Of a stretch of DNA of 64,000 nucleotides, positions 1 to 64,000 are shown piece after piece. Position 1 is the stretch's first letter. Every line of letters starts with the position of its first letter. The notes under the pieces were generated by a model. That model ran no database searches. It was given only the letters and a program-made list of their open reading frames with translations, and was not told the DNA's origin. Made by a program: the position numbers and the translations under genes. The DNA comes from an uncultured Bacteroidales bacterium (GTDB taxonomy: Bacteria; Bacteroidota; Bacteroidia; Bacteroidales; Paludibacteraceae), in NCBI GenBank assembly GCA_902800525.1, contig CADCEV010000003.1, positions 1 through 64,000 of the forward strand, given 5' to 3'.

Positions 1-57
1 CATTGTTTCGATAAAAAAAGTTCCATATTTCTAACGATTTATAATTTTGATAAGGTA

Positions 58-90
58 ATGAGTAGTACATGAGTAGTACATGAGTAGTAC
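58..90. repeat. Three perfect copies of an 11-bp unit
   Basis: ATGAGTAGTAC occurs three times without mismatch. It lies just past the 3' end of the small gene at 115-486 and next to a 7-bp repeat of different sequence. No function is visible. Confidence 0.95.
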
Positions 91-100
91 TTGCCCCTTT

Positions 101-135
101 TCACAATTCACAATTCACAATTCACAATTCACAAT
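101..135. repeat. Five copies of TCACAAT (7-bp leader-repeat family)
   Basis: The unit is TCACAAT, or ATTGTGA on the minus strand. The repeat supplies the last residues and the stop codon of the gene at 115-486. The same 7-bp family recurs at 1411, 14689, 29147, 31097, 40285 and 47334. Confidence 0.95.
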
Positions 136-486
136 TAGGTCGCCATTGTAGAAACGCGCGATGATATATCCTCGTAGCATGGCGTACTTCTTGCCGTTGT
201 AGCAGTATTTGTCGGCTCTCCATTGGTGGTGGTACTCGGCACGCTGCCATTCATCGAGTGCTTTGAAATAGTCGGTGGCTTGTTTGAAACGTAGGCGAGC
301 ATTCTGTTCTTCTTTTGAGAGTGGTTTGGTACGCTTTTTTCTATCCATCATGTAAACGCGTGTTTCGGTTTTTGTAGTACCGTCAGCGGCTTTTCTTTTG
401 AAAGTTTTAAATACCATTTGTCGTCCATTTGCTATATTCATAGCCCCGGATATGGACTTGATACCGGGCATAAGTGTACATTTCAT
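115..486 (-). CDS. Small orphan protein, family member A (123 aa)
   Basis: I do not recognise a named family. The protein is basic and soluble, with no signal peptide or membrane segment. It shares a pattern with the proteins at 27346-27726 and 50939-51379: a Gly-containing N-terminus, a basic/aromatic stretch with Asp-Gly, a VY motif followed by Arg/Lys and Pro, a helical middle, and a C-terminal patch of the LRGYIIARF/FIRAVL type. Its final residues (VNCEL) are encoded by the flanking 7-bp repeat, so the native C-terminus may have been replaced by repeat DNA. The start follows an A/T-rich 7-bp repeat leader. It is the last gene of a minus-strand run starting at 2440. Confidence 0.7.
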   Translation of the reverse strand: MKCTLMPGIKSISGAMNIANGRQMVFKTFKRKAADGTTKTETRVYMMDRKKRTKPLSKEEQNARLRFKQATDYFKALDEWQRAEYHHQWRADKYCYNGKKYAMLRGYIIARFYNGDLIVNCEL

Positions 487-490
487 AGGA

Positions 491-518
491 ATTAAAAATT
501 AAAAATTAAAAATTAAAT
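491..518. repeat. 7-bp ATTAAAA leader repeat
   Basis: Three ATTAAAA units and one ATTAAAT unit lie directly upstream of the minus-strand start at 486. The same A/T 7-mer type is seen at 32551-32583 and 48180-48205. Confidence 0.85.
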
Positions 519-540
519 TTTTTTTGGGCCGGACGATAGC

Positions 541-660
541 ATCGCCCGGTTTATATTAACGGACGCCGATATGGGATGTCGGGATCAAATCCCGACCAAA
601 TGGACGAAGGGGGCGAGGGAACGTCGCTTTGACAAGCGACGCAGGGGACGAAGGCGAGGG
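541..660. other. Hairpin cluster in the intergenic region
   Basis: Three clear inverted repeats lie within 120 bp: CCGGaCGAT/ATCGcCCGG near 534-552, GTCGGGAT/ATCCCGAC at 578-596 with a 3-nt loop, and CGTCGCTT/AAGCGACG at 622-641 with a 4-nt loop. The gap between the genes at 115-486 and 679-1410 would be transcribed as a leader or spacer of the minus-strand operon. The middle hairpin with its 13-nt flank recurs in changed form at 26762-26793. Confidence 0.7.
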
Positions 661-678
661 GGCGAAAACAATGCACAA

Positions 679-1410
679 TCACCAATCGCGTGACCATTCG
701 AGATTGAAGCGTTGCATCGTTTCGCGTGTGCATAGTTTAAACATGCCGTTATACTTGACTTGTACGATGTCGCCGGTCTCGTCCCCACGGAGGAATTCGG
801 GCTGAGGTTCGGGAAAGTCCTGCACGAAGAAATAGGGGTTCGGCGATCCTTTCATTTCGGGATGCAGTTTGAGGGAATTGATCATTTCCATTTGAGCAAC
901 GGTCGTGCGCGCGCCAAAAGCTGCTTTGGTGGCATTGCGTCGGTTCTGGAACTCGGGAGCCACTTCGTATAAAGACCAAAAAGTCTCAAAAAGATCCTCC
1001 GGCTGCTTCGCGCCATCGTGCGCGCATTGCGCACGTGGCTGCTCTTCTTTTTTTTCTTTCATATTATAATTATTTATAGGGGGGTTATTAGGGGGGAGCG
1101 CAATTTGAGACAAACCTGTCTCATTTTGAGACAAACTCGTCTCATTTTGAGACAAACCCGTCTCATTTTGAGACAAAGCAAATAGTGCCTCTTCTCTCCT
1201 TTCGATAAGCCCTAAGTTTAACAATTTCTGCACAGCTCTTTGTGCCGTATCTTTTGACATGACGAAAGGCATAGCCGCCGCGAGTTCGCGGTAGTTGCCG
1301 TACCAACCTCGCCCGGAGCGGGTACATTTGAGGATAGCGGCAAAGATGCACGCCTCGTTGGCATTGAGGTTGTAACCGGCTATGATCTTATCGTCAAGAA
1401 AGAGTTTCAT
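679..1410 (-). CDS. Winged-helix-like protein with an in-frame 7-residue repeat (243 aa)
   Basis: Residues 1-75 look like a helix-turn-helix domain of the type seen in phage or plasmid replication proteins: a GYNLNANEACIFAAIL-type helix, then KDTAQRAVQKLLNLGLIERR as recognition helix and wing. This is followed by 3.5 copies of an SQNETGL-like heptad encoded by a perfect-length 21-bp DNA repeat, a Pro/Asn linker and a C-terminal domain I do not recognise. No signal peptide or membrane segment. Function unknown; DNA binding is inferred only from the N-terminal pattern. The start codon abuts a 7-bp repeat leader. Confidence 0.65.
   Translation of the reverse strand: MKLFLDDKIIAGYNLNANEACIFAAILKCTRSGRGWYGNYRELAAAMPFVMSKDTAQRAVQKLLNLGLIERREEALFALSQNETGLSQNETSLSQNETGLSQIALPPNNPPINNYNMKEKKEEQPRAQCAHDGAKQPEDLFETFWSLYEVAPEFQNRRNATKAAFGARTTVAQMEMINSLKLHPEMKGSPNPYFFVQDFPEPQPEFLRGDETGDIVQVKYNGMFKLCTRETMQRFNLEWSRDW
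1107..1177. repeat. 21-bp tandem repeat inside a coding region
   Basis: Units at 1107-1127, 1128-1148 and 1149-1169, plus 8 bp of a fourth. Each unit contains the inverted repeat GAGAC/GTCTC. The length (21 bp) keeps the frame, so the protein gains heptads. Confidence 0.95.
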
Positions 1411-1461
1411 TGTGCATTGTGCACTGTAAATTGTGAATTGTGAATTGTGAATTGTGAATTG
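1411..1461. repeat. 7-bp ATTGTGA-type leader repeat
   Basis: Seven or so units of the RMATTGT family fill the whole gap between the stop at 1462 and the start at 1410 on the minus strand. The first units are less regular (GTGCATT, GTGCACT). Confidence 0.9.
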
Positions 1462-1731
1462 TTATAAGCATTTCACCACTTTTTTCACCTCGTCGGGTTG
1501 CCAATTGGGGTGTGTTTTGCGGAAGGAGTCGATGAGTCCTGCCATCTCCTCGGTGACATCGGTCAGTTGGAGTTGGAAGGTGAGACCTTCATGGGTGAAC
1601 TGACCGCCGTTCGGAGCGAGAGACAGGGCTTCCTCTTCGGCTGCCGGTGAGATAACGTTAATACGTGCCTTGATGGCTTTTTCTTGCGCACGGAGTTCGT
1701 GCAATTCAATGAGATTTTTCATTTTGTTCAC
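1462..1731 (-). CDS. Small hypothetical protein (89 aa)
   Basis: Not recognised. It begins with a helical, charged segment (MNKMKNLIELHELRAQEKAI) and is acidic in the middle. Size and neighbours (an HNH gene upstream, an HTH-like gene downstream) resemble phage or integrative-element cargo, but no integrase or structural phage gene lies in the window. It sits between genes spaced by 51 bp of repeat DNA and only 4 bp from the reading frame upstream. Confidence 0.55.
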   Translation of the reverse strand: MNKMKNLIELHELRAQEKAIKARINVISPAAEEEALSLAPNGGQFTHEGLTFQLQLTDVTEEMAGLIDSFRKTHPNWQPDEVKKVVKCL

Positions 1732-1797
1732 AAATTTAACAAATTAAACAAATATTTATTTTTTGGGGTGTTTTGGGTAATTTTGGACTAACCCTTT

Positions 1798-1818
1798 CTC
1801 CCCCTTTAAGAGGGGGAG
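1798..1818. repeat. Palindromic PPPLKGGE-type mini-repeat
   Basis: The inverted repeat CTCCCCC/GGGGGAG with a 7-nt loop, read on the minus strand, encodes a PPPLKGGE-like peptide. Related palindromes lie at 47155-47174 and 48497-48516. Here it lies at and beyond the native stop of the HNH-like gene. Confidence 0.75.
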
Positions 1819-2440
1819 GGGGGTACGGTGTCTTCGATGAGCATGTGTAGGAGATCCTCGCGGGTGAGTTTGCTGCGTTGATATGGGGTGTGAGTAGCGA
1901 GGAAAGCCGCCATGCGCTCACAGTAGCGGTCGCGCATCCACAGGGGGAAATAGGAGGGGATGATGCCCTTGTTGCTGAGACCGCGATGCCCTTGTTGCTG
2001 AGACCGCGGAGGATGCTCCCTTGCCGGGAGTTTTCCGAAAGGGACAGGAGACGGATATTAGAGGGGTGATTATTGGTGGTGATGCCGTCCTTATGATCCG
2101 TGGTCATGCCCTCGGGGATGAGTTCGCCGTGCTCGGCGATGTAGGAAGCATGCGCAGCCAAAAGACCTTTGTGATGACCAAAAGCATCTCTGAAATACCG
2201 GTAGTGTTGTTTACGTCTGCCGTTGTAGCCTTTGGAGTTAGGTGTGGTGTCTGTGCAGGGGTTCTGTACGTTGCCTACTCTGCCGGAGGGATAGACGGCG
2301 ATACCTTTGTTGGCGGCGATGTCGCAATAGAAAGCGACGGCGTTTGCGCGATGGGTAGCGACATAACGGAAGAGTATGTCACCGTGGGTAAAGGAGTGAC
2401 CGATGCGGTCGGGGTCAATGAATAAATCGGATCTTGCCAT
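1806..2440 (-). pseudogene. HNH-type endonuclease-like gene, frameshifted by a 23-bp duplication
   Basis: The open frame runs 2440 down to 1736 (234 aa), but only about the first 148 residues are native. They contain an HNH-like core (TTDHKDG followed by NNHPSNIRLLS) typical of small homing or phage HNH nucleases. At 1962-2007 a 23-bp unit is present twice. Removing one copy restores a frame that continues SNKGIIPSYFPLWMRDRY and ends at a TAA at 1806, with a normal-looking helical C-terminus. The current frame instead gives a Pro/Ser/Cys-rich tail running into a palindromic repeat. Either a recent inactivation, a reversible switch, or an assembly error. Confidence 0.8.
1962..2007. repeat. Perfect 23-bp tandem duplication
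   Basis: Copies at 1962-1984 and 1985-2007 are identical. 23 bp is not a multiple of three, so the duplication shifts the reading frame of the HNH-like gene. Confidence 0.97.
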
Positions 2441-2503
2441 TGTTCCGCTTCTCGGGGGAATTTAACGGTCGCGACGTGCGGCGGTTTGTTCCGAAAAGCG
2501 GTG

Positions 2504-2511
2504 CAAAGGTA
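2504..2511 (-). promoter_or_regulatory. -7 box TACCTTTG for the 2440-115 gene run
   Basis: CAAAGGTA on the plus strand is a perfect -7 box on the minus strand, about 60 bp upstream of the start at 2440. No TTTG lies 20 nt further upstream, unlike other promoters here. A phased repeat array begins 40 bp upstream, which suggests dependence on an activator. Confidence 0.55.
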
Positions 2512-2550
2512 GGTGAAATTTGTGAGGTAATTGTTAGATTTTAAGGGGCT

Positions 2551-2610
2551 TTCTTGCCCGTTCTTGTAGTTTCTTGCCGTTTCTTATGGGGTCTTGAAAT
2601 TTTTCTTATC
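2551..2610. repeat. Helically phased 10-bp repeat array
   Basis: On the plus strand TTCTTGCCCG, TTCTTGTAGT, TTCTTGCCGT, TTCTTATGGG and GTCTTGAAAT follow each other with an exact 10-bp period, then two looser TTCTTAT copies. It lies between a terminator and a -7 box that lacks a -33 box. Confidence 0.8.
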
Positions 2611-2625
2611 GGTTCTTATGGACAC

Positions 2626-2653
2626 AAAAAAAGCACCTCCAATTTGAGGTGCT
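2626..2653 (-). terminator. Rho-independent terminator of the restriction-modification operon
   Basis: On the minus strand AGCACCTC/GAGGTGCT with a 6-nt loop is followed by seven T residues. It lies 19 bp past the stop of the gene at 2672-3625. Confidence 0.9.
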
Positions 2654-2671
2654 GTGGAAAGTTCAAAAGGT

Positions 2672-3625
2672 CTAATCTCCGATATTAAAATAGTTCGTAA
2701 AATTCTTATAGGAAAAGCCCGGAGTGTCTTCGCTCGGAAGCCCTAAGCGATGTAATTCCGCTAACATCAGTTCAGGTTTGACATTGAGATATACGCGGTT
2801 GTTTCGCTTAAGGGTTTGCAGGTATTTGCACACATCGGGAAGAGCGAGTGTACGAACAAGGTTTACCACTTCTTTGTGAACCTTCAGTCGTTCGCTCTCA
2901 TCCACTACAGAAGGATGAATATACTTGAATAGTTCCATAGAGGCTTTCCCTGCCACATTTTCAGTAACGTTTTGCGCAGGGGTAGTTGCAGCGTACGTTA
3001 TATTATAGTTATTCTGCGTACCTATGTTGTTTTGTGTACCGATGTTAATTTGTTGGTATTTTTCTTCCATAGTAGTAATAGTTTTTTCGAGAGTTGTTAT
3101 TTGTTGCGTTTGCTGTGCGATAATTTCATTTTTCTCACGTAGTTGTGCGACTACAGAAGGAATATCAATAAGGAAATCTTCCTCTGCAAAATACTCTTCT
3201 GAAGATTGTAAAAAACGTTCATACAGGGTAACACCTTCATCAAAATCTTCACTTCTATTTTCTAATATGAGGTTTCGACAGTTTCTTGCTCTAAATCCCT
3301 CGGTGCGTTTGAGCATAGCAGCAAGCACGATCATCGTGAGAAAGGTGAGTTGTTTATCACGCCCCACAGAGGCATAAGCCAGCGTGTCGTACTCCGTTTG
3401 ATCACCGGAACATGTTGTTTCAAGCATATAGGCAGCAAGGTAATGCGCAGCGTTCATCACTCGGAGAACGGGGATTTCTATATTGCTTCGATTATTCGCA
3501 AAATGCATCTGCATAGCATCAAGTCCCCGAACGAGTATTTCGTCGCCGGGGAAATCGTAACAGAGTTCGGAAACCGAATGCCTGTCTCGATAATAGTCGC
3601 TATGTGACAGATGAAAGTGGTGCAT
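2672..3625 (-). CDS. Coiled-coil protein with Asn-rich repeat, last gene of the R-M operon (317 aa)
   Basis: Not recognised as a named family. Residues 1-155 form an apparently globular, largely helical domain. About 158-192 is a predicted coiled coil (EKNEIIAQQTQQITTLEKTI). Residues 195-206 carry two direct IGTQNN repeats running into an Asn/Thr linker. Residues 228-317 form a compact C-terminal domain beginning ELFKYIHPSV. The coiled coil plus short Asn repeat resembles an oligomerization stalk. The gene starts 1 bp after the specificity-subunit gene and has no promoter of its own, so it is surely co-expressed. A role as an accessory, regulator or partner of the R-M system is inference from position only. 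Confidence 0.6.
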   Translation of the reverse strand: MHHFHLSHSDYYRDRHSVSELCYDFPGDEILVRGLDAMQMHFANNRSNIEIPVLRVMNAAHYLAAYMLETTCSGDQTEYDTLAYASVGRDKQLTFLTMIVLAAMLKRTEGFRARNCRNLILENRSEDFDEGVTLYERFLQSSEEYFAEEDFLIDIPSVVAQLREKNEIIAQQTQQITTLEKTITTMEEKYQQINIGTQNNIGTQNNYNITYAATTPAQNVTENVAGKASMELFKYIHPSVVDESERLKVHKEVVNLVRTLALPDVCKYLQTLKRNNRVYLNVKPELMLAELHRLGLPSEDTPGFSYKNFTNYFNIGD

Positions 3626-3626
3626 T

Positions 3627-4691
3627 TTAAGCTGTTATTCTTTTCTCAAAGTAATGTAATGCTATTTTTATAGATTCGTCTTCGTGTTGGCGCATATATA
3701 AAGACATATATTCAAAATCAATTTCTCCATTATCTTTAGCAGGTAAATAAATTCTACTTTTCCTCAAGCGTGTTAATGTTGCTCCGTAGCTACCCCACGA
3801 AAAACGTTCCACAAGTTTTTTAATGGCTACAACTAGAAAAACAGCATTATATCTATCAATTTTTGGATGGCGAATAACCTGTATATTTTGACCCGTGTAG
3901 AATGCAGTAGGTTGATAAAAGACGGTTTGTGTATCAAGACCTATAGTGATAACATTCCCAGAGTCCTTCTTGTATTTAGATGACTGTTCCGGAATAAAAC
4001 TATCAATACCATTATTTATATCTGTACGTGTAATATACGGAGTATTACCAGTACCCGGAATAAGTTTGTTCTTGTCTATGCCGCTACTTGTAGCGGATAT
4101 ATCGAACTCCTTACCAAATATAAATTCCTTCCAATTAAGATTAGAGAGGTCACTTTTACCCCCCCCCCCTAAATTGCTGATATTCAGTTGTTTGCATAGT
4201 GTTATTATTGTTGGTTTTAATATAGTTATTTCTTGTTCTCGCATATAGTCTTCCATAAACTGCCAATCTGGCTGTTGATCTGCGGTAACCGGAAGTAAAA
4301 CATTTTGTTTCGGTAAATCTGTAGATGATAATTGATTACCATATGAAAATTTTTTGAATTCCCTATTGAATTGGTTCGCAATAAATAAGCCAATGTACCT
4401 ATTTAATTTTCTTCCTTTAATGGTAACGCTGTGTATCTTCATATCGTAAGATGCTTCATATGGTTGATAAAATGCATTACCTAAAAATGAAACCGATACG
4501 CAATTTTTATTAAGCCTATACCGAATATACGGGGCAGTAAAATCATCTACCCCATTTTCAGTTGCTTTAGCTGTAATACGCGGTAGATTTCCCGATGTTA
4601 TTAGACTTTTAGGGATGTTGTTTCCGGTAGATATCTCCATGATATCCCCTATTCTAAAAGCTTTCCACTCTTTATCGGTTAACTTCATCAT
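3627..4691 (-). CDS. Specificity (S) subunit of a BcgI-like type IIB restriction-modification system
   Basis: 354 aa with the internal repeat of S subunits. The first half starts with KEWKAFRIGDIMEI and the second (from residue 185) with LNWKEFIFGKEFDI. Each half would be one target-recognition domain with a conserved helical spacer. The start overlaps the stop of the upstream methylase/nuclease gene by 4 bp (ATGA), the usual translational coupling. Length is close to the roughly 340-residue BcgI B subunit as I recall it. The linker between the two halves is encoded by 11 consecutive G residues (Gly175-178). A gain of one G gives an immediate TAA stop; a loss of one G leads to a stop after about 30 codons. 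Either yields a half-size subunit. Confidence 0.85.
   Translation of the reverse strand: MMKLTDKEWKAFRIGDIMEISTGNNIPKSLITSGNLPRITAKATENGVDDFTAPYIRYRLNKNCVSVSFLGNAFYQPYEASYDMKIHSVTIKGRKLNRYIGLFIANQFNREFKKFSYGNQLSSTDLPKQNVLLPVTADQQPDWQFMEDYMREQEITILKPTIITLCKQLNISNLGGGGKSDLSNLNWKEFIFGKEFDISATSSGIDKNKLIPGTGNTPYITRTDINNGIDSFIPEQSSKYKKDSGNVITIGLDTQTVFYQPTAFYTGQNIQVIRHPKIDRYNAVFLVVAIKKLVERFSWGSYGATLTRLRKSRIYLPAKDNGEIDFEYMSLYMRQHEDESIKIALHYFEKRITA
4159..4169. repeat. 11-bp homopolymeric C/G tract inside the S-subunit gene
   Basis: Eleven C on the plus strand, or G on the coding strand, encode the Gly linker between the two recognition domains. A tract this long is a classical slipped-strand phase-variation site. 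In this assembly the gene is in frame (ON, full length). Confidence 0.9.
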
Positions 4692-6598
4692 TGTTGACCT
4701 CCTTCCTCAAACAAATAGCCCCGACCATGGGTTAACATATTAAATTCAAACGTTAGATAGTCAGCCATAGTACGTTTGAAATCTTCCTCTGTAGGTATTT
4801 CGTCATTGAAATAATAGAATGCATGTAACCACTCATCCTCTGCCTCAATAGTTGTTTCTACACAGAAACGGCTTTCTGCCTCTACTCGCCCAAACCAAAC
4901 ATCTAATAGATGCTGCCGCTTATCTTTTGCAGAAGGTGTTTCTACCAACCCTATGTGCTTACTTACTTCAAAACCGTCATCTTCAAAATTGATAAACTTG
5001 CACACATGTTTTGGGTTGTGTGGTACATGTGCCGTAAAAATGGCTATACAAGGGTTTGTCCCTACGCGATAGAAGGTATCGGTGTTCAGTGTGATAACGC
5101 CCTCTAATGTGTGATGTTTAAGAATGTTCGCCTTAACATTCTGTTCTTCTTTGGACTTTCCGGTAACCGCGGATTGTGGAACGATTACAAGACAACGAGC
5201 TAGCGGGGCGAGACTATCTAATAAGTGCTCTGTAAAAGCGATTTCATATAAATCGGGGTTTTGCTTGGAGCCTTGGGAATAAGGCGGGTTCATCATTCCC
5301 ACCGTGCATCCTTTTAACTGTAGTTTTGCCGGATTTTCCGCAAGAAAATCAGTATTATGAAGATTTGATTTACCATCACCGCGTAATATCATATTTGTTG
5401 TGGCAATAGTAAACATATTGGTTTGTAATTCTATTCCAAAGAGTTGGTCACGGCGAATATGCATTTTTTGCTCCTGATCTTCAGTCTTAGATAACATTCG
5501 ATGCATGGCTGCAATTAAGAAACCTGCCGTACCACAACAAGGATCAAGCACTCTATCTTCTGGCTTGAGGTCTGCTAAATCACAAAAGAGTTCCGTAATA
5601 TGTTTGGGCGTTAAGACTATACCTAAAGTTTGTCCATCTCCTCCACTATACGACATAAATTCGCCATAAAAGCGTCCTAAGTAATCCTCCGCAGAGTTAT
5701 TGTAACGTATAGACTTATATATGGAATTGTAAAGAAATTCCGTAAAATGACGTAATGGAGTCTTACCTAATTTAGAATCAATAAGGTTAATCTTCTCTGT
5801 ATCTCGAATTACAGCAAATTGAGCCAAAAGTTTATCACGCTTCGTATCAGGAGTTACTTGCGCACGCTGCAAATTAGCACGAATAGCCTCAAATATCTTT
5901 TGTCCATCGGTTTTATTCGTGTCTCCGTTAAGCATGTCTACAGAGAAATTTTTGTATTCGATTTCACGCAGTGCCAACATAATACCACTTACAATAAGGG
6001 GTTTGTCGGTGTCCTTAATAAAACCGTAGTTGCGCAAGTCTTCGTGTAAAGAAGCTGCGTCTTTCAATATTTCTTCTGTCTGTTTTGCTTGATCGGTACT
6101 CTCTTTCAATACTTCACGGAGATAGTATTCGTCTATGTTCTGTTCAGAGAAAGAAATAAATGTTTCTACGTCCGGTAATACTTCATAATCTCCCCTTTCG
6201 TTGACAAAAAGAGGAGTAATACGGTGATGCTTAGGACTACCTGAAACTCCAAAGGCAAACACTTTATGGTAAGAAGTGTTTTGTGAAAGATGTAACGCAT
6301 AAAAAAGAGCTCCATTAACAGCGTAATCTTTCACAGCTTTTGTATCTTGATCGATAAGATCTTTTTCGTTCTTTTGAATATGCTTTTCAAGCGCGGCTTT
6401 ATCCTCTACCACAAGCAAAAAGTCCTTTACTACTCCGCAATATTCAGGGAAACCGACATTGCCGGTTTTATTCTTAGACGCAGTCTTTAATGCTTCGTTT
6501 ATCTCAACAATATCCGAACCTTGTGGTGTAAGCTCAATTTTGGCATCCTTGAGCAATTCGTAAACCCACAAATCCGTTTTTACTTCTTTTTTTGCCAT
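4688..6598 (-). CDS. Combined nuclease-methyltransferase subunit of a BcgI-like type IIB system (636 aa)
   Basis: The C-terminal two thirds is an N6-adenine methylase of the HsdM type: DPCCGTAGF (SAM-binding motif I, residues 352-360) and NPPY (catalytic motif IV, 437-440). The N-terminal domain carries a PD-(D/E)xK-like nuclease motif: Pro51-Glu52, Asp59, then Glu65-Asp66-Lys67 within KDFLLVVEDKA. A normal HsdM of a type I system lacks this. Length and the position of Glu52 agree closely with the A subunit of BcgI (about 637 aa, essential Glu53, from memory). With the S subunit the system would cut on both sides of a bipartite site and needs no HsdR, and none is present here. Operon order: small membrane protein, GIY-YIG protein, this gene, S subunit, coiled-coil protein. 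Confidence 0.85.
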   Translation of the reverse strand: MAKKEVKTDLWVYELLKDAKIELTPQGSDIVEINEALKTASKNKTGNVGFPEYCGVVKDFLLVVEDKAALEKHIQKNEKDLIDQDTKAVKDYAVNGALFYALHLSQNTSYHKVFAFGVSGSPKHHRITPLFVNERGDYEVLPDVETFISFSEQNIDEYYLREVLKESTDQAKQTEEILKDAASLHEDLRNYGFIKDTDKPLIVSGIMLALREIEYKNFSVDMLNGDTNKTDGQKIFEAIRANLQRAQVTPDTKRDKLLAQFAVIRDTEKINLIDSKLGKTPLRHFTEFLYNSIYKSIRYNNSAEDYLGRFYGEFMSYSGGDGQTLGIVLTPKHITELFCDLADLKPEDRVLDPCCGTAGFLIAAMHRMLSKTEDQEQKMHIRRDQLFGIELQTNMFTIATTNMILRGDGKSNLHNTDFLAENPAKLQLKGCTVGMMNPPYSQGSKQNPDLYEIAFTEHLLDSLAPLARCLVIVPQSAVTGKSKEEQNVKANILKHHTLEGVITLNTDTFYRVGTNPCIAIFTAHVPHNPKHVCKFINFEDDGFEVSKHIGLVETPSAKDKRQHLLDVWFGRVEAESRFCVETTIEAEDEWLHAFYYFNDEIPTEEDFKRTMADYLTFEFNMLTHGRGYLFEEGGQQ

Positions 6599-6606
6599 AT
6601 TCTCAA

Positions 6607-7260
6607 TTATTTTCTTTTCTCCATTCTGTCTCTAAGGGTAGCGAGTTTTACACCTTTGTAGGTGAACCAAACTGTGCCTTGCAAGGGGTACGGGGTTTGT
6701 TTGATTTGTTTTGCTAAAGCTGATAATGAGGTTATCTGACCATCGTATTTGACGTGACGGTCATCGACCACTACAGGGCGTATTGTATCATCCTCGATAA
6801 ACACTACCTCCTCTCCGGGCTTGATACCCACCTCCGAGAAATGTAATTTACCACGTTTGGCATTCTCGCGTGCTTCCTCTGCACGTTGCTCTTCCTCTAA
6901 TTGCTTGCCGGTAGGGGTACAAAGGGTAAGACGGTCTAATGTACCGCTAATCTTAGCGATACTCTCTAATATGGTATAAGCGTCCTCTTTGGACATCTCA
7001 AAAAACTCCCTCACACGCTTTTTGTCGTCGAAGTTCTCTATTGTGCGCAGATCGGGATTGAGTTTGTCGATGAGGTTGTGCAACTCCTTATCGGTAAGCT
7101 CGCTATCTACCTCATATTTCGCATATGCGCGAAAAGCATAAGGGATTGTCTCACTACGGTTTAGCTGCTGAATGCGTTTTTCTACATCGTGCGCGTAGCC
7201 GATTTTCACATACTCCTCAAAAGAGGGATTCGTCAGAATGTAAATATATCCTTTTGCCAT
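6607..7260 (-). CDS. GIY-YIG (T5orf172-like) protein with C-terminal DUF4357-like domain
   Basis: 217 aa. The N-terminus GYIYILTNPSFEEYVKIGYA is the GIY-YIG fold signature of the T5orf172/MUG113 group (YIYILTN, then KIG, then a conserved Arg in EKRI). A charged linker around residues 120-140 precedes a C-terminal domain of the DUF4357 type (DGQITSLSALAKQI, then GTVWFTYKGVKLATLRDR). Such proteins are frequent next to R-M systems and other defence genes. It starts 4 bp after the upstream stop and ends 8 bp before the methylase start, so it belongs to the operon. Whether the nuclease is active cannot be judged. Confidence 0.75.
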   Translation of the reverse strand: MAKGYIYILTNPSFEEYVKIGYAHDVEKRIQQLNRSETIPYAFRAYAKYEVDSELTDKELHNLIDKLNPDLRTIENFDDKKRVREFFEMSKEDAYTILESIAKISGTLDRLTLCTPTGKQLEEEQRAEEARENAKRGKLHFSEVGIKPGEEVVFIEDDTIRPVVVDDRHVKYDGQITSLSALAKQIKQTPYPLQGTVWFTYKGVKLATLRDRMEKRK

Positions 7261-7264
7261 GGTA

Positions 7265-7651
7265 TCAGTTTATTTCAGTGTTCAGTTCTTCGGGTAAGCA
7301 ATGATCCCAGAGGCCTTGATAGATGAGACAATCAATGACGTAACGGGATTTGGTGTTGCCTTTTTTCGCGGAGCGGAGGAGCATGATCGCACCCTCGTCG
7401 GTGGAGACGACGGGCAAGGTGTCGCGCGCTGCGGGGTCATTGTAATAGAAAAAAGCCGCCGTGCCGGTGATCCCTAACGCATCGGCATCGTCCTCCAAGT
7501 ATGCCAGACGGGCGTAATAGAGGAGCGAATCGCGGTTCTCAAAAATAGCAGGGTTATAACGGACGGTGTAATAATCGATCTCCGTCCGGGCATGGCGGTA
7601 GCCGGCATAGGCGACTGCCAACGCCGCTAAAACAACAAAAGCGATGCACAC
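7265..7651 (-). CDS. Small membrane-anchored protein, first gene of the R-M operon (128 aa)
   Basis: Residues 1-18 are a hydrophobic N-terminal segment (MCIAFVVLAALAVAYAGY) that could be an anchor or uncleaved signal. The remainder is soluble and mostly helical, with short Sel1/TPR-like turns (RLAYLEDDADALG and AIMLLRSAKKGNTKSRYV). Not recognised. It lies 4 bp upstream of the GIY-YIG gene. Confidence 0.55.
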   Translation of the reverse strand: MCIAFVVLAALAVAYAGYRHARTEIDYYTVRYNPAIFENRDSLLYYARLAYLEDDADALGITGTAAFFYYNDPAARDTLPVVSTDEGAIMLLRSAKKGNTKSRYVIDCLIYQGLWDHCLPEELNTEIN

Positions 7652-7717
7652 AAACCGTGTACACCGCTTTTGGCGTTGCGCTGTCCTATTACCTACATAT
7701 TCGACATTTTCCCCGAT

Positions 7718-7726
7718 GGGGGGGGG
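7718..7726. repeat. 9-bp G tract upstream of the R-M operon
   Basis: Nine G residues lie 67-75 bp upstream of the first operon gene, in a 187-bp gap where I find no clear TAnnTTTG box. A tract here could alter promoter spacing. It is also preceded by CCCC, so it can fold as a small hairpin. Confidence 0.7.
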
Positions 7727-7838
7727 TAAAATTAGACATTCTATTATTTGAAATTCTGTTCATTTTCTTATTTTCACTCTGTTCGAACGATTATCTGCAA
7801 GCGAATTTTCGCATTAACGCAATTATTTGCATCGGGAT

Positions 7839-8765
7839 TTATATCTTACTTAACAACTCGTCTGTGTTCCATTCCATACGGTTGAAACCGAACCATTTTT
7901 TGCCGAGGTCTTTGAGACTGGCACCTATATGATAGACTGTATCGTCAATACACAAGAACCGGTCGTGGGCACGGTCGAACTGCTCTACCTCAATCGGTGC
8001 ATACTGCGCGTTATGCTTCTCAAAGTCCAAAGTCAACTGATAAGATATATTTCTGGTGTAAATCTTTGCCGATACTCCTTTATCCCGTTTGTCCAGCATT
8101 GCCAAAACACTGTCGTCGATATAGTTGTCAATCAGAATAATACGTTTCTTCGCCTCGCGTATGCGGTCATTAATAAACGTGTAGGCATCGAAGATCTGTC
8201 CATCGAAGAAGATTCCTTGTTCCTGTTTGACACTGCCATCATCCAACCGGCGGAATACTTCCTCTAATTTATGATCCGTTTCTATTTGGTGCGCGTTGAG
8301 TGCTAACTGGTTTCTTTCCATCACTTCCAATCGTTGAAATACCTGCGCGTTTGACGCTATGAAATGGCGCATTGCTGTGAATGCATCCATAATATGAATG
8401 CTCACATTTACAGCTGTTTCACTACGTAGAACAGTGGACAACATAGCCACACCTTGCTCCGTAAAAGCATAAGGGAAAACACTGGAATGTTTAATAGCTT
8501 GCAACCGGTCACAATTTGTGACCAGTTCAGTTGTCTCATTTTCTGTAAGTTGAAAACGGAAATGTATAGGAAACCGCTCGATATTACGTTTGACTGCCTG
8601 ATTAAGAACCTTGGTGTCCACTCCATATAACCAAGCCAAATCGCGGTCAAGCATGACTTGCTTGCCACGGATTACCAGAATAAGATTCTCAATCTTCTCC
8701 ATGGGTTGAATCTGTTCAGGTTCTATTGTAGTTATATGGTTCCTTTTAGGCATTGCTTTTCTCAT
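7839..8765 (-). CDS. ORF6N-domain protein with a PLD-like C-terminal domain (308 aa)
   Basis: Residues 25-115 match the ORF6N/KilA-N-associated DNA-binding domain (LILVIRGKQVMLDRDLAWLYGV, then KRNIERFPIHFRFQLT, FPYAFTEQGVAMLSTVL). This is followed by a helical connector and a C-terminal domain with ILIDNYIDDSVL and HDRFLCIDDTVYHIGASL. The latter resembles the HxK/R-x4-D motif of phospholipase D-like nucleases. The combination is common in Bacteroidales accessory regions and may act in phage-related regulation or abortive responses. It starts just downstream of a truncated toxin gene. Confidence 0.75.
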   Translation of the reverse strand: MRKAMPKRNHITTIEPEQIQPMEKIENLILVIRGKQVMLDRDLAWLYGVDTKVLNQAVKRNIERFPIHFRFQLTENETTELVTNCDRLQAIKHSSVFPYAFTEQGVAMLSTVLRSETAVNVSIHIMDAFTAMRHFIASNAQVFQRLEVMERNQLALNAHQIETDHKLEEVFRRLDDGSVKQEQGIFFDGQIFDAYTFINDRIREAKKRIILIDNYIDDSVLAMLDKRDKGVSAKIYTRNISYQLTLDFEKHNAQYAPIEVEQFDRAHDRFLCIDDTVYHIGASLKDLGKKWFGFNRMEWNTDELLSKI

Positions 8766-8777
8766 TTTCGCATTTGG

Positions 8778-8921
8778 TTAATTCTCTATCAGTTCCACCC
8801 CTTGTTCGGGATTCTTTAGCAACGAGACCAAAAGACGCTCAAAATCCGCCTCTAAAGAACGATGGCGTTTCTTCAAGCGTTTATAGGCGACTTTGAAATC
8901 ATCGGACATGCGTATTTTCAT
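8778..8921 (-). pseudogene. Truncated RelE/ParE-type toxin (47 codons)
   Basis: The frame starts at 8921, overlapping the antitoxin stop by 4 bp (ATGA), and reads KIRMSDDFKVAYKRLKKRHR, then SLEADFERLL and NPEQG before a TAA. This is the N-terminal half of a RelE/ParE-family mRNA interferase, which normally runs 85-110 residues. The catalytic C-terminal half (the KIR..I..KGKGKSGGAR region) is missing, and the ORF6N gene begins 13 bp later. The toxin is almost certainly inactive. Confidence 0.7.
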
Positions 8922-9103
8922 AGTGCTCTCAGTGTTGCTATTGCCTCATCGGCACTCATTGCCGGAGCTTCTTCAATTTGTAGCATGCTATGTTTGATTG
9001 TACGCGCCAGACGATAAGTCTTGTCCAACTCCATGAGTCGAGCCCACTTGCGATTGCTTAACCTGACGGTTGTCATGGTTGGTGTTTGCTCTAATACACA
9101 CAT
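8918..9103 (-). CDS. Putative antitoxin of a broken RelE-type pair (61 aa)
   Basis: A small helical protein with a short basic N-terminal region (TTVRLSNRKWARLMEL) and an acidic C-terminus (SADEAIATLRAL), the usual layout of a DNA-binding antitoxin with a toxin-neutralizing tail. The family call rests mainly on the 4-bp overlap with the downstream toxin-like frame. It has its own promoter 31 bp upstream. Confidence 0.55.
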   Translation of the reverse strand: MCVLEQTPTMTTVRLSNRKWARLMELDKTYRLARTIKHSMLQIEEAPAMSADEAIATLRAL

Positions 9104-9133
9104 ACTTTTTCACCTTTCTATTAAAATCCGCTG

Positions 9134-9165
9134 CAAAGATACAACTTTTTTTTGAGATATGCAAG
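9134..9165 (-). promoter_or_regulatory. Promoter of the toxin-antitoxin pair
   Basis: On the minus strand the -7 box TATCTTTG (plus 9134-9141) and the -33 box CTTG (plus 9162-9165) are 20 nt apart. The -33 box is extended as CTTGCATATCTCA, a variant of the TTTGCRTATGTGC element found at other promoters here. Confidence 0.75.
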
Positions 9166-9261
9166 AAAAAACAGAAAAAATTTAAGTTGTATTATTGATT
9201 TAAGTTTCCCAATTACTGATTTTAGTAAATAAACCAAGATAAACATAAATTTTGATAAAAA

Positions 9262-9342
9262 CTTGTTTTGGTGCAATTCGTTTGTATTGATAATCTTGTT
9301 TTGGTGCAAAAAAAAGAATAAAATAATCATGTTTTTGTGCAA
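9262..9342. repeat. Three 15-bp repeats with an exact 33-bp period
   Basis: CTTGTTTTGGTGCAA at 9262-9276 and 9295-9309, then CATGTTTTTGTGCAA at 9328-9342. The 18-bp spacers differ. The array lies in the divergent 687-bp gap between the antitoxin and susC genes and ends 5 bp upstream of a promoter-like element. Confidence 0.75.
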
Positions 9343-9346
9343 AACT

Positions 9347-9378
9347 ATTGCATAATTCATTTATCTTTTGTAACTTTG
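9347..9378 (+). promoter_or_regulatory. Orphan promoter-like element
   Basis: ATTG (9347-9350), extended as ATTGCATAATTC, is 20 nt from TAACTTTG (9371-9378). It is followed by degenerate 7-bp GATGTGT repeats. No convincing gene starts within the next 300 bp on the plus strand. Confidence 0.5.
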
Positions 9379-9622
9379 ATGTGTTATGTTTTATGTTTGA
9401 TGTGTGATGTGTGTGACACCATCCACTCATTCACTCATCCTTCCTCCGTCCCCGGTAAGCCGGCTTCTCTTCTCATCTGTCGTTGCAGCACACTCTTTAC
9501 ATAACGATCCAAGCGCAAATAGATATGGCGCTTGCCTGTCGTAATATGCAAGCCAAAGTACAAAAAACGTCCGAAAGAGTGCATTTTGTTATGATTATGC
9601 ACCGGGGTGAAACAAACGGAAT
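9379..9622. other. Gene-poor stretch between the orphan promoter and the susC operator
   Basis: It holds GATGTGT-like repeats (about 9380-9412) and a 64-codon minus-strand frame (9435-9629) whose second half (KRHIYLRLDRYVKSVLQRQ) looks protein-like but is not recognised. Possibly the remnant of a gene or an untranslated RNA. I make no firm call. Confidence 0.3.
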
Positions 9623-9695
9623 ATAGCACAAATGTTGCAAAATATATACGAATTGTTGCATTGAAACAAATTTAGCATCTTTTGCAACAAAATTA
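9623..9695 (+). promoter_or_regulatory. Operator-like region shared with the second fructan operon
   Basis: The 18-mer ATAGCACAAATGTTGCAA (9623-9640) and the block TTTTGCAACA ending at 9689 recur upstream of the GH32 gene at 28366-28411. The GCAACA block is 12 bp upstream of the -33 TTTG at both sites. GTTGCAA and TTGCAAC form inverted half-sites. A common regulator is inferred; its identity is not shown. Confidence 0.7.
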
Positions 9696-9727
9696 TTTGC
9701 GTATGTGCGGAAGAAGCAGTACCTTTG
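9696..9727 (+). promoter_or_regulatory. Promoter of the fructan susC operon
   Basis: TTTG (9696-9699), extended as TTTGCGTATGTGC, then 20 nt, then TACCTTTG (9720-9727). The start codon is at 9791. Confidence 0.85.
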
Positions 9728-9790
9728 CGGCGAAATTTGTGAGAAACAGGTTTCGCTCATTGTTTTTTTTACACAAAATTAACAAATATC

Positions 9791-12700
9791 ATGAAACAAA
9801 AAAAACTTTTTTTAACCTTCCTCATGGCGATGTGTTGCGCGGCGATGATCCACGCGCAGACGACGGCAACGGGTGTGGTAGTCGATGCGGCGACAGGTGA
9901 GCCGATCATCGGTGCTTCCGTCTTGGAGGAAGGCACGACCAACGGAACGATTACCGATTTCGATGGTAACTTCTCGATCACCGTCGGCAAAGACGCTATG
10001 GTGGTGATCTCGTATGTGGGCTACAAGTCCCAGCAACTCTTTCCTTCGGCGAACATGAAAGTGAGCCTTGCGGAGGACAGCGAGGTGCTGGAAGAGGTAG
10101 TGGTGACGGGTTACACGACTCAGCGCAAGGCGGATCTGACGGGTGCTATTTCTGCTGTCAGTGCCAAGGATCTGGAGAAGCAGCAGGAGAACAACCCGAT
10201 GAAAGCCTTACAAGGCAAGGTGCCGGGCATGAACGTAACCGCCGATGGTAACCCCTCGGGTTCGGCGACGGTTCGTATCCGCGGTATCGGTACGCTGAAC
10301 GACAACGACCCGCTTTACATCATTGACGGTGTACCGACCAAATCCGGTATGCATGAATTGAACCCGAACGATATCGAGTCGATTCAGGTACTGAAGGATG
10401 CCGCCTCTGCATCTATATATGGATCGCGCGCGGCGAACGGCGTAATCATCATCACCACGAAGAAAGGAGCGGAAGGCAAGATCCGCGTGGATTTGGATGC
10501 CAGCGTAGCCGTACAATCCTATGTGAACCGCATGAAAGTGCTGAACTCCGAAGAGTACGGTCGCGCATTATGGCAGGCGTATGTGAACGACGGCGTGTCG
10601 GATCCGAACACAAACGTACTCGGTTATCATTACGACTGGAGTTATAACGCACAGGGACAACCGGTACTCAATAACGTCATGCTCAATAAATACCTGGACA
10701 ACTCCGGCACGGTACCGGTGAGCAACACCGACTGGTTTGGCGAGACGACGCGTCCGGGTGTTATCCAGAACTACAACGTAGCCGTTTCCAACGGAAGCCA
10801 GAAGGGTAGTTCGTTCTTCTCTCTGGGTTATTACAAGAACGAGGGTGTTATCAAGAACTCGGACTTCAGCCGTTTCTCGGCACGTATCAACAGTGATTAT
10901 AAGATTTTGAAGGATTATGTGACGATCGGCGAGAACTTCACGCTGAGCCGTACATCGGAGGTAGGAGCTCCGGGCGGTTTCATCAACAGCGTGCTGCAAT
11001 ATCACCCGTTGCTGCCGACGACGAAGACGGACGGAACGCTTGCACAGGCTCCGTCCTCGAGCGGTTTCCCGCAGCGTGAGAACCCGCTGTCGATCCTTGA
11101 GCGCAACAAGGACAACCGCTATACCTATTGGCGTGTGTTCGGAAACGCGTTCATCAACATCAACCCCTGCAAGGGTCTGAACATCCGCACCACCGCGGGT
11201 ATCGACTATGCGCAGAAGAAGCAGCGTTTCTTCACGTACCCGATAGCCGAGGGTGTGGTAGCGAACGACAAGAACGCCGTAGAGGCGAAGCAGGAGCACT
11301 GGCTCAAATGGATGTGGAACGCTATCATCACGTATAACCTCGACATCAACAAACACCGTGCGGACTTCCTCGTCGGAACGGAGTTGAACCGCGAGATAGA
11401 CGAGTGGTTCTCGGGTTACAAGGAGGATTTCATTGTCCTCGACCCGAATTACATGTGGCCGTCTGCAGGTAGCGGTAAGGCACAGTCGTACGGCGGCGGT
11501 GGCAGTTACTCGCTGATCTCGTTCTTCGGCAAGGCAAACTACTCTTATGACGACCGTTACCTCGTTTCTTTCACGCTGCGTCATGACGGATCAAGCCGTT
11601 TCGGTAAGCATAACCGCTTTGCCACCTTCCCCTCCGTATCGGCAGGCTGGCGTATCAGTCAGGAGAAGTTCATGCGCGAGACCAGTTCATGGCTCGACGA
11701 TTTGAAGCTCCGTGCTTCATGGGGTCAGACCGGTAACCAGGATATATCCTCCACCGCGCGTTATACGATCTATGTATCGAACTACGGCGTAGAGGAGAAC
11801 GGCGGACAGAGTTACGGTACATCGTACGACATCGCCGGCACGAACGGCGGTCATATCCTGCCTTCGGGATTCAAGCGCGACCAGATCGGAAACGACGATA
11901 TCAAATGGGAGACCACCACACAGACGAACGTAGGTCTGGACTTCTCGTTCTTCCAGCAGACATTCTACGGATCGTTCGACTGGTTCTACAAGCAGACCAA
12001 GGATATTCTTGTGCTGATGGGCGGAATCGGCGCCATGGGTGAAGGCGGCCAGCAATGGGTGAATGCCGGATCGATGGACAATATGGGTGTCGAGCTCTCT
12101 TTAGGTTACCGTAACCAAACGAAGAGCGGCTTCAAATACGATATTTCCGCGAACCTCTCTCATTACGACAACACCGTGACCAAGTTGCCGGAGACGATAG
12201 CTGCCCGCGGTACTTTCGGCGGTAACGGCGTGATGTCTGTAGTAGGTCACGCGATGGGTTCGCAGGTAGGTTATATCGCCGACGGTATCTTCAAGAGCCA
12301 GGAGGAGATTGATAACCATGCCTACCAAGAGGGTGCCGGTTTAGGTCGTATCCGTTACCGCGACCTCAACGAGGACGGTAAGATCACGGAGGCAGACCAG
12401 ACATGGATCTACACCCCGGTACCGGCTGTTGCTTTCGGTACGAACTTCTATTTCGAGTACAAAGGTTTCGACCTGACGCTCTTCTTCCAAGGCGTAGGCG
12501 GTGTACAGGTGATCACGAAAGATTACAAGGAGCAGACCGACCTCTGGGCAGGTGTGAACGTAGCGAACTTGAATAAAGGAACGCGCGTATTGGATGCCTG
12601 GAGCCCCTCTAACCCCAACAGTGATATCCCGGCGCTCTCGACCAACAATAACAACAACGAGACCCGCGTAAGTACCTATTTCGTGGAGGACGGTTCGTTC

Positions 12701-12907
12701 CTCAAACTGCGTAACTTGCAGTTAGGTTACAACCTGCCGAAGAGTGCGTTGGAGAAGATGAGAATGCAGAACTGGCGTTGGTTCGTATCGGCGCAGAATG
12801 TGTTCACGATTCATTCCGCCAAGTTCACCGGCGTAGATCCGGAGAACCCGACCTTCGGTTATCCTATCCCGCTGACCGTAACATTAGGAACGAAAGTGAC
12901 GTTCTAA
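9791..12907 (+). CDS. SusC/RagA-family TonB-dependent outer-membrane transporter (1038 aa)
   Basis: Signal peptide ending near HAQ (residue 23). A carboxypeptidase-regulatory-like domain follows (TGVVVDAATGEPIIGASVLEE, residues 27-100), then the TonB-box/plug region LEEVVVTGYTTQRKADLTGA with RGIGTLNDNDPLYIIDGVP, and a 22-strand barrel ending LGTKVTF. Length is normal for SusC. It imports oligosaccharides bound by the SusD lipoprotein, which follows 44 bp downstream. The neighbouring GH32 enzymes, MFS carrier and fructokinase point to fructan, most likely levan or inulin oligosaccharides, in a gene order resembling the Bacteroides thetaiotaomicron levan locus (BT1763-BT1757). It is the first gene of the operon. 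Confidence 0.95.
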   Translation: MKQKKLFLTFLMAMCCAAMIHAQTTATGVVVDAATGEPIIGASVLEEGTTNGTITDFDGNFSITVGKDAMVVISYVGYKSQQLFPSANMKVSLAEDSEVLEEVVVTGYTTQRKADLTGAISAVSAKDLEKQQENNPMKALQGKVPGMNVTADGNPSGSATVRIRGIGTLNDNDPLYIIDGVPTKSGMHELNPNDIESIQVLKDAASASIYGSRAANGVIIITTKKGAEGKIRVDLDASVAVQSYVNRMKVLNSEEYGRALWQAYVNDGVSDPNTNVLGYHYDWSYNAQGQPVLNNVMLNKYLDNSGTVPVSNTDWFGETTRPGVIQNYNVAVSNGSQKGSSFFSLGYYKNEGVIKNSDFSRFSARINSDYKILKDYVTIGENFTLSRTSEVGAPGGFINSVLQYHPLLPTTKTDGTLAQAPSSSGFPQRENPLSILERNKDNRYTYWRVFGNAFININPCKGLNIRTTAGIDYAQKKQRFFTYPIAEGVVANDKNAVEAKQEHWLKWMWNAIITYNLDINKHRADFLVGTELNREIDEWFSGYKEDFIVLDPNYMWPSAGSGKAQSYGGGGSYSLISFFGKANYSYDDRYLVSFTLRHDGSSRFGKHNRFATFPSVSAGWRISQEKFMRETSSWLDDLKLRASWGQTGNQDISSTARYTIYVSNYGVEENGGQSYGTSYDIAGTNGGHILPSGFKRDQIGNDDIKWETTTQTNVGLDFSFFQQTFYGSFDWFYKQTKDILVLMGGIGAMGEGGQQWVNAGSMDNMGVELSLGYRNQTKSGFKYDISANLSHYDNTVTKLPETIAARGTFGGNGVMSVVGHAMGSQVGYIADGIFKSQEEIDNHAYQEGAGLGRIRYRDLNEDGKITEADQTWIYTPVPAVAFGTNFYFEYKGFDLTLFFQGVGGVQVITKDYKEQTDLWAGVNVANLNKGTRVLDAWSPSNPNSDIPALSTNNNNNETRVSTYFVEDGSFLKLRNLQLGYNLPKSALEKMRMQNWRWFVSAQNVFTIHSAKFTGVDPENPTFGYPIPLTVTLGTKVTF

Positions 12908-12911
12908 AGAG

Positions 12912-12947
12912 GATTTGAAGATTTGAAAATTTGAAGATTTGAAAATT
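12912..12947. repeat. GATTTGAA-type leader repeat before susD
   Basis: GATTTGAA and AATTTGAA units fill the gap between susC and susD and end 4 bp before the ATG. Confidence 0.85.
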
Positions 12948-12951
12948 AATT

Positions 12952-14679
12952 ATGAAAACACTCAATAAAATAGTACTTTGTACATTGTCCCTTTGTACTT
13001 TGCTTTGTACTTCCTGTGACAGTTTTCTGGATCAGTCGGCACCGCAAGGTATATTGAGCGGGGAGCAGGTAAATGACCCGCGGTACATCGATAACGTGGT
13101 GATCTCCGCCTATGCGATTTTTATCTCCGCGGAGGATATTAACTCGTCCTTCTCGATGTGGAACTTTGATGTCCGTTCCGACGATGCCTATAAAGGCGGA
13201 ATCAGCGAGAACGACGGAGATGTGTTCCACCAGCTCGAAATCAGTCAGGGTATTCTGACTACCAACTGGAACATCAACGATATGTGGGTTCGTCTCTACA
13301 ACTGTCTGAGCCGTGTGAACACCGCCATAGACGCCCTCAATGCGATGGACGACAAATACGAGATGAAAGCACAGCGTTTGGGCGAGATGAAGTTCCTGCG
13401 TGCGTATGGTCATTTCCTTTTGAAACGGCTTTACAAGAACATCCCGTTTGTGGTTAAACCGAATATGACGGAAAAAGACTACAAGGAGTTGACCAACTAT
13501 GAGTACACAAACGATGAGGGTTGGCAAGTCATAGCCGATGATTTGGAGTATGCGTACAGTGTGCTTCCGGCAACGCAGGCGGAGAAAGGTCGTCCTACAC
13601 AGTCTTCTGCGGCAGCGCTCTTAGCGAAAGTGTATCTGTACAAGGCTTATCGTCAGGACGATCCGGCTTCGCATGCAGTGACCTCGATCAACGCCGCAGA
13701 TCTGGAGAAAGTGATCACATATACGGAAGAGTCGATCTATCAGGCAGGCGGTTACGGTCTGGAGCCGGATTTCCATAACAACTTCCGTCCCGAACCGGAG
13801 TATGAGAACGGCATGGAGAGCCTTTGGGCGATGCAGTACTCGACCAACGACGGAACGAACTTGGGTAACTGCAACTGGTCATACGGCTTGATGGTACCGG
13901 GTATCGAAGGTGTGACCGACGGAGGATGCGATTTCTACAAGCCGAGTCAGAACATCGTCAACGCATTCCGTACGAACGCAGACGGTCTGCCGTACTTGAC
14001 GGATTTTAACCAGAAGGATTTCGATGCCTCTAAGGAGACCGCCGATCCTCGTCTGTGGCTGACCGTTGGTATAGCCGGTTTCCCGTATATGTTCAATTCC
14101 AAATACATCATGGCTCGCACCCACGACTGGAGTCGTTCGAACGGTTTGTACGGTTACCACGTGACCCTCAAACAGAATGTCGATCCCGACGGCGGTTATC
14201 TGGTTCGCTCCAAACTGTGGTTCGGAAGCCCGATGAACCGTATCGTGCTGCGTTATGCGGACGTGCTCCTGATGAGAGCGGAAGCATTGGCTCAGTTAGG
14301 TCGCGGCGATGAGGCGATGGAATTAGTGAACCGCCTCCGTAACCGCGCATCGCGCAGTACCTCTATGCTCGCCGGCTACGACACCAATTACGGCGCCAAG
14401 ATCCGCATCAAACCTTATTCTGACTTTTCCAATGCGTTAGAGAAAGTGAAAATGGAACGCCGTCTGGAGTTAGCGATGGAGAGCGAGCGGTTCTTTGACC
14501 TCGTCCGTTGGGGCGAAGCGGCAGAAGTGCTCAATAAATACTATCAGGAGGAAGCCAATGACTGCCGTATCTATTCGTCCGCACATTTCACGGCGAACAA
14601 GAACGAGTACCTGCCGATTCCTCACGAGCAGATAGCTGCCTCGAATAATCATTACAAACAGAATATAGGCGGATGGTAA
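12952..14679 (+). CDS. SusD/RagB-family surface glycan-binding lipoprotein (575 aa)
   Basis: Lipoprotein signal peptide with lipobox ending at Cys22 (TLLCTSC), followed by SFLDQSAPQG, the usual SusD start. TPR-like helices include ARLGEMKFLRAYGHFLL-like and AALLAKVYLYKAYRQ segments. The C-terminal SusD domain includes VLRYADVLLMRAEALAQLG and ERRLELAMESERFFDLVRWG, ending at IPHEQIAASNNHYKQNIGGW. It caps the SusC barrel and delivers fructan oligosaccharides. The DNA for its signal peptide is nearly identical to that of the next gene. Confidence 0.95.
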   Translation: MKTLNKIVLCTLSLCTLLCTSCDSFLDQSAPQGILSGEQVNDPRYIDNVVISAYAIFISAEDINSSFSMWNFDVRSDDAYKGGISENDGDVFHQLEISQGILTTNWNINDMWVRLYNCLSRVNTAIDALNAMDDKYEMKAQRLGEMKFLRAYGHFLLKRLYKNIPFVVKPNMTEKDYKELTNYEYTNDEGWQVIADDLEYAYSVLPATQAEKGRPTQSSAAALLAKVYLYKAYRQDDPASHAVTSINAADLEKVITYTEESIYQAGGYGLEPDFHNNFRPEPEYENGMESLWAMQYSTNDGTNLGNCNWSYGLMVPGIEGVTDGGCDFYKPSQNIVNAFRTNADGLPYLTDFNQKDFDASKETADPRLWLTVGIAGFPYMFNSKYIMARTHDWSRSNGLYGYHVTLKQNVDPDGGYLVRSKLWFGSPMNRIVLRYADVLLMRAEALAQLGRGDEAMELVNRLRNRASRSTSMLAGYDTNYGAKIRIKPYSDFSNALEKVKMERRLELAMESERFFDLVRWGEAAEVLNKYYQEEANDCRIYSSAHFTANKNEYLPIPHEQIAASNNHYKQNIGGW

Positions 14680-14688
14680 TGAGTTAAT

Positions 14689-14716
14689 TCACAATTCACA
14701 ATTTACAATTCACAAT
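14689..14716. repeat. TCACAAT 7-bp leader repeat
   Basis: Four units (TCACAAT, TCACAAT, TTACAAT, TCACAAT) just upstream of the ATG at 14725. Here the family is in the opposite orientation to that at 31097 and 40285. Confidence 0.95.
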
Positions 14717-14724
14717 AGATAATT

Positions 14725-16107
14725 ATGAAAACATTTTATAAAATAGTACTTTGTGCATTGTCCCTTTGTACTTTACTTTGTGGATGCAACAAGAAGGACA
14801 ATTCGTTCGAAGTATCGGGCGATTGTAAAATCGAGAAGATGGTGCTGGACAATCAGTTCACGGCGGTAGTGGATCATGCAGCTCGTACGGCGGTGGTTCC
14901 TGTGCCCGAAGTACACAATGACCAACTGATGACGATTACCGAGTTGACCCTTTCACCGGGTGCGAAAGCAAATATGAAACAGGGCGACAAGGTGAACCTG
15001 ACTACCCCGTTCGTGCTCCATGTGGAGAACGGAAACGTGTATCAGGACTATAAAGTGTCCGTCAAGCACGACGAGGCACGGATCCTGTCCTTTGTGCTTA
15101 ACGGTGAGTACATAGGAATTATAGACCAAGTACAGCATACGATCGCCGTTTCGGTGCCTATCGGTACGGATATCAAAGCATTGGTGCCAACGGTGAAGAC
15201 CACCGAGGGTGCAACTCTTACTCCCGCTGCCAACATGCCGTGCGATTTCACGAATCCGGTAGAGTTCACCGTCAAGTACAACACCGCGGTGACCACTTAT
15301 ACGGTGACGGTGAAGGAGAAAGCGAACCCGGTAGTGCTCTATCTGGGCTTGGCTGAGACCGTAGCACAACTGAACCCCGAAGAGCAGGAGGCGGTGACAT
15401 GGATGCTGAGTAACATCGAGAACTCCGATTATGCGTCCTTCTCCGCTTTTGCGGCAGGACATGTGAACATGTCGGATTGCAAGGTGATCTGGTGGCATTT
15501 CCACAAGGACGGCGGTTTGGAAGGCAAGGCTGCTTTCGAAGCGAATGCACCCGAAGTGGTAGATGTAATGACAACGGACAAACTCAAAGAGTTCTATCAA
15601 GCCGGCGGTTCGTTCCTGCTCACCCGTTATGCGGTCAACTTGCCGTTCTATCTCGGTGAAGCGGAGCATTTCCCCAATAACTGTTGGGGTCAGAAAGAGT
15701 CCGAGGCGGAGACGGTAGGCGGTCCATGGGAGTTCGCTATCACGGGTCACACCGATCATGCTCTGTGGCAGAACCTGCTGATGAACAACGATGCACCGGA
15801 TCATGTCTATACCTGCGATGCGGGTTACCGAATCACGAACTCCACTGCGCAGTACCACATGAACTGGGGTGGTGCATACGACACCAAAGCTTCCTTCCGC
15901 GAGAACACCGGCGCTGTTGATATAGCCGGCGGTGACGACGCCGTAGTGGCATGGGAATTCAAGCGTACCGCGGAACACGGAGCTATCATCTGTATCGGAT
16001 CCGGATGCTACGACTGGTATTCAGTGGGCGGTACCGAGGGTACGGAGTACTACCACAAGAACATCGCCAAGATCACCGAAAATGCGTTTAACTATCTGAA
16101 ACAATAA
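14725..16107 (+). CDS. DUF4960 surface glycan-binding lipoprotein (460 aa), BT1761-like
   Basis: Lipobox ends at Cys20 (TLLCGC). Residues 25-210 contain two Ig-like beta domains. From about 215 a larger alpha/beta domain begins (VVLYLGLAETVAQL, then DCKVIWWHFHKDGG, FLLTRYAVNLPFYLGEAEHFPNNCWG), the hallmark of DUF4960 proteins that follow SusD in levan loci. BT1761 of B. thetaiotaomicron, a levan-binding surface protein, is the best-studied relative. It lies at the cell surface with SusCD and should bind the polymer. No catalytic function is expected. Confidence 0.85.
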   Translation: MKTFYKIVLCALSLCTLLCGCNKKDNSFEVSGDCKIEKMVLDNQFTAVVDHAARTAVVPVPEVHNDQLMTITELTLSPGAKANMKQGDKVNLTTPFVLHVENGNVYQDYKVSVKHDEARILSFVLNGEYIGIIDQVQHTIAVSVPIGTDIKALVPTVKTTEGATLTPAANMPCDFTNPVEFTVKYNTAVTTYTVTVKEKANPVVLYLGLAETVAQLNPEEQEAVTWMLSNIENSDYASFSAFAAGHVNMSDCKVIWWHFHKDGGLEGKAAFEANAPEVVDVMTTDKLKEFYQAGGSFLLTRYAVNLPFYLGEAEHFPNNCWGQKESEAETVGGPWEFAITGHTDHALWQNLLMNNDAPDHVYTCDAGYRITNSTAQYHMNWGGAYDTKASFRENTGAVDIAGGDDAVVAWEFKRTAEHGAIICIGSGCYDWYSVGGTEGTEYYHKNIAKITENAFNYLKQ

Positions 16108-16112
16108 TTCAT

Positions 16113-17771
16113 ATGAAAAACAAAGTTAATCGTGCCCTTGTGGCTAAGAAAACGACTTATAAAATTGTACTTGGTACATTTGCCCTTAGTACATTATTGG
16201 TTTCCTGTCAGGAGCCTATTCCGCAAGACCAGAAAGATTGGAATAACTCCACCGCTTATTTCGAGTCTTCGGACGAAGCCGGAACGAACACCTACTACAA
16301 GCCCTCTGTGGGCTCTGTAGGTGACCCGTTGCCGTTCTATGACCCGGTGGAGAATGACTTCAAAGTGCTGTATCTCCATAATTTCGAGCAGAATTTGGAG
16401 CAGACTTTTCACCCGCTTTGGGGTGTCCGTACGACGGATGCGGCTACCTATTCGCCTATGGGCGAAGTGTTGCCTTTCGGCCGTGCCGGAGAGCAGGATG
16501 CAGCGCTCGGTACAGGCTGCGTGATCTATGACGAGACGCAGAAACTATACTATATCTACTACACCGGCGAGCGTTATAAACCCGCTACCGGAGAGGATCG
16601 TCAGGTAGTGATGCGCGCTACATCGCCGGATTTCAAGACCTGGACCAAAGATCCGCTCTTCCGTCTGCGCGGAGTGGAGTACGGCTATAGTTCCGTCAAC
16701 TTCCGCGACCCGTATATCTGGAAGATGGAGGACGGTTACCACATGATCGTAGCTACCAAGCCTATCGACTCAAACCGCATCGAGGAGAAAGACGGTTGTT
16801 TTGCAGAGTTCACCTCCGCGGATCTCATCACATGGGAGCATAAAGGCAAATTCGCCAAGATGATCTGGGATCGTTTCTTAGAGTGCCCGAACGTGTTCAA
16901 AATGGGTGACTGGTGGTATCTGACCTATAGCGACATGTCTAATTTCGAGCGCAAGGTGCATTATCTGAAAGCCACGACGATAGAGGGTCTGAAAGCATCC
17001 ACTTCTCCTACCTGGCCTGATTACAAAGAGGGCACGCTGGACGGCCGCGCATTCTACGCCGGTAACACGGCTACCAATGGTACTGACCGCTTCATGTGGG
17101 GATGGTGCCCGGAGAGACGTAACTGCGACAACACCGATATCAGCGATGTAGTAGAACCCAAATGGGGCGGTACGCTGGTAGCGCATCGAATCATGCAACG
17201 CGAGGACGGTACGCTCTATCTGGCGGAAATACCTGCCATCCGAGCGAAATACGCCAAGGATAAAGAGGTGAAGGTCGTAAAGAAATGGGGTGAAGAGGAA
17301 GGCAACCTCTCTATCAACAACGGCGTTTATGCCATGAAAGCCTACAGCTCCGTGATGTTCAGCACCTTGGGGTATCATAACCACCTCTCCATGACCGTTA
17401 CGACGGCGGATAAGAAAGACCGTTTCGGACTCTCCTTCGTACGCGGTGACCGTGTGGATGGCGACAAGACCTATGAGAAATACTATAGTCTCATGGTGTG
17501 TCCTAACGGTGATGGCAGCAAACATTTCATCCGTTTGGAGGAAGAGCAGGGCGTGTGGGAGCTGAAAGGCGGCGCCAGCTTCGAGTTCCCTACACCGGCG
17601 GACAATACCTATAAGATCGACGTTTATACCGATAACTCGGTACTCGTGCTTTATATCAATGACGTAGTGACTTATACCCAACGGCTCTATCACATTCAGC
17701 GTAACTGCTGGTCGGTGAACTGCTACGAAGGCGAAGCAACCGTTAAAGATATACAAATCAAACAATATTAA
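16113..17771 (+). CDS. GH32-family surface fructanase lipoprotein, endo-levanase-like (552 aa)
   Basis: Lipobox ends near Cys32 (LLVSCQ). The five-bladed propeller carries the GH32 triad in its divergent form: nucleophile Asp71 in VGDPLPFYD, transition-state stabilizer Asp199 in FRDPY and acid/base Glu257 in ECPNVF. A beta-sandwich follows from about residue 400. Position after the DUF4960 gene equals that of BT1760, the surface endo-levanase of B. thetaiotaomicron. The enzyme would cut fructan outside the cell into pieces for SusCD. Starts 6 bp after the upstream stop. Linkage specificity (beta-2,6 or beta-2,1) cannot be read from sequence. Confidence 0.85.
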   Translation: MKNKVNRALVAKKTTYKIVLGTFALSTLLVSCQEPIPQDQKDWNNSTAYFESSDEAGTNTYYKPSVGSVGDPLPFYDPVENDFKVLYLHNFEQNLEQTFHPLWGVRTTDAATYSPMGEVLPFGRAGEQDAALGTGCVIYDETQKLYYIYYTGERYKPATGEDRQVVMRATSPDFKTWTKDPLFRLRGVEYGYSSVNFRDPYIWKMEDGYHMIVATKPIDSNRIEEKDGCFAEFTSADLITWEHKGKFAKMIWDRFLECPNVFKMGDWWYLTYSDMSNFERKVHYLKATTIEGLKASTSPTWPDYKEGTLDGRAFYAGNTATNGTDRFMWGWCPERRNCDNTDISDVVEPKWGGTLVAHRIMQREDGTLYLAEIPAIRAKYAKDKEVKVVKKWGEEEGNLSINNGVYAMKAYSSVMFSTLGYHNHLSMTVTTADKKDRFGLSFVRGDRVDGDKTYEKYYSLMVCPNGDGSKHFIRLEEEQGVWELKGGASFEFPTPADNTYKIDVYTDNSVLVLYINDVVTYTQRLYHIQRNCWSVNCYEGEATVKDIQIKQY

Positions 17772-17790
17772 CCCTTAAAATTTTACAATT

Positions 17791-18657
17791 ATGAGAAAAA
17801 TCTCTCTTGTTGCGCTCTTAGCAGCGCTGGTGGCAGTCAATGTGAATGCAACCGACATTTGGACGGGTTCCAAACACGTATCATGGGATGAGGGCGGTAT
17901 TCAAATCGCAGCTACATCGTTCGCAGATGCCAAAGCAGGTGACAAAATCGTTGTTAACTACACTTCGGCTTCCGATGGTATTGAGTTCAAGGTGATGAAC
18001 GCTCATTTTGACCATTTGGCAGGAAGCCGCGAGGCAGCTTGGATCACCGGTGACGGTGCTTTCGAGCAGTTCCTGACCCAGAGTGCTGCAGATAGTCTCA
18101 AAGCGTATGGTCTTGAGATCATCGGTGCTAACTTCACTTGCTCGAAAGTAGAGTTGCTGGCAGGCAAGGCTGAACTCAAAGACGGCTTCACCGTATGGAC
18201 CGGTTATTTCTGGGTAGATGATGAAGGCGGTTGGAAGACCCTCGAACTCTATTGGAACGGCTATGCCGGAGTTAATTGGGAAAAAGCGAAAGCACTCCGT
18301 ATCTATTCCGAGGCACAAGGAACGGACTATATCATCAATGTGAAAGAAAATTGGGATGAAGCCGGTCAAATTGCCGGACAGGATGACATGACCGATGGTG
18401 CGGGCTACAAAGAGCTCGCGTTGACTGATGAACTCCGTAACAAACTGGAGAACGCAAATCACTGGATGATTCAGTTCTCCCACAAAGAACTGGCTAAATT
18501 CAAGGTGACCGACGTAGTGCTCGTGATGGATAACGAAACGGCAATTGATGCTATCCAGGCACCGAATGCCAAGAGTCAGAAACTCATCGAGAACGGTCAA
18601 GTGGTTATTATCAAGAACGGCGTTAAATACAACGCTCTGGGTGTTGAACTGAAATAA
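17791..18657 (+). CDS. Secreted two-domain beta protein with short C-terminal tail, twin 1 (288 aa)
   Basis: Signal peptide ends near NVNA (residue 21). The mature part looks like two similar domains of about 120 residues (DIWTGSKHVSWDEGGIQIA and then TVWTGYFWVDDEGGWKTLEL), which suggests two carbohydrate-binding-like beta sandwiches. It ends with the tail KLIENGQVVIIKNGVKYNAL plus GVELK, shared with several secreted proteins here. About 60 percent similar by eye to its downstream neighbour, so a tandem duplication. Not recognised as a named family. Position in the fructan operon suggests fructan binding at the surface. Confidence 0.7.
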   Translation: MRKISLVALLAALVAVNVNATDIWTGSKHVSWDEGGIQIAATSFADAKAGDKIVVNYTSASDGIEFKVMNAHFDHLAGSREAAWITGDGAFEQFLTQSAADSLKAYGLEIIGANFTCSKVELLAGKAELKDGFTVWTGYFWVDDEGGWKTLELYWNGYAGVNWEKAKALRIYSEAQGTDYIINVKENWDEAGQIAGQDDMTDGAGYKELALTDELRNKLENANHWMIQFSHKELAKFKVTDVVLVMDNETAIDAIQAPNAKSQKLIENGQVVIIKNGVKYNALGVELK

Positions 18658-18671
18658 ATATACATACAATT

Positions 18672-19529
18672 ATGAAAAAGATTTCTTTAATTGCGCTCTT
18701 TGCAGCGCTGGTAATGAGTGTAAACGCAACAGACCTCTGGACAGGAAACAAGCATGTTTCATGGGGCGATGGTGGTCTGCAGATTGCTGCCAATCAGTTC
18801 GCAGCGGCTCAACCCGGCAACTTAATTAAAGTGCACTTCACCGGTGCTACTGATGGTATTGAGTTCAAAGTGATGAACGAGCATTTTGACCACCTGGCAG
18901 GCAGCCGCGAGGCAGCTTGGATCAGCGGCGACGGCGCTTTTGAGCAGTTCTTGACTCCGAATGCGGTCGATAGTCTCAAAGCACATGGACTCGAAATCAT
19001 TGGTGCTAACTTCACCTGCACGAAAGTAGAACTTTTGGCTGGCAAAGGTGAACTCCAAAAAGGTTTCTCCGTATGGACCGGTTACTTCTGGGTAAATGGC
19101 TGGGTTACACTCGAACTCTACAAAGATAGCTATGTCGGGGTTGATTGGAGCAAGGCGAAAGCTATCCGTTTCTACGCAGGAGCTACTGCTGAACAGATCG
19201 AGGCTATCAATGTCCTGGAGTCCTGGGAAGCTGGTGGTAAAATTGCCGATAAAGGGGCTATGACTGCCGGAAGCGGGTACATGGAACTTCCTCTTACCGC
19301 TGAATTGCGTACGCGTCTCGCCGGTGTAGGTCACTGGATGATTCAATATGCTCGTGTTGAGCCGGCAGAGTTCAACGTAACGGACGTTGTCATCGTTATG
19401 GAAGAAGGTCCTTCTACCGCCATAGATAACACCGTTATGGGGGAGAAAGCCGTCAAGACTTTCGAGAACGGTCAAGTCGTGATCATCAAAAACGGCATTA
19501 AGTATAACGCAATGGGCGCACAACTCTAA
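18672..19529 (+). CDS. Secreted two-domain beta protein with short C-terminal tail, twin 2 (285 aa)
   Basis: Same architecture as the gene 14 bp upstream: signal peptide (ends near VNA), domain 1 (DLWTGNKHVSWGDGGLQIA) and domain 2 (SVWTGYFWVNGWVTLELY). Conserved stretches such as HFDHLAGSREAAWI and EIIGANFTC are nearly identical in both. It ends with the tail KTFENGQVVIIKNGIKYNAM. The last 75 bp of the gene and the following hairpin are almost repeated at 28215-28341. Role as for twin 1. Confidence 0.7.
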   Translation: MKKISLIALFAALVMSVNATDLWTGNKHVSWGDGGLQIAANQFAAAQPGNLIKVHFTGATDGIEFKVMNEHFDHLAGSREAAWISGDGAFEQFLTPNAVDSLKAHGLEIIGANFTCTKVELLAGKGELQKGFSVWTGYFWVNGWVTLELYKDSYVGVDWSKAKAIRFYAGATAEQIEAINVLESWEAGGKIADKGAMTAGSGYMELPLTAELRTRLAGVGHWMIQYARVEPAEFNVTDVVIVMEEGPSTAIDNTVMGEKAVKTFENGQVVIIKNGIKYNAMGAQL

Positions 19530-19542
19530 TCCTTTTACGGTT

Positions 19543-19563
19543 CGGGAGGCTGATATCCTCCCG
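19543..19563 (+). terminator. Hairpin after twin 2 (attenuator or spacer)
   Basis: CGGGAGG/CCTCCCG with the 7-nt loop CTGATAT, preceded by CGGTT. There is no U-run, so it may reduce rather than stop transcription into the next GH32 gene. A matching hairpin with different stem bases lies at 28321-28341. Confidence 0.6.
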
Positions 19564-19574
19564 GGCTGGCTATT

Positions 19575-21182
19575 ATGAAAAGTCTCTTACTCACATTCCA
19601 CCTTTGCTGTCTCGCTCTCTTGGTAGGAGCGCAGAACGGCTATTACTACCAACCTGCACAAGGTTGGTGCGGAGACCCTATGCCTTTCTATGACGAGTCT
19701 GCCGGAGAATTCCGCGTGTATTATCTGCAGGAATACCGGCCGAACGACTGGGCTACCTACCATCCTGTACACATGATTTCTACCACTGATTTCGTCAATT
19801 ATGGAGAGAGTGGAGTAGTGCTCCCTACCGGCAACCGGTGGGCGCAGGATGCGGCTATCGGTACCGGGTCGGTTATCAAGGCGCATACGGGTACCTATTA
19901 TTTCTACTACACCGGCAATAAATACCAGCCCTCAGAGTCTGAATGCAGTCAGGTGGTCATGTGTGCCACCTCCACCGATGGCATCAACTGGACCAAGACC
20001 TCTTTCCGTCTGGCGCCCGACACGTGGTATTATTACCGTGATGACTTCCGGGACCCCGAGGTCTTCCGTACCGAGGATGGTGTCTATCACATGCTCATTG
20101 CTACCGGTAAAGACGACAGGAACGTCTTAGCCCACTTTACCTCTTCGGACTGCTATAACTGGACTCACAAAGGAGTCTTTATGAACATGTTATGGGATCG
20201 TTTTTACGAGTGTCCGAATGTGTTCAAAATAGGAGATTGGTGGTATCTGGTCTATAGCGAATTGCATCGGGAAATCCGTCGCGTGCAGTATTTTAAAGCT
20301 ACTACTTTTGCCGGTCTGGCGGCCTGTACGGCGAATGACAACCCTGTATGGCCGGATAACCACGAGGGTTATCTGGATTCCCGCGGCTTCTATGCAGGCA
20401 AGACCGCTTCCGACGGTACCAACCGGTATATGTGGGGGTGGTGCCCCACGCGGCGGGAGGATAACAACACGGCCGTCAATAATGACAACGGTGAACCCGA
20501 CTGGGCAGGTACACTGGTGGCGCACCGCCTCATCCAGCATGCCGATGGCTCGCTCTCATTGGGCGAGATAGAAGGGGTACGCAACTGGTTCAACGACGAT
20601 GTGGAAGTATCCACGACCTCTGCTTCGCTCGTGGCTGGAGGATCGCTCGCGCTGCCCTCACTCAGCGAAAAGACCCACCTCTCTTTCACCGTCACGGCGA
20701 GCTCCGCGCAAACGAAATTCGGCATCTCCGTCGGAGAGGAAAGTTGGTCGGGGCGTTATTACTCGATCATCATCAACCCCGAAGCGAACAACAGAGCGAA
20801 AGTGAACTTCGAGCAAGAGGGACCTGATGCCATGGGCTTCATACCGTATATAGACGGCTATTTCTTCTCGCAACCGGCAAACAATGTGTACCAAGTGGAT
20901 ATATACATAGACCGTTCCGTGCTGGTGATGTATATCAACGACAATATGTGTTACACCAACCGTATATACGGCCTCTCCGGCAAACCATGGACAATCCGTT
21001 GCTATGACGGATCGGTGCAGATAGCCAATATCCGGCAACAGTATCATAATCCGGATATAACAAGCTCCATAGATGAGGTGGTAAACCAATCACAACGACA
21101 GGAATACAAACGCCTCGAGAATAACCATATTGTTATCTACCGAAGCGGACAACGATATTCCATAACCGGACAAAAACTATAA
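19575..21182 (+). CDS. Second divergent GH32-family fructanase with C-terminal tail (535 aa)
   Basis: Signal peptide ends near VGAQ (residue 20) with no lipobox. GH32 triad: Asp34 in WCGDPMPFYD, Asp160 in FRDPEV, Glu212 in ECPNVF. It is close in layout to the gene at 16113 (same MWGWCP and GTLVAHRL blocks), so the two are paralogues. It ends with linker SSIDEVVNQSQ and the tail RLENNHIVIYRSGQRYSITG plus QKL. The non-lipoprotein export and the tail suggest a different surface anchoring or secretion route from its paralogue. Likely a secreted endo- or exo-fructanase. Confidence 0.8.
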   Translation: MKSLLLTFHLCCLALLVGAQNGYYYQPAQGWCGDPMPFYDESAGEFRVYYLQEYRPNDWATYHPVHMISTTDFVNYGESGVVLPTGNRWAQDAAIGTGSVIKAHTGTYYFYYTGNKYQPSESECSQVVMCATSTDGINWTKTSFRLAPDTWYYYRDDFRDPEVFRTEDGVYHMLIATGKDDRNVLAHFTSSDCYNWTHKGVFMNMLWDRFYECPNVFKIGDWWYLVYSELHREIRRVQYFKATTFAGLAACTANDNPVWPDNHEGYLDSRGFYAGKTASDGTNRYMWGWCPTRREDNNTAVNNDNGEPDWAGTLVAHRLIQHADGSLSLGEIEGVRNWFNDDVEVSTTSASLVAGGSLALPSLSEKTHLSFTVTASSAQTKFGISVGEESWSGRYYSIIINPEANNRAKVNFEQEGPDAMGFIPYIDGYFFSQPANNVYQVDIYIDRSVLVMYINDNMCYTNRIYGLSGKPWTIRCYDGSVQIANIRQQYHNPDITSSIDEVVNQSQRQEYKRLENNHIVIYRSGQRYSITGQKL

Positions 21183-21186
21183 TCGT

Positions 21187-23478
21187 ATGAAAAAACTTTT
21201 TACTTACTTCTTTTTGTGCTACGCCTTGACAGCCTACGCGGATGGTGTTACAAAACTATATCCGAGTGATAAAGACTTCGATGATTTTGAACTGAAAGGT
21301 TGGGATAATGATACAAAAGGACTGTTCATCAGTGAATCTAAATTTGCAGACGCGCGACCAGGTAATCGAATTAAAATCGATGGTCCGGATGAGTTCGTGA
21401 AAGGCGATGCCAAATTTTTCTTCGGCGACTATGGTGCCAATCATGTGCCGGGAAGCGATTTCAGAGAAGTTCCTACCGGTTCGGATGTGCTTCCCGTATA
21501 TATTTATCTAACCCAAGAGATGATTGATTATATCAAAGATCATGACCTGCGTATATACGGTCAAAATATGACCATCAATCGCGTTGAACTGGAAGTGGGA
21601 CGTGCCGATGAATATGACTCCCAACCGCAGGAAGTGATATGGATGGGAGACTATTCTGCCAATGATTCAAAAACACTGAACATATGCATCAAAGGATTAG
21701 ATGTTACCTGGAGCGATTATGCTAATCTGATTATCTACCACAATGCGGGTACAAAAGATTATTCATTCAATGTGCGCACCAATTGGGAAGAAAGCGGTAT
21801 CATCTCGTATTGGAACGGTAAAAATCATATCACACAGGAGAAGAACTTCACGGTAGTGGACTTGAAGGGTTCGAATGCTGCAACAGTCATTGGTGCAACT
21901 CCGGATCGCTTGTATGTTCAGCGTGATGATCATGCAGAAGGTGATAGAACTCCTTTTACCATCACCTCTATCGTACTGGAAAAAGCCAATACGGCTACCA
22001 CCGGCTCCACATGGAGCGATGCTACTTGGTCACAAGGACACGCACCCACAAAGGACGAATGCGCCGTTATTACGGCCCCCATGACGGTGGATGTAACGTA
22101 TGCCAAAGCAGGCCGTGTGGTTATAGACCAAAGCAGTTCCAACACCGGCAAACTCACAATCCAACCCAACAAAGGACTGGATGTGCGCTTGACCGTCAAG
22201 AAAACAACCGATGGTTCTACGTTGACAAACACCACCCCCGCAGACCTCGTTCTGGAGTCTTCGTCTGACGGCAACGCATCGCTCGTCTTTACGAACGACG
22301 GCAATGCCGCTACCGTACAGATGTATTCCATCGGTGACATTGATGGTGACACTTGGAACTGGCAGTTTATGGGAACGCCGTTCACCAGTGCCAACGCGCT
22401 ATATAGTTACTATGGTTCGTATCTCTACGCATGGAATGCAGGAGGTTGGGACGTTGTTCCTAACGGCGATACGATGAATCCTTTTGCGGGATATTGTATC
22501 ACGCAAGACGAACCGACCACCTATGTGATGGACGGAACGCTTAACCCGAACGACGATGTAGAAATAACTATCCCTGCAAGCAAAGAGTTTGTGATGGCGA
22601 ACAGCTGGACAGCGCCTATTAGCGTTTGTAACTTTACAGCGACAACGCTTCCGCTGGATAATAAGACCATCTATCTTTTCAATACAGGATATGCGCCGAA
22701 AGAAGGTGATGCTACGGAAGGAACTGGAACGGCGGCAGGTACATATGTCGCGATGCCTATCAATTCCGCTATATACACCGGAAACTACCTTATTGCTCCA
22801 ATGGAAGGCTTCTATGTGGATAACAGAAGTGGTTCGGAAGCAACCATTACGCTGAAATACGATGAGTTGGTTCGTCCGTCCGGTTCGCACACCGACATCG
22901 TTGCAGGCCCAATGCATGCACCGCGTCGCGCACAAGCGGCAGATGACCAACCGGCGGTAATGAAGATCAAAGCGACCGGTTCCCGTTACACAGAACGGGT
23001 AGTAATCCTTGAGCGTGAGGACTTCTCCGAAGGCTTTGATAACGGATGGGATGGTAAGAACCTCAACGAACCCGGTGTGGCACCAATCATCTATACGCTC
23101 CGAACGGATGGTACCAAGGATGCCGTCAGTGCTATCCCTTATTTCGAAGGAACGGTAGTCGGTTTCCGCAAAGGAGAAGACAACCTCTACACCTTCTCCT
23201 TCGATTACGACGGAGATGAGACGCTTTACCTCAATGACTTGCAGGCTCAGCTATCTACCCTAATCGATTCGGAGAATACCTACACCTTCGCTACCGATGC
23301 CAACGATAACGAAGCGCGCTTTGTTATCAGTGCTACACCTATCGCGAAGACACCGACGGACATCGGACCCGGCGCCGATAGCCCCTCAACTCTCACACGA
23401 AAGATTCTTCTCAATGATCATATATACATCATTCGTGAAGGACGTATGTTTAGTATGGACGGAAGATTAGTTAAATAA
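21187..23478 (+). CDS. Secreted multidomain protein related to the twins (763 aa)
   Basis: Signal peptide ends near AYA (residue 18). Residues 20-250 resemble the two-domain unit of the twins (ELKGWDNDTKGLFI and VIWMGDYSANDSKTLNI). The rest is a beta-rich region with a TWSDATWSQGHAPTKDECAV motif reminiscent of polymorphic surface proteins, then about 400 residues not recognised. It ends with the tail ILLNDHIYIIREGRMFSMDG plus RLVK. Four bp after the GH32 stop and clearly operonic. Probably a large fructan-binding or scaffold protein; the function is inferred only from context. Confidence 0.65.
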   Translation: MKKLFTYFFLCYALTAYADGVTKLYPSDKDFDDFELKGWDNDTKGLFISESKFADARPGNRIKIDGPDEFVKGDAKFFFGDYGANHVPGSDFREVPTGSDVLPVYIYLTQEMIDYIKDHDLRIYGQNMTINRVELEVGRADEYDSQPQEVIWMGDYSANDSKTLNICIKGLDVTWSDYANLIIYHNAGTKDYSFNVRTNWEESGIISYWNGKNHITQEKNFTVVDLKGSNAATVIGATPDRLYVQRDDHAEGDRTPFTITSIVLEKANTATTGSTWSDATWSQGHAPTKDECAVITAPMTVDVTYAKAGRVVIDQSSSNTGKLTIQPNKGLDVRLTVKKTTDGSTLTNTTPADLVLESSSDGNASLVFTNDGNAATVQMYSIGDIDGDTWNWQFMGTPFTSANALYSYYGSYLYAWNAGGWDVVPNGDTMNPFAGYCITQDEPTTYVMDGTLNPNDDVEITIPASKEFVMANSWTAPISVCNFTATTLPLDNKTIYLFNTGYAPKEGDATEGTGTAAGTYVAMPINSAIYTGNYLIAPMEGFYVDNRSGSEATITLKYDELVRPSGSHTDIVAGPMHAPRRAQAADDQPAVMKIKATGSRYTERVVILEREDFSEGFDNGWDGKNLNEPGVAPIIYTLRTDGTKDAVSAIPYFEGTVVGFRKGEDNLYTFSFDYDGDETLYLNDLQAQLSTLIDSENTYTFATDANDNEARFVISATPIAKTPTDIGPGADSPSTLTRKILLNDHIYIIREGRMFSMDGRLVK

Positions 23479-23493
23479 GAAAGGAGGTACACT

Positions 23494-23796
23494 ATGAATA
23501 ACGATCAAATGACTTTCACTGCTGTAGCTCCAAATGCTACGTTCCAATCTACAAGCGCTATGCAAGGTACTGGAAGTGCTTATTCCGCGAATCCTTCCCT
23601 CAATGCCGAAGGAATGGCTATTTACACGGAACAACCCGTATCGTCTGACTATGCCTCGAGCGGTCCGCGTCGAATCGTCACTCCAGGTAATAGTGGAACA
23701 CAACAACCTATTGGTGATGCCGTACTCCCCCTGATGCTCATGGCACTTGCTTGGGCAGGCATCGTCTATCTGCGACGTCGCAGGAAGACCAACTAA
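23494..23796 (+). CDS. Small protein with PIGD motif, one membrane helix and Arg-rich tail (100 aa)
   Basis: There is no N-terminal signal peptide. A Ser/Thr/Ala-rich region of about 70 residues is followed by PIGD, a single hydrophobic helix (AVLPLMLMALAWAGIVYL) and RRRRKTN. This motif-helix-basic-tail layout mirrors C-terminal sorting signals processed by sortase- or exosortase-like enzymes, but no such enzyme is in the window. It is the last gene of the fructan susC operon, preceded by the purine-rich AGAAAGGAGG, an unusually strong Shine-Dalgarno-like sequence for this organism. Confidence 0.6.
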   Translation: MNNDQMTFTAVAPNATFQSTSAMQGTGSAYSANPSLNAEGMAIYTEQPVSSDYASSGPRRIVTPGNSGTQQPIGDAVLPLMLMALAWAGIVYLRRRRKTN

Positions 23797-23849
23797 TCAC
23801 GACTCTTTATAGAGAATTTTTTCATGATATTTTAGATTTTTAGTTCCTT

Positions 23850-23883
23850 CCCCGCCGCACGTGAGTGCAGCGGGGTTTTTTTT
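23850..23883 (+). terminator. Terminator of the fructan susC operon
   Basis: CCCCGCcGCAC, loop GTGA, GTGCaGCGGGG, followed by eight T residues. Confidence 0.92.
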
Positions 23884-24085
23884 ATGTCTAATACCGCACG
23901 GATAACCTGCCCCGGCTCTAAACCTAGACCACCTCCGTTGCTTGTCTTAAAATTTTGTTGTACCTTCGTGGGCACCGACACGCTGCGCGTCCCACCTCGA
24001 AAGTACGTTCGCACCCTGCGGTGCATATGCAAAGGCGGGTTATAGGCGATAAATCGCTTTTTTTCTCAAAAAAATACCCCGAACG
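23884..24085. other. Intergenic stretch with a decayed promoter copy and hairpins
   Basis: TTGTTGTACCTTCG near 23956 resembles the real promoter end TTGTTGTACCTTTG at 24104-24117, as if duplicated and decayed. Small hairpins GCACC/GGTGC (24011-24024) and GCGAT/ATCGC followed by seven T (24046-24064) lie between them. No gene seen. Confidence 0.5.
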
Positions 24086-24117
24086 CTTGCATATATGCAA
24101 TTTTTGTTGTACCTTTG
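24086..24117 (+). promoter_or_regulatory. Promoter upstream of the deleted ATPase gene
   Basis: CTTG (24086-24089), extended as CTTGCATATATGC, 20 nt, TACCTTTG (24110-24117). Confidence 0.8.
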
Positions 24118-24162
24118 CAGCGGATTTGTAAATAGCGATTAACATTAATACATATTAACATT

Positions 24163-24624
24163 ATGAAATTCTACGACAGGGAAGCAGAATTAGAAGTGCT
24201 GCAGTCCATTAAATTGCAGTCTCGTAATAGTGCTACGTTTACCGTATTAATGGGACGTCGGCGAGTAGGTAAGACTTCGCTTATTATGCGTGCCATGCAA
24301 GATGTTGAGTCAGCCTATCTCTTTGTGTCGAAAGATAGCGAGGCTTTTCTTTGTCAGAAATTTCAGCGAGCAATAGAGGAGCAGTTGCATATTCAGGTAT
24401 ATGGTACGTTAACGCATTTTCGAGACCTGTTTGAGGTCATTATGCGTGAGTCCGTTTCGCGTCATTTCACGCTCATCATCGATGAGTTTCAGAACCTATA
24501 CAAAGTCAATCCTGCTATCTTTAGTGAGATACCTAAGTTAGAAGAAAAAGTCGCCCGACTTCCTGCCGATTCATTTGGGAAATACCATTTCGAACTAAAA
24601 GGCTTATCAATAGAGAATATGTGA
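24163..24624 (+). pseudogene. Archaeal-type P-loop ATPase with large internal deletion (153 aa left)
   Basis: Residues 1-118 are the N-terminal half of an ATPase of the Bacteroidales ATP-binding family (PF01637-like): Walker A GRRRVGKTS (31-39) and Walker B FTLIIDEFQNL. After NPAIFSEI the sequence jumps to PKLEEKVARLPADSFGKYHF and KGLSIENM. The latter matches the extreme C-terminus of the same family after its DUF234-type nuclease-like domain. Normal members have about 380-470 residues, so some 250-300 residues, including the sensor region and the C-terminal catalytic core, are lost in frame. Probably non-functional, though still preceded by an intact promoter. Confidence 0.75.
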
Positions 24625-24635
24625 TCTAACGCACA

Positions 24636-25721
24636 ATGATTCATTTATTAGACAACTATACTTTCTCTCCGGTTCTCCGCTATGACGCGCATAGGCTGAT
24701 ATATACCTATTCGGAGAAGGAAGAACCGATCCAGATCGAGGGCTTTCTGGGGGCCGCGCTGTTATGCGTGCGCTTGATCAATTCCGATGAGGGCGAGCGG
24801 CGCGAGATACCACTCGATATTGAGCGTAAGCAGGACTTTCTCTTCTCCCGCTATGAGCAGGAAGTGATTGCGGACGGGTGGGGCTATCTGGAGGCGGAGC
24901 TCCGCCAACTCAACGATGCCTATATCCAACTCACGGTCAGTCAAGTTCCCATCGTAGATGTATGCGCGAATATCCGTCAATTCAGTATAGCGATGTCCTT
25001 GCTCTCCGCTTACATGCAGCGTCTGGTGACCGAAGAGTTCGGAGAGCATATATGGGAGAAAGAGACGTGGCACATGCCCTTCTCACAATGGCTCTTCGAT
25101 GCCGGATATACCGAGACACTTCGGCAACGGTTTTTGCATATCGACTGGACCGATCCCGTAGCGGTCAATGCACTCGTTGAGATGCCGGAACAACGATCCG
25201 AAGAACCCTCTTTTATCTTTGAGGGCGAGGAGGCGGAAGAGATCATCCGCCGGTACTGGGAGTGGCTGTCGAATACCGCACAGAAAGAGGCCGCTCTCTT
25301 TCCCGATAAAAACGTGATGATGGCGGAATTTAAGGAGAATATCCTTGCGCACGAGACCACTTACGAGGACCTCAAGCCGGAGATGAAGGACTTCACGCCG
25401 GACCAACTCAACCTCTTCCGCAAATGGATGAACCAATGGATCGATTTCCTGCAAACACAAATCGAACCGCCTGTCTCTACCCGAAAGAAAGACATCCGGC
25501 AGGAGTTTTTTCTCGATAATATACTCCCCATCCCGCCCGAGCATAATTATGTGGAAGTGAAGAAATACATCCTCGAGCGATGCAGATATGACAAAGAATT
25601 CAAAAAATATTTCGAAGCACATAAAAGGACAGATTTTTGCGACCAATTAACACTCCTATTTGGTTGGTTTATAGATCCTAACGCCCTCGGCAAACGAATG
25701 AAAAGTAAAGCGAAAAAGTGA
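24636..25721 (+). CDS. Unknown helical protein (361 aa)
   Basis: Not recognised. Acidic, soluble and rich in Trp and Glu, with no signal peptide. The segment EEAEEIIRRYWEWLSNTAQKE and the C-terminal KKYILERCRYDKEFKKYFEA with FCDQLTLLFGWFID look like conserved helices. The final part resembles the DUF6043-like C-termini of some Bacteroidales accessory proteins, but I would not insist. It begins 11 bp after the deleted ATPase and shares its promoter. Confidence 0.55.
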   Translation: MIHLLDNYTFSPVLRYDAHRLIYTYSEKEEPIQIEGFLGAALLCVRLINSDEGERREIPLDIERKQDFLFSRYEQEVIADGWGYLEAELRQLNDAYIQLTVSQVPIVDVCANIRQFSIAMSLLSAYMQRLVTEEFGEHIWEKETWHMPFSQWLFDAGYTETLRQRFLHIDWTDPVAVNALVEMPEQRSEEPSFIFEGEEAEEIIRRYWEWLSNTAQKEAALFPDKNVMMAEFKENILAHETTYEDLKPEMKDFTPDQLNLFRKWMNQWIDFLQTQIEPPVSTRKKDIRQEFFLDNILPIPPEHNYVEVKKYILERCRYDKEFKKYFEAHKRTDFCDQLTLLFGWFIDPNALGKRMKSKAKK

Positions 25722-25723
25722 CG

Positions 25724-25764
25724 TCACGTGACGTCCTTTTTTTTATGTGTCCTTTCAAAAGGAC
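25724..25764 (+). terminator. Double hairpin: 16-bp palindrome and GTCCTTT/AAAGGAC stem
   Basis: GACGTCACGTGACGTC (25724-25739) is a perfect palindrome followed by a T-run. GTCCTTTCAAAAGGAC (25749-25764) follows and is itself followed by GTTTTTT. The second stem occupies the place of the -33 box of the next promoter, so termination and initiation signals overlap. Confidence 0.75.
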
Positions 25765-25775
25765 GTTTTTTGTAG

Positions 25776-25783
25776 TACCTTTG
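25776..25783 (+). promoter_or_regulatory. -7 box TACCTTTG for the DUF3987 gene
   Basis: Perfect -7 box 66 bp upstream of the start codon. The position 20 nt upstream holds CTTT within a hairpin rather than TTTG, so the -33 contact is weak. Confidence 0.6.
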
Positions 25784-25848
25784 CACTCGATTTTGAAAAA
25801 TTAACGTCGCGCAAGCGACCATTTTTAATCTTTAAACCCTTTAATGTT

Positions 25849-27141
25849 ATGATTGAAAATCTTAACCCTATTCCTGAGGAGCAGGCGAACCTCCACATCG
25901 TGGAAAACATGGATGTAAACAACCTGCCTGAACTAATGAAATCCGTCCTCTCGCTCGCTCACACGCCTGCCGAGAAAGACATGTTATTAATGAGCGCACT
26001 TACCGCGTGCTCGAGCGTGCTCCCGAACCTTTATTTCAAGTACGGTATCGGTGCCAAACGCTATTACCCGAACCTGCAACTCTTTATCGTCGGTTCGGCG
26101 GCTTGCGGAAAAGGTATTGCGAACCTTGCCCTCGAACTCGTCAAACCTATTCACGAGGCGAATCCCCTCATCATCCCGGGCGATGCGACGTACCCGGCTT
26201 TCTACCAGACGCTCGCCAAACAGAAGGGCCGCGGCTATATCCATGAGTCCGAAGGTTCGGTCATCACCGACATCTGGCGTTCCTCTACCGCGAACTACAA
26301 CACCGCCCTTCGTAAAGCGGCTGAGCACGAGACTATCTCCCGTGCCCGCTGTCGCGAAGCGTCCGTGATCGAGAACCCCCAACTCTCCATGGTCCTCACC
26401 GGTACCTTCAGCCAGTACCATGCCCTCGTGCCCTCTATCGAAAACGGTTACTTCTCGCGCTTGCTCACCCTCATCGTCGATGAACACCAGGCGTTTAACA
26501 GCCAATATGTAGAACCCTCCGAGAACTCCGGCGATGTCATCAAAGCAGCAGCCGAACAACTCTACCACCTGTACGAGTCCTTATTATTTGCACACCCGCG
26601 TGAGTTCCGCCTCACGCCCGACCAGCGTACCCGTCTCGGCAACCATCTCGAGACCGCCTATCCGACCCTCATCCGAATGCTCGGCGAAGACTTCCACTCC
26701 GTCGTCCTCCGCATGGCAGTCCATATCGAACGCATCGCCCTCATCCTCTCCGCCCTCCGTTCTTCGTCCATTTCGTCCGAATTGGATTCGGACACTTCCT
26801 CTTTGTCAAGTGCTCGGGGCGTTAGACCCGAGAATATTGTTTGTGCTGATGTGGACTACGCTACCGCCGAACTCATCGGTAACAAACTCATCCTCCATAT
26901 GGCGCAGGCGTATCAGTTGGTAAAAGGTACAGAGAAAGTAGAACAGCCGAAAGTCAAACCCCTTGACCAAAAGCAGATCCTCCTATCTCTCCTTCCCGCT
27001 GAGTTTGAATCCAAAACCCTCGTCGCCGAAGCACAATCCCAAGGAATCTCTCCTCGAACTTCCGCGCGTTGGAACGAAGAATGGATGGTACATGGATTAG
27101 TACAAAAGATTCGGTATGGCGTGTATAAAAAAATCGCATGA
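25849..27141 (+). CDS. DUF3987-family P-loop protein (430 aa)
   Basis: The ATG at 25849 is chosen because the upstream in-frame codons overlap the promoter. The body contains LMSALTACSSVLPNLYFKYG, a Walker-A-like GSAACGKGIANLAL and the Walker-B/ENGYFSRLLTLIVDE region typical of DUF3987 proteins, which resemble primase-helicase ATPases of mobile elements. Near residue 305 there is a Ser/Asp-rich insertion (SSSISSELDSDTSSLSSARG) encoded by hairpin-forming DNA. The C-terminus is a winged-helix-like domain (LLPAEFESKTLVAEAQSQGI). Such genes in Bacteroidales often sit alone with one small gene, as here. Confidence 0.8.
   Translation: MIENLNPIPEEQANLHIVENMDVNNLPELMKSVLSLAHTPAEKDMLLMSALTACSSVLPNLYFKYGIGAKRYYPNLQLFIVGSAACGKGIANLALELVKPIHEANPLIIPGDATYPAFYQTLAKQKGRGYIHESEGSVITDIWRSSTANYNTALRKAAEHETISRARCREASVIENPQLSMVLTGTFSQYHALVPSIENGYFSRLLTLIVDEHQAFNSQYVEPSENSGDVIKAAAEQLYHLYESLLFAHPREFRLTPDQRTRLGNHLETAYPTLIRMLGEDFHSVVLRMAVHIERIALILSALRSSSISSELDSDTSSLSSARGVRPENIVCADVDYATAELIGNKLILHMAQAYQLVKGTEKVEQPKVKPLDQKQILLSLLPAEFESKTLVAEAQSQGISPRTSARWNEEWMVHGLVQKIRYGVYKKIA
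26762..26793. repeat. Dispersed hairpin element inside the DUF3987 gene
   Basis: CTTCGTCCATTTC, then GTCCGAAT, TGG, ATTCGGAC. The element at 578-609 (minus strand) has the same 13-nt flank except for one base, and the same 8-bp/3-nt geometry but stem GTCGGGAT/ATCCCGAC. A second hairpin, CTCGGG/CCCGAG, follows at 26813-26832. Confidence 0.75.
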
Positions 27142-27147
27142 CAAACT

Positions 27148-27200
27148 TGGCAAAGTTGGCAAAGTCAACGCTAAGTTTGTCAAGTTTGCCAACTTTGCCA
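27148..27200 (+). repeat. Perfect 16-bp inverted repeat after the DUF3987 gene
   Basis: TGGCAAAGTTGGCAAA (27148-27163) and its complement (27185-27200) with a 21-nt loop. ACAAACTT/AAGTTTGT offers a competing stem. It can act as terminator or processing site between the DUF3987 gene and the small gene. Confidence 0.85.
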
Positions 27201-27234
27201 TGCAAATTTTTAATCTCTTCGGTCGTTATTACGT

Positions 27235-27258
27235 TATACCGCTATACCGATATACCGT
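27235..27258. repeat. 8-bp TATACCGN leader repeat
   Basis: TATACCGC, TATACCGA, TATACCGT. This is the same 8-mer family (rotated CGATATAC) as that coding for the BatE signal peptide at 42301-42332. Confidence 0.85.
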
Positions 27259-27345
27259 ATCAAATAACTTCCACCCGTTAGAGATAAGTTAATCATTCGT
27301 TAAATATTGGTTAATTATTACCCTAATTATTACCTATGAATCATT

Positions 27346-27726
27346 ATGGCACAATTTACTACAGAAGCCGGAATTGATGGATTGACCGGCCAGTTTTCAA
27401 AACACTCGCGTCTGGTGATGCGACAGAAAGAATGGCATTATCCGGATGGACGCGTCTTCGGATGCGGTCCGAAGGAAGTGTATGCGTATGAAAAACGGGA
27501 TTATAAACGGGATCCGCGAACGCCTGCCGAACAGGCTCAGTACGAACGCTGGAAAGCCGTTTGCCAAGAGGCATCGCGTATCGCGAAAGACCCGAACCAT
27601 CCGCGGTACCAGGAGATGGTCGATCGGCACGCCGCCCAACTCCGCGGCAAACCCGATCCCGTCCTCGGCAAGAAACGTATTTGTCAGTTCGGAAACTTCG
27701 TGCGGGCAGTACTGATACACGAGTAA
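27346..27726 (+). CDS. Small orphan protein, family member B (126 aa)
   Basis: Basic and soluble, not a named family. Pattern: GIDGLTGQF, a basic stretch, HYPDGRVFG, VYAYEKRDYKRDPRTPAEQ, a helix, then LRGKPDPVLGK and FGNFVRAVL. The parts KPDP and FVRAVL align with GTPDP and FIRAVL of the protein at 50939-51379. It lies 204 bp downstream of the DUF3987 gene with repeat-rich DNA between. The following terminator also resembles that of member C. Confidence 0.7.
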   Translation: MAQFTTEAGIDGLTGQFSKHSRLVMRQKEWHYPDGRVFGCGPKEVYAYEKRDYKRDPRTPAEQAQYERWKAVCQEASRIAKDPNHPRYQEMVDRHAAQLRGKPDPVLGKKRICQFGNFVRAVLIHE

Positions 27727-27728
27727 GA

Positions 27729-27754
27729 AGAAACGCTTCTTCGGGTGCGTTTCT
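27729..27754 (+). terminator. Hairpin after family member B
   Basis: AGAAACGC/GCGTTTCT with a 10-nt loop, 3 bp after the stop. Its right arm (GGGTGCGTTTCTCT) resembles the arm after member C (GGTGCGTTTTTCTT). Confidence 0.65.
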
Positions 27755-27773
27755 CTGTATGTTGAAAAAATTG

Positions 27774-27823
27774 ACTTTGCGTCAAAAAATGCGTCAAAAA
27801 ATTAACTTTGCGTCAAAAAATGC
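27774..27823. repeat. Two 19-bp direct repeats 31 bp apart
   Basis: ACTTTGCGTCAAAAAATGC at 27774-27792 and 27805-27823, immediately upstream of the next promoter. Possibly operators. Confidence 0.9.
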
Positions 27824-27831
27824 ACGTGCGT

Positions 27832-27863
27832 ATTGCGTATGTGCATTTTTTTTTGTAATTTTG
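27832..27863 (+). promoter_or_regulatory. Promoter upstream of the remnant secreted protein
   Basis: ATTG (27832-27835), extended as ATTGCGTATGTGC, 20 nt, TAATTTTG (27856-27863). Confidence 0.75.
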
Positions 27864-27890
27864 TGCCTTGAAATAATTCATATATATATC

Positions 27891-27938
27891 ATGAAAAAAT
27901 TGTGCGCACGATACAATCCCGATAAACCCTCGTTATAA
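27891..27938 (+). CDS. Possible 15-residue leader peptide
   Basis: ATG at 27891 reads MKKLCARYNPDKPSL then TAA, about 20 nt after the expected transcription start. Its last codons lie in an 11-bp repeat (CGATAAACCCT, CGTTATAACCT, CGATATACCCT at 27920-27952). It may be a translated leader or chance. Confidence 0.3.
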   Translation: MKKLCARYNPDKPSL

Positions 27939-28009
27939 CCTCGATATACCCTCGATAAAGTTAAGCAATCAAAACAACAAAAATATTTACCCCCCCAAAA
28001 ATTTTTAGT

Positions 28010-28303
28010 ATGAACAAATTGAAACTATTTTCACTATTTGCGGCGATGTTGTTCGCCGCGAGTATGTGGGCGGCGAATCCGATCGGCTCGATTGACGCAG
28101 TCTCAGGCAAGCACGGTTCGATTACTGTCAACGGGTGGGCGATTGATCCCGACAATGGCGGTGCGACCGTCGAGGTTCACGTGTATCTTTTTTCAAGTGA
28201 GACTGAAACGGATCTTGCGAAAGCCGTCAAGACTTTTGAGAACGGTCAAGTCGTGATCATCAAAAACGGCATTAAGTATAACGCAATGGGTGTACGACTC
28301 TAA
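28010..28303 (+). CDS. Short secreted protein with shared C-terminal tail (97 aa), probably a remnant
   Basis: Signal peptide ends near WAAN (residue 21). Residues 24-60 (PIGSIDAVSGKHGSITVNGW) are a fragment of a beta domain with the motif VNGWAIDPDNGG, widespread in surface proteins. It is joined directly to the tail KTFENGQVVIIKNGIKYNAM plus GVRL. The last 75 bp are almost identical to the end of twin 2 (18672-19529). Most likely a larger surface protein reduced by deletion, or a tail cassette recombined onto a fragment. Confidence 0.6.
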   Translation: MNKLKLFSLFAAMLFAASMWAANPIGSIDAVSGKHGSITVNGWAIDPDNGGATVEVHVYLFSSETETDLAKAVKTFENGQVVIIKNGIKYNAMGVRL

Positions 28304-28320
28304 TAGCCCCACTTTCGGTT

Positions 28321-28341
28321 CAGGCGGCTGAATACCGCCTG
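28321..28341 (+). terminator. Hairpin after the remnant gene
   Basis: CAGGCGG/CCGCCTG with loop CTGAATA, preceded by CGGTT. It matches the hairpin at 19543-19563 in position, loop and flank, but the stem bases differ on both sides. Confidence 0.65.
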
Positions 28342-28365
28342 TACTGACTAATTTTGTTGCAAAAA

Positions 28366-28411
28366 ATAGCACAAATGTTGCAACGCAACAAATATTGCAT
28401 TTTTTGCAACA
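28366..28411 (+). promoter_or_regulatory. Operator-like region of the second fructan operon
   Basis: ATAGCACAAATGTTGCAA (28366-28383) is identical to 9623-9640. TTTTTTGCAACA (28400-28411) sits 12 bp ahead of the -33 box as at susC. GTTGCAA/TTGCAAC are inverted half-sites. Confidence 0.7.
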
Positions 28412-28417
28412 TGTAAA

Positions 28418-28449
28418 TTTGCGTATGTGCAAAAAATAATGTACCTTTG
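28418..28449 (+). promoter_or_regulatory. Promoter of the GH32-transporter-kinase operon
   Basis: TTTG (28418-28421), extended as TTTGCGTATGTGC, 20 nt, TACCTTTG (28442-28449). Confidence 0.87.
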
Positions 28450-28473
28450 CACAACTTTTGAAAAATTAGTACT

Positions 28474-29928
28474 ATGAAACAATCCATTTTGGCACTTTGT
28501 GCCTGTGTAACTCTTCTGGCAGGCTGCTCCCAAAAGCCCGCAAATCATCCTACCGATGAGCCTTTCCGCTCCGTCTATCACCATTCTCCGGCTACCCATT
28601 GGATGAACGATCCGAACGGTATGTTCTTTGACGAAACAGCCGGTCTTTGGCATCTCTATTACCAGCATAACCCCTTCGGCACTACGTGGGGACCGATGCA
28701 TTGGGGACATGCTACCTCCGCTGACCTGCTCCATTGGGAGGAACATCCGATAGTATTGTACCCCGATTCATTGGGTACGATCTTCTCCGGCTCGATCGTT
28801 ATTGACCGCAAAAACACCTCCGGTTTCGGCGAGAATGCTGTTGTGGCAATCTATACGCAATCCGAACTGATCGGTCAGCATCAGTCTATCGCCTACAGCA
28901 CCGACGGCGGATATACCTTCACCAAATACGAAGGAAACCCCGTGCTGATGGGCGATATAGCCGATTTCCGTGACCCCAAAGTGATGTGGGACGAGAAAGC
29001 GCAGGCATGGCTGATGACGCTGGCATGCCAGCAGGAGATCCGTTTCTACGGCTCGAAAGACCTGAAGAAATGGGAATACCTCTCCTCCTTTGGAAAAGAC
29101 CTCGGTGCGCATGGTGGCGTATGGGAGTGCCCGGAACTGTTGAAATTCACAATTCACAATTCACAATGCACAATGACCGAGGACAAATACGTTCTCCTCG
29201 TTTCGATCAACCCCGGTGGACCTTTCGGTGGTTCGGCTACTCAGTATTTCGTAGGTAACTGGGACGGTAAGACGTTTACTCCGGAAGCCGGCAAATATGC
29301 GGATGAGAAGAGTGTCCCCTGGCTCGATTACGGCAAGGACAACTATTCCACCTTCACGTTCCATAACGCGCCGGAAGGTCGATATGTAGCGTTAGGCTGG
29401 ATGTCTAACTGGCAGTACGCTAACCAACTGCCGACGGTGGCATTCCGTTCGCAGAACACCATCGCGCGTGACCTGTTCCTCTTTATAGATGACGAAGGCG
29501 AATACCGTCTGGGTTCGGTGCCGTCCAAAGAGACGATGGCGCTCAAAGGAGCAGAGACCAAATACCTCGCGGATTGTGCCGTAGTTGAACTGAGTCTGGA
29601 AGGCAAGCAGGACGCTGTGATCACGCTCTCGAATGCCAAAGGCGAGAAAGTGGTGATGACCCTCGATGTACATCGTCAGACCTTCTCCATGGACCGCACC
29701 GCTTCGGGTGACTGCTCGTTCTCGCATGAGTTCGCAGCGAACACCATCGCGCCGCTTTTTATCAAACGTGACATGTACCATGTAATCCTCTTTATCGACC
29801 ATTGTTCCATCGAGGCGTTCGATGCAGAAGGCGCATGGTCCATGACCAACCTCGTCTTCCCGTCCGAGCCGTATAACCACCTCGACGTACAAGGCGGTGA
29901 AGCGAAGATTTATGAAATTGATAATTGA
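28474..29928 (+). CDS. GH32 exo-fructosidase (levanase/inulinase type) lipoprotein (484 aa)
   Basis: Lipobox ends at Cys18 (LLAGCS). Canonical GH32 motifs: HWMNDPNG with nucleophile Asp46, FSGS, FRDPKV with Asp167 and WECPEL with acid/base Glu218, then the C-terminal beta-sandwich ending near residue 484. Lipoprotein export places it in the periplasm or at the surface, where it would release fructose from oligosaccharides brought in by SusCD. After ECPELLK the family normally has a short variable loop; here residues 226-234 (TIHNSQCTM) are encoded by four units of the 7-bp leader-repeat family, an in-frame insertion. First gene of the operon with transporter and kinase. Confidence 0.92.
   Translation: MKQSILALCACVTLLAGCSQKPANHPTDEPFRSVYHHSPATHWMNDPNGMFFDETAGLWHLYYQHNPFGTTWGPMHWGHATSADLLHWEEHPIVLYPDSLGTIFSGSIVIDRKNTSGFGENAVVAIYTQSELIGQHQSIAYSTDGGYTFTKYEGNPVLMGDIADFRDPKVMWDEKAQAWLMTLACQQEIRFYGSKDLKKWEYLSSFGKDLGAHGGVWECPELLKFTIHNSQCTMTEDKYVLLVSINPGGPFGGSATQYFVGNWDGKTFTPEAGKYADEKSVPWLDYGKDNYSTFTFHNAPEGRYVALGWMSNWQYANQLPTVAFRSQNTIARDLFLFIDDEGEYRLGSVPSKETMALKGAETKYLADCAVVELSLEGKQDAVITLSNAKGEKVVMTLDVHRQTFSMDRTASGDCSFSHEFAANTIAPLFIKRDMYHVILFIDHCSIEAFDAEGAWSMTNLVFPSEPYNHLDVQGGEAKIYEIDN
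29147..29174. repeat. 7-bp TCACAAT repeat inside the GH32 gene
   Basis: Three TCACAAT units and one GCACAAT unit in coding DNA. The unit set is that of the intergenic leaders at 101, 14689 and 40285. Confidence 0.95.
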
Positions 29929-29936
29929 ATAATACT

Positions 29937-31097
29937 ATGACAACTCAAAATTCGACTTCCAAATTCGCCCTTCTCTCGGTGATGCTGTGTTTCTTCACCA
30001 TGGGCTTTGTGGACCTTGTAGGCATTGCGTCCAACTATGTGCAGCAAGACCTCGGTCTGACTCACTCGCAGGCGAACATCATGCCTTCGCTCGTTTTCTT
30101 CTGGTTCCTGATCTTCTCCGTGCCGACCGGCATGCTGATGAATAAGATCGGACGCAAGAAAACGGTGCTGCTCTCTATTGCCGTGACCGTCCTGTCGCTC
30201 CTTCTGCCGCTTTGCGGCGAGAGTTACGGAATGATCCTGGTGGCTTTCTCGCTCCTTGGTATCGGAAACGCGCTGATGCAGACTTCCCTTAATCCCCTGG
30301 TATCGAATATCGTTACCGGCAATCTTTCCTCCACGCTGACTTTCGGTCAGTTCGTCAAGGCGATCGCGTCTTTCCTTGCGCCGTATATCGCCATGTGGGG
30401 TGCAACCGCCGTGCTGCCTTCCTTCGGTTTGGGCTGGAAAGTGCTGTTCCCGATCTATGCCATCATCGGTGTTTTGGCGATCGTGGCGCTTTCACTCACC
30501 TCTATCCATGAAGAGCCGGTGGCGAAAGGATCATCCTTCGGCGAGTGCTTCAAACTGCTGGCGAACCCCTTTATCCTCCTTTGCTTCCTCGGTATCATGT
30601 GCCATGTGGGCATTGATGTAGGAACGAACACCACGGCGCCGAAGATCCTGATGGAGCGTCTGGGCATGGATCTCGCATCGGCTGGATTTGCCACTTCACT
30701 CTATTTTATCTTCCGTACCATCGGCTGTTTGAGCGGTTCGGCTATCCTGCGTCTGATCCCGGAGAAAGTGTTCTTTGCTATTTCCGTTTGTATGATCGTA
30801 GCTGCGATGGTGCTGATGGCGGTAGGTACATCCCAATGGATGCTCTATACCGGCATCGCGCTGGTAGGTTTCGGTAACAGCAATGTGTTCTCTATCTGTT
30901 TCGCGCAGGCACTCAATTACGATCCCGCGCACAGGAATGAGATCTCGGGCTTGATGATCATGGGTCTCTTCGGCGGAACGATTTTCCCGCTTTGTATGGG
31001 CTTTGCCTCCGACCTCATGGGCTCCCTCGGTGCTGTCCTTGTCATGTCCCTCGGTGCTGCATACCTCGTCGGTTTCAGCCTTAAAATGAAAAAATAA
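29937..31097 (+). CDS. MFS sugar (fructose) permease, FucP/GlcP-like (386 aa)
   Basis: Twelve predicted membrane segments. The first is ALLSVMLCFFTMGFVDLVGI, and the motif MNKIGRKKTV between helices 2 and 3 is the MFS signature. The ATG at 29937 is preferred over a TTG four codons earlier that overlaps the GH32 stop. Gene order GH32, MFS, fructokinase equals BT1759-BT1758-BT1757 of the B. thetaiotaomicron levan locus, where the carrier brings fructose across the inner membrane. Substrate is inferred from context. Confidence 0.85.
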   Translation: MTTQNSTSKFALLSVMLCFFTMGFVDLVGIASNYVQQDLGLTHSQANIMPSLVFFWFLIFSVPTGMLMNKIGRKKTVLLSIAVTVLSLLLPLCGESYGMILVAFSLLGIGNALMQTSLNPLVSNIVTGNLSSTLTFGQFVKAIASFLAPYIAMWGATAVLPSFGLGWKVLFPIYAIIGVLAIVALSLTSIHEEPVAKGSSFGECFKLLANPFILLCFLGIMCHVGIDVGTNTTAPKILMERLGMDLASAGFATSLYFIFRTIGCLSGSAILRLIPEKVFFAISVCMIVAAMVLMAVGTSQWMLYTGIALVGFGNSNVFSICFAQALNYDPAHRNEISGLMIMGLFGGTIFPLCMGFASDLMGSLGAVLVMSLGAAYLVGFSLKMKK

Positions 31098-31124
31098 TTG
31101 TGCATTGTAAATTGTAAATTGTAA
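31097..31124. repeat. ATTGTAA 7-bp leader repeat before the fructokinase
   Basis: ATTGTGC, then three ATTGTAA units, filling the gap from the MFS stop to the fructokinase ATG at 31131. Confidence 0.95.
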
Positions 31125-31130
31125 ATTGTT

Positions 31131-32048
31131 ATGAAATACGTAATTGGTATAGGTGAGGCGCTGTTTGACTGCCTCCCGGAAGGCCGCAAACTCGGTGGCG
31201 CGCCTGCAAACTTCGCTTATCATGTCTCGCAGTTCGGTCTCAACGGATGCGCTATTTCCGCCATCGGCGATGATGAATTGGGGGAAGAAATCGTGGATAC
31301 GTTCGAGAAAGTGCAAGCCGCGCTTCCTACTTTCAGTTTCCAACTCTCTACCGTGGAGCAGCCTACCGGCACGGTCAAAGTGACCCTTGATGACAAAGGT
31401 ATCCCTCAATACGAAATCTGTCTGGGTGTAGCATGGGATAATATCCCGCTGACCAACTCGATGTTGGAGATCGCGCGCAACACTAAAGCCGTTTGTTTCG
31501 GATCGCTCGCACAGCGCTCGGAGACTTCACGAGAGACCATTCAGGCTTTCCTCGATGCAACCCCTGCGGACGCGCTCAAAGTGTTTGATATCAACCTCCG
31601 TCAGTCCTGGTACACCGCTGAAGTCATTGCCGAGTCCCTGAGCCGCGCGAACGTGCTCAAGATCAACGACGAGGAACTGGATGTAGTGGCTACTATGCTT
31701 CTGGGCGAGTCTACTTTGCCCGGCAAACTCATCGCCGAAGATCCTGAAAAGACCCGCCGTATCTGCCGCGAACTGATCGCCAAATACGGCTTGGACATGC
31801 TTATCCTCACCTGCGGTGCCATCGGCTCCTATGTCTTCACTGAAAGCCGTGAGTCGTATGTCGCAACTCCCAAAGTGCAGGTAGCGGACACCGTAGGTGC
31901 CGGAGACAGTTTCACCGCTACTTTCGTGGCGCAACTCCTCCTCGGCAAATCAATCCGCGAGGCACATGAGAAAGCGGTCGCTGTATCCGCTTTCGTATGC
32001 ACGCAGCACGGCGCTATGCCTGTCCTGCCCGAGGAACTGAAAAAATAA
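31131..32048 (+). CDS. PfkB-family fructokinase (305 aa)
   Basis: N-terminal GIGEALFDCLPEGRKLGGAP is typical of fructokinases (GE..FD....G...GGAPAN). The C-terminal PfkB signature is DTVGAGDSFTATF, whose Asp is the catalytic base. It phosphorylates fructose released by the upstream GH32 enzymes. Last gene of the operon, ended by a strong bidirectional terminator. Confidence 0.92.
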   Translation: MKYVIGIGEALFDCLPEGRKLGGAPANFAYHVSQFGLNGCAISAIGDDELGEEIVDTFEKVQAALPTFSFQLSTVEQPTGTVKVTLDDKGIPQYEICLGVAWDNIPLTNSMLEIARNTKAVCFGSLAQRSETSRETIQAFLDATPADALKVFDINLRQSWYTAEVIAESLSRANVLKINDEELDVVATMLLGESTLPGKLIAEDPEKTRRICRELIAKYGLDMLILTCGAIGSYVFTESRESYVATPKVQVADTVGAGDSFTATFVAQLLLGKSIREAHEKAVAVSAFVCTQHGAMPVLPEELKK

Positions 32049-32071
32049 CAGACCAAGGACTAATCTGCAAT

Positions 32072-32097
32072 AAAAAAGCGCCGATCGGCGCTTTTTT
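32072..32097. terminator. Bidirectional terminator
   Basis: A6-GCGCCGATCGGCGC-T6, a perfect 26-bp palindrome between the convergent fructokinase and DUF4837 genes. Confidence 0.95.
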
Positions 32098-33118
32098 ATT
32101 TCTCATTCGGCATTTGGAGCGTATAGAGAATAGCTTCTATCTGCCGTAGTGCATTGCGTTTCTTTTGTCCCGCAGCAAAGAGGAAAGCTTCTGCGGTAAC
32201 AACGCGTCCGTTCACTTGGTCCAGCCGGGTGAGCGACACAAAGGGTCCTCCCATGGCTTCGCCGTCCAGGATCTTCCATAATCCCCGTGTCTCCATGGCG
32301 TAGAACCCGCCTACCGTGTCACGCAGTGCCGGCACAGAACGGGTTACCGGCGGGAAATGTTTGAACTCCGTTCCCATGTGGCTGCCCTCTACTTGCGCGG
32401 TGACGAGTTGACCTAACACGGCATTACGCATCGCGATGATGGAGGCGTTGGAGAACTGCTCTTGGTCGGTGTAGGGGAGGGTATAGACCACGATGTCTTT
32501 GCGCATCGGACCTTTGTTGTTGCAGCACCAGAGAACCTGAACGGAATCGTCGTAATTTTCAATTTTTAATTTTTCATTTTTGATCAGCATAAAGTCCTCG
32601 GGGATAAGGAGGTCGTAGCCCTGCTGTTTGAGTATTGCGCGCGCGTTCTTATTGGTATTCGCGCGATAGAAAGCCGTTTGACGCGCCAATTCTTCGCGCA
32701 CAAACCATTCGCGGACGGCTTCGCCCTGTTCATGCCAATAATTCACAAACGCCTCCTCGCTCGGCGCCTGAATACGGATATATGCCTGCGGTTTGGACCA
32801 TTTGTCGCGCGATTTGAGCACTTTGAGCTGCGTGTATTTCTCGGGGTTGATGTCCACAAAGAGAATATTGCGCGTAGCTTTGAAGAGATCGTCAAACTGC
32901 GCGGGCGTGACATGCGAGACGGTGAAATACGCTTCCATCTGCGGCAAACCGTACATGTCTGCCCCCATGACGGAGCAAACGGGTTCTTTCACTGCCGCCG
33001 GGCTTACTACGAGACACTCATAAATACTTCCTGTAGCCGACGTCAAGAGACGGTCGCTACTCTTCCCGCAACTGAACAGCGCGAGGAGCATAAAGCCAAA
33101 AAATAATACTTTTTTCAT
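32096..33118 (-). CDS. DUF4837 lipoprotein (340 aa)
   Basis: The start is set at MKKVLFFGFML (33118), four codons inside the longest frame. Lipobox LLALFSC. The body matches the DUF4837 family of Bacteroidetes (VCSVMGADMYGLPQMEAYF, FVDINPEKY and the C-terminal GGPFVSLTRLD with LYTLQM). Role unknown; it is conserved in the phylum as an envelope lipoprotein. Residues about 187-196 (IKNEKLKIENY) are encoded by A/T 7-bp repeats and look inserted. It has its own promoter, 23 bp upstream of the start. Confidence 0.85.
   Translation of the reverse strand: MKKVLFFGFMLLALFSCGKSSDRLLTSATGSIYECLVVSPAAVKEPVCSVMGADMYGLPQMEAYFTVSHVTPAQFDDLFKATRNILFVDINPEKYTQLKVLKSRDKWSKPQAYIRIQAPSEEAFVNYWHEQGEAVREWFVREELARQTAFYRANTNKNARAILKQQGYDLLIPEDFMLIKNEKLKIENYDDSVQVLWCCNNKGPMRKDIVVYTLPYTDQEQFSNASIIAMRNAVLGQLVTAQVEGSHMGTEFKHFPPVTRSVPALRDTVGGFYAMETRGLWKILDGEAMGGPFVSLTRLDQVNGRVVTAEAFLFAAGQKKRNALRQIEAILYTLQMPNEK
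32551..32583. repeat. A/T 7-bp repeat inside the DUF4837 gene
   Basis: AATTTTC, AATTTTT, AATTTTT, CATTTTT units in frame, encoding a KNEKLKIEN-like peptide. Confidence 0.8.
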
Positions 33119-33140
33119 GTCAATAATCAATTTTTGGGTG

Positions 33141-33172
33141 CAAAATTACAAAAAAAAAGCCAAATAAGCAAA
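33141..33172 (-). promoter_or_regulatory. Promoter of the DUF4837 gene
   Basis: On the minus strand TTTG (plus 33169-33172), extended TTTGCTTATTTG, 20 nt, TAATTTTG (plus 33141-33148). It is divergent from the AraC-gene promoter 16 bp away. Confidence 0.75.
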
Positions 33173-33187
33173 AAAAAGTAAAAAAAA

Positions 33188-33219
33188 TTTGCATATGTGC
33201 AAAAAAAATTGTAATTTTG
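33188..33219 (+). promoter_or_regulatory. Promoter of the AraC-family gene
   Basis: TTTG (33188-33191), extended as TTTGCATATGTGC, 20 nt, TAATTTTG (33212-33219). It excludes an upstream TTG as the start codon. Confidence 0.87.
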
Positions 33220-33276
33220 CACCCACAAAATCAATCTTCTGTTTTTTTTAACAACAATTTAATACAATTAGAAGCC

Positions 33277-34143
33277 ATGACACTATTTACTGACAATCTC
33301 TTCCTAACGGACGATCCGGATGGTTTCCGTGTGTGCCGTGAGACACGTACGAGCAATACCGCTACGATGTCCGTTATCTATTGCGAGGCAGGTTATCTGG
33401 AAGTTTATTTCCATGGTAAAATGCTGCGAATCAATGCCGGTGAAATGTTTGTTCGTGTGCCGGATTTCAATTTTAAATTAGGTCCCTACGAGCTCTCCCC
33501 GGATTTGAAGTTCAAACAGGTAACTATCAGTACCTCCGTTTTTGAAACGATTATGCACGACCACATGCGTGTTGAACCGCATTGGTGGGCGAAATTGGAA
33601 TATATCAAGAAAAACCCCATTTTTGCCATTAACGCTATCTCGGTAGATTTTCTGAATACGTACTTCCATTTGCTTCAACTCCAATTGCAAGACAATCAGA
33701 CATCATACCGCAAGCAGATCCTGATGCTCATCGCCCGTGGTGCAGCAATGGAAATGCTCAATTATCTGGATAAATTAGCAGTGATCGAAGATAATGATGA
33801 TTATCGCAACTCGGTCAACCAAAGCGACTACACCTTCCGTGAGTTCACCAAACTGCTGCAACAATACCCCCACAAACGCGAGGTACAATGGTACGCCCAG
33901 CAGTTAGGCATCACGCCGAAGTACTTGTCCGAGATTTGCAAAGAGCGTAGCGGTAAGGCAGCCGGCGAATGGATAGCCGATGTGACCGTCTCGGAGATCA
34001 AGCATTATCTCCATAATACCACGAAGCCGATACACGAAATCGCCAGACTGATGGAGTTCCCCAATGCCAGTTTCTTCTGCCAATACACGAAGAAACATAC
34101 GGGACTCACACCGAATCATTTCCGTAAACAGAAGAGTGAATAA
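33277..34143 (+). CDS. AraC-family transcriptional regulator (288 aa)
   Basis: Start at ATG 33277, about 50 nt after the expected transcription start. The N-terminal half is a cupin-like sensor domain (VIYCEAGYLEVYFHGKMLRI, NAGEMFVRVPD). The C-terminal 100 residues contain two HTH motifs: QWYAQQLGITPKYLSEICKE, then IHEIARLMEFPNASFFCQYT with the AraC signature end KHTGLTPNHFRK. Transcribed alone and closed by a terminator. It lies 2 kb from the fructokinase gene and is the only regulator in the window apart from HTH-like orphans, so it could bind the shared fructan operators, but nothing in the sequence proves this. Confidence 0.88.
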   Translation: MTLFTDNLFLTDDPDGFRVCRETRTSNTATMSVIYCEAGYLEVYFHGKMLRINAGEMFVRVPDFNFKLGPYELSPDLKFKQVTISTSVFETIMHDHMRVEPHWWAKLEYIKKNPIFAINAISVDFLNTYFHLLQLQLQDNQTSYRKQILMLIARGAAMEMLNYLDKLAVIEDNDDYRNSVNQSDYTFREFTKLLQQYPHKREVQWYAQQLGITPKYLSEICKERSGKAAGEWIADVTVSEIKHYLHNTTKPIHEIARLMEFPNASFFCQYTKKHTGLTPNHFRKQKSE

Positions 34144-34160
34144 TATAGTTCATGGTATCA

Positions 34161-34189
34161 AAAAAAACGTCCCGCAAGGACGTTTTTTT
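34161..34189. terminator. Bidirectional terminator between AraC gene and glyA
   Basis: A7-CGTCC, loop CGCAA, GGACG-T7. Confidence 0.93.
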
Positions 34190-34207
34190 GTGTCGGTATG
34201 ATTGTAT

Positions 34208-35488
34208 TTACCAAGCAAAGAGCGGATGCTGGTTCATCTCTTTGTTGACCTCTGCACGCACGGAGGCGATAACCGCTTCGCTCGTCGGGTCTTGGAGCAC
34301 CCGATCGATCAACTCGACGATCCACCCCATCTTGTCCTCTTTCAGTCCACGGGTTGTAATAGCCGGTGTTCCGAAACGCAGACCGCTCGTCTGGAATGCC
34401 GAACGGCTGTCAAAGGGCACCATGTTCTTATTGGTGGTGATGTCCGCCGATACCAATGCCTGTTCGGCTACCTTACCGGTCAAGTCGGGGTATTTGGTAC
34501 GCAGATCAATGAGCATGGAGTGATTGTCCGTACCGCCGGAGATCACTTTGTAACCCTTATCCATGAACGCCTGCGCCATGACCGCCGCGTTCGTTTTAAC
34601 CTGACGCTGATAAACCTTGAAATCCTCCGTGAGTGCTTCTCCGAAAGCAACCGCTTTGGCTGCGATGACGTGCTCCAGAGGTCCTCCTTGCGTGCCCGGG
34701 AAAACAGCGGAGTCGAGTAGGGCAGACATCTTCCTGATCTCCCCCTTAGGCGTCGTCTTGCCCCATGGATTGTCAAAATCTTTACCCATCAGGATCACTC
34801 CTCCTCGCGGACCACGGAGGGTCTTGTGGGTCGTACTGGTGACAATATGAGCGAACTTCAGCGGGTTCTCCAGCAGTCCGGCAGCGATCAGTCCTGCCGG
34901 GTGCGCCATATCCACCATGAAGATAGCGCCTATCTCATCGGCTACCCGGCGGATACGCTCGTAGTTCCATTCGCGACTGTAGGCACTGGCGCCGGCTATG
35001 ATCAGTTTGGGCTTGTGTTCGCGCGCCTTGCGCTCCAGATCATCGTAGTCCACACGCCCTGTCTCCTCGTTGAGGTCATAGCCGATGGCGTTGAACATCA
35101 GTCCGCTGAAATTGACCGCCGAGCCATGACTGAGGTGACCTCCATGACTCAAATTAAGTCCCATAAACGTATCGCCTGCTTTGAGGCATGCCATGAATAC
35201 CGCCATGTTCGCCTGCGCACCGCTATGCGGTTGTACGTTTACATACTCGGCGTTATAGAGCTGTTTCAGCCGGTCCCGTGCGATGTTCTCCGCAATGTCC
35301 ACCACCTCGCAGCCACCATAGTAGCGGTGACCGGGATAACCCTCTGCGTACTTGTTGGTCAGCACACTGCCCATCGCCTCCATCACCTGGTCGCTGACGA
35401 AGTTCTCGCTGGCTATCAATTCAATGCCTTTGGTCTGACGTTCCCGCTCACGGCGGATGATGTCAAAAATCTTTGTGTCTCGGTTCAT
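34208..35488 (-). CDS. glyA: Serine hydroxymethyltransferase
   Basis: 426 aa, normal length. It contains the family blocks [42 protein letters not shown] and the PLP-lysine motif [15 protein letters not shown], with the Schiff-base Lys in THKTL. It converts serine and tetrahydrofolate to glycine and methylene-tetrahydrofolate in the cytosol. Single gene with its own promoter and terminator. Confidence 0.98.
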
Positions 35489-35515
35489 GATAGTGTATTT
35501 TTGTTAAATTTTGTG

Positions 35516-35547
35516 CAAAGATACAATAAAAATAGCACATACGCAAA
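35516..35547 (-). promoter_or_regulatory. glyA promoter
   Basis: On the minus strand TTTG (plus 35544-35547), extended as TTTGCGTATGTGC, 20 nt, TATCTTTG (plus 35516-35523). Confidence 0.87.
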
Positions 35548-35573
35548 TATATTTGAATTTTTTTGCAGAAAAA

Positions 35574-35605
35574 TTTGGTTATATCAGAAATTTTTAGTAC
35601 CTTTG
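35574..35605 (+). promoter_or_regulatory. Promoter of the rimP-nusA-infB operon
   Basis: TTTG (35574-35577), extended as TTTGGTTATATC, 20 nt, TACCTTTG (35598-35605). Confidence 0.85.
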
Positions 35606-35658
35606 CACCGTGAATTGATCGAGGGGACCCCGAAAGGAGTTCCCTCACGCGTTACAAA

Positions 35659-35727
35659 ATGGTTGGAAATGGTTGGAAAGGCTAACAACTTCAAACCATT
35701 TCAAACAACATCAAACAACTTCAAACA
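35659..35727. repeat. 10-bp leader repeat directly before rimP
   Basis: Two ATGGTTGGAA units (35659-35678), an 11-bp spacer, then TTCAAACCAT, TTCAAACAAC, ATCAAACAAC, TTCAAACA, the last touching the ATG at 35728. Confidence 0.93.
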
Positions 35728-36186
35728 ATGTTAAAAGAACAATTAAAAGAATGGATTGAGGCGTATCTGAAGGATACGGATTATGAGTTGATCACGCTGA
35801 ATGTGTCTGCGGGAAATGACATTTTGGTGGAAGTGGACCGTCTGGCAGGCGTGGATGTGGATTTCTGCGCGGAGCTGAATCGCTATCTGGTGGAGAAACT
35901 GGATCAGACCCCCATTGATTATTCTTTGGAAGTGGGTTCTGTGAGCCTGACCGATCCGTTCAAGACCAGGATGCAGTTTGAGAAAAACCTCGGGCATGAT
36001 GTGGAAGCGCTGGTGGAAGGTAAGAAATTCCGCGGTCAGCTCGTTTCTGTGGATGAGGAGACGTTCTCGGTGGATTGCGAGGAGAAAGTGGCGGTGGAAG
36101 GCAAGAAACGCAAAGAAACCCAAATCGTGACACATACCTGGCGCTACGAAGAACCCAAGTACGTGAAGTACGATCTTCGGTTCTGA
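35728..36186 (+). CDS. rimP: Ribosome maturation factor RimP
   Basis: 152 aa. The N-terminal domain has DILVEVDRLAGVDVDFCAEL and the RimP core DYSLEVGSVSLTDPFK. The C-terminal SH3-like domain follows (GKKFRGQLVSVDEETFSVDC). It acts in 30S subunit maturation. First gene of the conserved rimP-nusA-infB operon. Confidence 0.95.
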   Translation: MLKEQLKEWIEAYLKDTDYELITLNVSAGNDILVEVDRLAGVDVDFCAELNRYLVEKLDQTPIDYSLEVGSVSLTDPFKTRMQFEKNLGHDVEALVEGKKFRGQLVSVDEETFSVDCEEKVAVEGKKRKETQIVTHTWRYEEPKYVKYDLRF

Positions 36187-36191
36187 GAACC

Positions 36192-36254
36192 GTAGTTTAC
36201 GTAGTTTGCGTAAATTACGAAAAATACGAAAGCAACGAAAAATACAAAAATATA
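36192..36254. repeat. Seven 9-bp units in the nusA leader
   Basis: GTAGTTTAC, GTAGTTTGC, GTAAATTAC, GAAAAATAC, GAAAGCAAC, GAAAAATAC, AAAAATATA in exact 9-bp register, ending 8 bp before the nusA ATG. The same words in the same order precede the DUF58 gene (49096-49176). Confidence 0.95.
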
Positions 36255-36262
36255 TAGCAAAA

Positions 36263-37522
36263 ATGGCAACTAAACAACAAGAATCCGTCAATTTAATTGA
36301 CATTTTTTCGGAGTTCAAGGACTTCAAAAGAATTGACAAACAAACGTTTATCAATGTATTGCAAGACTCGTTCCGCAGCGTGATCACCAAAATGTACGGC
36401 AATGCCGCTAACTATGACGTGATCGTTAACCCGGACAAAGGTGACCTGGAAATCTATCGTAACCGTCTGGTAATGGAGGATGACGATGTAGCTAACCCCG
36501 AGACCCAAATCGCTCTGAGCGATGCTCTCAAACTGGACGACGAGGCAGAAATAGGCGAGGAGGTAACGGATAAAGTGGAGATGTCCTCTTTCGGACGCCG
36601 TATGATCCTGAACCTCCGTCAGACTTTGGCATCCAAGATCCTGGAGCTCCAGAAGGAGAGCCTGTACCAGAAGTACAAAGAGATGATGGGCACAATCGTT
36701 TCCGGCGAATTGTATCAGGTGTGGAAAAACGAGATGCTGCTCTTGGACGAAGATGGCAACGAGCTCTATCTCCCGAAAGCAAACCAGATCCCGACGGACT
36801 ACTACCGCAAAGGTGATATTATCCGCGCCGTGGTGATACAGGTGGATAACAAGAACCAAAACCCGAAAGTCATTCTGAGCCGTACAGCTCCGCTGTTCCT
36901 GCAACGTTTGTTCGAGCAGGAGGTGCCGGAGGTGAAAGAAGGTCTGATTGCTATCAAGAAAATCGCCCGTATTCCGGGTGAGCGTGCCAAAGTAGCCGTA
37001 GAGACGTTTGACGACCGTATCGACCCGGTAGGCGCATGTGTGGGTGTGAAGGGCGCACGTATTCACGGTATCGTACGCGAATTGCGCAACGAGAACATCG
37101 ATGTGATCAACTATACCCCGAACATCAACCTCTATATCCAGCGCGCACTCTCTCCGGCTAAGATTTCCAGCATGGAAATTGACGAAGAGGCTAAGACCGC
37201 AAAGGTCTATTTGCAGCCCGAAGAGGTGAGCATGGCTATCGGTAAAGGCGGATACAACATCAAACTGGCTTCCATGCTGACCGGATACGAGATCGACGTT
37301 TACCGCGAGATCAATGAGCAGGATATGGACGATATTTATCTGGATGAGTTCAACGATGAAATCGACCAATGGGTCATTGACGCGCTGAAAGCCGTTGGCC
37401 TCGACACCGCAAAAGACGTGTTGGCTAAGAGCAAGGAAGAGTTGCTCAAACTGACCGACTTGGAGGAGGAGACAATCGATGATGTGCTCCGAATCCTGGC
37501 TGCGGAATTTGAAAACGATTAA
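36263..37522 (+). CDS. nusA: Transcription termination/antitermination protein NusA
   Basis: 419 aa from the ATG at 36263; the upstream in-frame codons are repeat DNA. NusA N-domain (LIDIFSEFKDFKRIDKQTFI), S1 domain (GDIIRAVVIQVDNKNQNPKV, ILSRTAPLFLQRLF) and two KH domains (ARIHGIVRELRNENIDVINY and MAIGKGGYNIKLASML) are followed by a short acidic C-terminal repeat (LDTAKDVLAKSKEELLKLTD). It acts with RNA polymerase in pausing and termination. Confidence 0.97.
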   Translation: MATKQQESVNLIDIFSEFKDFKRIDKQTFINVLQDSFRSVITKMYGNAANYDVIVNPDKGDLEIYRNRLVMEDDDVANPETQIALSDALKLDDEAEIGEEVTDKVEMSSFGRRMILNLRQTLASKILELQKESLYQKYKEMMGTIVSGELYQVWKNEMLLLDEDGNELYLPKANQIPTDYYRKGDIIRAVVIQVDNKNQNPKVILSRTAPLFLQRLFEQEVPEVKEGLIAIKKIARIPGERAKVAVETFDDRIDPVGACVGVKGARIHGIVRELRNENIDVINYTPNINLYIQRALSPAKISSMEIDEEAKTAKVYLQPEEVSMAIGKGGYNIKLASMLTGYEIDVYREINEQDMDDIYLDEFNDEIDQWVIDALKAVGLDTAKDVLAKSKEELLKLTDLEEETIDDVLRILAAEFEND

Positions 37523-37576
37523 GTCTAACCCTTAACCCCTCCGACGGTGCGGAGGATAAACAAACACCGTTTGCGT

Positions 37577-40279
37577 ATGGCAATAAAATTAATTAAAGCT
37601 TGTAAAGAGTTAAATATCGGTATGGCTACCCTCACATCCTGGTGTGAGAAACATGGTCATACCATCGAATCTGACCCGAACGTGCGCATAGACGACGACC
37701 TCTATCTGCTTTTGGCCAAAGAGTTCAACAAGGACATGGCAGTTAAGATAGAGGCTGACCGCATAGCGGCTGAGCGTCAGGCTCGAGAAGAGGCGGAGAG
37801 AGCTGCGGCGGAGGCTGCCAAACGTGCGAAAGAAGAGGCTGAAGCGGCTCGTAGAGCGGCGGATGCTGCCAAACGTGAGGCGGCTCGCAAGGCAGAAGAG
37901 GAAGCCCAGAAAGCCGCAGAGGCTGCTGAAGCGGCTAAAAAAGCACAGCAAGAGGCGGAGGCCAAGAAGAAACAGGAAGAAGCGGCGAAGGCTGCCGAAA
38001 AAGCCAAAGAGGCTGAACTGGCTAAGGCAGCCAAACCGGTAGCTCAGGCAACTCCGACTGCTCCCGCGAAACCAAAACCCGAGATCTTTACACTCGGAAA
38101 ACCGCAACTGAAGAATGCACCCAAGGTGTTAGGAAAAATTGACTTGGATGCAATCGACACCTCTACCCGTCCGGCTAAGAAAACCAAAGAACAGAAACGC
38201 AAAGAGCGTGAGGAACGTCAACGCGAGCAGCAGGCACAACATGAACAGCAACAAGCGGCTGCGGCGGAACGCCGTAAACGCGAGCGTATCAAGAACAATG
38301 CTGCGAAAGTAGATCCGAATGACAAACGGAATCAAGCCGGTAAGAAAAACAAGAAAAACCAACCGCGTGAGGCTACGCAGGAAGAGGTAGATAAGGCTTT
38401 AAAGGAGACGCTGAGCCGCCTTTCCCAAAAGCAGAACAAGAGCAACACCTCCAAGTATAAGCGTGAGCGCCGTGAGCAGGAACGCGAGAAGCACGAATTG
38501 GAGATGATGGAGGCACAGGAGCAATCCAAAGTGCTGAAACTGACCGAGTTCGTGACCGCGAACGACCTGGCGAACATGATGAATGTGCCGGTGAACAAGA
38601 TCATCGGTACCTGTATGTCCCTCGGTCTGTTCGTCTCCATCAACCAGCGTCTGGACGCTGAGACCATCAACCTCGTGGCGGAAGAGTTCGGTTTCACGAC
38701 CGAATACGTATCCGCGAAAGTGGTGGAGGAAATCAATGCTGACGAAGTGGTGAACGAGGAAGACATGGAGTCCCGTTGCCCGATCATCACCGTCATGGGT
38801 CACGTCGATCACGGTAAGACCTCTCTGCTCGACCACATCCGTAACGCGAACGTGATCGCCGGTGAGGCAGGTGGTATCACCCAGCACATCGGTGCATACA
38901 ACGTCAAACTGAAGAACGGTCAGCATATTACTTTCCTGGATACTCCGGGCCACGCGGCCTTCACCGCAATGCGTGCACGTGGTGCGAAAGTGACGGATAT
39001 AGCGATTATCATCATCGCTGCCGATGATGCGGTCATGCCGCAGACCATCGAGGCTATCAACCACGCACAGGCTGCCGGTGTACCGATGGTATTCGCTATC
39101 AACAAAGTGGACAAACCCGGTGCCAACCCCGATAAGATCCGCGAGCAGTTGTCGAACATGAATATCCTCGTGGAAGACTGGGGGGGTAAATACCAATGTC
39201 AGGAGATCTCCGCGAAGAAAGGTGACGGCGTCTATGAACTCTTGGAGAAAGTACTCCTAGAGGCAGAGATGTTGGACCTCAAAGCAAACCCCAAACGTCG
39301 TGCGAAAGGTTCGGTCATCGAGTCTTCGCTGGATAAAGGTCGCGGATATGTAGCTACGCTTCTCGTTCAGGACGGTACACTCCATATGGGCGACATCGTG
39401 CTGGCTGGTACTTTCCATGGCCGTATCAAAGCGATGTTCAACGAGCGCGGACAGAAAATCACGGAGGTACGTCCGGGTGAGCCATGTTCGATCCTCGGTC
39501 TGAATGGTGCTCCGCAGGCAGGTGATGAGTTTAACGTACTGCCGACCGAACAGGAGGCACGCGAGATAGCGAACAAACGTGAACAACTGCAACGCGAGCA
39601 ATCGATCCGTACGAAGAAACATATAGGTCTCGAGGAAATCGGTCGCCGTATGGCTATCGGAGACTTCAAAGAGCTCAATATCATCATCAAAGCCGATGTG
39701 GACGGATCTGTAGAAGCACTCAAGGATTCGTTGATCAAACAATCCACAGAGAATATCCAAGTCAATGTCATCCACGGCGCTGTCGGTGCTATTTCGGATA
39801 GCGATGTCATGCTCGCTGCGGCTTCTGATGCGGTGATCGTCGGTTTCAACGTACGTCCGACCGGATCGGCTCGCAAAATGGCGGAGCAGGAGGAAGTGGA
39901 TATCCGTATCTACTCCATCATTTACGACGCGATCAACGAACTCCGCGATGCTATGGCGGGTATGTTGGCGCCGGAGGTGAAGGAGGAAGTGACCGCTACC
40001 CTCGAAGTGCTGCAAACTTTCCATATCTCCAAAGTGGGCACCATCGCAGGATGTATTGTGCGTGAAGGCAAGATCAAACGTGGTAACAAAGTGCGTGTCA
40101 TCCGTGACGGTATTGTGATCAAGACCGCCGAATTGGCATCCCTCAAACACGTGAAGGATGATATCAAAGAGGCAGGTGTGAACACCGAATGCGGTTTGAG
40201 CCTGAAGGCGTACGATGATCTGCAAGCTGGCGATATTCTCGAATCCTTCGAGGAAATCGAAGTGGCGAAAACGCTGTAA
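37577..40279 (+). CDS. infB: Translation initiation factor IF-2
   Basis: 900 aa from the ATG at 37577. A small N-terminal domain is followed by a long Ala/Glu/Lys coiled region (residues 65-260), a second IF2_N-like domain ([20 protein letters not shown]), the GTPase with G1 [10 protein letters not shown]3 DTPGHAAF and G4 NKVDKPG, and domains II-IV ending [16 protein letters not shown]. It places initiator tRNA on the 30S subunit. Confidence 0.98.
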
Positions 40280-40284
40280 ATGAA

Positions 40285-40310
40285 ATTGTGCATTGTAAAT
40301 TGTGAATTGT
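40285..40310. repeat. ATTGTRA 7-bp leader repeat
   Basis: ATTGTGC, ATTGTAA, ATTGTGA, ATTGT, the last touching the ATG at 40311. Confidence 0.95.
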
Positions 40311-41648
40311 ATGAAGAAATTAGCTTTATTATCCCTTTCAACTGTGATGATGTGCAGTTGTTTGGTAACGCGAATCCGCACGGTAGTTCCTACGGTGGAG
40401 ACAGTGGTTCCGGCGCAGACGGTGTATTCAACCACCGTCACTTCGCCGGCGCCGAAAACAACTACAGTAACTACCGTCAAGGTAACGAACTACAGTTCCG
40501 ATCCCTGTTTCTATCTGGATCTGAACGCTGTGGCGGCTGCTTTTGCTGAGAGCCGCAGTGTCAGCGAGTTTGAGATGCTCTTGAACTCCAGTCGCTACAT
40601 GATCAATAACTTGGACCTGAACCGAGACGGATTTATTGATTACCTGCGTGTTATAGAGACCCGCAGCGGATATTACAACGCCTGCCTCATTCAGGCATGT
40701 CTCGCTCCCGGGGTGTTCCAGGATGTAGCTACATTGGTGGCGGAACATCGTCCCGATGTGTTGTTTGTGGAGGTGATCGGCGATGCTTATCTGTATGGTC
40801 GTAACTATATTGTGCGACCGGTTTTCGTAAAACGTCCGCCGATGTGGGATGTGTATGGCAGACCTAATTATGCTACCTGGTCGTCACCGTATTATTATGG
40901 TAATTATCCGTCCTATTACACGAAGCCGCAACCGGTTTATTTGAACCACTATCAGGCATATGTAACGACGTATATGACCAATAATATCTATTGCCACCAC
41001 TGCGATTATCCGACTTCGCCGTATTACAACGGATATAGCCAGATGACTCAGCCGTATGCCCGCCGTGACTACCAGAACCAATACCCGGATCAGTCGTTTG
41101 AGCGTCGTACACGTACGATCGTGGCGAATAACCCGACCGTTCAGGTAACTAATGCAGGCCAACTGCGCCGTGTGGTTTCTTCCAACGCGGAGACAAGCAC
41201 GAATACGGGTGCCTCAACTCGTCAGTCCGGCACGACTACCACGCGTCAGACCGGTTCGACCACTACGCGTCAAGCAGCCACCACGACCACTACCGGTACA
41301 ACCACACGCCAGACAAGTACTACTACCACACGCCAAACGGGTACTACTACCACGCGTCAGGCTGAGAGCAAAACAACAACTTCAACGAAGACTACGACCC
41401 GTACACCGGTAACTACGGTAGATACCAAAGTAAAGAAAAGTGGTACTACAAGCACCACTATTCGAAAAACCGATTCTACCGGCCGTACTACTACGGTTAA
41501 ACGTGAGTCAACGACGAGCACCCGTTCTTCCGGCTCTACGGGCACGCGGACAAGCAGTTCCACGACCCGCAGCACTTCGGGCACTACTAGATCCTCTCAA
41601 GGTTCGACAACCGAATCCAGCCCTCGTTCGACCCGACGCGCACGTTAG
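40311..41648 (+). CDS. Thr/Ser-rich lipoprotein with EF-hand-like motif (445 aa)
   Basis: Lipobox MMCSC near Cys15, then a Thr/Val-rich segment. Residues 65-155 form a globular domain with the EF-hand-like loop DLNRDGFIDYLRV. A Tyr/Pro-rich middle follows (SPYYYGNYPSYYTKP). From about 285 the protein is a low-complexity TTTRQTG/TTTTRQ repeat ending in a basic tail. Not recognised. The repeat tail suggests a cell-surface stalk, perhaps O-glycosylated as Thr/Ser motifs often are in Bacteroidales. Its last 62 bp overlap the convergent batE gene. Confidence 0.7.
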   Translation: MKKLALLSLSTVMMCSCLVTRIRTVVPTVETVVPAQTVYSTTVTSPAPKTTTVTTVKVTNYSSDPCFYLDLNAVAAAFAESRSVSEFEMLLNSSRYMINNLDLNRDGFIDYLRVIETRSGYYNACLIQACLAPGVFQDVATLVAEHRPDVLFVEVIGDAYLYGRNYIVRPVFVKRPPMWDVYGRPNYATWSSPYYYGNYPSYYTKPQPVYLNHYQAYVTTYMTNNIYCHHCDYPTSPYYNGYSQMTQPYARRDYQNQYPDQSFERRTRTIVANNPTVQVTNAGQLRRVVSSNAETSTNTGASTRQSGTTTTRQTGSTTTRQAATTTTTGTTTRQTSTTTTRQTGTTTTRQAESKTTTSTKTTTRTPVTTVDTKVKKSGTTSTTIRKTDSTGRTTTVKRESTTSTRSSGSTGTRTSSSTTRSTSGTTRSSQGSTTESSPRSTRRAR

Positions 41649-42354
41649 CCCATTCCCCTAAAGTCTCGTGGATCGTCACTTTGGTTCCCTCGTGAAGGGT
41701 GAAAAGGTCGGTCCCGGAGCGGTCTGGAGAAGACTTCGCATTAACGATACCCTGTGTGATGATAGCTTCATTGCGCAGGGTATCTCTGTTATGCAGCGAC
41801 AATCCGTTGAGACCGGTGATGAGTGAGAAGAGAAGGGCAATCCATGCTGTATGGAAAGCACTCTTGCGCACCCAAGGCTCGCGGCCTAAAAGGAAAAGCA
41901 GTACGCCTGCCAAACCTAAGATAAACAGCACAATAGAGATCATGAACCATTTGGGTTCACTCAGCGTATTTCGCACTGCGCGGGCCCATGTGGAGAGGAA
42001 GAAATCCTGCTCCTTGATATTATCCACAATGCGGCTTTGCGCAAAGGCAAGGTTGTATTTCGCGTCCTTGTAGTTTGGTTTCAGACGCAAGGCGCGCTCG
42101 TAATTCAAGATAGCCTGCGACAACTCGCCTTGCTTGAAACGCGCGTTGCCTAAATTGTAATACAGCGTCGCGTCCGGTTGCTCGTCGAGGAGCGACTGAT
42201 ACAATTCTGCCGCCTCCTCGTAACGTCCTTCCGCATAAGCGGTATTAGCGTCGTCAAAAGCACTCTGCGCATAAGAAACCGCGCTGCTGATGCAAAAAAT
42301 CGATATAACGATATATCGATATACCGATATACCAAAGTTATTCATTGATTTCAT
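41587..42354 (-). CDS. batE: BatE: TPR and SH3-like protein of the Bat operon (255 aa)
   Basis: A hydrophobic N-terminus (signal peptide, residues 5-29) is followed by TPRs (AFDDANTAYAEGRYEEAAEL, ATLYYNLGNARFKQGELSQA), two membrane helices (around 130-155 and 165-185) and a C-terminal SH3-like domain ending GSNEGWIRLSNLERI. The start overlaps the batD stop by 4 bp. The signal peptide residues VYRYIVISIF are encoded by four 8-bp repeat units. Last gene of the operon. Confidence 0.85.
   Translation of the reverse strand: MKSMNNFGISVYRYIVISIFCISSAVSYAQSAFDDANTAYAEGRYEEAAELYQSLLDEQPDATLYYNLGNARFKQGELSQAILNYERALRLKPNYKDAKYNLAFAQSRIVDNIKEQDFFLSTWARAVRNTLSEPKWFMISIVLFILGLAGVLLFLLGREPWVRKSAFHTAWIALLFSLITGLNGLSLHNRDTLRNEAIITQGIVNAKSSPDRSGTDLFTLHEGTKVTIHETLGEWANVRVGSNEGWIRLSNLERI
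42301..42332. repeat. Four 8-bp units encoding part of the BatE signal peptide
   Basis: CGATATAA, CGATATAT, CGATATAC, CGATATAC on the plus strand. The same family lies at 27235-27258. Confidence 0.95.
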
Positions 42355-44216
42355 ATCTTCTGATCTTCCAAATGGTTAATTAAATTCGTGGTCGCCTGAT
42401 ACAGGTCATCCATAGTGTGATCGGTTGCGGGGGCATAGCGTGCAAATTCGGCGGTGGACAACACATCCATCACCTCTTTGATGAGTTCGTCGCTCACGCC
42501 TTTCTGACGCAAAATAGAGGCGATATTCTCCTTGTTCAGATCTGCGGTCGGGATAGAGAGACGGTCGCTCAGATAACTCCATGCGGCGCGTTCGATCTCC
42601 GCGTAGAAAGCGTTCGAATCGTTCGCTTTGAGTGCCGACGCTGCGGCTTTCAGACGTTTCTGAGCTACCTTGTTCGCGCGTTTGTAACGTACGCGGTTGA
42701 TGTCCGATGCCTCCTTGATCTGACGACGCAAGACAATCAGCAGAATGATGGCTATCAGCAGCGGAATGACGTACCATAACCAAATATATTGGTATTGGAT
42801 AAAGCCCAATTGGGATTTTTTATTCTTCTGCAATGGTCTCGTGTTGATGTAGCGGATATCCGTTCCGAGCTGTTTGATATCTTCCTTTTGTGCGTGATAA
42901 ACCACGGCAGAAGGCTGTGCTCCCGATGCCGAAGACTCATTCGCGCCGCGTTTCACTTTCACCGTATATTCCGGCGTCGAAAGGGTCTTGTATGTTTTGT
43001 CCTCAATATCGAAATAACTGAAATGGAGTGCCGGGATCGTGTATTCGCCGCCGTTACGCGGAATAGCCAAGTACTCAATGGACTTTGTACCGCTCATGCC
43101 CGAAGTGGTGGTCTTGAAATTATTCGTCACTTTCGGATCGTACGGCTCAAAGCCTTCGGGCCAATCGATCGCCGGGGTCTTGAGCAGTTTCATGTTACCC
43201 GAACCGCTGATATCCAATTTGATGGTGATGGCTTCGTTCGCTTGTACTTCGGTCTGTGAGATAGAAGGTGTCATCGTGAATTTTCCCACACCGCCGGAGA
43301 AACCTGCCAGCTTGCCACCGGGCAACGCCGACACATGAATCGTCACGCCCGGAGCCGTCAGCATCTTCGTTACGTTTGTATAAGTGCCGAAGAAATCATC
43401 AAAAATAGACCGCGCGCGTTGCTGTACTTGTACACGGAGCACCGCCTCGAAATGCGCCGGGTCGATCTTGATCTCGCCCGAGTGCTGAGGGTAGAGTACT
43501 GTGCGGTAAAGCACCGCCGTCTGGTAATTACGGCCGTTGTAGTGCTCCAACTCGGTCTGGATCTCGCCTTGCTCCAACTCCTGTTTCAGGAAGCCCGTGA
43601 ACTCCGGCAACTTGGTGTTATTGGTCAACTGCGCTACGTCCACGCCTGCAAAATACAGCTTGTAACTAATCATCAACGCCTCTTGTTCATGTACTCTCGT
43701 CTTGGTCACAATGGTCCGCACGAAGAGGTTCTCCGAGTTAACAGCTCCGGACGAACTGCTCTGCGCGCTCTGGTTGCTTTGTCCGCCTTGCCCCCTCCCT
43801 TGTTGCGAGGTCTGTGATGGGGATGTCTGTTCATCCTCCGGCAACACTTGGATACGGACGCCGTTGGATTGCACTTGCTCGCCGTCCGCTTTGATGCTCG
43901 CCGGACCGATAGTGAACGTTCCTGCCGCACGCGCCATGAGCATATACGTATACGTCTGCTCAAAGGATGAGGTGCGTTTGCCGTTGACGAACGAGGTGCT
44001 ACTGCTCGTCGAAGTGTACGGACCGCTCAGTACATCGAAATCCGTGAACTCCGGTGCACGAAGGTCGCGGCTTCGCTGATTTACTGTATAAGTCAGTTGA
44101 AACGGCTTACCCACGATCACCTGACTTGGCGCGGTAGCCTGAAATACCACACCATCGGCAAACGCACTCAGTGCGATGCCGATAAGTGCAATGACTATAG
44201 ATAATAATTTCTTCAT
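42351..44216 (-). CDS. batD: BatD-family protein (621 aa)
   Basis: Start at MKKLLSIVIALIG (44216); the longer frame covers the gap before it. Signal peptide, then beta-rich BatD domains (VIVGKPFQLTYTVNQ, LSGPYTSTSSSTSFVNGKRT, typical of the family), a membrane helix near residue 480 (YIWLWYVIPLLIAIILLIVL) and a cytoplasmic helical tail. It forms part of the envelope-spanning Bat complex linked to stress and oxygen tolerance in Bacteroides. Confidence 0.92.
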   Translation of the reverse strand: MKKLLSIVIALIGIALSAFADGVVFQATAPSQVIVGKPFQLTYTVNQRSRDLRAPEFTDFDVLSGPYTSTSSSTSFVNGKRTSSFEQTYTYMLMARAAGTFTIGPASIKADGEQVQSNGVRIQVLPEDEQTSPSQTSQQGRGQGGQSNQSAQSSSSGAVNSENLFVRTIVTKTRVHEQEALMISYKLYFAGVDVAQLTNNTKLPEFTGFLKQELEQGEIQTELEHYNGRNYQTAVLYRTVLYPQHSGEIKIDPAHFEAVLRVQVQQRARSIFDDFFGTYTNVTKMLTAPGVTIHVSALPGGKLAGFSGGVGKFTMTPSISQTEVQANEAITIKLDISGSGNMKLLKTPAIDWPEGFEPYDPKVTNNFKTTTSGMSGTKSIEYLAIPRNGGEYTIPALHFSYFDIEDKTYKTLSTPEYTVKVKRGANESSASGAQPSAVVYHAQKEDIKQLGTDIRYINTRPLQKNKKSQLGFIQYQYIWLWYVIPLLIAIILLIVLRRQIKEASDINRVRYKRANKVAQKRLKAAASALKANDSNAFYAEIERAAWSYLSDRLSIPTADLNKENIASILRQKGVSDELIKEVMDVLSTAEFARYAPATDHTMDDLYQATTNLINHLEDQKI

Positions 44217-44266
44217 ACAAATGTTATATTCAAAAATTTGAATTTTTATGAAGTAGATTTGGTTTA

Positions 44267-44965
44267 CTACCACTCCTTCTCAACTCTTCTTTTACGACCT
44301 TGCTGCCTCTGCAACTTATCTTGCGTATCTTGTTCGTCTTGCTCCAAAGCTTGCAAGATCTGCTCAGCCGTCTCTTTGTCCATTTGGTCTTCGTTTTGCT
44401 GCTGTTCTTGCTGCTGTTCTTGCTGATCTTGGTTTTGTTGTTCCTGCTGTTGCTGTTGCTGCTGTTGTTGCTGCTGATCTTTCTTCTGATCTTGATTTTG
44501 TTGCTGTTGCTGTTGTTGTTGCTGTTGTTGCTGCAACATCTCCATCGCTTTGACCAGATTATACCGCGTATCATTGTCGCTCGGATTAGCCCGCAGCGAT
44601 TCCTGATAAGCCGCCACCGCTTGGTCGTACTGCTGTTGGGCAAAGGCGCAGTTACCGATGTTGTGCATCGACTTGGAGTAGCGCTCCTTGTCCTTCTTCT
44701 TGTCCAACATCTTTGCCGCTGTCTCAAACTCAGCCTGTGCGTCGGCGTACTTGTCCTGTTTGAAGAGCGCGTCGCCGAGGTTGTAATGGGCCTCGTACCC
44801 GTCTTTGTTCTTCTCCAAACCACGGCGGTAATCCACCTCCGCTTCTACGTAGTTCTGTTTCCTGTACTCGCGGTTTCCGCTACGTACATCGCTCGCTTCC
44901 TTCTGCGCGAAAGCCGTCGAACTAAAGAACAACAATACTAATATACTTTTAACTTTCCACTTCAT
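44267..44965 (-). CDS. batC: BatC: TPR protein with long Gln-rich tail (232 aa)
   Basis: Start at MKWKVKSILVLLFF (44965). Signal peptide ends near AFAQ. TPRs (YEAHYNLGDALFKQDKYADA, SMHNIGNCAFAQQQYDQAVA) are followed from about residue 147 by a Gln-rich tail with runs of up to eleven Gln, interrupted by NQDQKKDQ, encoded by CAG/CAA repeats likely to vary in length. BatC of Bacteroides has a similar charged tail, but this one is unusually Gln-rich. Confidence 0.88.
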   Translation of the reverse strand: MKWKVKSILVLLFFSSTAFAQKEASDVRSGNREYRKQNYVEAEVDYRRGLEKNKDGYEAHYNLGDALFKQDKYADAQAEFETAAKMLDKKKDKERYSKSMHNIGNCAFAQQQYDQAVAAYQESLRANPSDNDTRYNLVKAMEMLQQQQQQQQQQQQNQDQKKDQQQQQQQQQQQEQQNQDQQEQQQEQQQNEDQMDKETAEQILQALEQDEQDTQDKLQRQQGRKRRVEKEW

Positions 44966-45024
44966 AACTTCTATAAAAATTTTCGCTTTTCGAAAATAAT
45001 CGTGTCCCTTGGGACTAAGAACTC

Positions 45025-46059
45025 TCAACTCTCAACTTTTTCTCCGAATATATCTAATCTGGTTAACGATTTGTTCTTCCTGTTGAAGATGAAGAAATCA
45101 ATAACGAGCAGTAACAACGCGATGAGCGCAAAGCTCTGGAATTGCTCATTGTAATCGGTATAAACCTGTGTCTCAATCTCCTGTGTACCGAGTTTGTCCA
45201 ACTCTTTCTGGATCGCTTTGGTAGCCGTGTTGCTGTTGTCGCAGCGCACATAAATACCGCCTCCGGCTTGTGCGATCTCGCGGCACATGTCTTCGTTCAG
45301 TTTGCTTACCACCACATTGCCGTTTCTATCCTTGCGGTAGTTGTTTGTGCCCGGCAGAGGAATAGGACTTCCTTCCGGCTTACCGATACCCACTACCAAC
45401 ACGCGGATTCCCATTTCCCTGGCTTTTTTGGCTACAGCTACAGCGTCGTCCTCGTGGTTTTCACCATCGGTGATAAGGATAATCGCCCGGCTTGCGTCGC
45501 TCTGTTCCCCGAAACAACGGATACTGGTATTCAATGCCTGACCGATCGCCGTTCCTTGCGTCTTGATCAGATCCGGCTTGATCGTGTTTAGGAACATCTT
45601 CGCCGAAACGTAGTCGCAGGTAATAGGCAACTGAATGAACGCATCGCCGGCAAAAACAACTAAACCCACTTTGTCGTTCACCATGTTGTCCATCAGCTTG
45701 CTCAACATCTGTTTGGCGCGCTCCAAACGGTTCGGAGCTACGTCTTCCGCGAGCATCGAGTTGGAAATATCTAACGCCACGATGGCTTCTATTCCTTGCC
45801 TTTTCTCCGTCCGTTCGCTCTGACCGAACTGCGGACGTGCTGCCGCGATGATCAGCAACGTCAAAGCCACCAACACGATACTGAACTTAACGGTCGGACG
45901 CACACGGCTTGCGTTCGGCATCAACTGTTCCATCAATTCTGCGTCGCCGAACTCCTCCAACTGACGTCTCTTATGGCGTGTATAGGCCCAGTAACCCAAA
46001 GCAAATGCCGGTACACTCGCCAACAGCCATAATACTTCTATATTTGCAAATCTAAACAT
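45025..46059 (-). CDS. batB: BatB: membrane VWA-domain protein (344 aa)
   Basis: Start at MFRFANIEVLWLL (46059). Two N-terminal membrane helices, a VWA domain with the MIDAS motif DISNSML and DGENHEDD, and a C-terminal helix (ALIALLLLVIDFFIF). It pairs with BatA in the inner membrane. Confidence 0.93.
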   Translation of the reverse strand: MFRFANIEVLWLLASVPAFALGYWAYTRHKRRQLEEFGDAELMEQLMPNASRVRPTVKFSIVLVALTLLIIAAARPQFGQSERTEKRQGIEAIVALDISNSMLAEDVAPNRLERAKQMLSKLMDNMVNDKVGLVVFAGDAFIQLPITCDYVSAKMFLNTIKPDLIKTQGTAIGQALNTSIRCFGEQSDASRAIILITDGENHEDDAVAVAKKAREMGIRVLVVGIGKPEGSPIPLPGTNNYRKDRNGNVVVSKLNEDMCREIAQAGGGIYVRCDNSNTATKAIQKELDKLGTQEIETQVYTDYNEQFQSFALIALLLLVIDFFIFNRKNKSLTRLDIFGEKVES

Positions 46060-46065
46060 AATATT

Positions 46066-46125
46066 AATCGTCAATTATTTTCAATCGTCAATCAATCGTA
46101 CCTCGTCAATCGTCAAATCGTCAAT
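46066..46125. repeat. CAATCGTC-type leader repeat between batA and batB
   Basis: AATCGTCA/AAATCGTC units of 7-8 bp fill the gap and overlap the batA stop. The AAATCGTC word recurs before the gene at 61378. Confidence 0.88.
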
Positions 46126-47107
46126 TACTTATCGTTCTCAGCACAAAGTATCTCAATAGGATCTCTAACAGCAAGCAAATCACAGCCGCAATGAGGAACG
46201 GCACAAAGTTCTCTGTATGTTTGGCATACTCCCGCACACGCAGTTTGGTCTTCTCCAACTGGTCTATCTGCTCATAAATTCGTTTCAAACTGCCGTTATC
46301 GGTAGCGCGGAAATACTGACCGCCGGTGATGTTGGCGATATTCCGCAACGTTCCCTCGTCAAACTCCGAATCCATCGTCACGTACTGACGACCCATAGGC
46401 GTGTTCACCGGCACACGGGTCTGTCCGTAACTGCCCACACCCACCGTATAAACACGAATACCATATGTCTTGGCGATCTCGGCGGCTGTCTGAGGATCTA
46501 TGTCTCCGCGGTTATTACTACCATCGGTCAACAGAATAACCACTTTCGATTTAGTCTGGCTGTCTTTCATTCGGTTGACAGCGTTCGCAAGACCTAAACC
46601 GATGGCCGTTCCGTCTTCGATCATGCCGTACTCCACGGATTTGAACAAGTTCACCAACACCGCGTGATCTGTCGTCAGCGGACATTGTGTGAAACTCTCT
46701 CCTGCGAAAACAACCAAACCGATCTGGTCGTTCGGTCGTGCAATCACGAAATCCGACGCCACTTGTTTGGCGGCCTCCAAACGGTTCGGCTTCAAGTCCT
46801 CCGCCAACATAGTACCCGATATATCGAGTGCCATCATGATGTCAATTCCTTCGGTGCTTTCGCTCGACCATCGGTTCGTCAACTGCGGACGTGCCAATGC
46901 CAAACTCAGCAGCGTCACTACCGCCACACGTAGCACAAAAGGCACATGCAGCATCCATATGCGCCAACTCTTGGGCTGTGCTGCTAACACGCTCGTGTCG
47001 GATATCTGCACGCTCGCATCGCTCTTCCACAGCTCATACAGATACCAACCGATAATTGGTATCAGCAGCAGTAACAAAAATAAATATCCTGGATTAGCAA
47101 ATGTCAT
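46121..47107 (-). CDS. batA: BatA: membrane VWA-domain protein (328 aa)
   Basis: N-terminal helix (YLFLLLLLIPIIGWYLYEL), second helix, VWA domain with MIDAS DISGTML and TDGSNNRG, and C-terminal helix (FVPFLIAAVICLLLEILL). Length and order are standard for the aerotolerance operon. Confidence 0.94.
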   Translation of the reverse strand: MTFANPGYLFLLLLLIPIIGWYLYELWKSDASVQISDTSVLAAQPKSWRIWMLHVPFVLRVAVVTLLSLALARPQLTNRWSSESTEGIDIMMALDISGTMLAEDLKPNRLEAAKQVASDFVIARPNDQIGLVVFAGESFTQCPLTTDHAVLVNLFKSVEYGMIEDGTAIGLGLANAVNRMKDSQTKSKVVILLTDGSNNRGDIDPQTAAEIAKTYGIRVYTVGVGSYGQTRVPVNTPMGRQYVTMDSEFDEGTLRNIANITGGQYFRATDNGSLKRIYEQIDQLEKTKLRVREYAKHTENFVPFLIAAVICLLLEILLRYFVLRTISN

Positions 47108-47131
47108 AATTATTTACCATTTATTTACTTT

Positions 47132-48145
47132 TTACGATAGAGGTGTCTCTTCCTCCCCTCCTTTCAGGGAGGGGTCGGGGGTAGGCTTGGTCCCCTTCAC
47201 AAACTCATATGCCGTGTTCAGCGCCTGTTCGTTCTCGTCCGGCGTCGTGTGCCATTTGGCGAACTTAACCAAATCCGCTAATCGCAGCATCTTGCTCAGT
47301 TTCTCATACAGCTCTTTGCCTTCTTCCACCGGTAATTGTGAATTGTGCATTGTGAATTGTGAATTGGCTTTGCCCTCTTCCACCGGTAATTGTGAATTGT
47401 GCATTGTGAATTGTGAATTGACGAGAATTGGTTTCAATTCTCGTAGCGTCTCATCACTCGTCTTCTCTGTACTCTGCACGTCAAAACGCCTTCCTATATA
47501 CTCGCGCACAACATCCGTCAGCTCGGTCTGATACTCTTTGACCTTGCCGTCCTTCCATATCTTCTGCGCCTTGATCTCATCTAATTTCTCTAACGCCACT
47601 TCGTCCGCAGGCCGCAATAACTCCGGCTCGATCACCTCTTCCTCCGGCTTGCGGTTCTTTTCGTACCAACGCCATAAGTAATAGACTCCGACGCCTAAAC
47701 CGCCCAGACCCAAAGCCAACAAGATCCAACGGATAATTCCCCACCACCAGATAGGAGCTTTCTCGATATCTTTGATATCGGTGATGGCTAATGTGGTATC
47801 TACTTCGAACGGCTGAATGACATTGAGTGCCATCGACTCGGTCCAGAACGTGTCTTCGCCGCTGGCTATGGCTATAGGTGCGATAGAAAACAAACTGTCC
47901 TTGAAGGACGTCAGAACCAACTCTTGTTGGAGCTGTACACGTCCGTCGGGCAGGGTAGTAGTGTCTATTTTCCCCTGTTCCACGATCTCAATGCCGTCTT
48001 GCAGCATCTCCCCGAACACAGGCATCTCCACGCGTTCGTTCTGATCGTGCGTCACCTGCAGATGCATGGCCGTCTGGTCGCCTAACATCAGCATCGTCGA
48101 GTCGATACTCGCGCTAACTACTATCGCTAATAATAAATTAAACAT
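47132..48145 (-). CDS. Bat-operon membrane protein with repeat-derived insertions (337 aa)
   Basis: Start taken at MFNLLLAIVVSASI (48145), which serves as signal peptide. The periplasmic beta domain (residues 20-125) is followed by a membrane helix (WWWGIIRWILLALGLGGLGV) and a cytoplasmic helical domain. It sits at the place of the DUF4381-like protein usual between the DUF58 and batA genes. In the cytoplasmic part an 18-residue block with NSQFTMHNSQLPVEEGKA occurs twice in tandem, from 54-bp units containing the 7-bp leader repeat. The C-terminus (PDPSLKGGEEETPLS) comes from a palindromic mini-repeat. Both are foreign additions to an otherwise conserved protein. Confidence 0.8.
   Translation of the reverse strand: MFNLLLAIVVSASIDSTMLMLGDQTAMHLQVTHDQNERVEMPVFGEMLQDGIEIVEQGKIDTTTLPDGRVQLQQELVLTSFKDSLFSIAPIAIASGEDTFWTESMALNVIQPFEVDTTLAITDIKDIEKAPIWWWGIIRWILLALGLGGLGVGVYYLWRWYEKNRKPEEEVIEPELLRPADEVALEKLDEIKAQKIWKDGKVKEYQTELTDVVREYIGRRFDVQSTEKTSDETLRELKPILVNSQFTMHNSQLPVEEGKANSQFTMHNSQLPVEEGKELYEKLSKMLRLADLVKFAKWHTTPDENEQALNTAYEFVKGTKPTPDPSLKGGEEETPLS
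47155..47174. repeat. Palindromic PDPSLKGGE mini-repeat at the end of a Bat-operon gene
   Basis: CCCCTCC/GGAGGGG with a 6-nt loop followed by TCGGGG. It encodes PDPSLKGGE on the minus strand. Confidence 0.8.
47314..47421. repeat. Two 54-bp tandem units containing the 7-bp ATTGTGA repeat
   Basis: 47314-47367 and 47368-47421 differ at two positions by eye. Each holds five or so RMATTGT units plus unique flank. 54 bp keeps the frame (18 residues). Confidence 0.95.
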
Positions 48146-48179
48146 TGTGCATTTTTCGCGCATCATTGCGCGAACAATA

Positions 48180-48205
48180 ATTTTTAATTTTTAATTTTTA
48201 ATTTC
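48180..48205. repeat. A/T 7-bp leader repeat
   Basis: AATTTTT units end the DUF58 gene and lead into the next one on the minus strand. Confidence 0.8.
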
Positions 48206-49088
48206 GAAAAAGTTGCATCAACTTTTTCACATAATCCTCATCCGTCCTCATGGAAACATGGTTCATGCCGGTTTTCGAGTACATTGTCTCGAGAGCCGCC
48301 TGTTTGTCATTCCATGCCTTGGCATAAGCATCGCGAACGCTCTTCAGACTCGTGTCCGTCCATACGCGAGCGCCGGTCTCCGGGTCTTTTACCTTCAGCA
48401 AACCCACATTCGGCATCTCCGCATCGCGTTTGTCGTATATCTGTATCGCCGAGATATCATGTTTCCTGCTTGCGATGACAATCGGCGATGTTTGCCCCCT
48501 TCCCTTCAGGGAAGGGTCGGGGATAGGCTCTCCTACAAAATCGCTTATCAGAAACGCCGTACACCGCCTTTTCTGCGCGTTCGTCAGGAACTCCAGCGCC
48601 GCGTTGATATTCGTACCGTGGTGTTCCGGCTCAAACGACAGCAACTCGCGGATGATATGTAGCACGTGGCTCTTTCCCTTCTTCGGCGGAATAAATTTCT
48701 CCACTTGGTCGGAAAAGAAGATCACACCCACCTTGTCGTTGTTCTCGATCGTTGAGAACGCCAGCGTCGCAGCTACTTCGGCCATCGTGTCGCGTTTCAT
48801 CTGGCTTTGTGTACCAAAGTTCCGACTTCCGCTCACATCGACGAGCAACATCACCGTCAGTTCGCGTTCCTCTTCATAGACCTTGATGTACGGCCGGTTC
48901 ATCCGCGCCGTCACATTCCAGTCTATCGATCGCACATCGTCACCCGGCTGATATTCGCGTACCTCGCTGAACGCCATACCACGGCCTTTGAACTGGCTGT
49001 GGTATTCGCCTGCGAAGATATTCCGACTCAGCCCGTGGGTCTTGATCTCTATCTTCCGAACTCGTTGTAATAATTCTTCACTTGTCAT
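48198..49088 (-). CDS. DUF58-domain protein of the MoxR-Bat operon (296 aa)
   Basis: Contains the DUF58 core (FAGEYHSQFKGRGMAFSEVR, EYQPGDDVRSIDWNVTARM) and a VWA-like fold (VMLLVDVSGSRNFGT). Standard partner of MoxR, thought to link the ATPase to the VWA proteins. Residues PIPDPSLKGRGQ near 190 are encoded by a palindromic mini-repeat inserted in frame between FVGE and SPIVIAS. Confidence 0.93.
   Translation of the reverse strand: MTSEELLQRVRKIEIKTHGLSRNIFAGEYHSQFKGRGMAFSEVREYQPGDDVRSIDWNVTARMNRPYIKVYEEERELTVMLLVDVSGSRNFGTQSQMKRDTMAEVAATLAFSTIENNDKVGVIFFSDQVEKFIPPKKGKSHVLHIIRELLSFEPEHHGTNINAALEFLTNAQKRRCTAFLISDFVGEPIPDPSLKGRGQTSPIVIASRKHDISAIQIYDKRDAEMPNVGLLKVKDPETGARVWTDTSLKSVRDAYAKAWNDKQAALETMYSKTGMNHVSMRTDEDYVKKLMQLFRN
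48497..48516. repeat. Palindromic PDPSLKGRG mini-repeat inside the DUF58 gene
   Basis: CCCTTCCC/GGGAAGGG with loop TTCA, followed by TCGGGG. In-frame insertion. Confidence 0.85.
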
Positions 49089-49095
49089 AAATGAC

Positions 49096-49178
49096 GTTAT
49101 TTTCGTTATTTTCGTTATCTACGTAATTTTCGCAAACTACGTAAACTACGCAAACTACGCAAACTACGTAAACTACGT
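49096..49178. repeat. Nine 9-bp units in the DUF58-gene leader
   Basis: On the minus strand three GTAGTTTGC and two GTAGTTTAC units, then GAAAATTAC, GTAGATAAC and two GAAAATAAC in exact 9-bp register between the moxR stop and the DUF58 ATG. Confidence 0.96.
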
Positions 49179-50168
49179 TTACGGTACCTGTACGGCGTTC
49201 AAAACCTCGGTAATCACATCCTCCGTGGTCACATTGTTTGCCTCTGCCTCGTAAGTCAGGCCGATTCGGTGTCTCAGCACGTCATAGCATACCGCACGTA
49301 CATCTTCCGGCGTCACGTACCCTCTCCTATGAATAAACGCGTACGCACGCGCCGCACGCGCAAGGCTGATACTTGCACGAGGACTACCGCCGAAAGCAAT
49401 CATCTGTTTCATGTCTTTCAAACCGTACTCTTCCGGCTGACGGGTCGCAAACACAATATCCACAATGTATTTCTCGATCTTCTCGTCCAGATAAACCTCC
49501 TCCACGATCTTACGCGCCTTGATTATATCTGCGGTGCTCAAAATCGGCAGTACGGTCTTCTTCTCGCTGGCGATGTTCTGACGGATGATCGCTTGCTCCT
49601 CCTCTTTCTTCGGATAGCCGATCACCACTTTCAGCATGAAACGGTCGGTCTGCGCTTCCGGCAGAGGATACGTTCCTTCCTGCTCAATTGGGTTTTGCGT
49701 AGCAAGTACCAGGAACGGATCGTCCAATTTGAATGTCTGGTCACCGATGGTCACTTGCCGCTCCTGCATCGCCTCCAACAACGCACTCTGCACTTTCGCC
49801 GGAGCACGGTTGATCTCATCTGCTAACACAAAATTAGCAAAGATCGGGCCTTTCTTGATTCGGAAAGCCTCATCTTTGATGCTGTAGATCTGTGTACCGA
49901 GTACATCTGCCGGCAACAGATCCGGTGTAAACTGAATACGGCTAAAATCCGCCTTGATTAAGTCGCTTAAGGTCTTGATAGCGAGGGTTTTTGCCAAACC
50001 CGGCACGCCTTCCAACAATATGTGCCCGTCGCTCAAAAGACCTATAAGCAAACTCTCTACTAAATGCTTCTGACCTACAATGACCTGATTCATTCCCAAG
50101 GTCAGAGCATCTACAAATGAACTCTCGCGCTCCACGCGTTCTTGTAATTCTCTAATATCTACTTGCAT
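49179..50168 (-). CDS. MoxR-family AAA+ ATPase (329 aa)
   Basis: Walker A-like GVPGLAKT, Walker B VLADEINRAPAKVQSALLEA and sensor 1 LATQNPIEQEGTYPLPEAQT are all present. First gene of the operon moxR, DUF58, DUF4381-like, batA-E. It acts as a chaperone-like ATPase with the VWA proteins. I see no clear TAnnTTTG promoter upstream; the leader is pyrimidine-rich on the plus strand. Confidence 0.96.
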   Translation of the reverse strand: MQVDIRELQERVERESSFVDALTLGMNQVIVGQKHLVESLLIGLLSDGHILLEGVPGLAKTLAIKTLSDLIKADFSRIQFTPDLLPADVLGTQIYSIKDEAFRIKKGPIFANFVLADEINRAPAKVQSALLEAMQERQVTIGDQTFKLDDPFLVLATQNPIEQEGTYPLPEAQTDRFMLKVVIGYPKKEEEQAIIRQNIASEKKTVLPILSTADIIKARKIVEEVYLDEKIEKYIVDIVFATRQPEEYGLKDMKQMIAFGGSPRASISLARAARAYAFIHRRGYVTPEDVRAVCYDVLRHRIGLTYEAEANNVTTEDVITEVLNAVQVP

Positions 50169-50219
50169 AATTATGGTATATTTAATAATAATTCTCGTTT
50201 TCTTTTTCTTTTCTTTCTT

Positions 50220-50300
50220 TTCTTCCCTTTTATCCTCCCCGCTTCGCGTTTTCTTCCCTTTTATCCTCCCCGCTATGCGTTTTCTTCCCTTTTATCTCCT
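50220..50300. repeat. 31-bp tandem repeat in the moxR upstream region
   Basis: Units begin at 50220, 50251 and 50282 (third incomplete). Pyrimidine-rich on the plus strand, so the moxR transcript, if it starts upstream, would have a purine-rich leader. Confidence 0.9.
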
Positions 50301-50387
50301 ACAAATTTCGTGCCAAACCCCTCTTTTTTTTGTCTTTTTTCTTTTCTTTCTCCGTTTCCCGTTCGGCATTTCCCCTTTTTTTTGTAT

Positions 50388-50590
50388 CCGCCAATATTGG
50401 CGGATGAGAAATGCCGCTCCGTATCCCCCTCTCTTGTGGGGGCTGTCCTCGTTGTTCTGTGCGCGCCACCTCCGTTGGCGCGTCTTTCCTTTCCTCCTCT
50501 TTCCTCCTCTTTCCTCCTCTCCTCTTCCTGCTTCCTCTCTCCCTCCCTTGTGGGGTGAAGAGCTCTGCTCGATCGAGCGTCCTGTGGACG
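50388..50590. other. Cluster of unrelated hairpins in the 770-bp gap
   Basis: CCGCCAATATTGGCGG (50388-50403), CCCCC/GGGGG (50425-50441), CGCGCCA/TGGCGCG (50462-50482), GCTCGATCGAGC (50567-50578) and CGTCC/GGACG (50578-50590), separated by CT-rich DNA (TTTCCTCC repeated near 50490-50520). The largest frame here (191 codons) is low-complexity and rejected. It may hold the moxR promoter and a structured RNA. Confidence 0.6.
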
Positions 50591-50640
50591 GTCGTAGAAC
50601 AAATTCGGGGTGGGGTTATTCATCTTTTTTTTCCAATTTA

Positions 50641-50672
50641 TTTGCATATGTCAAATATTTTTTGTACCTTTG
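50641..50672 (+). promoter_or_regulatory. Promoter of small orphan family member C
   Basis: TTTG (50641-50644), extended as TTTGCATATGTC, 20 nt, TACCTTTG (50665-50672). The start codon is 267 bp downstream, a very long leader. Confidence 0.83.
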
Positions 50673-50746
50673 CATCGTCAAAAACATCAACATCTCCAGT
50701 ATTATATACATAGTATATAATACCAACGTGTTGAACCCGAAAAATT

Positions 50747-50801
50747 AGTGCGTGATAAGTGCGTCGTAAGTGCGTCGTAAGTGCGCGGTAAGTGCGAGGT
50801 T
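50747..50801. repeat. Five 11-bp units in the leader of member C
   Basis: AGTGCGTGATA, AGTGCGTCGTA (twice), AGTGCGCGGTA, AGTGCGAGGTT in exact register. Followed at 50836-50898 by C-rich repeats of about 22-26 bp (TAGCCCCCTTACCGCCCCTT). Confidence 0.95.
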
Positions 50802-50938
50802 TTAGTGGTAGGTAGCTGGTTTTTCACTTTTTCACCGCCCCTTTATAGCCCCCTTACCGCCCCTTCATAGCCCCCTTACCGCCCCTTCACCGCCCCCGCA
50901 CTAACCCGCTTGCAAATCTTTATATACTTTATACTCCT

Positions 50939-51379
50939 ATGGCTAAAATCAAGCACAACAACGATGTCGAAGAAGTAATAGGCGCGCATGCTAAAGGCGG
51001 CATGGTCGAGCGTCGCAAACACTTCTATGATTATGATGGAAACATCACCCAAGTTGGGCGCCTCGAGGTGTACAAACCTCGCCCCCGCAACTACAAAGCC
51101 AACCCCATCTTTCTCCGCGAAAGGGCAAACATGACCGCTTTTGGAAATGCTTCCCACCTCGCGCAGGAGTTCATCAATGCACTCAAAACAAAAACACCCC
51201 TCGAGCCTGAGAAACAAGCTTTCCTCGACTCGATCATGGCGCGTTTCTACAAGCAACTTAAAGGCACGCCCGACCCCATAGCACCCAGAGCCAAGGACGG
51301 CACTTTTACCATCTATTCCCGTCCCGACAACTTCATCCGTGCCGTCCTACGCAAAGAACCGCCCTCTTTCAACGAGTAA
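50939..51379 (+). CDS. Small orphan protein, family member C (146 aa)
   Basis: Basic, soluble, not a named family. Pattern as in members A and B: IGAHAKGG, basic RRKHFYDYDGN, LEVYKPRPRNYKANP, helices, LKGTPDPIAPRAKDG, then NFIRAVLRKE. It has its own promoter with a 260-nt repeat-filled leader and its own terminator, so it is a stand-alone transcription unit. Function unknown. Confidence 0.72.
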   Translation: MAKIKHNNDVEEVIGAHAKGGMVERRKHFYDYDGNITQVGRLEVYKPRPRNYKANPIFLRERANMTAFGNASHLAQEFINALKTKTPLEPEKQAFLDSIMARFYKQLKGTPDPIAPRAKDGTFTIYSRPDNFIRAVLRKEPPSFNE

Positions 51380-51410
51380 TCAACATTTTACTTATGAGTA
51401 AAAACTACGC

Positions 51411-51437
51411 AACGCACCCCTCAAAAGGTGCGTTTTT
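51411..51437 (+). terminator. Terminator after member C
   Basis: AACGCACC/GGTGCGTT with an 8-nt loop, then TTT. Confidence 0.85.
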
Positions 51438-51490
51438 CTTGCTGGAATACGGCGGACTTAATAATAGAACATCTTTTCATAATAAAAGAT

Positions 51491-51522
51491 ATTGTGTACT
51501 TGACAAAAAAGCAGTAATTTTG
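51491..51522 (+). promoter_or_regulatory. Promoter of the giant surface protein
   Basis: ATTG (51491-51494), 20 nt, TAATTTTG (51515-51522). Confidence 0.7.
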
Positions 51523-51616
51523 CACCCGATAAAAAATGCGCTATTTTGAAGCCTAAAACAGTAATAATTTTAATAAAAATCGTAATAATCGTATATTTTT
51601 TAACAATTTATAAGGA

Positions 51617-54600
51617 ATGAAAAAGATTTTTAAGAGTGTAATGGTGCTACTGATGTCGTTGATGACATCTTGGACCGTTGTTTTGAATGCTCAACAAGTG
51701 CCGGACCCGGGCTTTGAAGATTGGTCCGGTGCCGCTTTTGACGGCAATGCACAATTGAAGTATTGGAATGCATCAAACGTAACCCAGGTCGGATTTAAGT
51801 TCAACTTTGCTCACAAAGAAGCGGGACGGAACGGCGGGAGTTGTATGATGGTGCAACAACAGGACGTCGGTGCTATGGGTATCACCGAGACCACGCCGGG
51901 GTATTTTACCCTCGGTAAACCTTGGGTCTATCTGGCTTCTGTGGCGAAAATTAACGAAGCTACTGCCGGAACAGATGATGGTATCGCTTTTGCATATCGC
52001 CCGGACTCGATGTCCGTTTGGATCAAACGTACCGGCGCGAATGCAGACAAAGAAGACTTCGTCATGCTCTATTATGCATGGTCCGGCTCCAGTACAGGTA
52101 ATACCTATAAAGGTAAGAACGGTAACTGCTCTTCCGTCGATACGCACACCAACGAAGAATCCGATATCCGTCAGGCGGTCAATGCCAACGACTGTGGAAC
52201 GATCAAGAAAGCGAATCAGATCGCTGAGGGTATCTGGCGTGAGAAAAAATCGTACGGCAACTGGACGAACATTCGCGTACCTATTTATTATTTGAATAAC
52301 ACCACGCCGGAGAAAATGAATATCATCTTCTCGGCTTCCCAATATCCTAACTTCCGTATTTCTACCGGTATGTACACCGGTAACTCGCTCTATGTGGATG
52401 ATGTGGAACTGATCTATTCGGCGAACATACAGAAACTCCTGATCAACGGAGTGGAGTGGAAAGGTTTTGACCCGAACTCTACCGAGGTACAGAACTACGC
52501 CTTGGGTGAGACCGCTACTGCTATCCCCTCGATCGAAGCAAAACGTGGAGCCGGTACGATCACGAACATCAAAGGAAACATCAATTTCCCGGGACGTACG
52601 CTCTCCGGCAAGGAGATTGTCATCACGCCGGGCGATCTGGACAAGAAACCGACGACCATCAAGGTCACTTCCGATGATGGTAAGAAAACCATGACCTATA
52701 AGATCCAGTTCCAGAAAGCAGCCAGCAGCAATGCCAAACTCGCAGGAATATCTTATACGATCGACAATAAAACAACCCCTCTGCCGGATTTCAGTCCGTC
52801 CAAATACAACTACACGGTCGATCTCCCCTATGGTACGACAACCGCTCCGACCCTGAGCGTAGAGGGACAGGAGGACGGACAGACCTTTGCTATCACGCAA
52901 CCGACTTCCGTCACCGGAACGGCGAAAATCGTCGTTACCGCGCCTAACAAACAGGCTACGGCTACCTATAACCTCACTTTCCGTGTCGCGCCTCTGGCGG
53001 ATAACACCCTGAAAGATATTAAGGTCAACGGCAATTCGGTAACGGGCTTCAATCCCTCTCAGGCGGTCTATAAAGTCTCCCTGCCCACCAGCACGAAAAC
53101 CCTGACCGTGGAACCCGTTTCGGCTTATCCTGCCGGCATGCAGAAGATCGTCATTACCCCTTCGCCGCTGCCTTCCGGAGATGATATCAACGGATCAACG
53201 GTCCAGATTTCTGTGACTACCGAAGGCAACGCGGTGGCGAAAGTGTACAAACTCAATATCAAACTCGAGGCATCCTCCTATTCGTACCTCAAAGACCTCT
53301 CCGTGGAGGGACTGACGATGGAGTTTGTGCCGGATCAGTTTACCTATTATTTCAACCTCCCCTTGGGTACAACGGCCCTGCCGAAGATCAATTATACCGC
53401 CGGCGACGAGTACCAGAAGATCGAAGTGGCTTCCTTGGACCCGGGCGTAGTGGACGGAACGGTCCGTATTACCGTTACAGCTGGTAACGGAGATCAGTCG
53501 GTTTATAAACTGGTGTTCTCTACCGAGAAATCCTCCAATTCTGTCCTCCAAGGGATTACAATTGGTGGGGTCGCGCTCGAAGATTTTGCGGCGGACGTGA
53601 CCAATTATTCATATACCCTGCCCGAAGGAACAACTGAACTCCCTGAGATCGTGGCTGTCCCCGGCGATGAGTTCCAAACAATCACGGTCACGACCGCAGG
53701 CGTGAACGGAAAAACACGTATTACCGTCACCGCTGGTAACGGAAGCACCACGATCTATCAGATCTCGTTCTCCGTCAAGACCTTCAATGACAACACCCTC
53801 AAATCGCTCGCTGTTGCCGGATTCGACATCGAATTTGACCCCGAGACGAACGACTACTATATTAACCTCCCGAAAGGCACGACAACCCTTCCCGAGGTGA
53901 CGTACGAACTGCAAAGTACGGAGTTCCAAACCGTCCGCGAAACCAAACCGGCTGGTCTGAACGGTGAATATAAGATCACCGTCCGTCCGCAAAGTGGTGC
54001 AAGTCGTACGTATATCATTCATTTCAGCCTCAATAAATCGAACAACACCGCCCTCAAGGCGATCTATATTGACAATACACCCTTGGCGGCTTTCCATCAG
54101 GATACGCTCCACTACGTGGATTCACTCCCGGAAGGCGTCAGTTTGATCCCGAGCGTTACCTTCGAGAAAGCCGAAGCTTCACAGCGTGTACTGAGCGTCT
54201 TGGACGGTACGACCCAGATCATTACCGTTACCGCCGAGACCGGAGATACGCGTGAGTACCGAATCGACTTCATCGTGCGCATATCTGCGAACGCGTTCCT
54301 TGAAATGATCTATCTCGATGGAGATTCGCTCAAAGGCTTCGAGCCGGAAGAACTGAAATACGAAGTGGAACTGACCGGCGATCGCTGCCCCGCTATTACG
54401 GTGGACAAAGCGGCAGGACAGCAAGTCACCATTACTGCTCCGTACGCTGCCGGTGTAGCGCAAATCAAAGTGCAACCCGGTGTCGGTGCGGCGAACATCT
54501 ATCTGATCAACTTCAAGAAACAAGAGACAACCGTTACCGTTCAACTCAGCGACATCACCTTCAACGGCAAATCCATCGAGGGCTTTACCCCGTCCAAAAC

Positions 54601-57600
54601 AAGCTATGAGCTTACTTATCAGGGCGCGCGCCCTGTAATCGCCGGTGTCGCCGGAGAGGAAGGACAAACCGTGAGTGAAGCCCTCTGGCAGGGAGCTGTA
54701 GCTTGGATCTTCGTGACCGACAAAGAGGGAAATCAGGCGTCTTACAGCGTCGCTTGTACTCGTCTGCCGATGACCGAGAACAAACTGCAAGCCATCTATG
54801 CGGACGGTACGATCCTTCCCGATTTCGAGGAAAACAAAACCGACTACGCATACGAATTGGAGCCGGGATCTGTCTTCCCGCAAGTCACTTATGCCGCGAA
54901 AGAGAATGCACAGGTAGCCTTCTTCGGACAGACCGCCGAGGGAGAATGGACCATTCGCGTTGCCGCAGAAAACGGCACAACTACCACATATACTGTTCGT
55001 TATACAATTAAGAAACGTTCGGATGCAACTCTGGCGGACCTCAAGGTAACAGGACACGAGATAGGTTTCTTGCCCGAAAAAACGGACTACGCCCTGGATC
55101 TGGATGAAGGAGCTCTGCTCCCCTCTATCAGTGTAACAGCGCGAGAAGGACAGCGTATCCTCAGCTTCACCGACGACGCAGACCATCAGCGCGTACTCGT
55201 CACCGCCGAAAATGGCGCACAGAATACCTATACCATCACCTATTCGCGCAAACAAAGCGCCAATGCACTCTTGGCGAATATCCTCATTGATGGCAAGAAA
55301 CTGCCGGGCTTCGAGCCGGATAGTTTCAACTATGCAATCACCCTGCCGAAATCGACCAAGGTGATGCCGAATATCTTCCCGGTGGCACAACTCAGTAATC
55401 AGACCGTCACCACCTTCTATAGCGCCCCTGACGGTACAACGAAGATTCATGTCGTAGCTCAGGACGGTACAACCGAGGCAAACTACACCATCGACTTCAA
55501 CGTAGCGCTCTCCACGAACACCAAATTGGGCTCCCTCACCATCAATGGAGAGGAGAAAGATGTGGATGAGACGGATTACAACTTCGTACTGCCCTATGGC
55601 GCTTCGAAACCTTATTCCGTTGCTTTCACAAAGGCAGAGCCGGAACAACTGGTTGATTTCGTGGAAGCTCCGGTGAACAGCGTCACGAAGATCACCGTCA
55701 AGGCGCAAAACGGAGATTCACGTACTTATTCGATCCGTTACACCATCGCTCAGCCGGAAGGCGAGAACAAAGTGGCGAAGATCAAATATACGTATATATT
55801 ATACGGTGATACTAAAAAGGATACTATAAAGGGCGAACTGGTGCCCGTAAAAGGTGATAACACCATTGATCTGCCGTACGGCTCCAAAAACTTCACCATC
55901 ACCGATGTCGAGAAATCGTACCCCGAGCAGAGTATCGTCTTCTACAACGGTGGTATTCGTCGTGGCGCGAAGGTGATTGCATCACCGAACCGCGAGGGAG
56001 AGCCGGATGTAACCTATAACGTCATCCCGAATATCCTGCCGGATACGCTCAATAAACTCAAAGCTCTGTATTACATCAAAGCCGGCGAAACAATCCCTGT
56101 GCCGCATTTCAGCCCGGATGTATATAGCTACATCATTCCCGTGAAGGAACAACCGACGCAGAGTACCTTGGTCGCTGTTACGTACGGAGGAAAAGAGCCT
56201 ACATACTCGAAGCCGACCACACCCGCTAACGTGAGGAACAAGAAAATGGCGGTCACCGTGGGTTCAGGAACGAAGATGAGGGAATACTCGGTTTTCTGGT
56301 ATTACGAGGATGATGAAGCACCCTTGACCTACAATTGGATCCAGACGGAAAAAGCGCATTTCTATAACTCTGACCTCTTTGGAATAATCTCGGATAAAGG
56401 AGAAAAAGAAGCTACCGGTTATAAACCCGCAGGTTGGAGTGTTCCCGCTGATCTGTTTGCCGGAATTGACTACAATGCTGCTAATATTTCACACTTTGTT
56501 TATTATACCGGAAAAGAAGTAAACCGAATCGGTTCCAAAGAAGTGATGTTATCTACCCTCCGTGGCGGTGCGCTTAATAGTTCTGTCCCGGGAGTAATGA
56601 CGTTGGGTAGCCTTAGTCTGCCGGACGGAGTTAAAGTGGGAGGAAACACCAAGGTTAGTTTCAGCCGAAGCGTCGATGCCGGTGTTACCTTCCGCAACAC
56701 ACCGCAGGCGTTCCAATTTGAGTACATGCCGATTATGAAATATGGTATCGACGCTTGGAAAGCATGGATCGCTGTTGGGGGAACGTCCGGATCGCCTGTG
56801 GAATATGAAATAACCGGCAATTATTCAGGCTTAGGAGAATGGCATACTGCTACACAGGCGCTTAATTACAATTTCACGATGAGTAAGATGAATATCCTCC
56901 TTTGCTCCAGTAATTTTAGTGGTAACTCATTAGATATATACGATGGTTCGGAGGCCAAGAGTTGTGATCTCCAGATTCGAAATGTACGCTTCGTCTATAA
57001 CTCCGAACTGACCAAAGCTACCATTGATGGCATCGAGGTAACGCCTTCTGGACGAAACTTCGTCAAGAACGTGGATGCCAATTATGTGGGTGTTCCGGCG
57101 TTGACCTTCACCGGTAAAGTGAACGACCAGACCCGCACGATCGAATGGCTGAACGGCGGCGAATGGAAAGAGGGCAAACTGACCGCGAAAGTGATAAACT
57201 ACGGAGAGAACTTGGTGGATAGCACACACTATTACGTGATACTCCAACGCACAGGCGTGACCTCTTTGGACTACACCGTTGATTTCGGTTCGTATCCTAC
57301 CACGGAGAAGAATGCAGACACCACGATCGTTACGCTGCCCTACGGCATGAAAGCAACGCCGGATGTAAAAATCACGCCTTCCAGCATTCACCAGCGCTTC
57401 GACGTGCAGAAGAACGGCAAGGCGATCACCATCACCGTACAAGCCGAGAACGATGCTTCCTCTACCCACACATACCTCTTCGTCGAGAACCTCCCCTCTG
57501 ACGCTTCTGTGGAGATGATTGAGGCGCTGGATGACAAAAACGATGATATCACGTTGACCTTCGTTCCCGGATCGGATGAAAACCGTTCCGTTTATACCGC

Positions 57601-60600
57601 TACATCTTCGGTCGTTCCGACGCTCGTTTATACGAAAAAGAACGACTTGGTAGGACAGACTTTCGCTACAATCTATACGGCGGACAGCGTGGTGCTCACC
57701 GTTACTGCAGCGGACGGAAAAACAACCCACAAGTACGTGGTGAACCGTCTCGATCCGGCTGTCTCCTCCGATGCACAACTCACAGATTTCCGCATCGGTA
57801 GTACGGAAATCTCCCTGGGCGGTACTAAGACTTCCTTGGTGATGGAGCGTCCCGATGAGGTCGTGTACTTCAACCGCAAGCACGAGGCGGATTCGGTTGT
57901 CTTCCTCCAGGATGAGACGAAGATGCAATGGACCGCGTTCGCTTCGGATGACATCTCCAAAACCAAGACTTACACCCTCACGTATCCGACTGAGGTCTCC
58001 ATAAAAGCCAACTTGGCGGCGCTGAAAGTGAATGGAGAGGATTACTCCGAGTTTGATGAGAATATGACCGAATATACCATCAAAGCCGATAGTGCCATTT
58101 GGCTCGCTACACTCCTCGCCGAAAGCGAACAAACGCAGGCCACTACCACGGAAATCCAAGGTGATAGTACGATCTATACCACGGTTGTAACCGCTGCAGA
58201 TGGTAACCACAAACAGACCTATAAGGTGATCGTTCACCGCACGAAGAGCGACGTCAGCACCCTCGCAGGTATCTATTATGACGGCAAACTGATTGAAAAC
58301 TTCCGTCCCGATAGTTTGGACTACACCTATATTATACCCGCGGGCGCGTATAAGGAGAAAATGCCGCAGATAGCTGCTGTCACATATGAGGCGGGTCAAA
58401 TCGGCCAGACCGTCGAACTCAACCCCGCCTCCGTCTTGGGAGAGCCGACAGAGTTCATCGTTACTTCCGAAACCGGCGCACAGACCACTTATACCCTTAC
58501 CGTCAACGCCGAGCCAAGTCATTGTACCGAACTGACAGGAATTACCGTCAACGGAAAAGCTATCGACCAGTTTGAATCAGGACGACACTTCTACTCCGTC
58601 TCCCTGCAATCTGTTGAGGCGAATATTGAACTCCTCTCTAACGATAATTTCCAAACCATCGTGCGCGACACCTTGGTTATCAAAGACAGCCTCCAATACC
58701 GCTATGGATTTGAGGTAACGGCGGAAGATCACATCGCACGTGAGAAATACGAGGTGGAGGTCTATGTGGAGAATAAATCCAACGATGCACAGTTGGCGAA
58801 TATCCTTATCGATGGTAAGTCCTTCGTCAACTACGAGCGCGCGATCAACCATGACCTGATCTTCGATCCGGGTAATAACCTCTACACCATCAACCTCCCT
58901 GCCGGCACAACAACCCTGCCCGAAGTGAGCGCACAACTCAAAATGGAGGGACAGACGGTCAATATTGATCAGGACGAAAACAATGTGCTCCTCAAAGTGA
59001 CCGCGGTCGATGAAAAGACGGTGAACACCTATACACTCCGCTTCGTCATTCCGCAGTCCAAGAACACCAACCTCTCCATGATCTACCTCAACGGAGATAG
59101 TTTGGAGGGCTTTGAGCCGGATCTCTATTTCTATCAGGTCGAACTGCCGGTCGGCACCCACGAACTGCCGGAAGTGGTGGCGCAGAAAGCTGAGGCGGTA
59201 CAAACCATCCTGCCTTATACCACGGATCCCGAAAAGATGCAGACCGTCATCACCGTACAGGCGGAAGATCCTGCTACACGCGTGAGCACCTATACCGTAG
59301 TCTTCCGCTACACCCGTTCGGATGCCGATACGCTCAAGATGATTTATGCCGACGGAGATAGTTTGTTAGGTTTCGAACCGACCCGTTTCTATTACACCTA
59401 TTCGCTCCCTGTCGGCACTCCGGCGTTCCCCGTTTTGGATCAAGACCTCGCGGACGAATGGCAAACAGTAACAATGGACACGGTGGAACTGACCCAAAGC
59501 ACACTTATCCGTCAACTTAACGTGACCGCAGAGAGTGGTAAGAAGAATACATATACCGTCGCATACACGATCCTCAAATCGGATGTCGATACCCTGCAGA
59601 TGTTGCTGGTGGATCAAAAACCATTGCCGAACTTCAAGGCGGAAGTGGCGGAGTATTACTACACCCTCACGGCGGCTCAAGCTGCGGAACTGGACGGTGC
59701 ACTCCCCGCAGTGGAGGCGATTGCCGGCGACGAATATCAGACCGTACTGATCGCGCAGGATAGAGATTCGCTTAGCGGCAAATCGCTCGGCTACAAGTCC
59801 CTCGTTACAGTAACTGCTGCCACTGGTACAAGCCGCACGTATATCGTCCATTACCCCGTGGAACTCTCACAAGAGGCTACGCTTAACATGATCATGGTCG
59901 GAGGACAACCGGTCGCAAACTTCGACGCAGAGCGCTTTAACTACAAGATGGAAATCAACGTGGACGCTTCTGTTCCGGTCGTTTCTGTTGTCAAGAAAGA
60001 GGAAGCGCAGACCTATGAGATCCGCGTGATCGAAGACACCGTCCTTGTCGAAGTGATGGCGGAAGATTTGGTGACCTCACAGACTTATACACTCGTCTTC
60101 GAGCGTCTCTTGTCGGCGAATACGCTCCTCAGAAACATCGTCCTTCGTGATGCGGAGGGAGCCGTATTACCGGCCTCGCAGTTCGCATTCCGTCCGGAGG
60201 AGTTCTCTTATCCCGAGATTCCGTTGGCGTACGTGGCGGATTCCCTGCCTGAGACTTTGTTGCCTTCTATCGAGGTCGTCTTCTCCGATTCCATGCAGAC
60301 TGCCGACACCACGCGTCATTTGTTGCCGAATGGAGATATGCAGGTCGATGTGGTCGTTACCGCCCCGAACGGGGAAGATCAGGCAATCTACACCCTCATC
60401 TTCCATTTCGTGAAACCTTCAGATGCTAAACTGTCGGCTATCATGGTGAAGGAAGAACTGATTGCTGATTTCAAACCCGAACTGACGGAATACACCTTCA
60501 CGCACCCGTATGGCACGCCGGACAGCCTCTTCTTCACACTTGATGACATCACCTACGAGCTCAGTGACGAACGGGCTACCGACACCGCCTATATCGACGC

Positions 60601-61264
60601 CGACCACACGATCTTCATCACCGTGCTCGCGCAGGACGGTACGACAGAAATGACCTATACGATCCGTCAGATAGTGGGTAAGGACAGTAATAATAAACTG
60701 GCGTGGATCACCCTCAACGGAGATTCACTGGCGGGCTTCGATCCCGATATGGACTTCTATACCTATTATCTGTTCGAAGGAACACCGGTCCCGGAAGTAA
60801 AAGCCCAAACGGCTTCCGAGAATGCCGAATTGGATATCAAAGCGGTTTCTGCCGGAGACACTTGTGTCATCACTTGTATCGCCGAGGATCAGTCCATGCG
60901 ACGCTACTACATCCATTTCGCCATCTCTGCCATCAACGATGGTCTTGAACCCTCTGCCAATGATGTGCTCTTGAAGCGAATCCCCGGTACGAATAAGATC
61001 ATGGTCGGTACGCTCCGTAAGGGTGTCAGCTTTGCCCTCTATGACCAGGCCGGCAGAATGGTGAACTTCCAAGGTGTGCCCGTAGTCGATCCTAACGACG
61101 CGGAAGTATATACCGATGCCGATAATAAGGATGTCCTCAATAACTTCAATAACCCCGATGCGGCACTCGTTATTGACATCAATCCCGGACAACCCTATTT
61201 CTACACATTCTTCGATGTGAAGTCACAAAAATTGAGAACTGGCAAAATAATTTTGCTGCAATAA
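51617..61264 (+). CDS. Giant secreted protein of cadherin-like beta-sandwich repeats (3215 aa)
   Basis: Signal peptide ends near LNAQ (residue 25). Residues 26-270 form a PCMD-like (putative carbohydrate metabolism) beta domain starting VPDPGFEDW and ending SLYVDDVELIYS. A second, related domain lies at about 1570-1795. The remainder is roughly thirty copies of a repeat of about 80 residues with the pattern LxxIxxxGxxLxGFxPxxxxYxxxLPxGTxxxPxV, then a TYTIxF strand, as in cadherin-like beta-sandwich domains. The C-terminal 110 residues (FALYDQAGRMV, later NPGQPYFYTFFD and TGKIILLQ) resemble a type IX secretion C-terminal domain with an insertion of about 40 residues. Likely an extended adhesin or stalk. 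Alone between its promoter and terminator. Confidence 0.85.
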   Translation: MKKIFKSVMVLLMSLMTSWTVVLNAQQVPDPGFEDWSGAAFDGNAQLKYWNASNVTQVGFKFNFAHKEAGRNGGSCMMVQQQDVGAMGITETTPGYFTLGKPWVYLASVAKINEATAGTDDGIAFAYRPDSMSVWIKRTGANADKEDFVMLYYAWSGSSTGNTYKGKNGNCSSVDTHTNEESDIRQAVNANDCGTIKKANQIAEGIWREKKSYGNWTNIRVPIYYLNNTTPEKMNIIFSASQYPNFRISTGMYTGNSLYVDDVELIYSANIQKLLINGVEWKGFDPNSTEVQNYALGETATAIPSIEAKRGAGTITNIKGNINFPGRTLSGKEIVITPGDLDKKPTTIKVTSDDGKKTMTYKIQFQKAASSNAKLAGISYTIDNKTTPLPDFSPSKYNYTVDLPYGTTTAPTLSVEGQEDGQTFAITQPTSVTGTAKIVVTAPNKQATATYNLTFRVAPLADNTLKDIKVNGNSVTGFNPSQAVYKVSLPTSTKTLTVEPVSAYPAGMQKIVITPSPLPSGDDINGSTVQISVTTEGNAVAKVYKLNIKLEASSYSYLKDLSVEGLTMEFVPDQFTYYFNLPLGTTALPKINYTAGDEYQKIEVASLDPGVVDGTVRITVTAGNGDQSVYKLVFSTEKSSNSVLQGITIGGVALEDFAADVTNYSYTLPEGTTELPEIVAVPGDEFQTITVTTAGVNGKTRITVTAGNGSTTIYQISFSVKTFNDNTLKSLAVAGFDIEFDPETNDYYINLPKGTTTLPEVTYELQSTEFQTVRETKPAGLNGEYKITVRPQSGASRTYIIHFSLNKSNNTALKAIYIDNTPLAAFHQDTLHYVDSLPEGVSLIPSVTFEKAEASQRVLSVLDGTTQIITVTAETGDTREYRIDFIVRISANAFLEMIYLDGDSLKGFEPEELKYEVELTGDRCPAITVDKAAGQQVTITAPYAAGVAQIKVQPGVGAANIYLINFKKQETTVTVQLSDITFNGKSIEGFTPSKTSYELTYQGARPVIAGVAGEEGQTVSEALWQGAVAWIFVTDKEGNQASYSVACTRLPMTENKLQAIYADGTILPDFEENKTDYAYELEPGSVFPQVTYAAKENAQVAFFGQTAEGEWTIRVAAENGTTTTYTVRYTIKKRSDATLADLKVTGHEIGFLPEKTDYALDLDEGALLPSISVTAREGQRILSFTDDADHQRVLVTAENGAQNTYTITYSRKQSANALLANILIDGKKLPGFEPDSFNYAITLPKSTKVMPNIFPVAQLSNQTVTTFYSAPDGTTKIHVVAQDGTTEANYTIDFNVALSTNTKLGSLTINGEEKDVDETDYNFVLPYGASKPYSVAFTKAEPEQLVDFVEAPVNSVTKITVKAQNGDSRTYSIRYTIAQPEGENKVAKIKYTYILYGDTKKDTIKGELVPVKGDNTIDLPYGSKNFTITDVEKSYPEQSIVFYNGGIRRGAKVIASPNREGEPDVTYNVIPNILPDTLNKLKALYYIKAGETIPVPHFSPDVYSYIIPVKEQPTQSTLVAVTYGGKEPTYSKPTTPANVRNKKMAVTVGSGTKMREYSVFWYYEDDEAPLTYNWIQTEKAHFYNSDLFGIISDKGEKEATGYKPAGWSVPADLFAGIDYNAANISHFVYYTGKEVNRIGSKEVMLSTLRGGALNSSVPGVMTLGSLSLPDGVKVGGNTKVSFSRSVDAGVTFRNTPQAFQFEYMPIMKYGIDAWKAWIAVGGTSGSPVEYEITGNYSGLGEWHTATQALNYNFTMSKMNILLCSSNFSGNSLDIYDGSEAKSCDLQIRNVRFVYNSELTKATIDGIEVTPSGRNFVKNVDANYVGVPALTFTGKVNDQTRTIEWLNGGEWKEGKLTAKVINYGENLVDSTHYYVILQRTGVTSLDYTVDFGSYPTTEKNADTTIVTLPYGMKATPDVKITPSSIHQRFDVQKNGKAITITVQAENDASSTHTYLFVENLPSDASVEMIEALDDKNDDITLTFVPGSDENRSVYTATSSVVPTLVYTKKNDLVGQTFATIYTADSVVLTVTAADGKTTHKYVVNRLDPAVSSDAQLTDFRIGSTEISLGGTKTSLVMERPDEVVYFNRKHEADSVVFLQDETKMQWTAFASDDISKTKTYTLTYPTEVSIKANLAALKVNGEDYSEFDENMTEYTIKADSAIWLATLLAESEQTQATTTEIQGDSTIYTTVVTAADGNHKQTYKVIVHRTKSDVSTLAGIYYDGKLIENFRPDSLDYTYIIPAGAYKEKMPQIAAVTYEAGQIGQTVELNPASVLGEPTEFIVTSETGAQTTYTLTVNAEPSHCTELTGITVNGKAIDQFESGRHFYSVSLQSVEANIELLSNDNFQTIVRDTLVIKDSLQYRYGFEVTAEDHIAREKYEVEVYVENKSNDAQLANILIDGKSFVNYERAINHDLIFDPGNNLYTINLPAGTTTLPEVSAQLKMEGQTVNIDQDENNVLLKVTAVDEKTVNTYTLRFVIPQSKNTNLSMIYLNGDSLEGFEPDLYFYQVELPVGTHELPEVVAQKAEAVQTILPYTTDPEKMQTVITVQAEDPATRVSTYTVVFRYTRSDADTLKMIYADGDSLLGFEPTRFYYTYSLPVGTPAFPVLDQDLADEWQTVTMDTVELTQSTLIRQLNVTAESGKKNTYTVAYTILKSDVDTLQMLLVDQKPLPNFKAEVAEYYYTLTAAQAAELDGALPAVEAIAGDEYQTVLIAQDRDSLSGKSLGYKSLVTVTAATGTSRTYIVHYPVELSQEATLNMIMVGGQPVANFDAERFNYKMEINVDASVPVVSVVKKEEAQTYEIRVIEDTVLVEVMAEDLVTSQTYTLVFERLLSANTLLRNIVLRDAEGAVLPASQFAFRPEEFSYPEIPLAYVADSLPETLLPSIEVVFSDSMQTADTTRHLLPNGDMQVDVVVTAPNGEDQAIYTLIFHFVKPSDAKLSAIMVKEELIADFKPELTEYTFTHPYGTPDSLFFTLDDITYELSDERATDTAYIDADHTIFITVLAQDGTTEMTYTIRQIVGKDSNNKLAWITLNGDSLAGFDPDMDFYTYYLFEGTPVPEVKAQTASENAELDIKAVSAGDTCVITCIAEDQSMRRYYIHFAISAINDGLEPSANDVLLKRIPGTNKIMVGTLRKGVSFALYDQAGRMVNFQGVPVVDPNDAEVYTDADNKDVLNNFNNPDAALVIDINPGQPYFYTFFDVKSQKLRTGKIILLQ

Positions 61265-61280
61265 CTAAAAAATGCAAGAA

Positions 61281-61316
61281 AATCCCACATATATTTGCGT
61301 ATGTGGGATTTTTTTT
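61281..61316 (+). terminator. Terminator that overlaps the next promoter
   Basis: AATCCCACATA/TATGTGGGATT with an 8-nt loop, followed by a T-run to 61316. The right arm and loop contain the -33 box of the downstream promoter. Confidence 0.9.
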
Positions 61317-61325
61317 GTATCTTTG
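61294..61325 (+). promoter_or_regulatory. Promoter of the GT4 gene, nested in a terminator
   Basis: TTTG (61294-61297), extended as TTTGCGTATGTG, 20 nt, TATCTTTG (61318-61325). Confidence 0.85.
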
Positions 61326-61339
61326 CACCCCAAAACAAT

Positions 61340-61377
61340 AAATCATCAAATCGTCAAATAGTCAAATAGTAAATCAT
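61340..61377. repeat. AAATCGTC-type 8-bp leader repeat
   Basis: AAATCATC, AAATCGTC, AAATAGTC, AAATAGT, AAATCAT, touching the ATG at 61378. Same family as 46066-46125. Confidence 0.92.
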
Positions 61378-62550
61378 ATGTACGGAATATTTAACGACAA
61401 TTTTCCGCCTATTTTGGACGGCGTAGCTTTAACGGCGCAGAACTATGCCTATTGGTTGCATGAGAAGGGGTACGACGTACGTGTGATCACGCCTTATGCC
61501 CCCGGAGCTGGTGAGGTAATTGATAATGCGCCTTATCCTATCAATCGGTACGTCTCTGTTCCAATACCTTTCCGCCATCCTTATCGCTACGGCTTGCCGT
61601 ACGCAGATGCTGCGTTCTGGCGCAACTGGCGAAAGATGCGTTTTGATCTGGTTCATGCCCATTGTCCCTTTACCTCGGGCTCGTTGGCGTACCGGGCGGC
61701 GAGAAAGCAGGATATACCCCTCGTGGCTACGTTCCACTCCAAATACCGCCAGGATTTCGAGCACAATGTGTCGAATAAGAAACTGGTGGACTGGATGATC
61801 AAACAGGTCGTTTCTTTCTTTGAGAAGGCCGACGAAGTGTGGATCCCGCAGGCGGCGGTTGAACCGACCCTACGTGAATACGGCTACAAAGGGCATGTAG
61901 AGGTGGTGGAGAATGGCAATGATTTCTCTACCCCCACACGTTTGATTTCCGAGATGCGTGCGCAGATGCGCGAGGAATTAGGTATGGCGCCGGAAGATAC
62001 CATGCTCCTTTTTGTCGGGCAACATATATGGGAGAAGAATATCGGCTTTATCCTTGACTCGCTGGCGTTGATCAAGGAGCGGCCTTTCCACCTCTTCATG
62101 GTCGGCACGGGCTACGCGGTACGCGACATACGGCATAAAGTGAAAGAGTTAGGCCTGCAGGACCATGTAACCCTCCTCGGCAATATCCATGACCGTGAGC
62201 GTCTCAAACGTATCGATGCAGCGGCGGATCTCTTCCTCTTCCCCTCGCTGTATGACAACGCACCGCTCGTCGTGCGCGAAGCTGCGGCGATGCACACACC
62301 GGCATTGATGCTGCAGGAATCGACGGCGGCTGAAGTCATTGATTCGGATGTCAACGGATTCCTTACGCCCAACGATAAGCAGGCTTACGCCGATCGCCTC
62401 GTTTGGCTCATGGAGCATCCTGATGTACTGGCTAAGGTCGGAGACAAAGCCTCTACTACCATCGCACGTTCTTGGGAAAACGTGATGGATGAAGTTATCC
62501 TTCGATACAAAGATATACAGGAATCATACCGACTGAAAAAAGGCAAATAA
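61378..62550 (+). CDS. Family 4 (GT-B) glycosyltransferase (390 aa)
   Basis: N-terminal Rossmann part with NDNFPPILDGVALTAQNYAY and VHAHCPFTSGSLAYRAARK. The C-terminal nucleotide-sugar half has LLFVGQHIWEKNIGFILDSL and the conserved DLFLFPSLYDNAPLVVREAA acidic motif. No membrane segment. It probably adds a sugar to a glycolipid or polysaccharide precursor. Donor and acceptor are not readable. The two following genes for lipid-linked sugar transfer suggest cell-envelope glycan work. Confidence 0.9.
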   Translation: MYGIFNDNFPPILDGVALTAQNYAYWLHEKGYDVRVITPYAPGAGEVIDNAPYPINRYVSVPIPFRHPYRYGLPYADAAFWRNWRKMRFDLVHAHCPFTSGSLAYRAARKQDIPLVATFHSKYRQDFEHNVSNKKLVDWMIKQVVSFFEKADEVWIPQAAVEPTLREYGYKGHVEVVENGNDFSTPTRLISEMRAQMREELGMAPEDTMLLFVGQHIWEKNIGFILDSLALIKERPFHLFMVGTGYAVRDIRHKVKELGLQDHVTLLGNIHDRERLKRIDAAADLFLFPSLYDNAPLVVREAAAMHTPALMLQESTAAEVIDSDVNGFLTPNDKQAYADRLVWLMEHPDVLAKVGDKASTTIARSWENVMDEVILRYKDIQESYRLKKGK

Positions 62551-62575
62551 TACAACTTCAAGCATCAAGCCTTCC

Positions 62576-62698
62576 ATGGTCATTTGGCCGATTCTTTTCG
62601 GCCTGATCGGAGTAGGGTGTATGTGCTGGTGCGAGATGCGCATCGGCATCCCTGACGAGCTGCTTTCTCTGGCGAACCACTGGTGGATATTAAAATAA
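62576..62698 (+). CDS. Possible 40-residue membrane peptide
   Basis: ATG at 62576 encodes a hydrophobic segment (MVIWPILFGLIGVGCMCWCE) followed by RIGIPDELLSLANHWWILK. Plausible small membrane protein, 25 bp after the GT4 stop, but there is no independent support beyond composition. Confidence 0.35.
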   Translation: MVIWPILFGLIGVGCMCWCEMRIGIPDELLSLANHWWILK

Positions 62699-62722
62699 AA
62701 AATGCATTTTTTTGCAAAAAAA

Positions 62723-62754
62723 TTTGGTCATGTCAAAAAAAAACAGTAACTTTG
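62723..62754 (+). promoter_or_regulatory. Promoter of the GT2-GtrA operon
   Basis: TTTG (62723-62726), extended as TTTGGTCATGTC, 20 nt, TAACTTTG (62747-62754). The element resembles that of rimP (TTTGGTTATATC). Confidence 0.82.
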
Positions 62755-62782
62755 CAGCCGGTTGTTAAATACACATGTTCGA

Positions 62783-63706
62783 ATGAAGACAGTTACTATT
62801 CTTGTGCCTTGCTATAATGAAGAGCAGTCGTTGCCGATGTTCTATGAGGCTACTACAGCGGTTACTTCGCAGCTGACCAACTATCAATGGGAGTTCCTCT
62901 TTGTCAACGACGGAAGTAAGGATAAAACACTGGAGATGTTGATGAATCTCCGTCGTCAACATGGTGTTAATGTACTCAATCTCTCCCGCAATTATGGCAA
63001 GGAGAATGCAATGCTTGCCGGTTTCGATTATGCGAAAGGGGACGCAATGATTATTATGGATGCTGATCTCCAGGACCCGCCTACGATTATTCCTATGATG
63101 ATAGAGCGGTGGGAACAAGGTTTCGAGGATGTATATGCACAGCGCAAAGATCGAGGCAAAGAATCTTGGCTCAGAAAGCAGTTGAGCCTCGCATACTATC
63201 GCATGCTTAACAGGGTGGCGGATATCAATGTTTTACCTAATGTGGGGGATTTTCGCTTGCTTGACCGCAAATGTATTGATGCCCTCAAACAACTTCGAGA
63301 AGCTAACCGGTATACCAAAGGAATGTTTTGTTATATCGGGTTCAAGAAAAGTTGTATCGAGTTTGACAGAGGCGACCGGGTGGCGGGGCACTCGAACATG
63401 TCTTTCCGGATCCTATTAAGGCTGGCAATTGATGGATTAATGTCCTATACTACTGCCCCTCTCCGGATGGCGGTGTGGTTTGGATTGATAGTTGCACTGG
63501 GAGCATTTGTATATATGTTGTTTATCTTCATTAGAACACTTCTGTTCGGAGATCCTGTCGCGGGATTTCCTGCTTTGATGGATGTGATATTGTTCTTGGG
63601 AGGAGTCCAGTTATTGTGTATCGGTATCGTTGGACAGTATCTTGGCCAAGTGTATATAGAAACGAAGCATAGACCTATCTATTTTGTCGAGTCGTATAAT
63701 GAGTAA
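62783..63706 (+). CDS. Polyprenyl-phosphate glycosyltransferase, GT2 family, GtrB/ArnC-like (307 aa)
   Basis: Start at ATG 62783. GT-A domain with TILVPCYNEEQSLPMFYEAT, FVNDGSKDKT, MDADLQDPP (DxD-type metal site) and QRKDRGKESWLRK, then two membrane helices (MAVWFGLIVALGAFVYMLFI and ILFLGGVQLLCIGIVGQYLG). It loads a sugar on undecaprenyl phosphate. Its stop overlaps the start of the GtrA gene by 8 bp. Confidence 0.92.
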   Translation: MKTVTILVPCYNEEQSLPMFYEATTAVTSQLTNYQWEFLFVNDGSKDKTLEMLMNLRRQHGVNVLNLSRNYGKENAMLAGFDYAKGDAMIIMDADLQDPPTIIPMMIERWEQGFEDVYAQRKDRGKESWLRKQLSLAYYRMLNRVADINVLPNVGDFRLLDRKCIDALKQLREANRYTKGMFCYIGFKKSCIEFDRGDRVAGHSNMSFRILLRLAIDGLMSYTTAPLRMAVWFGLIVALGAFVYMLFIFIRTLLFGDPVAGFPALMDVILFLGGVQLLCIGIVGQYLGQVYIETKHRPIYFVESYNE

Positions 63707-64000
63707 GGAATTTATTCGTTTTGCTATTGTCGGTGTAATAGCCACGGCTATCCATTATGGATTGTATTATCTGCTCAATAGGTGGATAAACGTGAATGTG
63801 GCGTACACAATTGGCTACGTTGTATCCTTGTGTTGTAATTTTTTCATGACAACATATTTCACTTTTCGTAGCGAAGCGAATGCGAAACGTGGGGTGGGGT
63901 TCCTGTTTAGCCATGGGGTGAACTACCTGATTCATATGGGATTGCTTAATCTCTTCTTATGGATCGGACTACCCGAAAATATAGCCCCGGTTCCGGTGTT
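63699..64000 (+). CDS. GtrA-family membrane protein, cut by the window end
   Basis: Starts at ATG 63699 inside the end of the GT2 gene. The 100 residues present hold three hydrophobic segments (FIRFAIVGVIATAIHYGLYY, VAYTIGYVVSLCCNFFMTTY, NYLIHMGLLNLFLWIGL) with the GtrA signature F-R-F-x-x-V-G near the start and CNFFMTTYFTF. GtrA proteins flip or help flip polyprenyl-linked sugars made by GtrB-type enzymes. The 3' end lies outside the window. Confidence 0.88.
   Translation, partial: MSKEFIRFAIVGVIATAIHYGLYYLLNRWINVNVAYTIGYVVSLCCNFFMTTYFTFRSEANAKRGVGFLFSHGVNYLIHMGLLNLFLWIGLPENIAPVPV

Follow-up and report, generated by a model that had tools for sequence, protein, structure and literature searches.

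Tandem arrays in the gaps of a Bacteroidales genome as candidate fast-turnover spacer fill

The window, that is, the whole stretch of 64,000 nucleotides analysed here, comes from a gut bacterium and carries short tandem arrays in its intergenic gaps, together with a dispersed non-tandem module, a putative promoter and a 54-bp unit repeated in frame within a coding sequence (Table 1). As for genus context, the closest records that bear a name are MAGs assigned to Bacteroidales and Paludibacteraceae. Genes and start codons were predicted with a purpose-built simple caller trained on the larger sample, rather than with Prodigal or from an annotation. An array was recovered by Tandem Repeats Finder (score ≥30) at all 14 coordinates cited in a preliminary description of this DNA. 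The analysis was extended to a genome sample of 864 kb (the window and 800 kb more, 36% of 2.39 Mb) from the same genome (G000, 92.7% complete), in which arrays were called at a score of ≥40 and gaps were counted if ≥30 bp. A sister genome (G021), with a median flank identity of 96.3% at the compared short gaps, was used for comparison.

Table 1. Features within the window and what the sister genome (G021) or other loci hold at the same place
Position	Strand	Feature	Comparison
58-90		11-bp array (ATGAGTAGTAC x3), near contig start	
100-136		7-bp array TTCACAA; overlaps stop of minus-strand gene 115-417; no adjoining start	
1409-1462		7-bp array, AATTGTG family; fills gap before minus-strand gene 679-1410	
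12912-12947		8/16-bp array GATTTGAA before SusD-like gene 12952-14679	Match to G021 uncertain: loose anchoring gives 31 nt of other sequence, strict anchoring 1755 nt
14686-14724		7-bp array AATTCAC filling gap 14680-14724	Only 2 nt in matching G021 gap; weak match, flanks 73-76% identical
27235-27257		8-bp array TATACCGA; at least 88 nt from every called start	
27909-27957		11-bp array; called start 28046 lies 88 nt on	
31096-31129		7-bp array AATTGTA, stop-to-start gap	G021 version 7 nt shorter
35657-35741		Two adjoining 10-bp arrays; second overlaps start at 35728	
36191-36252		9-bp arrays CGTAGTTTA / AAAATACGA	Other sequence in G021
40275-40311		7-bp array AATTGTG/A, stop-to-start gap	Replaced in G021 except first five bases; 30/30 nt identical on each side
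42299-42333		8/16-bp array CGATATAC, convergent (stop-stop) gap	
46081-46125		7/8-bp array (AAATCGTC family), gap 46060-46120	G021 counterpart is a different 150-nt sequence
47314-47420	-	54-bp unit with AATTGTG heptamers, in frame within coding sequence 47132-48166	2 copies in window, 3 in G021, none in 17 other readable alignment rows
48178-48204		7-bp array TAATTTT	Gap identical in G021
49095-49178		9-bp array CGTAGTTT filling gap between gene 48198-49088 and ATPase gene 49179-50168 (presumably MoxR-like)	Of 46 parsed sister loci, L077 and L094 also show the 9-mer by eye
50540-50617		Dispersed non-tandem module	In G021 placed at gap matching window 46060-46120 (78 bp, 98.7%)
50640-50675	+	Promoter-like sequence (TTTGC ... 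TACCTTTGC)	Unaltered in G021, next to changing modules
50747-50796		11-bp array AGTGCGTCGTA; next called start 142 nt on	
61340-61375		8-bp array AAATCGTC; stops 2 nt short of start 61378	

The genome sample held 225 tandem arrays in 155 of its 383 gaps, compared with 7, 9, 10, 10 and 11 in five dinucleotide-preserving shuffles of the gaps, which bears out the earlier view that the repeats are more than random low complexity. Relative to coding DNA, the density of exact tandem doublets in gaps was raised 10-fold for period 7 and 22-fold for period 8, while doublets of period 6 reached no higher density in gaps. The unit length, described as constant within each leader, was only roughly so, as several arrays mix 7- and 8-mers (e.g., those of period 15). 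The recurrence of unit families at unlinked genes held for some of them: 38 of the 277 unit classes in the genome sample were seen more than once, and AATTGTGAATTGTG occurred 110 times genome-wide, with no occurrence of the reversed control.

The arrays had been described as lying directly before start codons. Nine of the 14 sites do overlap a start or lie within about 21 nt of one (35659 only through its neighbour array at 35684-35741), but of the remaining five, 101 overlaps a stop, 42301 is situated between two stops, and 27235, 27920 and 50747 are at least 88 nt from a called start. Over the 864 kb, 67 of the 188 arrays in same-direction gaps overlap the start or end within 11 nt of it, compared with 64.1 predicted by random placement, that is, there is no concentration beyond what gap size gives. 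Arrays are placed nearer to the upstream stop, which 60 of these 188 overlap, and 89 overlap it or lie within 11 nt. Furthermore, arrays are carried by 13 of the 38 convergent gaps, which are without any start, and by 25 of the 45 divergent gaps, where they are as frequent as in other gaps; all but one of the divergent gaps match the promoter pattern. The label of leader is too narrow, given that arrays fill gaps generally and promoter-free ones above all, and they probably precede start codons because most such free space lies there.

Orthologous gaps were classified against G021, the one sister pair compared at scale, by collinear 7-mer blocks and strict flank anchoring (90 pairs; two of 92 were lost when anchoring was tightened). 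Among the 57 short gaps (same-direction orthologous gaps of ≤150 bp), 14 were replaced, two present/absent, seven mosaic, 14 changed in length, 16 conserved and four <16 bp; the respective numbers for the 24 short gaps bearing arrays were nine, one, two, nine, three and zero. Replaced, mosaic and present/absent gaps thus made up 23 of the 57, or firmly 20, because two of the seven mosaics consist of point changes only and one of the two present/absent pairs has flanks of 73-76% identity. Array-type length changes amounted to 7, 7, 7, 14 and 28 nt, one of the 7-nt changes lying in an 8-bp array, and the remaining length changes (4, 9, 10, 17, 30, 33, 48 and 50 nt) are not multiples of 7. Accordingly, the proposed comparison of copy number between relatives revealed whole-unit differences in some arrays (by 7, 7, 14 and 28 nt where the unit is 7 bp, and by one copy of the 54-bp unit) and non-multiples in others. 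Among same-direction gaps, 29 of 67 without a promoter-like match had changed and none of six with one (Fisher p = 0.07; small numbers), and three of 10 divergent orthologous gaps had changed.

As a control, the 45 short same-direction gaps of E. coli K-12 and SE15 (98.25%), a pair that is closer in identity than the G021 pair and smaller, comprised 26 conserved gaps, 17 of <16 bp, two length changes and no replacement. The two length changes resemble REP arrays. Beyond this class, three replaced and one mosaic convergent gaps and two other mosaics were found in E. coli (82 pairs). On the other hand, 14 further genome pairs of the group (31 gaps) yielded nine replaced, three present/absent, one mosaic and one length change, with five conserved and 12 of <16 bp, and a single orthologous gap followed across 47 of 80 fetched loci (46 parsed) held many different fills. 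As the repeated words of a gap often give way to unrelated ones in the sister, they look like quickly replaced spacer and not like a fixed control signal.

These observations bear on whether the arrays could be translation-tuning leaders to which a ribosomal or regulatory RNA-binding protein binds, as was proposed for the TAACTGA repeats of Beggiatoaceae (PMC4679880). Many arrays touch starts, the TAATTGA, TAAATCG and AGTTGAG families lie nearly always in sense (sense:antisense 11:1, 12:0 and 6:0), and leaders with arrays are A/T-rich and weakly folded (mean over 30 nt of -0.66 versus -1.7 kcal/mol; means only). Nevertheless, the concentration at starts does not exceed random placement, stop-stop gaps hold arrays as well, a leading family, AATTGTG, takes both orientations (four sense and eight antisense gaps; GTGCATT is at 4:4), and families are swapped at orthologous genes whose flanks are approximately 96% identical, which makes translation tuning an unlikely account. 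Binding sites for an RNA-binding protein, suggested earlier as a general reading, are disfavoured by the same two-way orientation and family swaps. Nor is a spacer replacing Shine-Dalgarno supported, since Shine-Dalgarno-like tetramers were not enriched before array-less genes either (12 of 215; 19.8 in shuffles). With regard to orientation, 65 arrays have a stop codon in their sense unit alone, compared with 31 in which it is confined to the antisense unit (p = 0.0007). This excess is significant only for arrays overlapping the upstream stop (24:7) and not for the other classes, and therefore the stop-codon argument explains sense orientation only partly; the strongly sense-oriented families (TAATTGA and TAAATCG) may be under a strand-specific constraint.

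For the most part, sequence that replaces a gap's content belongs to families scattered over other gaps. Non-allelic copies (≥30 bp, ≥90%) were present elsewhere in the sample for 87 of 195 short gaps, 863 of the 1133 matches being located in gaps, and equal 150-kb samples gave 15 of 41 here versus two of 27 in E. coli. Long phrases are held in common (67 bp at 97% by gaps 1.5 kb apart, and 61 bp at 95% between contigs), as is a 26-bp hairpin core of some arrays, with 12 genome copies (≤3 mismatches) and none of the control. Hence the core of the earlier idea of an expansion mechanism spreading leader cassettes stands (dispersal, some unit-wise change and mutual replacement between sisters), although its restriction to leaders does not. 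Placement of the cassettes by a classical mobile element, either REP/RAYT or a MITE together with its transposase, would agree with the recurring hairpin modules and with the palindromes that accompany a DUF559 nuclease in relatives, but the tandem arrays are without evident fixed ends and the enzyme searches, which covered Y1 (RAYT) transposase, reverse transcriptase and DUF559, make it quite unlikely. No Y1 transposase over the cut-off was found in G000, G034 or G021, with one sub-threshold match in the 92.7% complete G000; searches for reverse transcriptase were negative in G000 and G034, as was that for DUF559 in G000, so that each fails as a copying enzyme for G000. The sub-threshold match, a 333-aa Y1-like protein at locus L164, was rejected as the copier, because G034 lacks a counterpart match despite its 60 AATTGTG doublets. 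In relatives, DUF559-nuclease elements provide the gene that follows with a new start codon, and 26 of the 30 DUF559 loci satisfy the inverted-repeat test.

Purely local slippage, by which arrays would be born in place near the upstream stop and families would resemble one another because A/T-rich stop regions are alike, is already disfavoured and very unlikely: it accommodates the overlap with upstream stops, the unit-wise length changes of some arrays and the sense stops enriched at stop-overlapping arrays, but neither the long common phrases and the hairpin core nor the non-tandem module that sits at a new place in the sister. Flank identity was also considered. Over the first 15 nt it was 85% and 89% at replaced gaps and 98-99% at conserved ones; beyond 15 nt, the upstream flank of replaced gaps was back at 93-96%, while their downstream flanks stayed at approximately 90% throughout (approximately 96% at conserved gaps), and these regions are therefore more diverged in general. 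Homologous recombination with diverged strains, importing gaps plus flanks, would match the low identity next to the gap and downstream and the differing adjacent codons at window 36187 and C5:58550, but it is highly improbable given the upstream recovery, the gap at window 40280 that differs between identical flanks, and the origin of the different fills, which it leaves unexplained.

Operon spacers are usually regarded as short and slow to change. In this comparison, 37 of the 57 short operon spacers differ in content, presence or length despite 96% flank identity, and much of the replacing sequence is drawn from a common cassette pool. We consider it probable, at roughly 60%, that the arrays are fast-turnover spacer fill, with promoter-free operon gaps refilled by cassettes from other gaps and resized by units. 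Such gaps would be repeatedly overwritten by tandem arrays with units of 7-11 bp and by small hairpin modules, both copied from other gaps, possibly through template switching during replication or by way of a mobile element, and the arrays would afterwards gain or lose units, mostly of 7 bp. Selection would remove changes that strike genes or promoters, and would retain fill that gives the upstream gene a stop and the next start an A/T-rich, weakly folded approach, the fill itself probably being close to neutral. The excess over chance, the dispersal, the whole-gap replacement and some unit-wise length change were observed, and the few promoter-bearing gaps suggest that promoters are spared. 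The sense bias of TAATTGA, TAAATCG and AGTTGAG is not what would be expected of neutral fill copied either way round, and the 16 conserved short gaps, including three with arrays, speak against this reading, as do the arrays and changes in divergent gaps, the length changes that are not multiples of 7 and the greater general divergence around replaced gaps. More tentatively, there may be a genome-wide, transposase-free spacer exchange, in which an active process copies cassettes of 30-150 bp (heptamer phrases and hairpin modules) to stop-to-start junctions, so that about one-third or more of the short operon spacers without promoters have been rewritten once the flanks have diverged by approximately 4%. 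If so, the regulatory context of operon genes would evolve by cassette swapping and not by point mutation. Caution is also warranted in that repeats preceding a start are not necessarily regulatory.

No description of such gap fill in Bacteroidales was found in the open-access literature searched. According to accounts of REP/BIME and RAYT (PMC3733652, PMC2817692), these are small dispersed extragenic palindromes beside genes, a likeness to the present modules, and the palindrome of a REP/RAYT system measures 20-40 bp and bears a GTAG or CGTC tag; most array cassettes here, however, consist of short tandem units and lack a palindrome, and G000 is without a RAYT over the cut-off (the one sub-threshold match and 92.7% completeness apply here as well). 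For long simple sequence repeats whose units measure 5-11 nt, most commonly heptamers, slippage was proposed (Mrazek 2007, as summarized in PMC4679880); going by that summary, the dominance of period 7 is alike, whereas wholesale replacement and copying between gaps exceed slippage. The closest precedent is the set of intergenic TAACTGA direct repeats known from Beggiatoaceae, Cyanobacteria and a small number of Bacteroidetes including Paludibacter (MacGregor 2015, PMC4679880), which lie mostly forward, concentrated within a few nucleotides of a start codon, with related heptamers rarely repeated and with shorter, repeat-free gaps noted in related strains. Both systems consist of heptamer arrays that are mostly intergenic, many before starts and some overlapping the end of the upstream ORF, and the TAATTGA family is one base from TAACTGA. 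In our searches, TAAYTGATAAYTGA had 76 matches in G000 and was present in 13 of 14 genomes, the matches listed for TAAYTGA doublets in G000 read TAATTGA, and single TAACTGA doublets occurred in a few relatives and in one of 262 fetched loci. In orientation the families differ: TAATTGA lies mostly forward, but AATTGTG, a leading family, and GTGCATT do not. Unlike in the TAACTGA system, many unit families and lengths coexist and repeat here, arrays are not specific to starts, and close relatives swap families at orthologous gaps.

The sample comprised the window and 800 kb more of the same 2.39-Mb genome (864 kb), in which 615 genes were predicted by a codon-score caller and the 514 gaps between them were analysed. 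The closest named records were Bacteroidales and Paludibacteraceae MAGs, many of ruminant origin, and SusD-like, fructosidase-like, and fructokinase-like genes were present in the window. Tandem Repeats Finder detected an array at all 14 places where the preliminary description had reported one, and its view that the repeats are more than random low complexity held, with 225 arrays in 155 of 383 gaps of at least 30 bp versus 7 to 11 arrays in five dinucleotide shuffles. Exact doublets in gaps numbered 144, 56, 23, 18, and 24 for periods 7, 8, 9, 11, and 14, at approximately 10 to 77 times their density in coding DNA, while period 6 showed no enrichment in gaps over coding DNA. Recurrence of unit families at separate genes was likewise borne out: 239 of the 277 unit classes were singletons and the others occurred more than once, the most recurrent being AAAAATT (16), AATTCAC, equivalent to AATTGTG (15), and AATTATC (13). 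The sequence AATTGTGAATTGTG occurred 110 times in the genome. Across the 101 genomes compared within the genus, 20 had it, this one included, and five of them were rich in it (110, 60, 27, 15, and 9); reversed-pattern controls gave 0 to 5. In named loci around one operon, arrays were borne by 46/111, 24/89, 34/119, and 8/40 gaps from the nearest to the farthest relatives; in 150 kb of E. coli, they occurred in 1/74 gaps.

The arrays are not a start signal. They had been described as leaders tied to start codons, yet 67 of the 188 same-direction arrays overlapped a start or ended ≤11 nt from it, against 64.1 expected from random placement in the same gaps. An upstream stop was overlapped (60 arrays) or lay ≤11 nt away for 89 of the 188, and arrays were found in 13 of 38 convergent gaps. 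The proposal of a spacer replacing Shine-Dalgarno is unsupported, because Shine-Dalgarno-like tetramers were enriched upstream of neither array genes (2/61 vs 5.1 shuffled) nor genes without arrays (12/215 vs 19.8 shuffled), which leaves nothing to replace. Predicted folding over 30 nt was weaker in array leaders by plain comparison of values (−0.66 vs −1.7 kcal/mol). The commonest non-array 12-mers of gaps in the 864-kb sample build a promoter-like pattern, TTTGC...TANNTTTGC, which we take to be the Bacteroidetes −33/−7 type. Same-direction gaps lacking a promoter-like match had arrays in 103/205 cases and those with a match in 26/99; divergent gaps had arrays in 25/45 cases, although all but one match the pattern.

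Some families were unoriented or mixed (sense:antisense gaps, AATTGTG 4:8, GTGCATT 4:4, TAATTTT 9:4) and others sense-biased (TAATTGA 11:1, TAAATCG 12:0, AGTTGAG 6:0, GTTAAATT 5:0), where one gap may be counted under several related units. A stop codon was present only in the sense unit of 65 arrays and only in the antisense unit of 31 (p = 0.0007), an excess that was significant for arrays over the upstream stop (24:7) and non-significant in other classes. A 7-bp unit containing a stop shuts all three frames within 21 bp, so that such fill would be tolerable at gene ends.

Turnover was assessed mainly against the sister genome G021, with 90 anchored orthologous gaps (median flank identity 96.3%). 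Among 57 short (≤150 bp) same-direction gaps, 14 were replaced, 2 present/absent, and 7 mosaic, 14 had changed length with shared content, 16 were conserved, and 4 were under 16 bp. Removing three weak cases, namely two mosaics with point changes only and one weakly anchored present/absent pair, leaves 20/57 changed. Only 3 of 24 array-bearing short same-direction gaps were conserved. Short convergent (4/4) and short divergent (2/2) gaps were conserved, and the eight long divergent gaps comprised 4 conserved, 1 changed in length, and 3 mosaic. Upstream flanks of replaced gaps had 85% identity in the first 15 nt and then 93–96%; their downstream flanks had 89–92% throughout versus roughly 96% beside conserved gaps, so divergence around replaced gaps may be generally higher. 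In E. coli K-12 versus SE15 (98.25% flanks), 0/45 short same-direction gaps were replaced, and the 82 pairs included 3 replaced long convergent gaps and 3 mosaics in other classes. In 14 other genome pairs of the group, 9 of 31 gaps were replaced, 3 present/absent, and 1 mosaic. Some arrays differed in length from G021 by 7, 7, 7, 14, and 28 nt (one 7-nt case in an 8-bp array); other gap length changes were non-multiples of 7.

Sequence common to other gaps was abundant in the changed alleles. Shared 13-mers covered 53% of changed alleles in the genome of the window (shuffled 13%), 36% of changed G021 alleles (shuffled 11%), and 26% of conserved alleles in the former (shuffled 9%). A non-allelic copy (≥30 bp, ≥90%) existed for 87/195 short gaps; of the 1133 such matches, 863 fell in gaps, and by orientation the 1133 divided into 578 in the same direction and 555 in the opposite. 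At a stricter length (45 bp at 85%), 43/195 short gaps had a non-allelic copy (150 matches in the same direction against 63 in the opposite). The hairpin core CTTAGCCCTAAAGGGCACGATTATTT had 12 copies in the genome (control 0), was present in 10/11 genomes, and was embedded in AATTCAC arrays at some sites and in other sequence at others. The data show arrays and modules to be dispersed and exchanged among gaps, with unit-wise change in some.

Coordinates of features in and around the arrays (C4, C5, and C16, contigs of the same genome)
Location	Feature	Observation
Window 29144-29174	Second AATTCAC array	Within coding sequence 28603-29928
Window 40280	Gap	30 nt each side identical in G021; gap diverges past first five bases
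Window 46000-50300	Operon	90% identity in G021 alignment
Window 47314-47420	In-frame 54-bp heptamer unit, translated (NSQFTMHNSQL repeats), in coding sequence 47132-48166	Two copies here, three in G021, none in the other 17 aligned sequences that could be read
Window 48198-49088	Gene; preceding gap read in 47/80 named loci (46 parsed)	Many different arrays/modules across relatives; single nucleotide in two loci, absent in one
Window 50540-50617	78-bp module	In G021 located instead in the gap matching 46060-46120; at the matching site G021 lacks the module but has the palindromes beside it and, unaltered, the promoter-like stretch
Window 50640-50675	Promoter-like pattern	Example
C4:31947-32003	Site of palindrome-only insertion in G021 allele	Translated leader end ...PSERGTGGVF, shared with the L227 DUF559 element (...PSERGLGGVF)
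C5:58550	Site of DUF559 element	Element is the G021 allele
C16:84999-85220	333-aa protein (locus L164)	Weak sub-threshold Y1 transposase match, sole such match in the genome

Regarding the copying mechanism, no reverse transcriptase was found in this genome or the related G034, and the former had no Y1 transposase match over the cut-off and no DUF559 nuclease. Template switching in replication or repair, which would yield both orientations, mosaics, and short pieces, is our leading, though unproven, guess for how arrays and modules are copied.

Relatives carry another kind of gap insertion. At L224, L225, and L227 (in G021, G018, and G007), an intergenic DUF559 nuclease gene has inverted GC-rich palindromes on its flanks, and the right end of the element supplies one ATG, in frame, 18–21 residues before the next gene, replacing that gene's own start. 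The genes that follow are presumably MurD-like, MurG-like, and acyltransferase-like; the matching murD gap in the genome of the window is just TT. A family-wide search also placed DUF559 domains in frame within other proteins (8/8 open frames scanned; L226, L233, L242, L247, L255, L256, L257, and L260), with class I tRNA synthetases, a PrmC-like methyltransferase, FGAR amidotransferase, UvrA, and DegT aminotransferase as hosts. Thirty of the 34 DUF559 loci inspected could be parsed; in 26 of these 30, inverted repeats adjoining the domain scored above 20 shuffles. The DUF559 insertion resembles a homing-type element that lacks splicing, and the palindrome-only insertion resembles a form derived from it without the nuclease. 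In an open-access literature search, 14 papers mentioned DUF559, none of them in the title or abstract.

The nearest known case is the heptamer TAACTGA repeats ahead of start codons, Paludibacter included (MacGregor 2015, PMC4679880). The arrays here differ in having another unit, many families, and no concentration at starts, and because neither the unit, the single-family nature, nor the start concentration is shared, we do not class them as TAACTGA repeats. Nevertheless, the sense-oriented TAATTGA family, one base off TAACTGA, may well be kin of those repeats.
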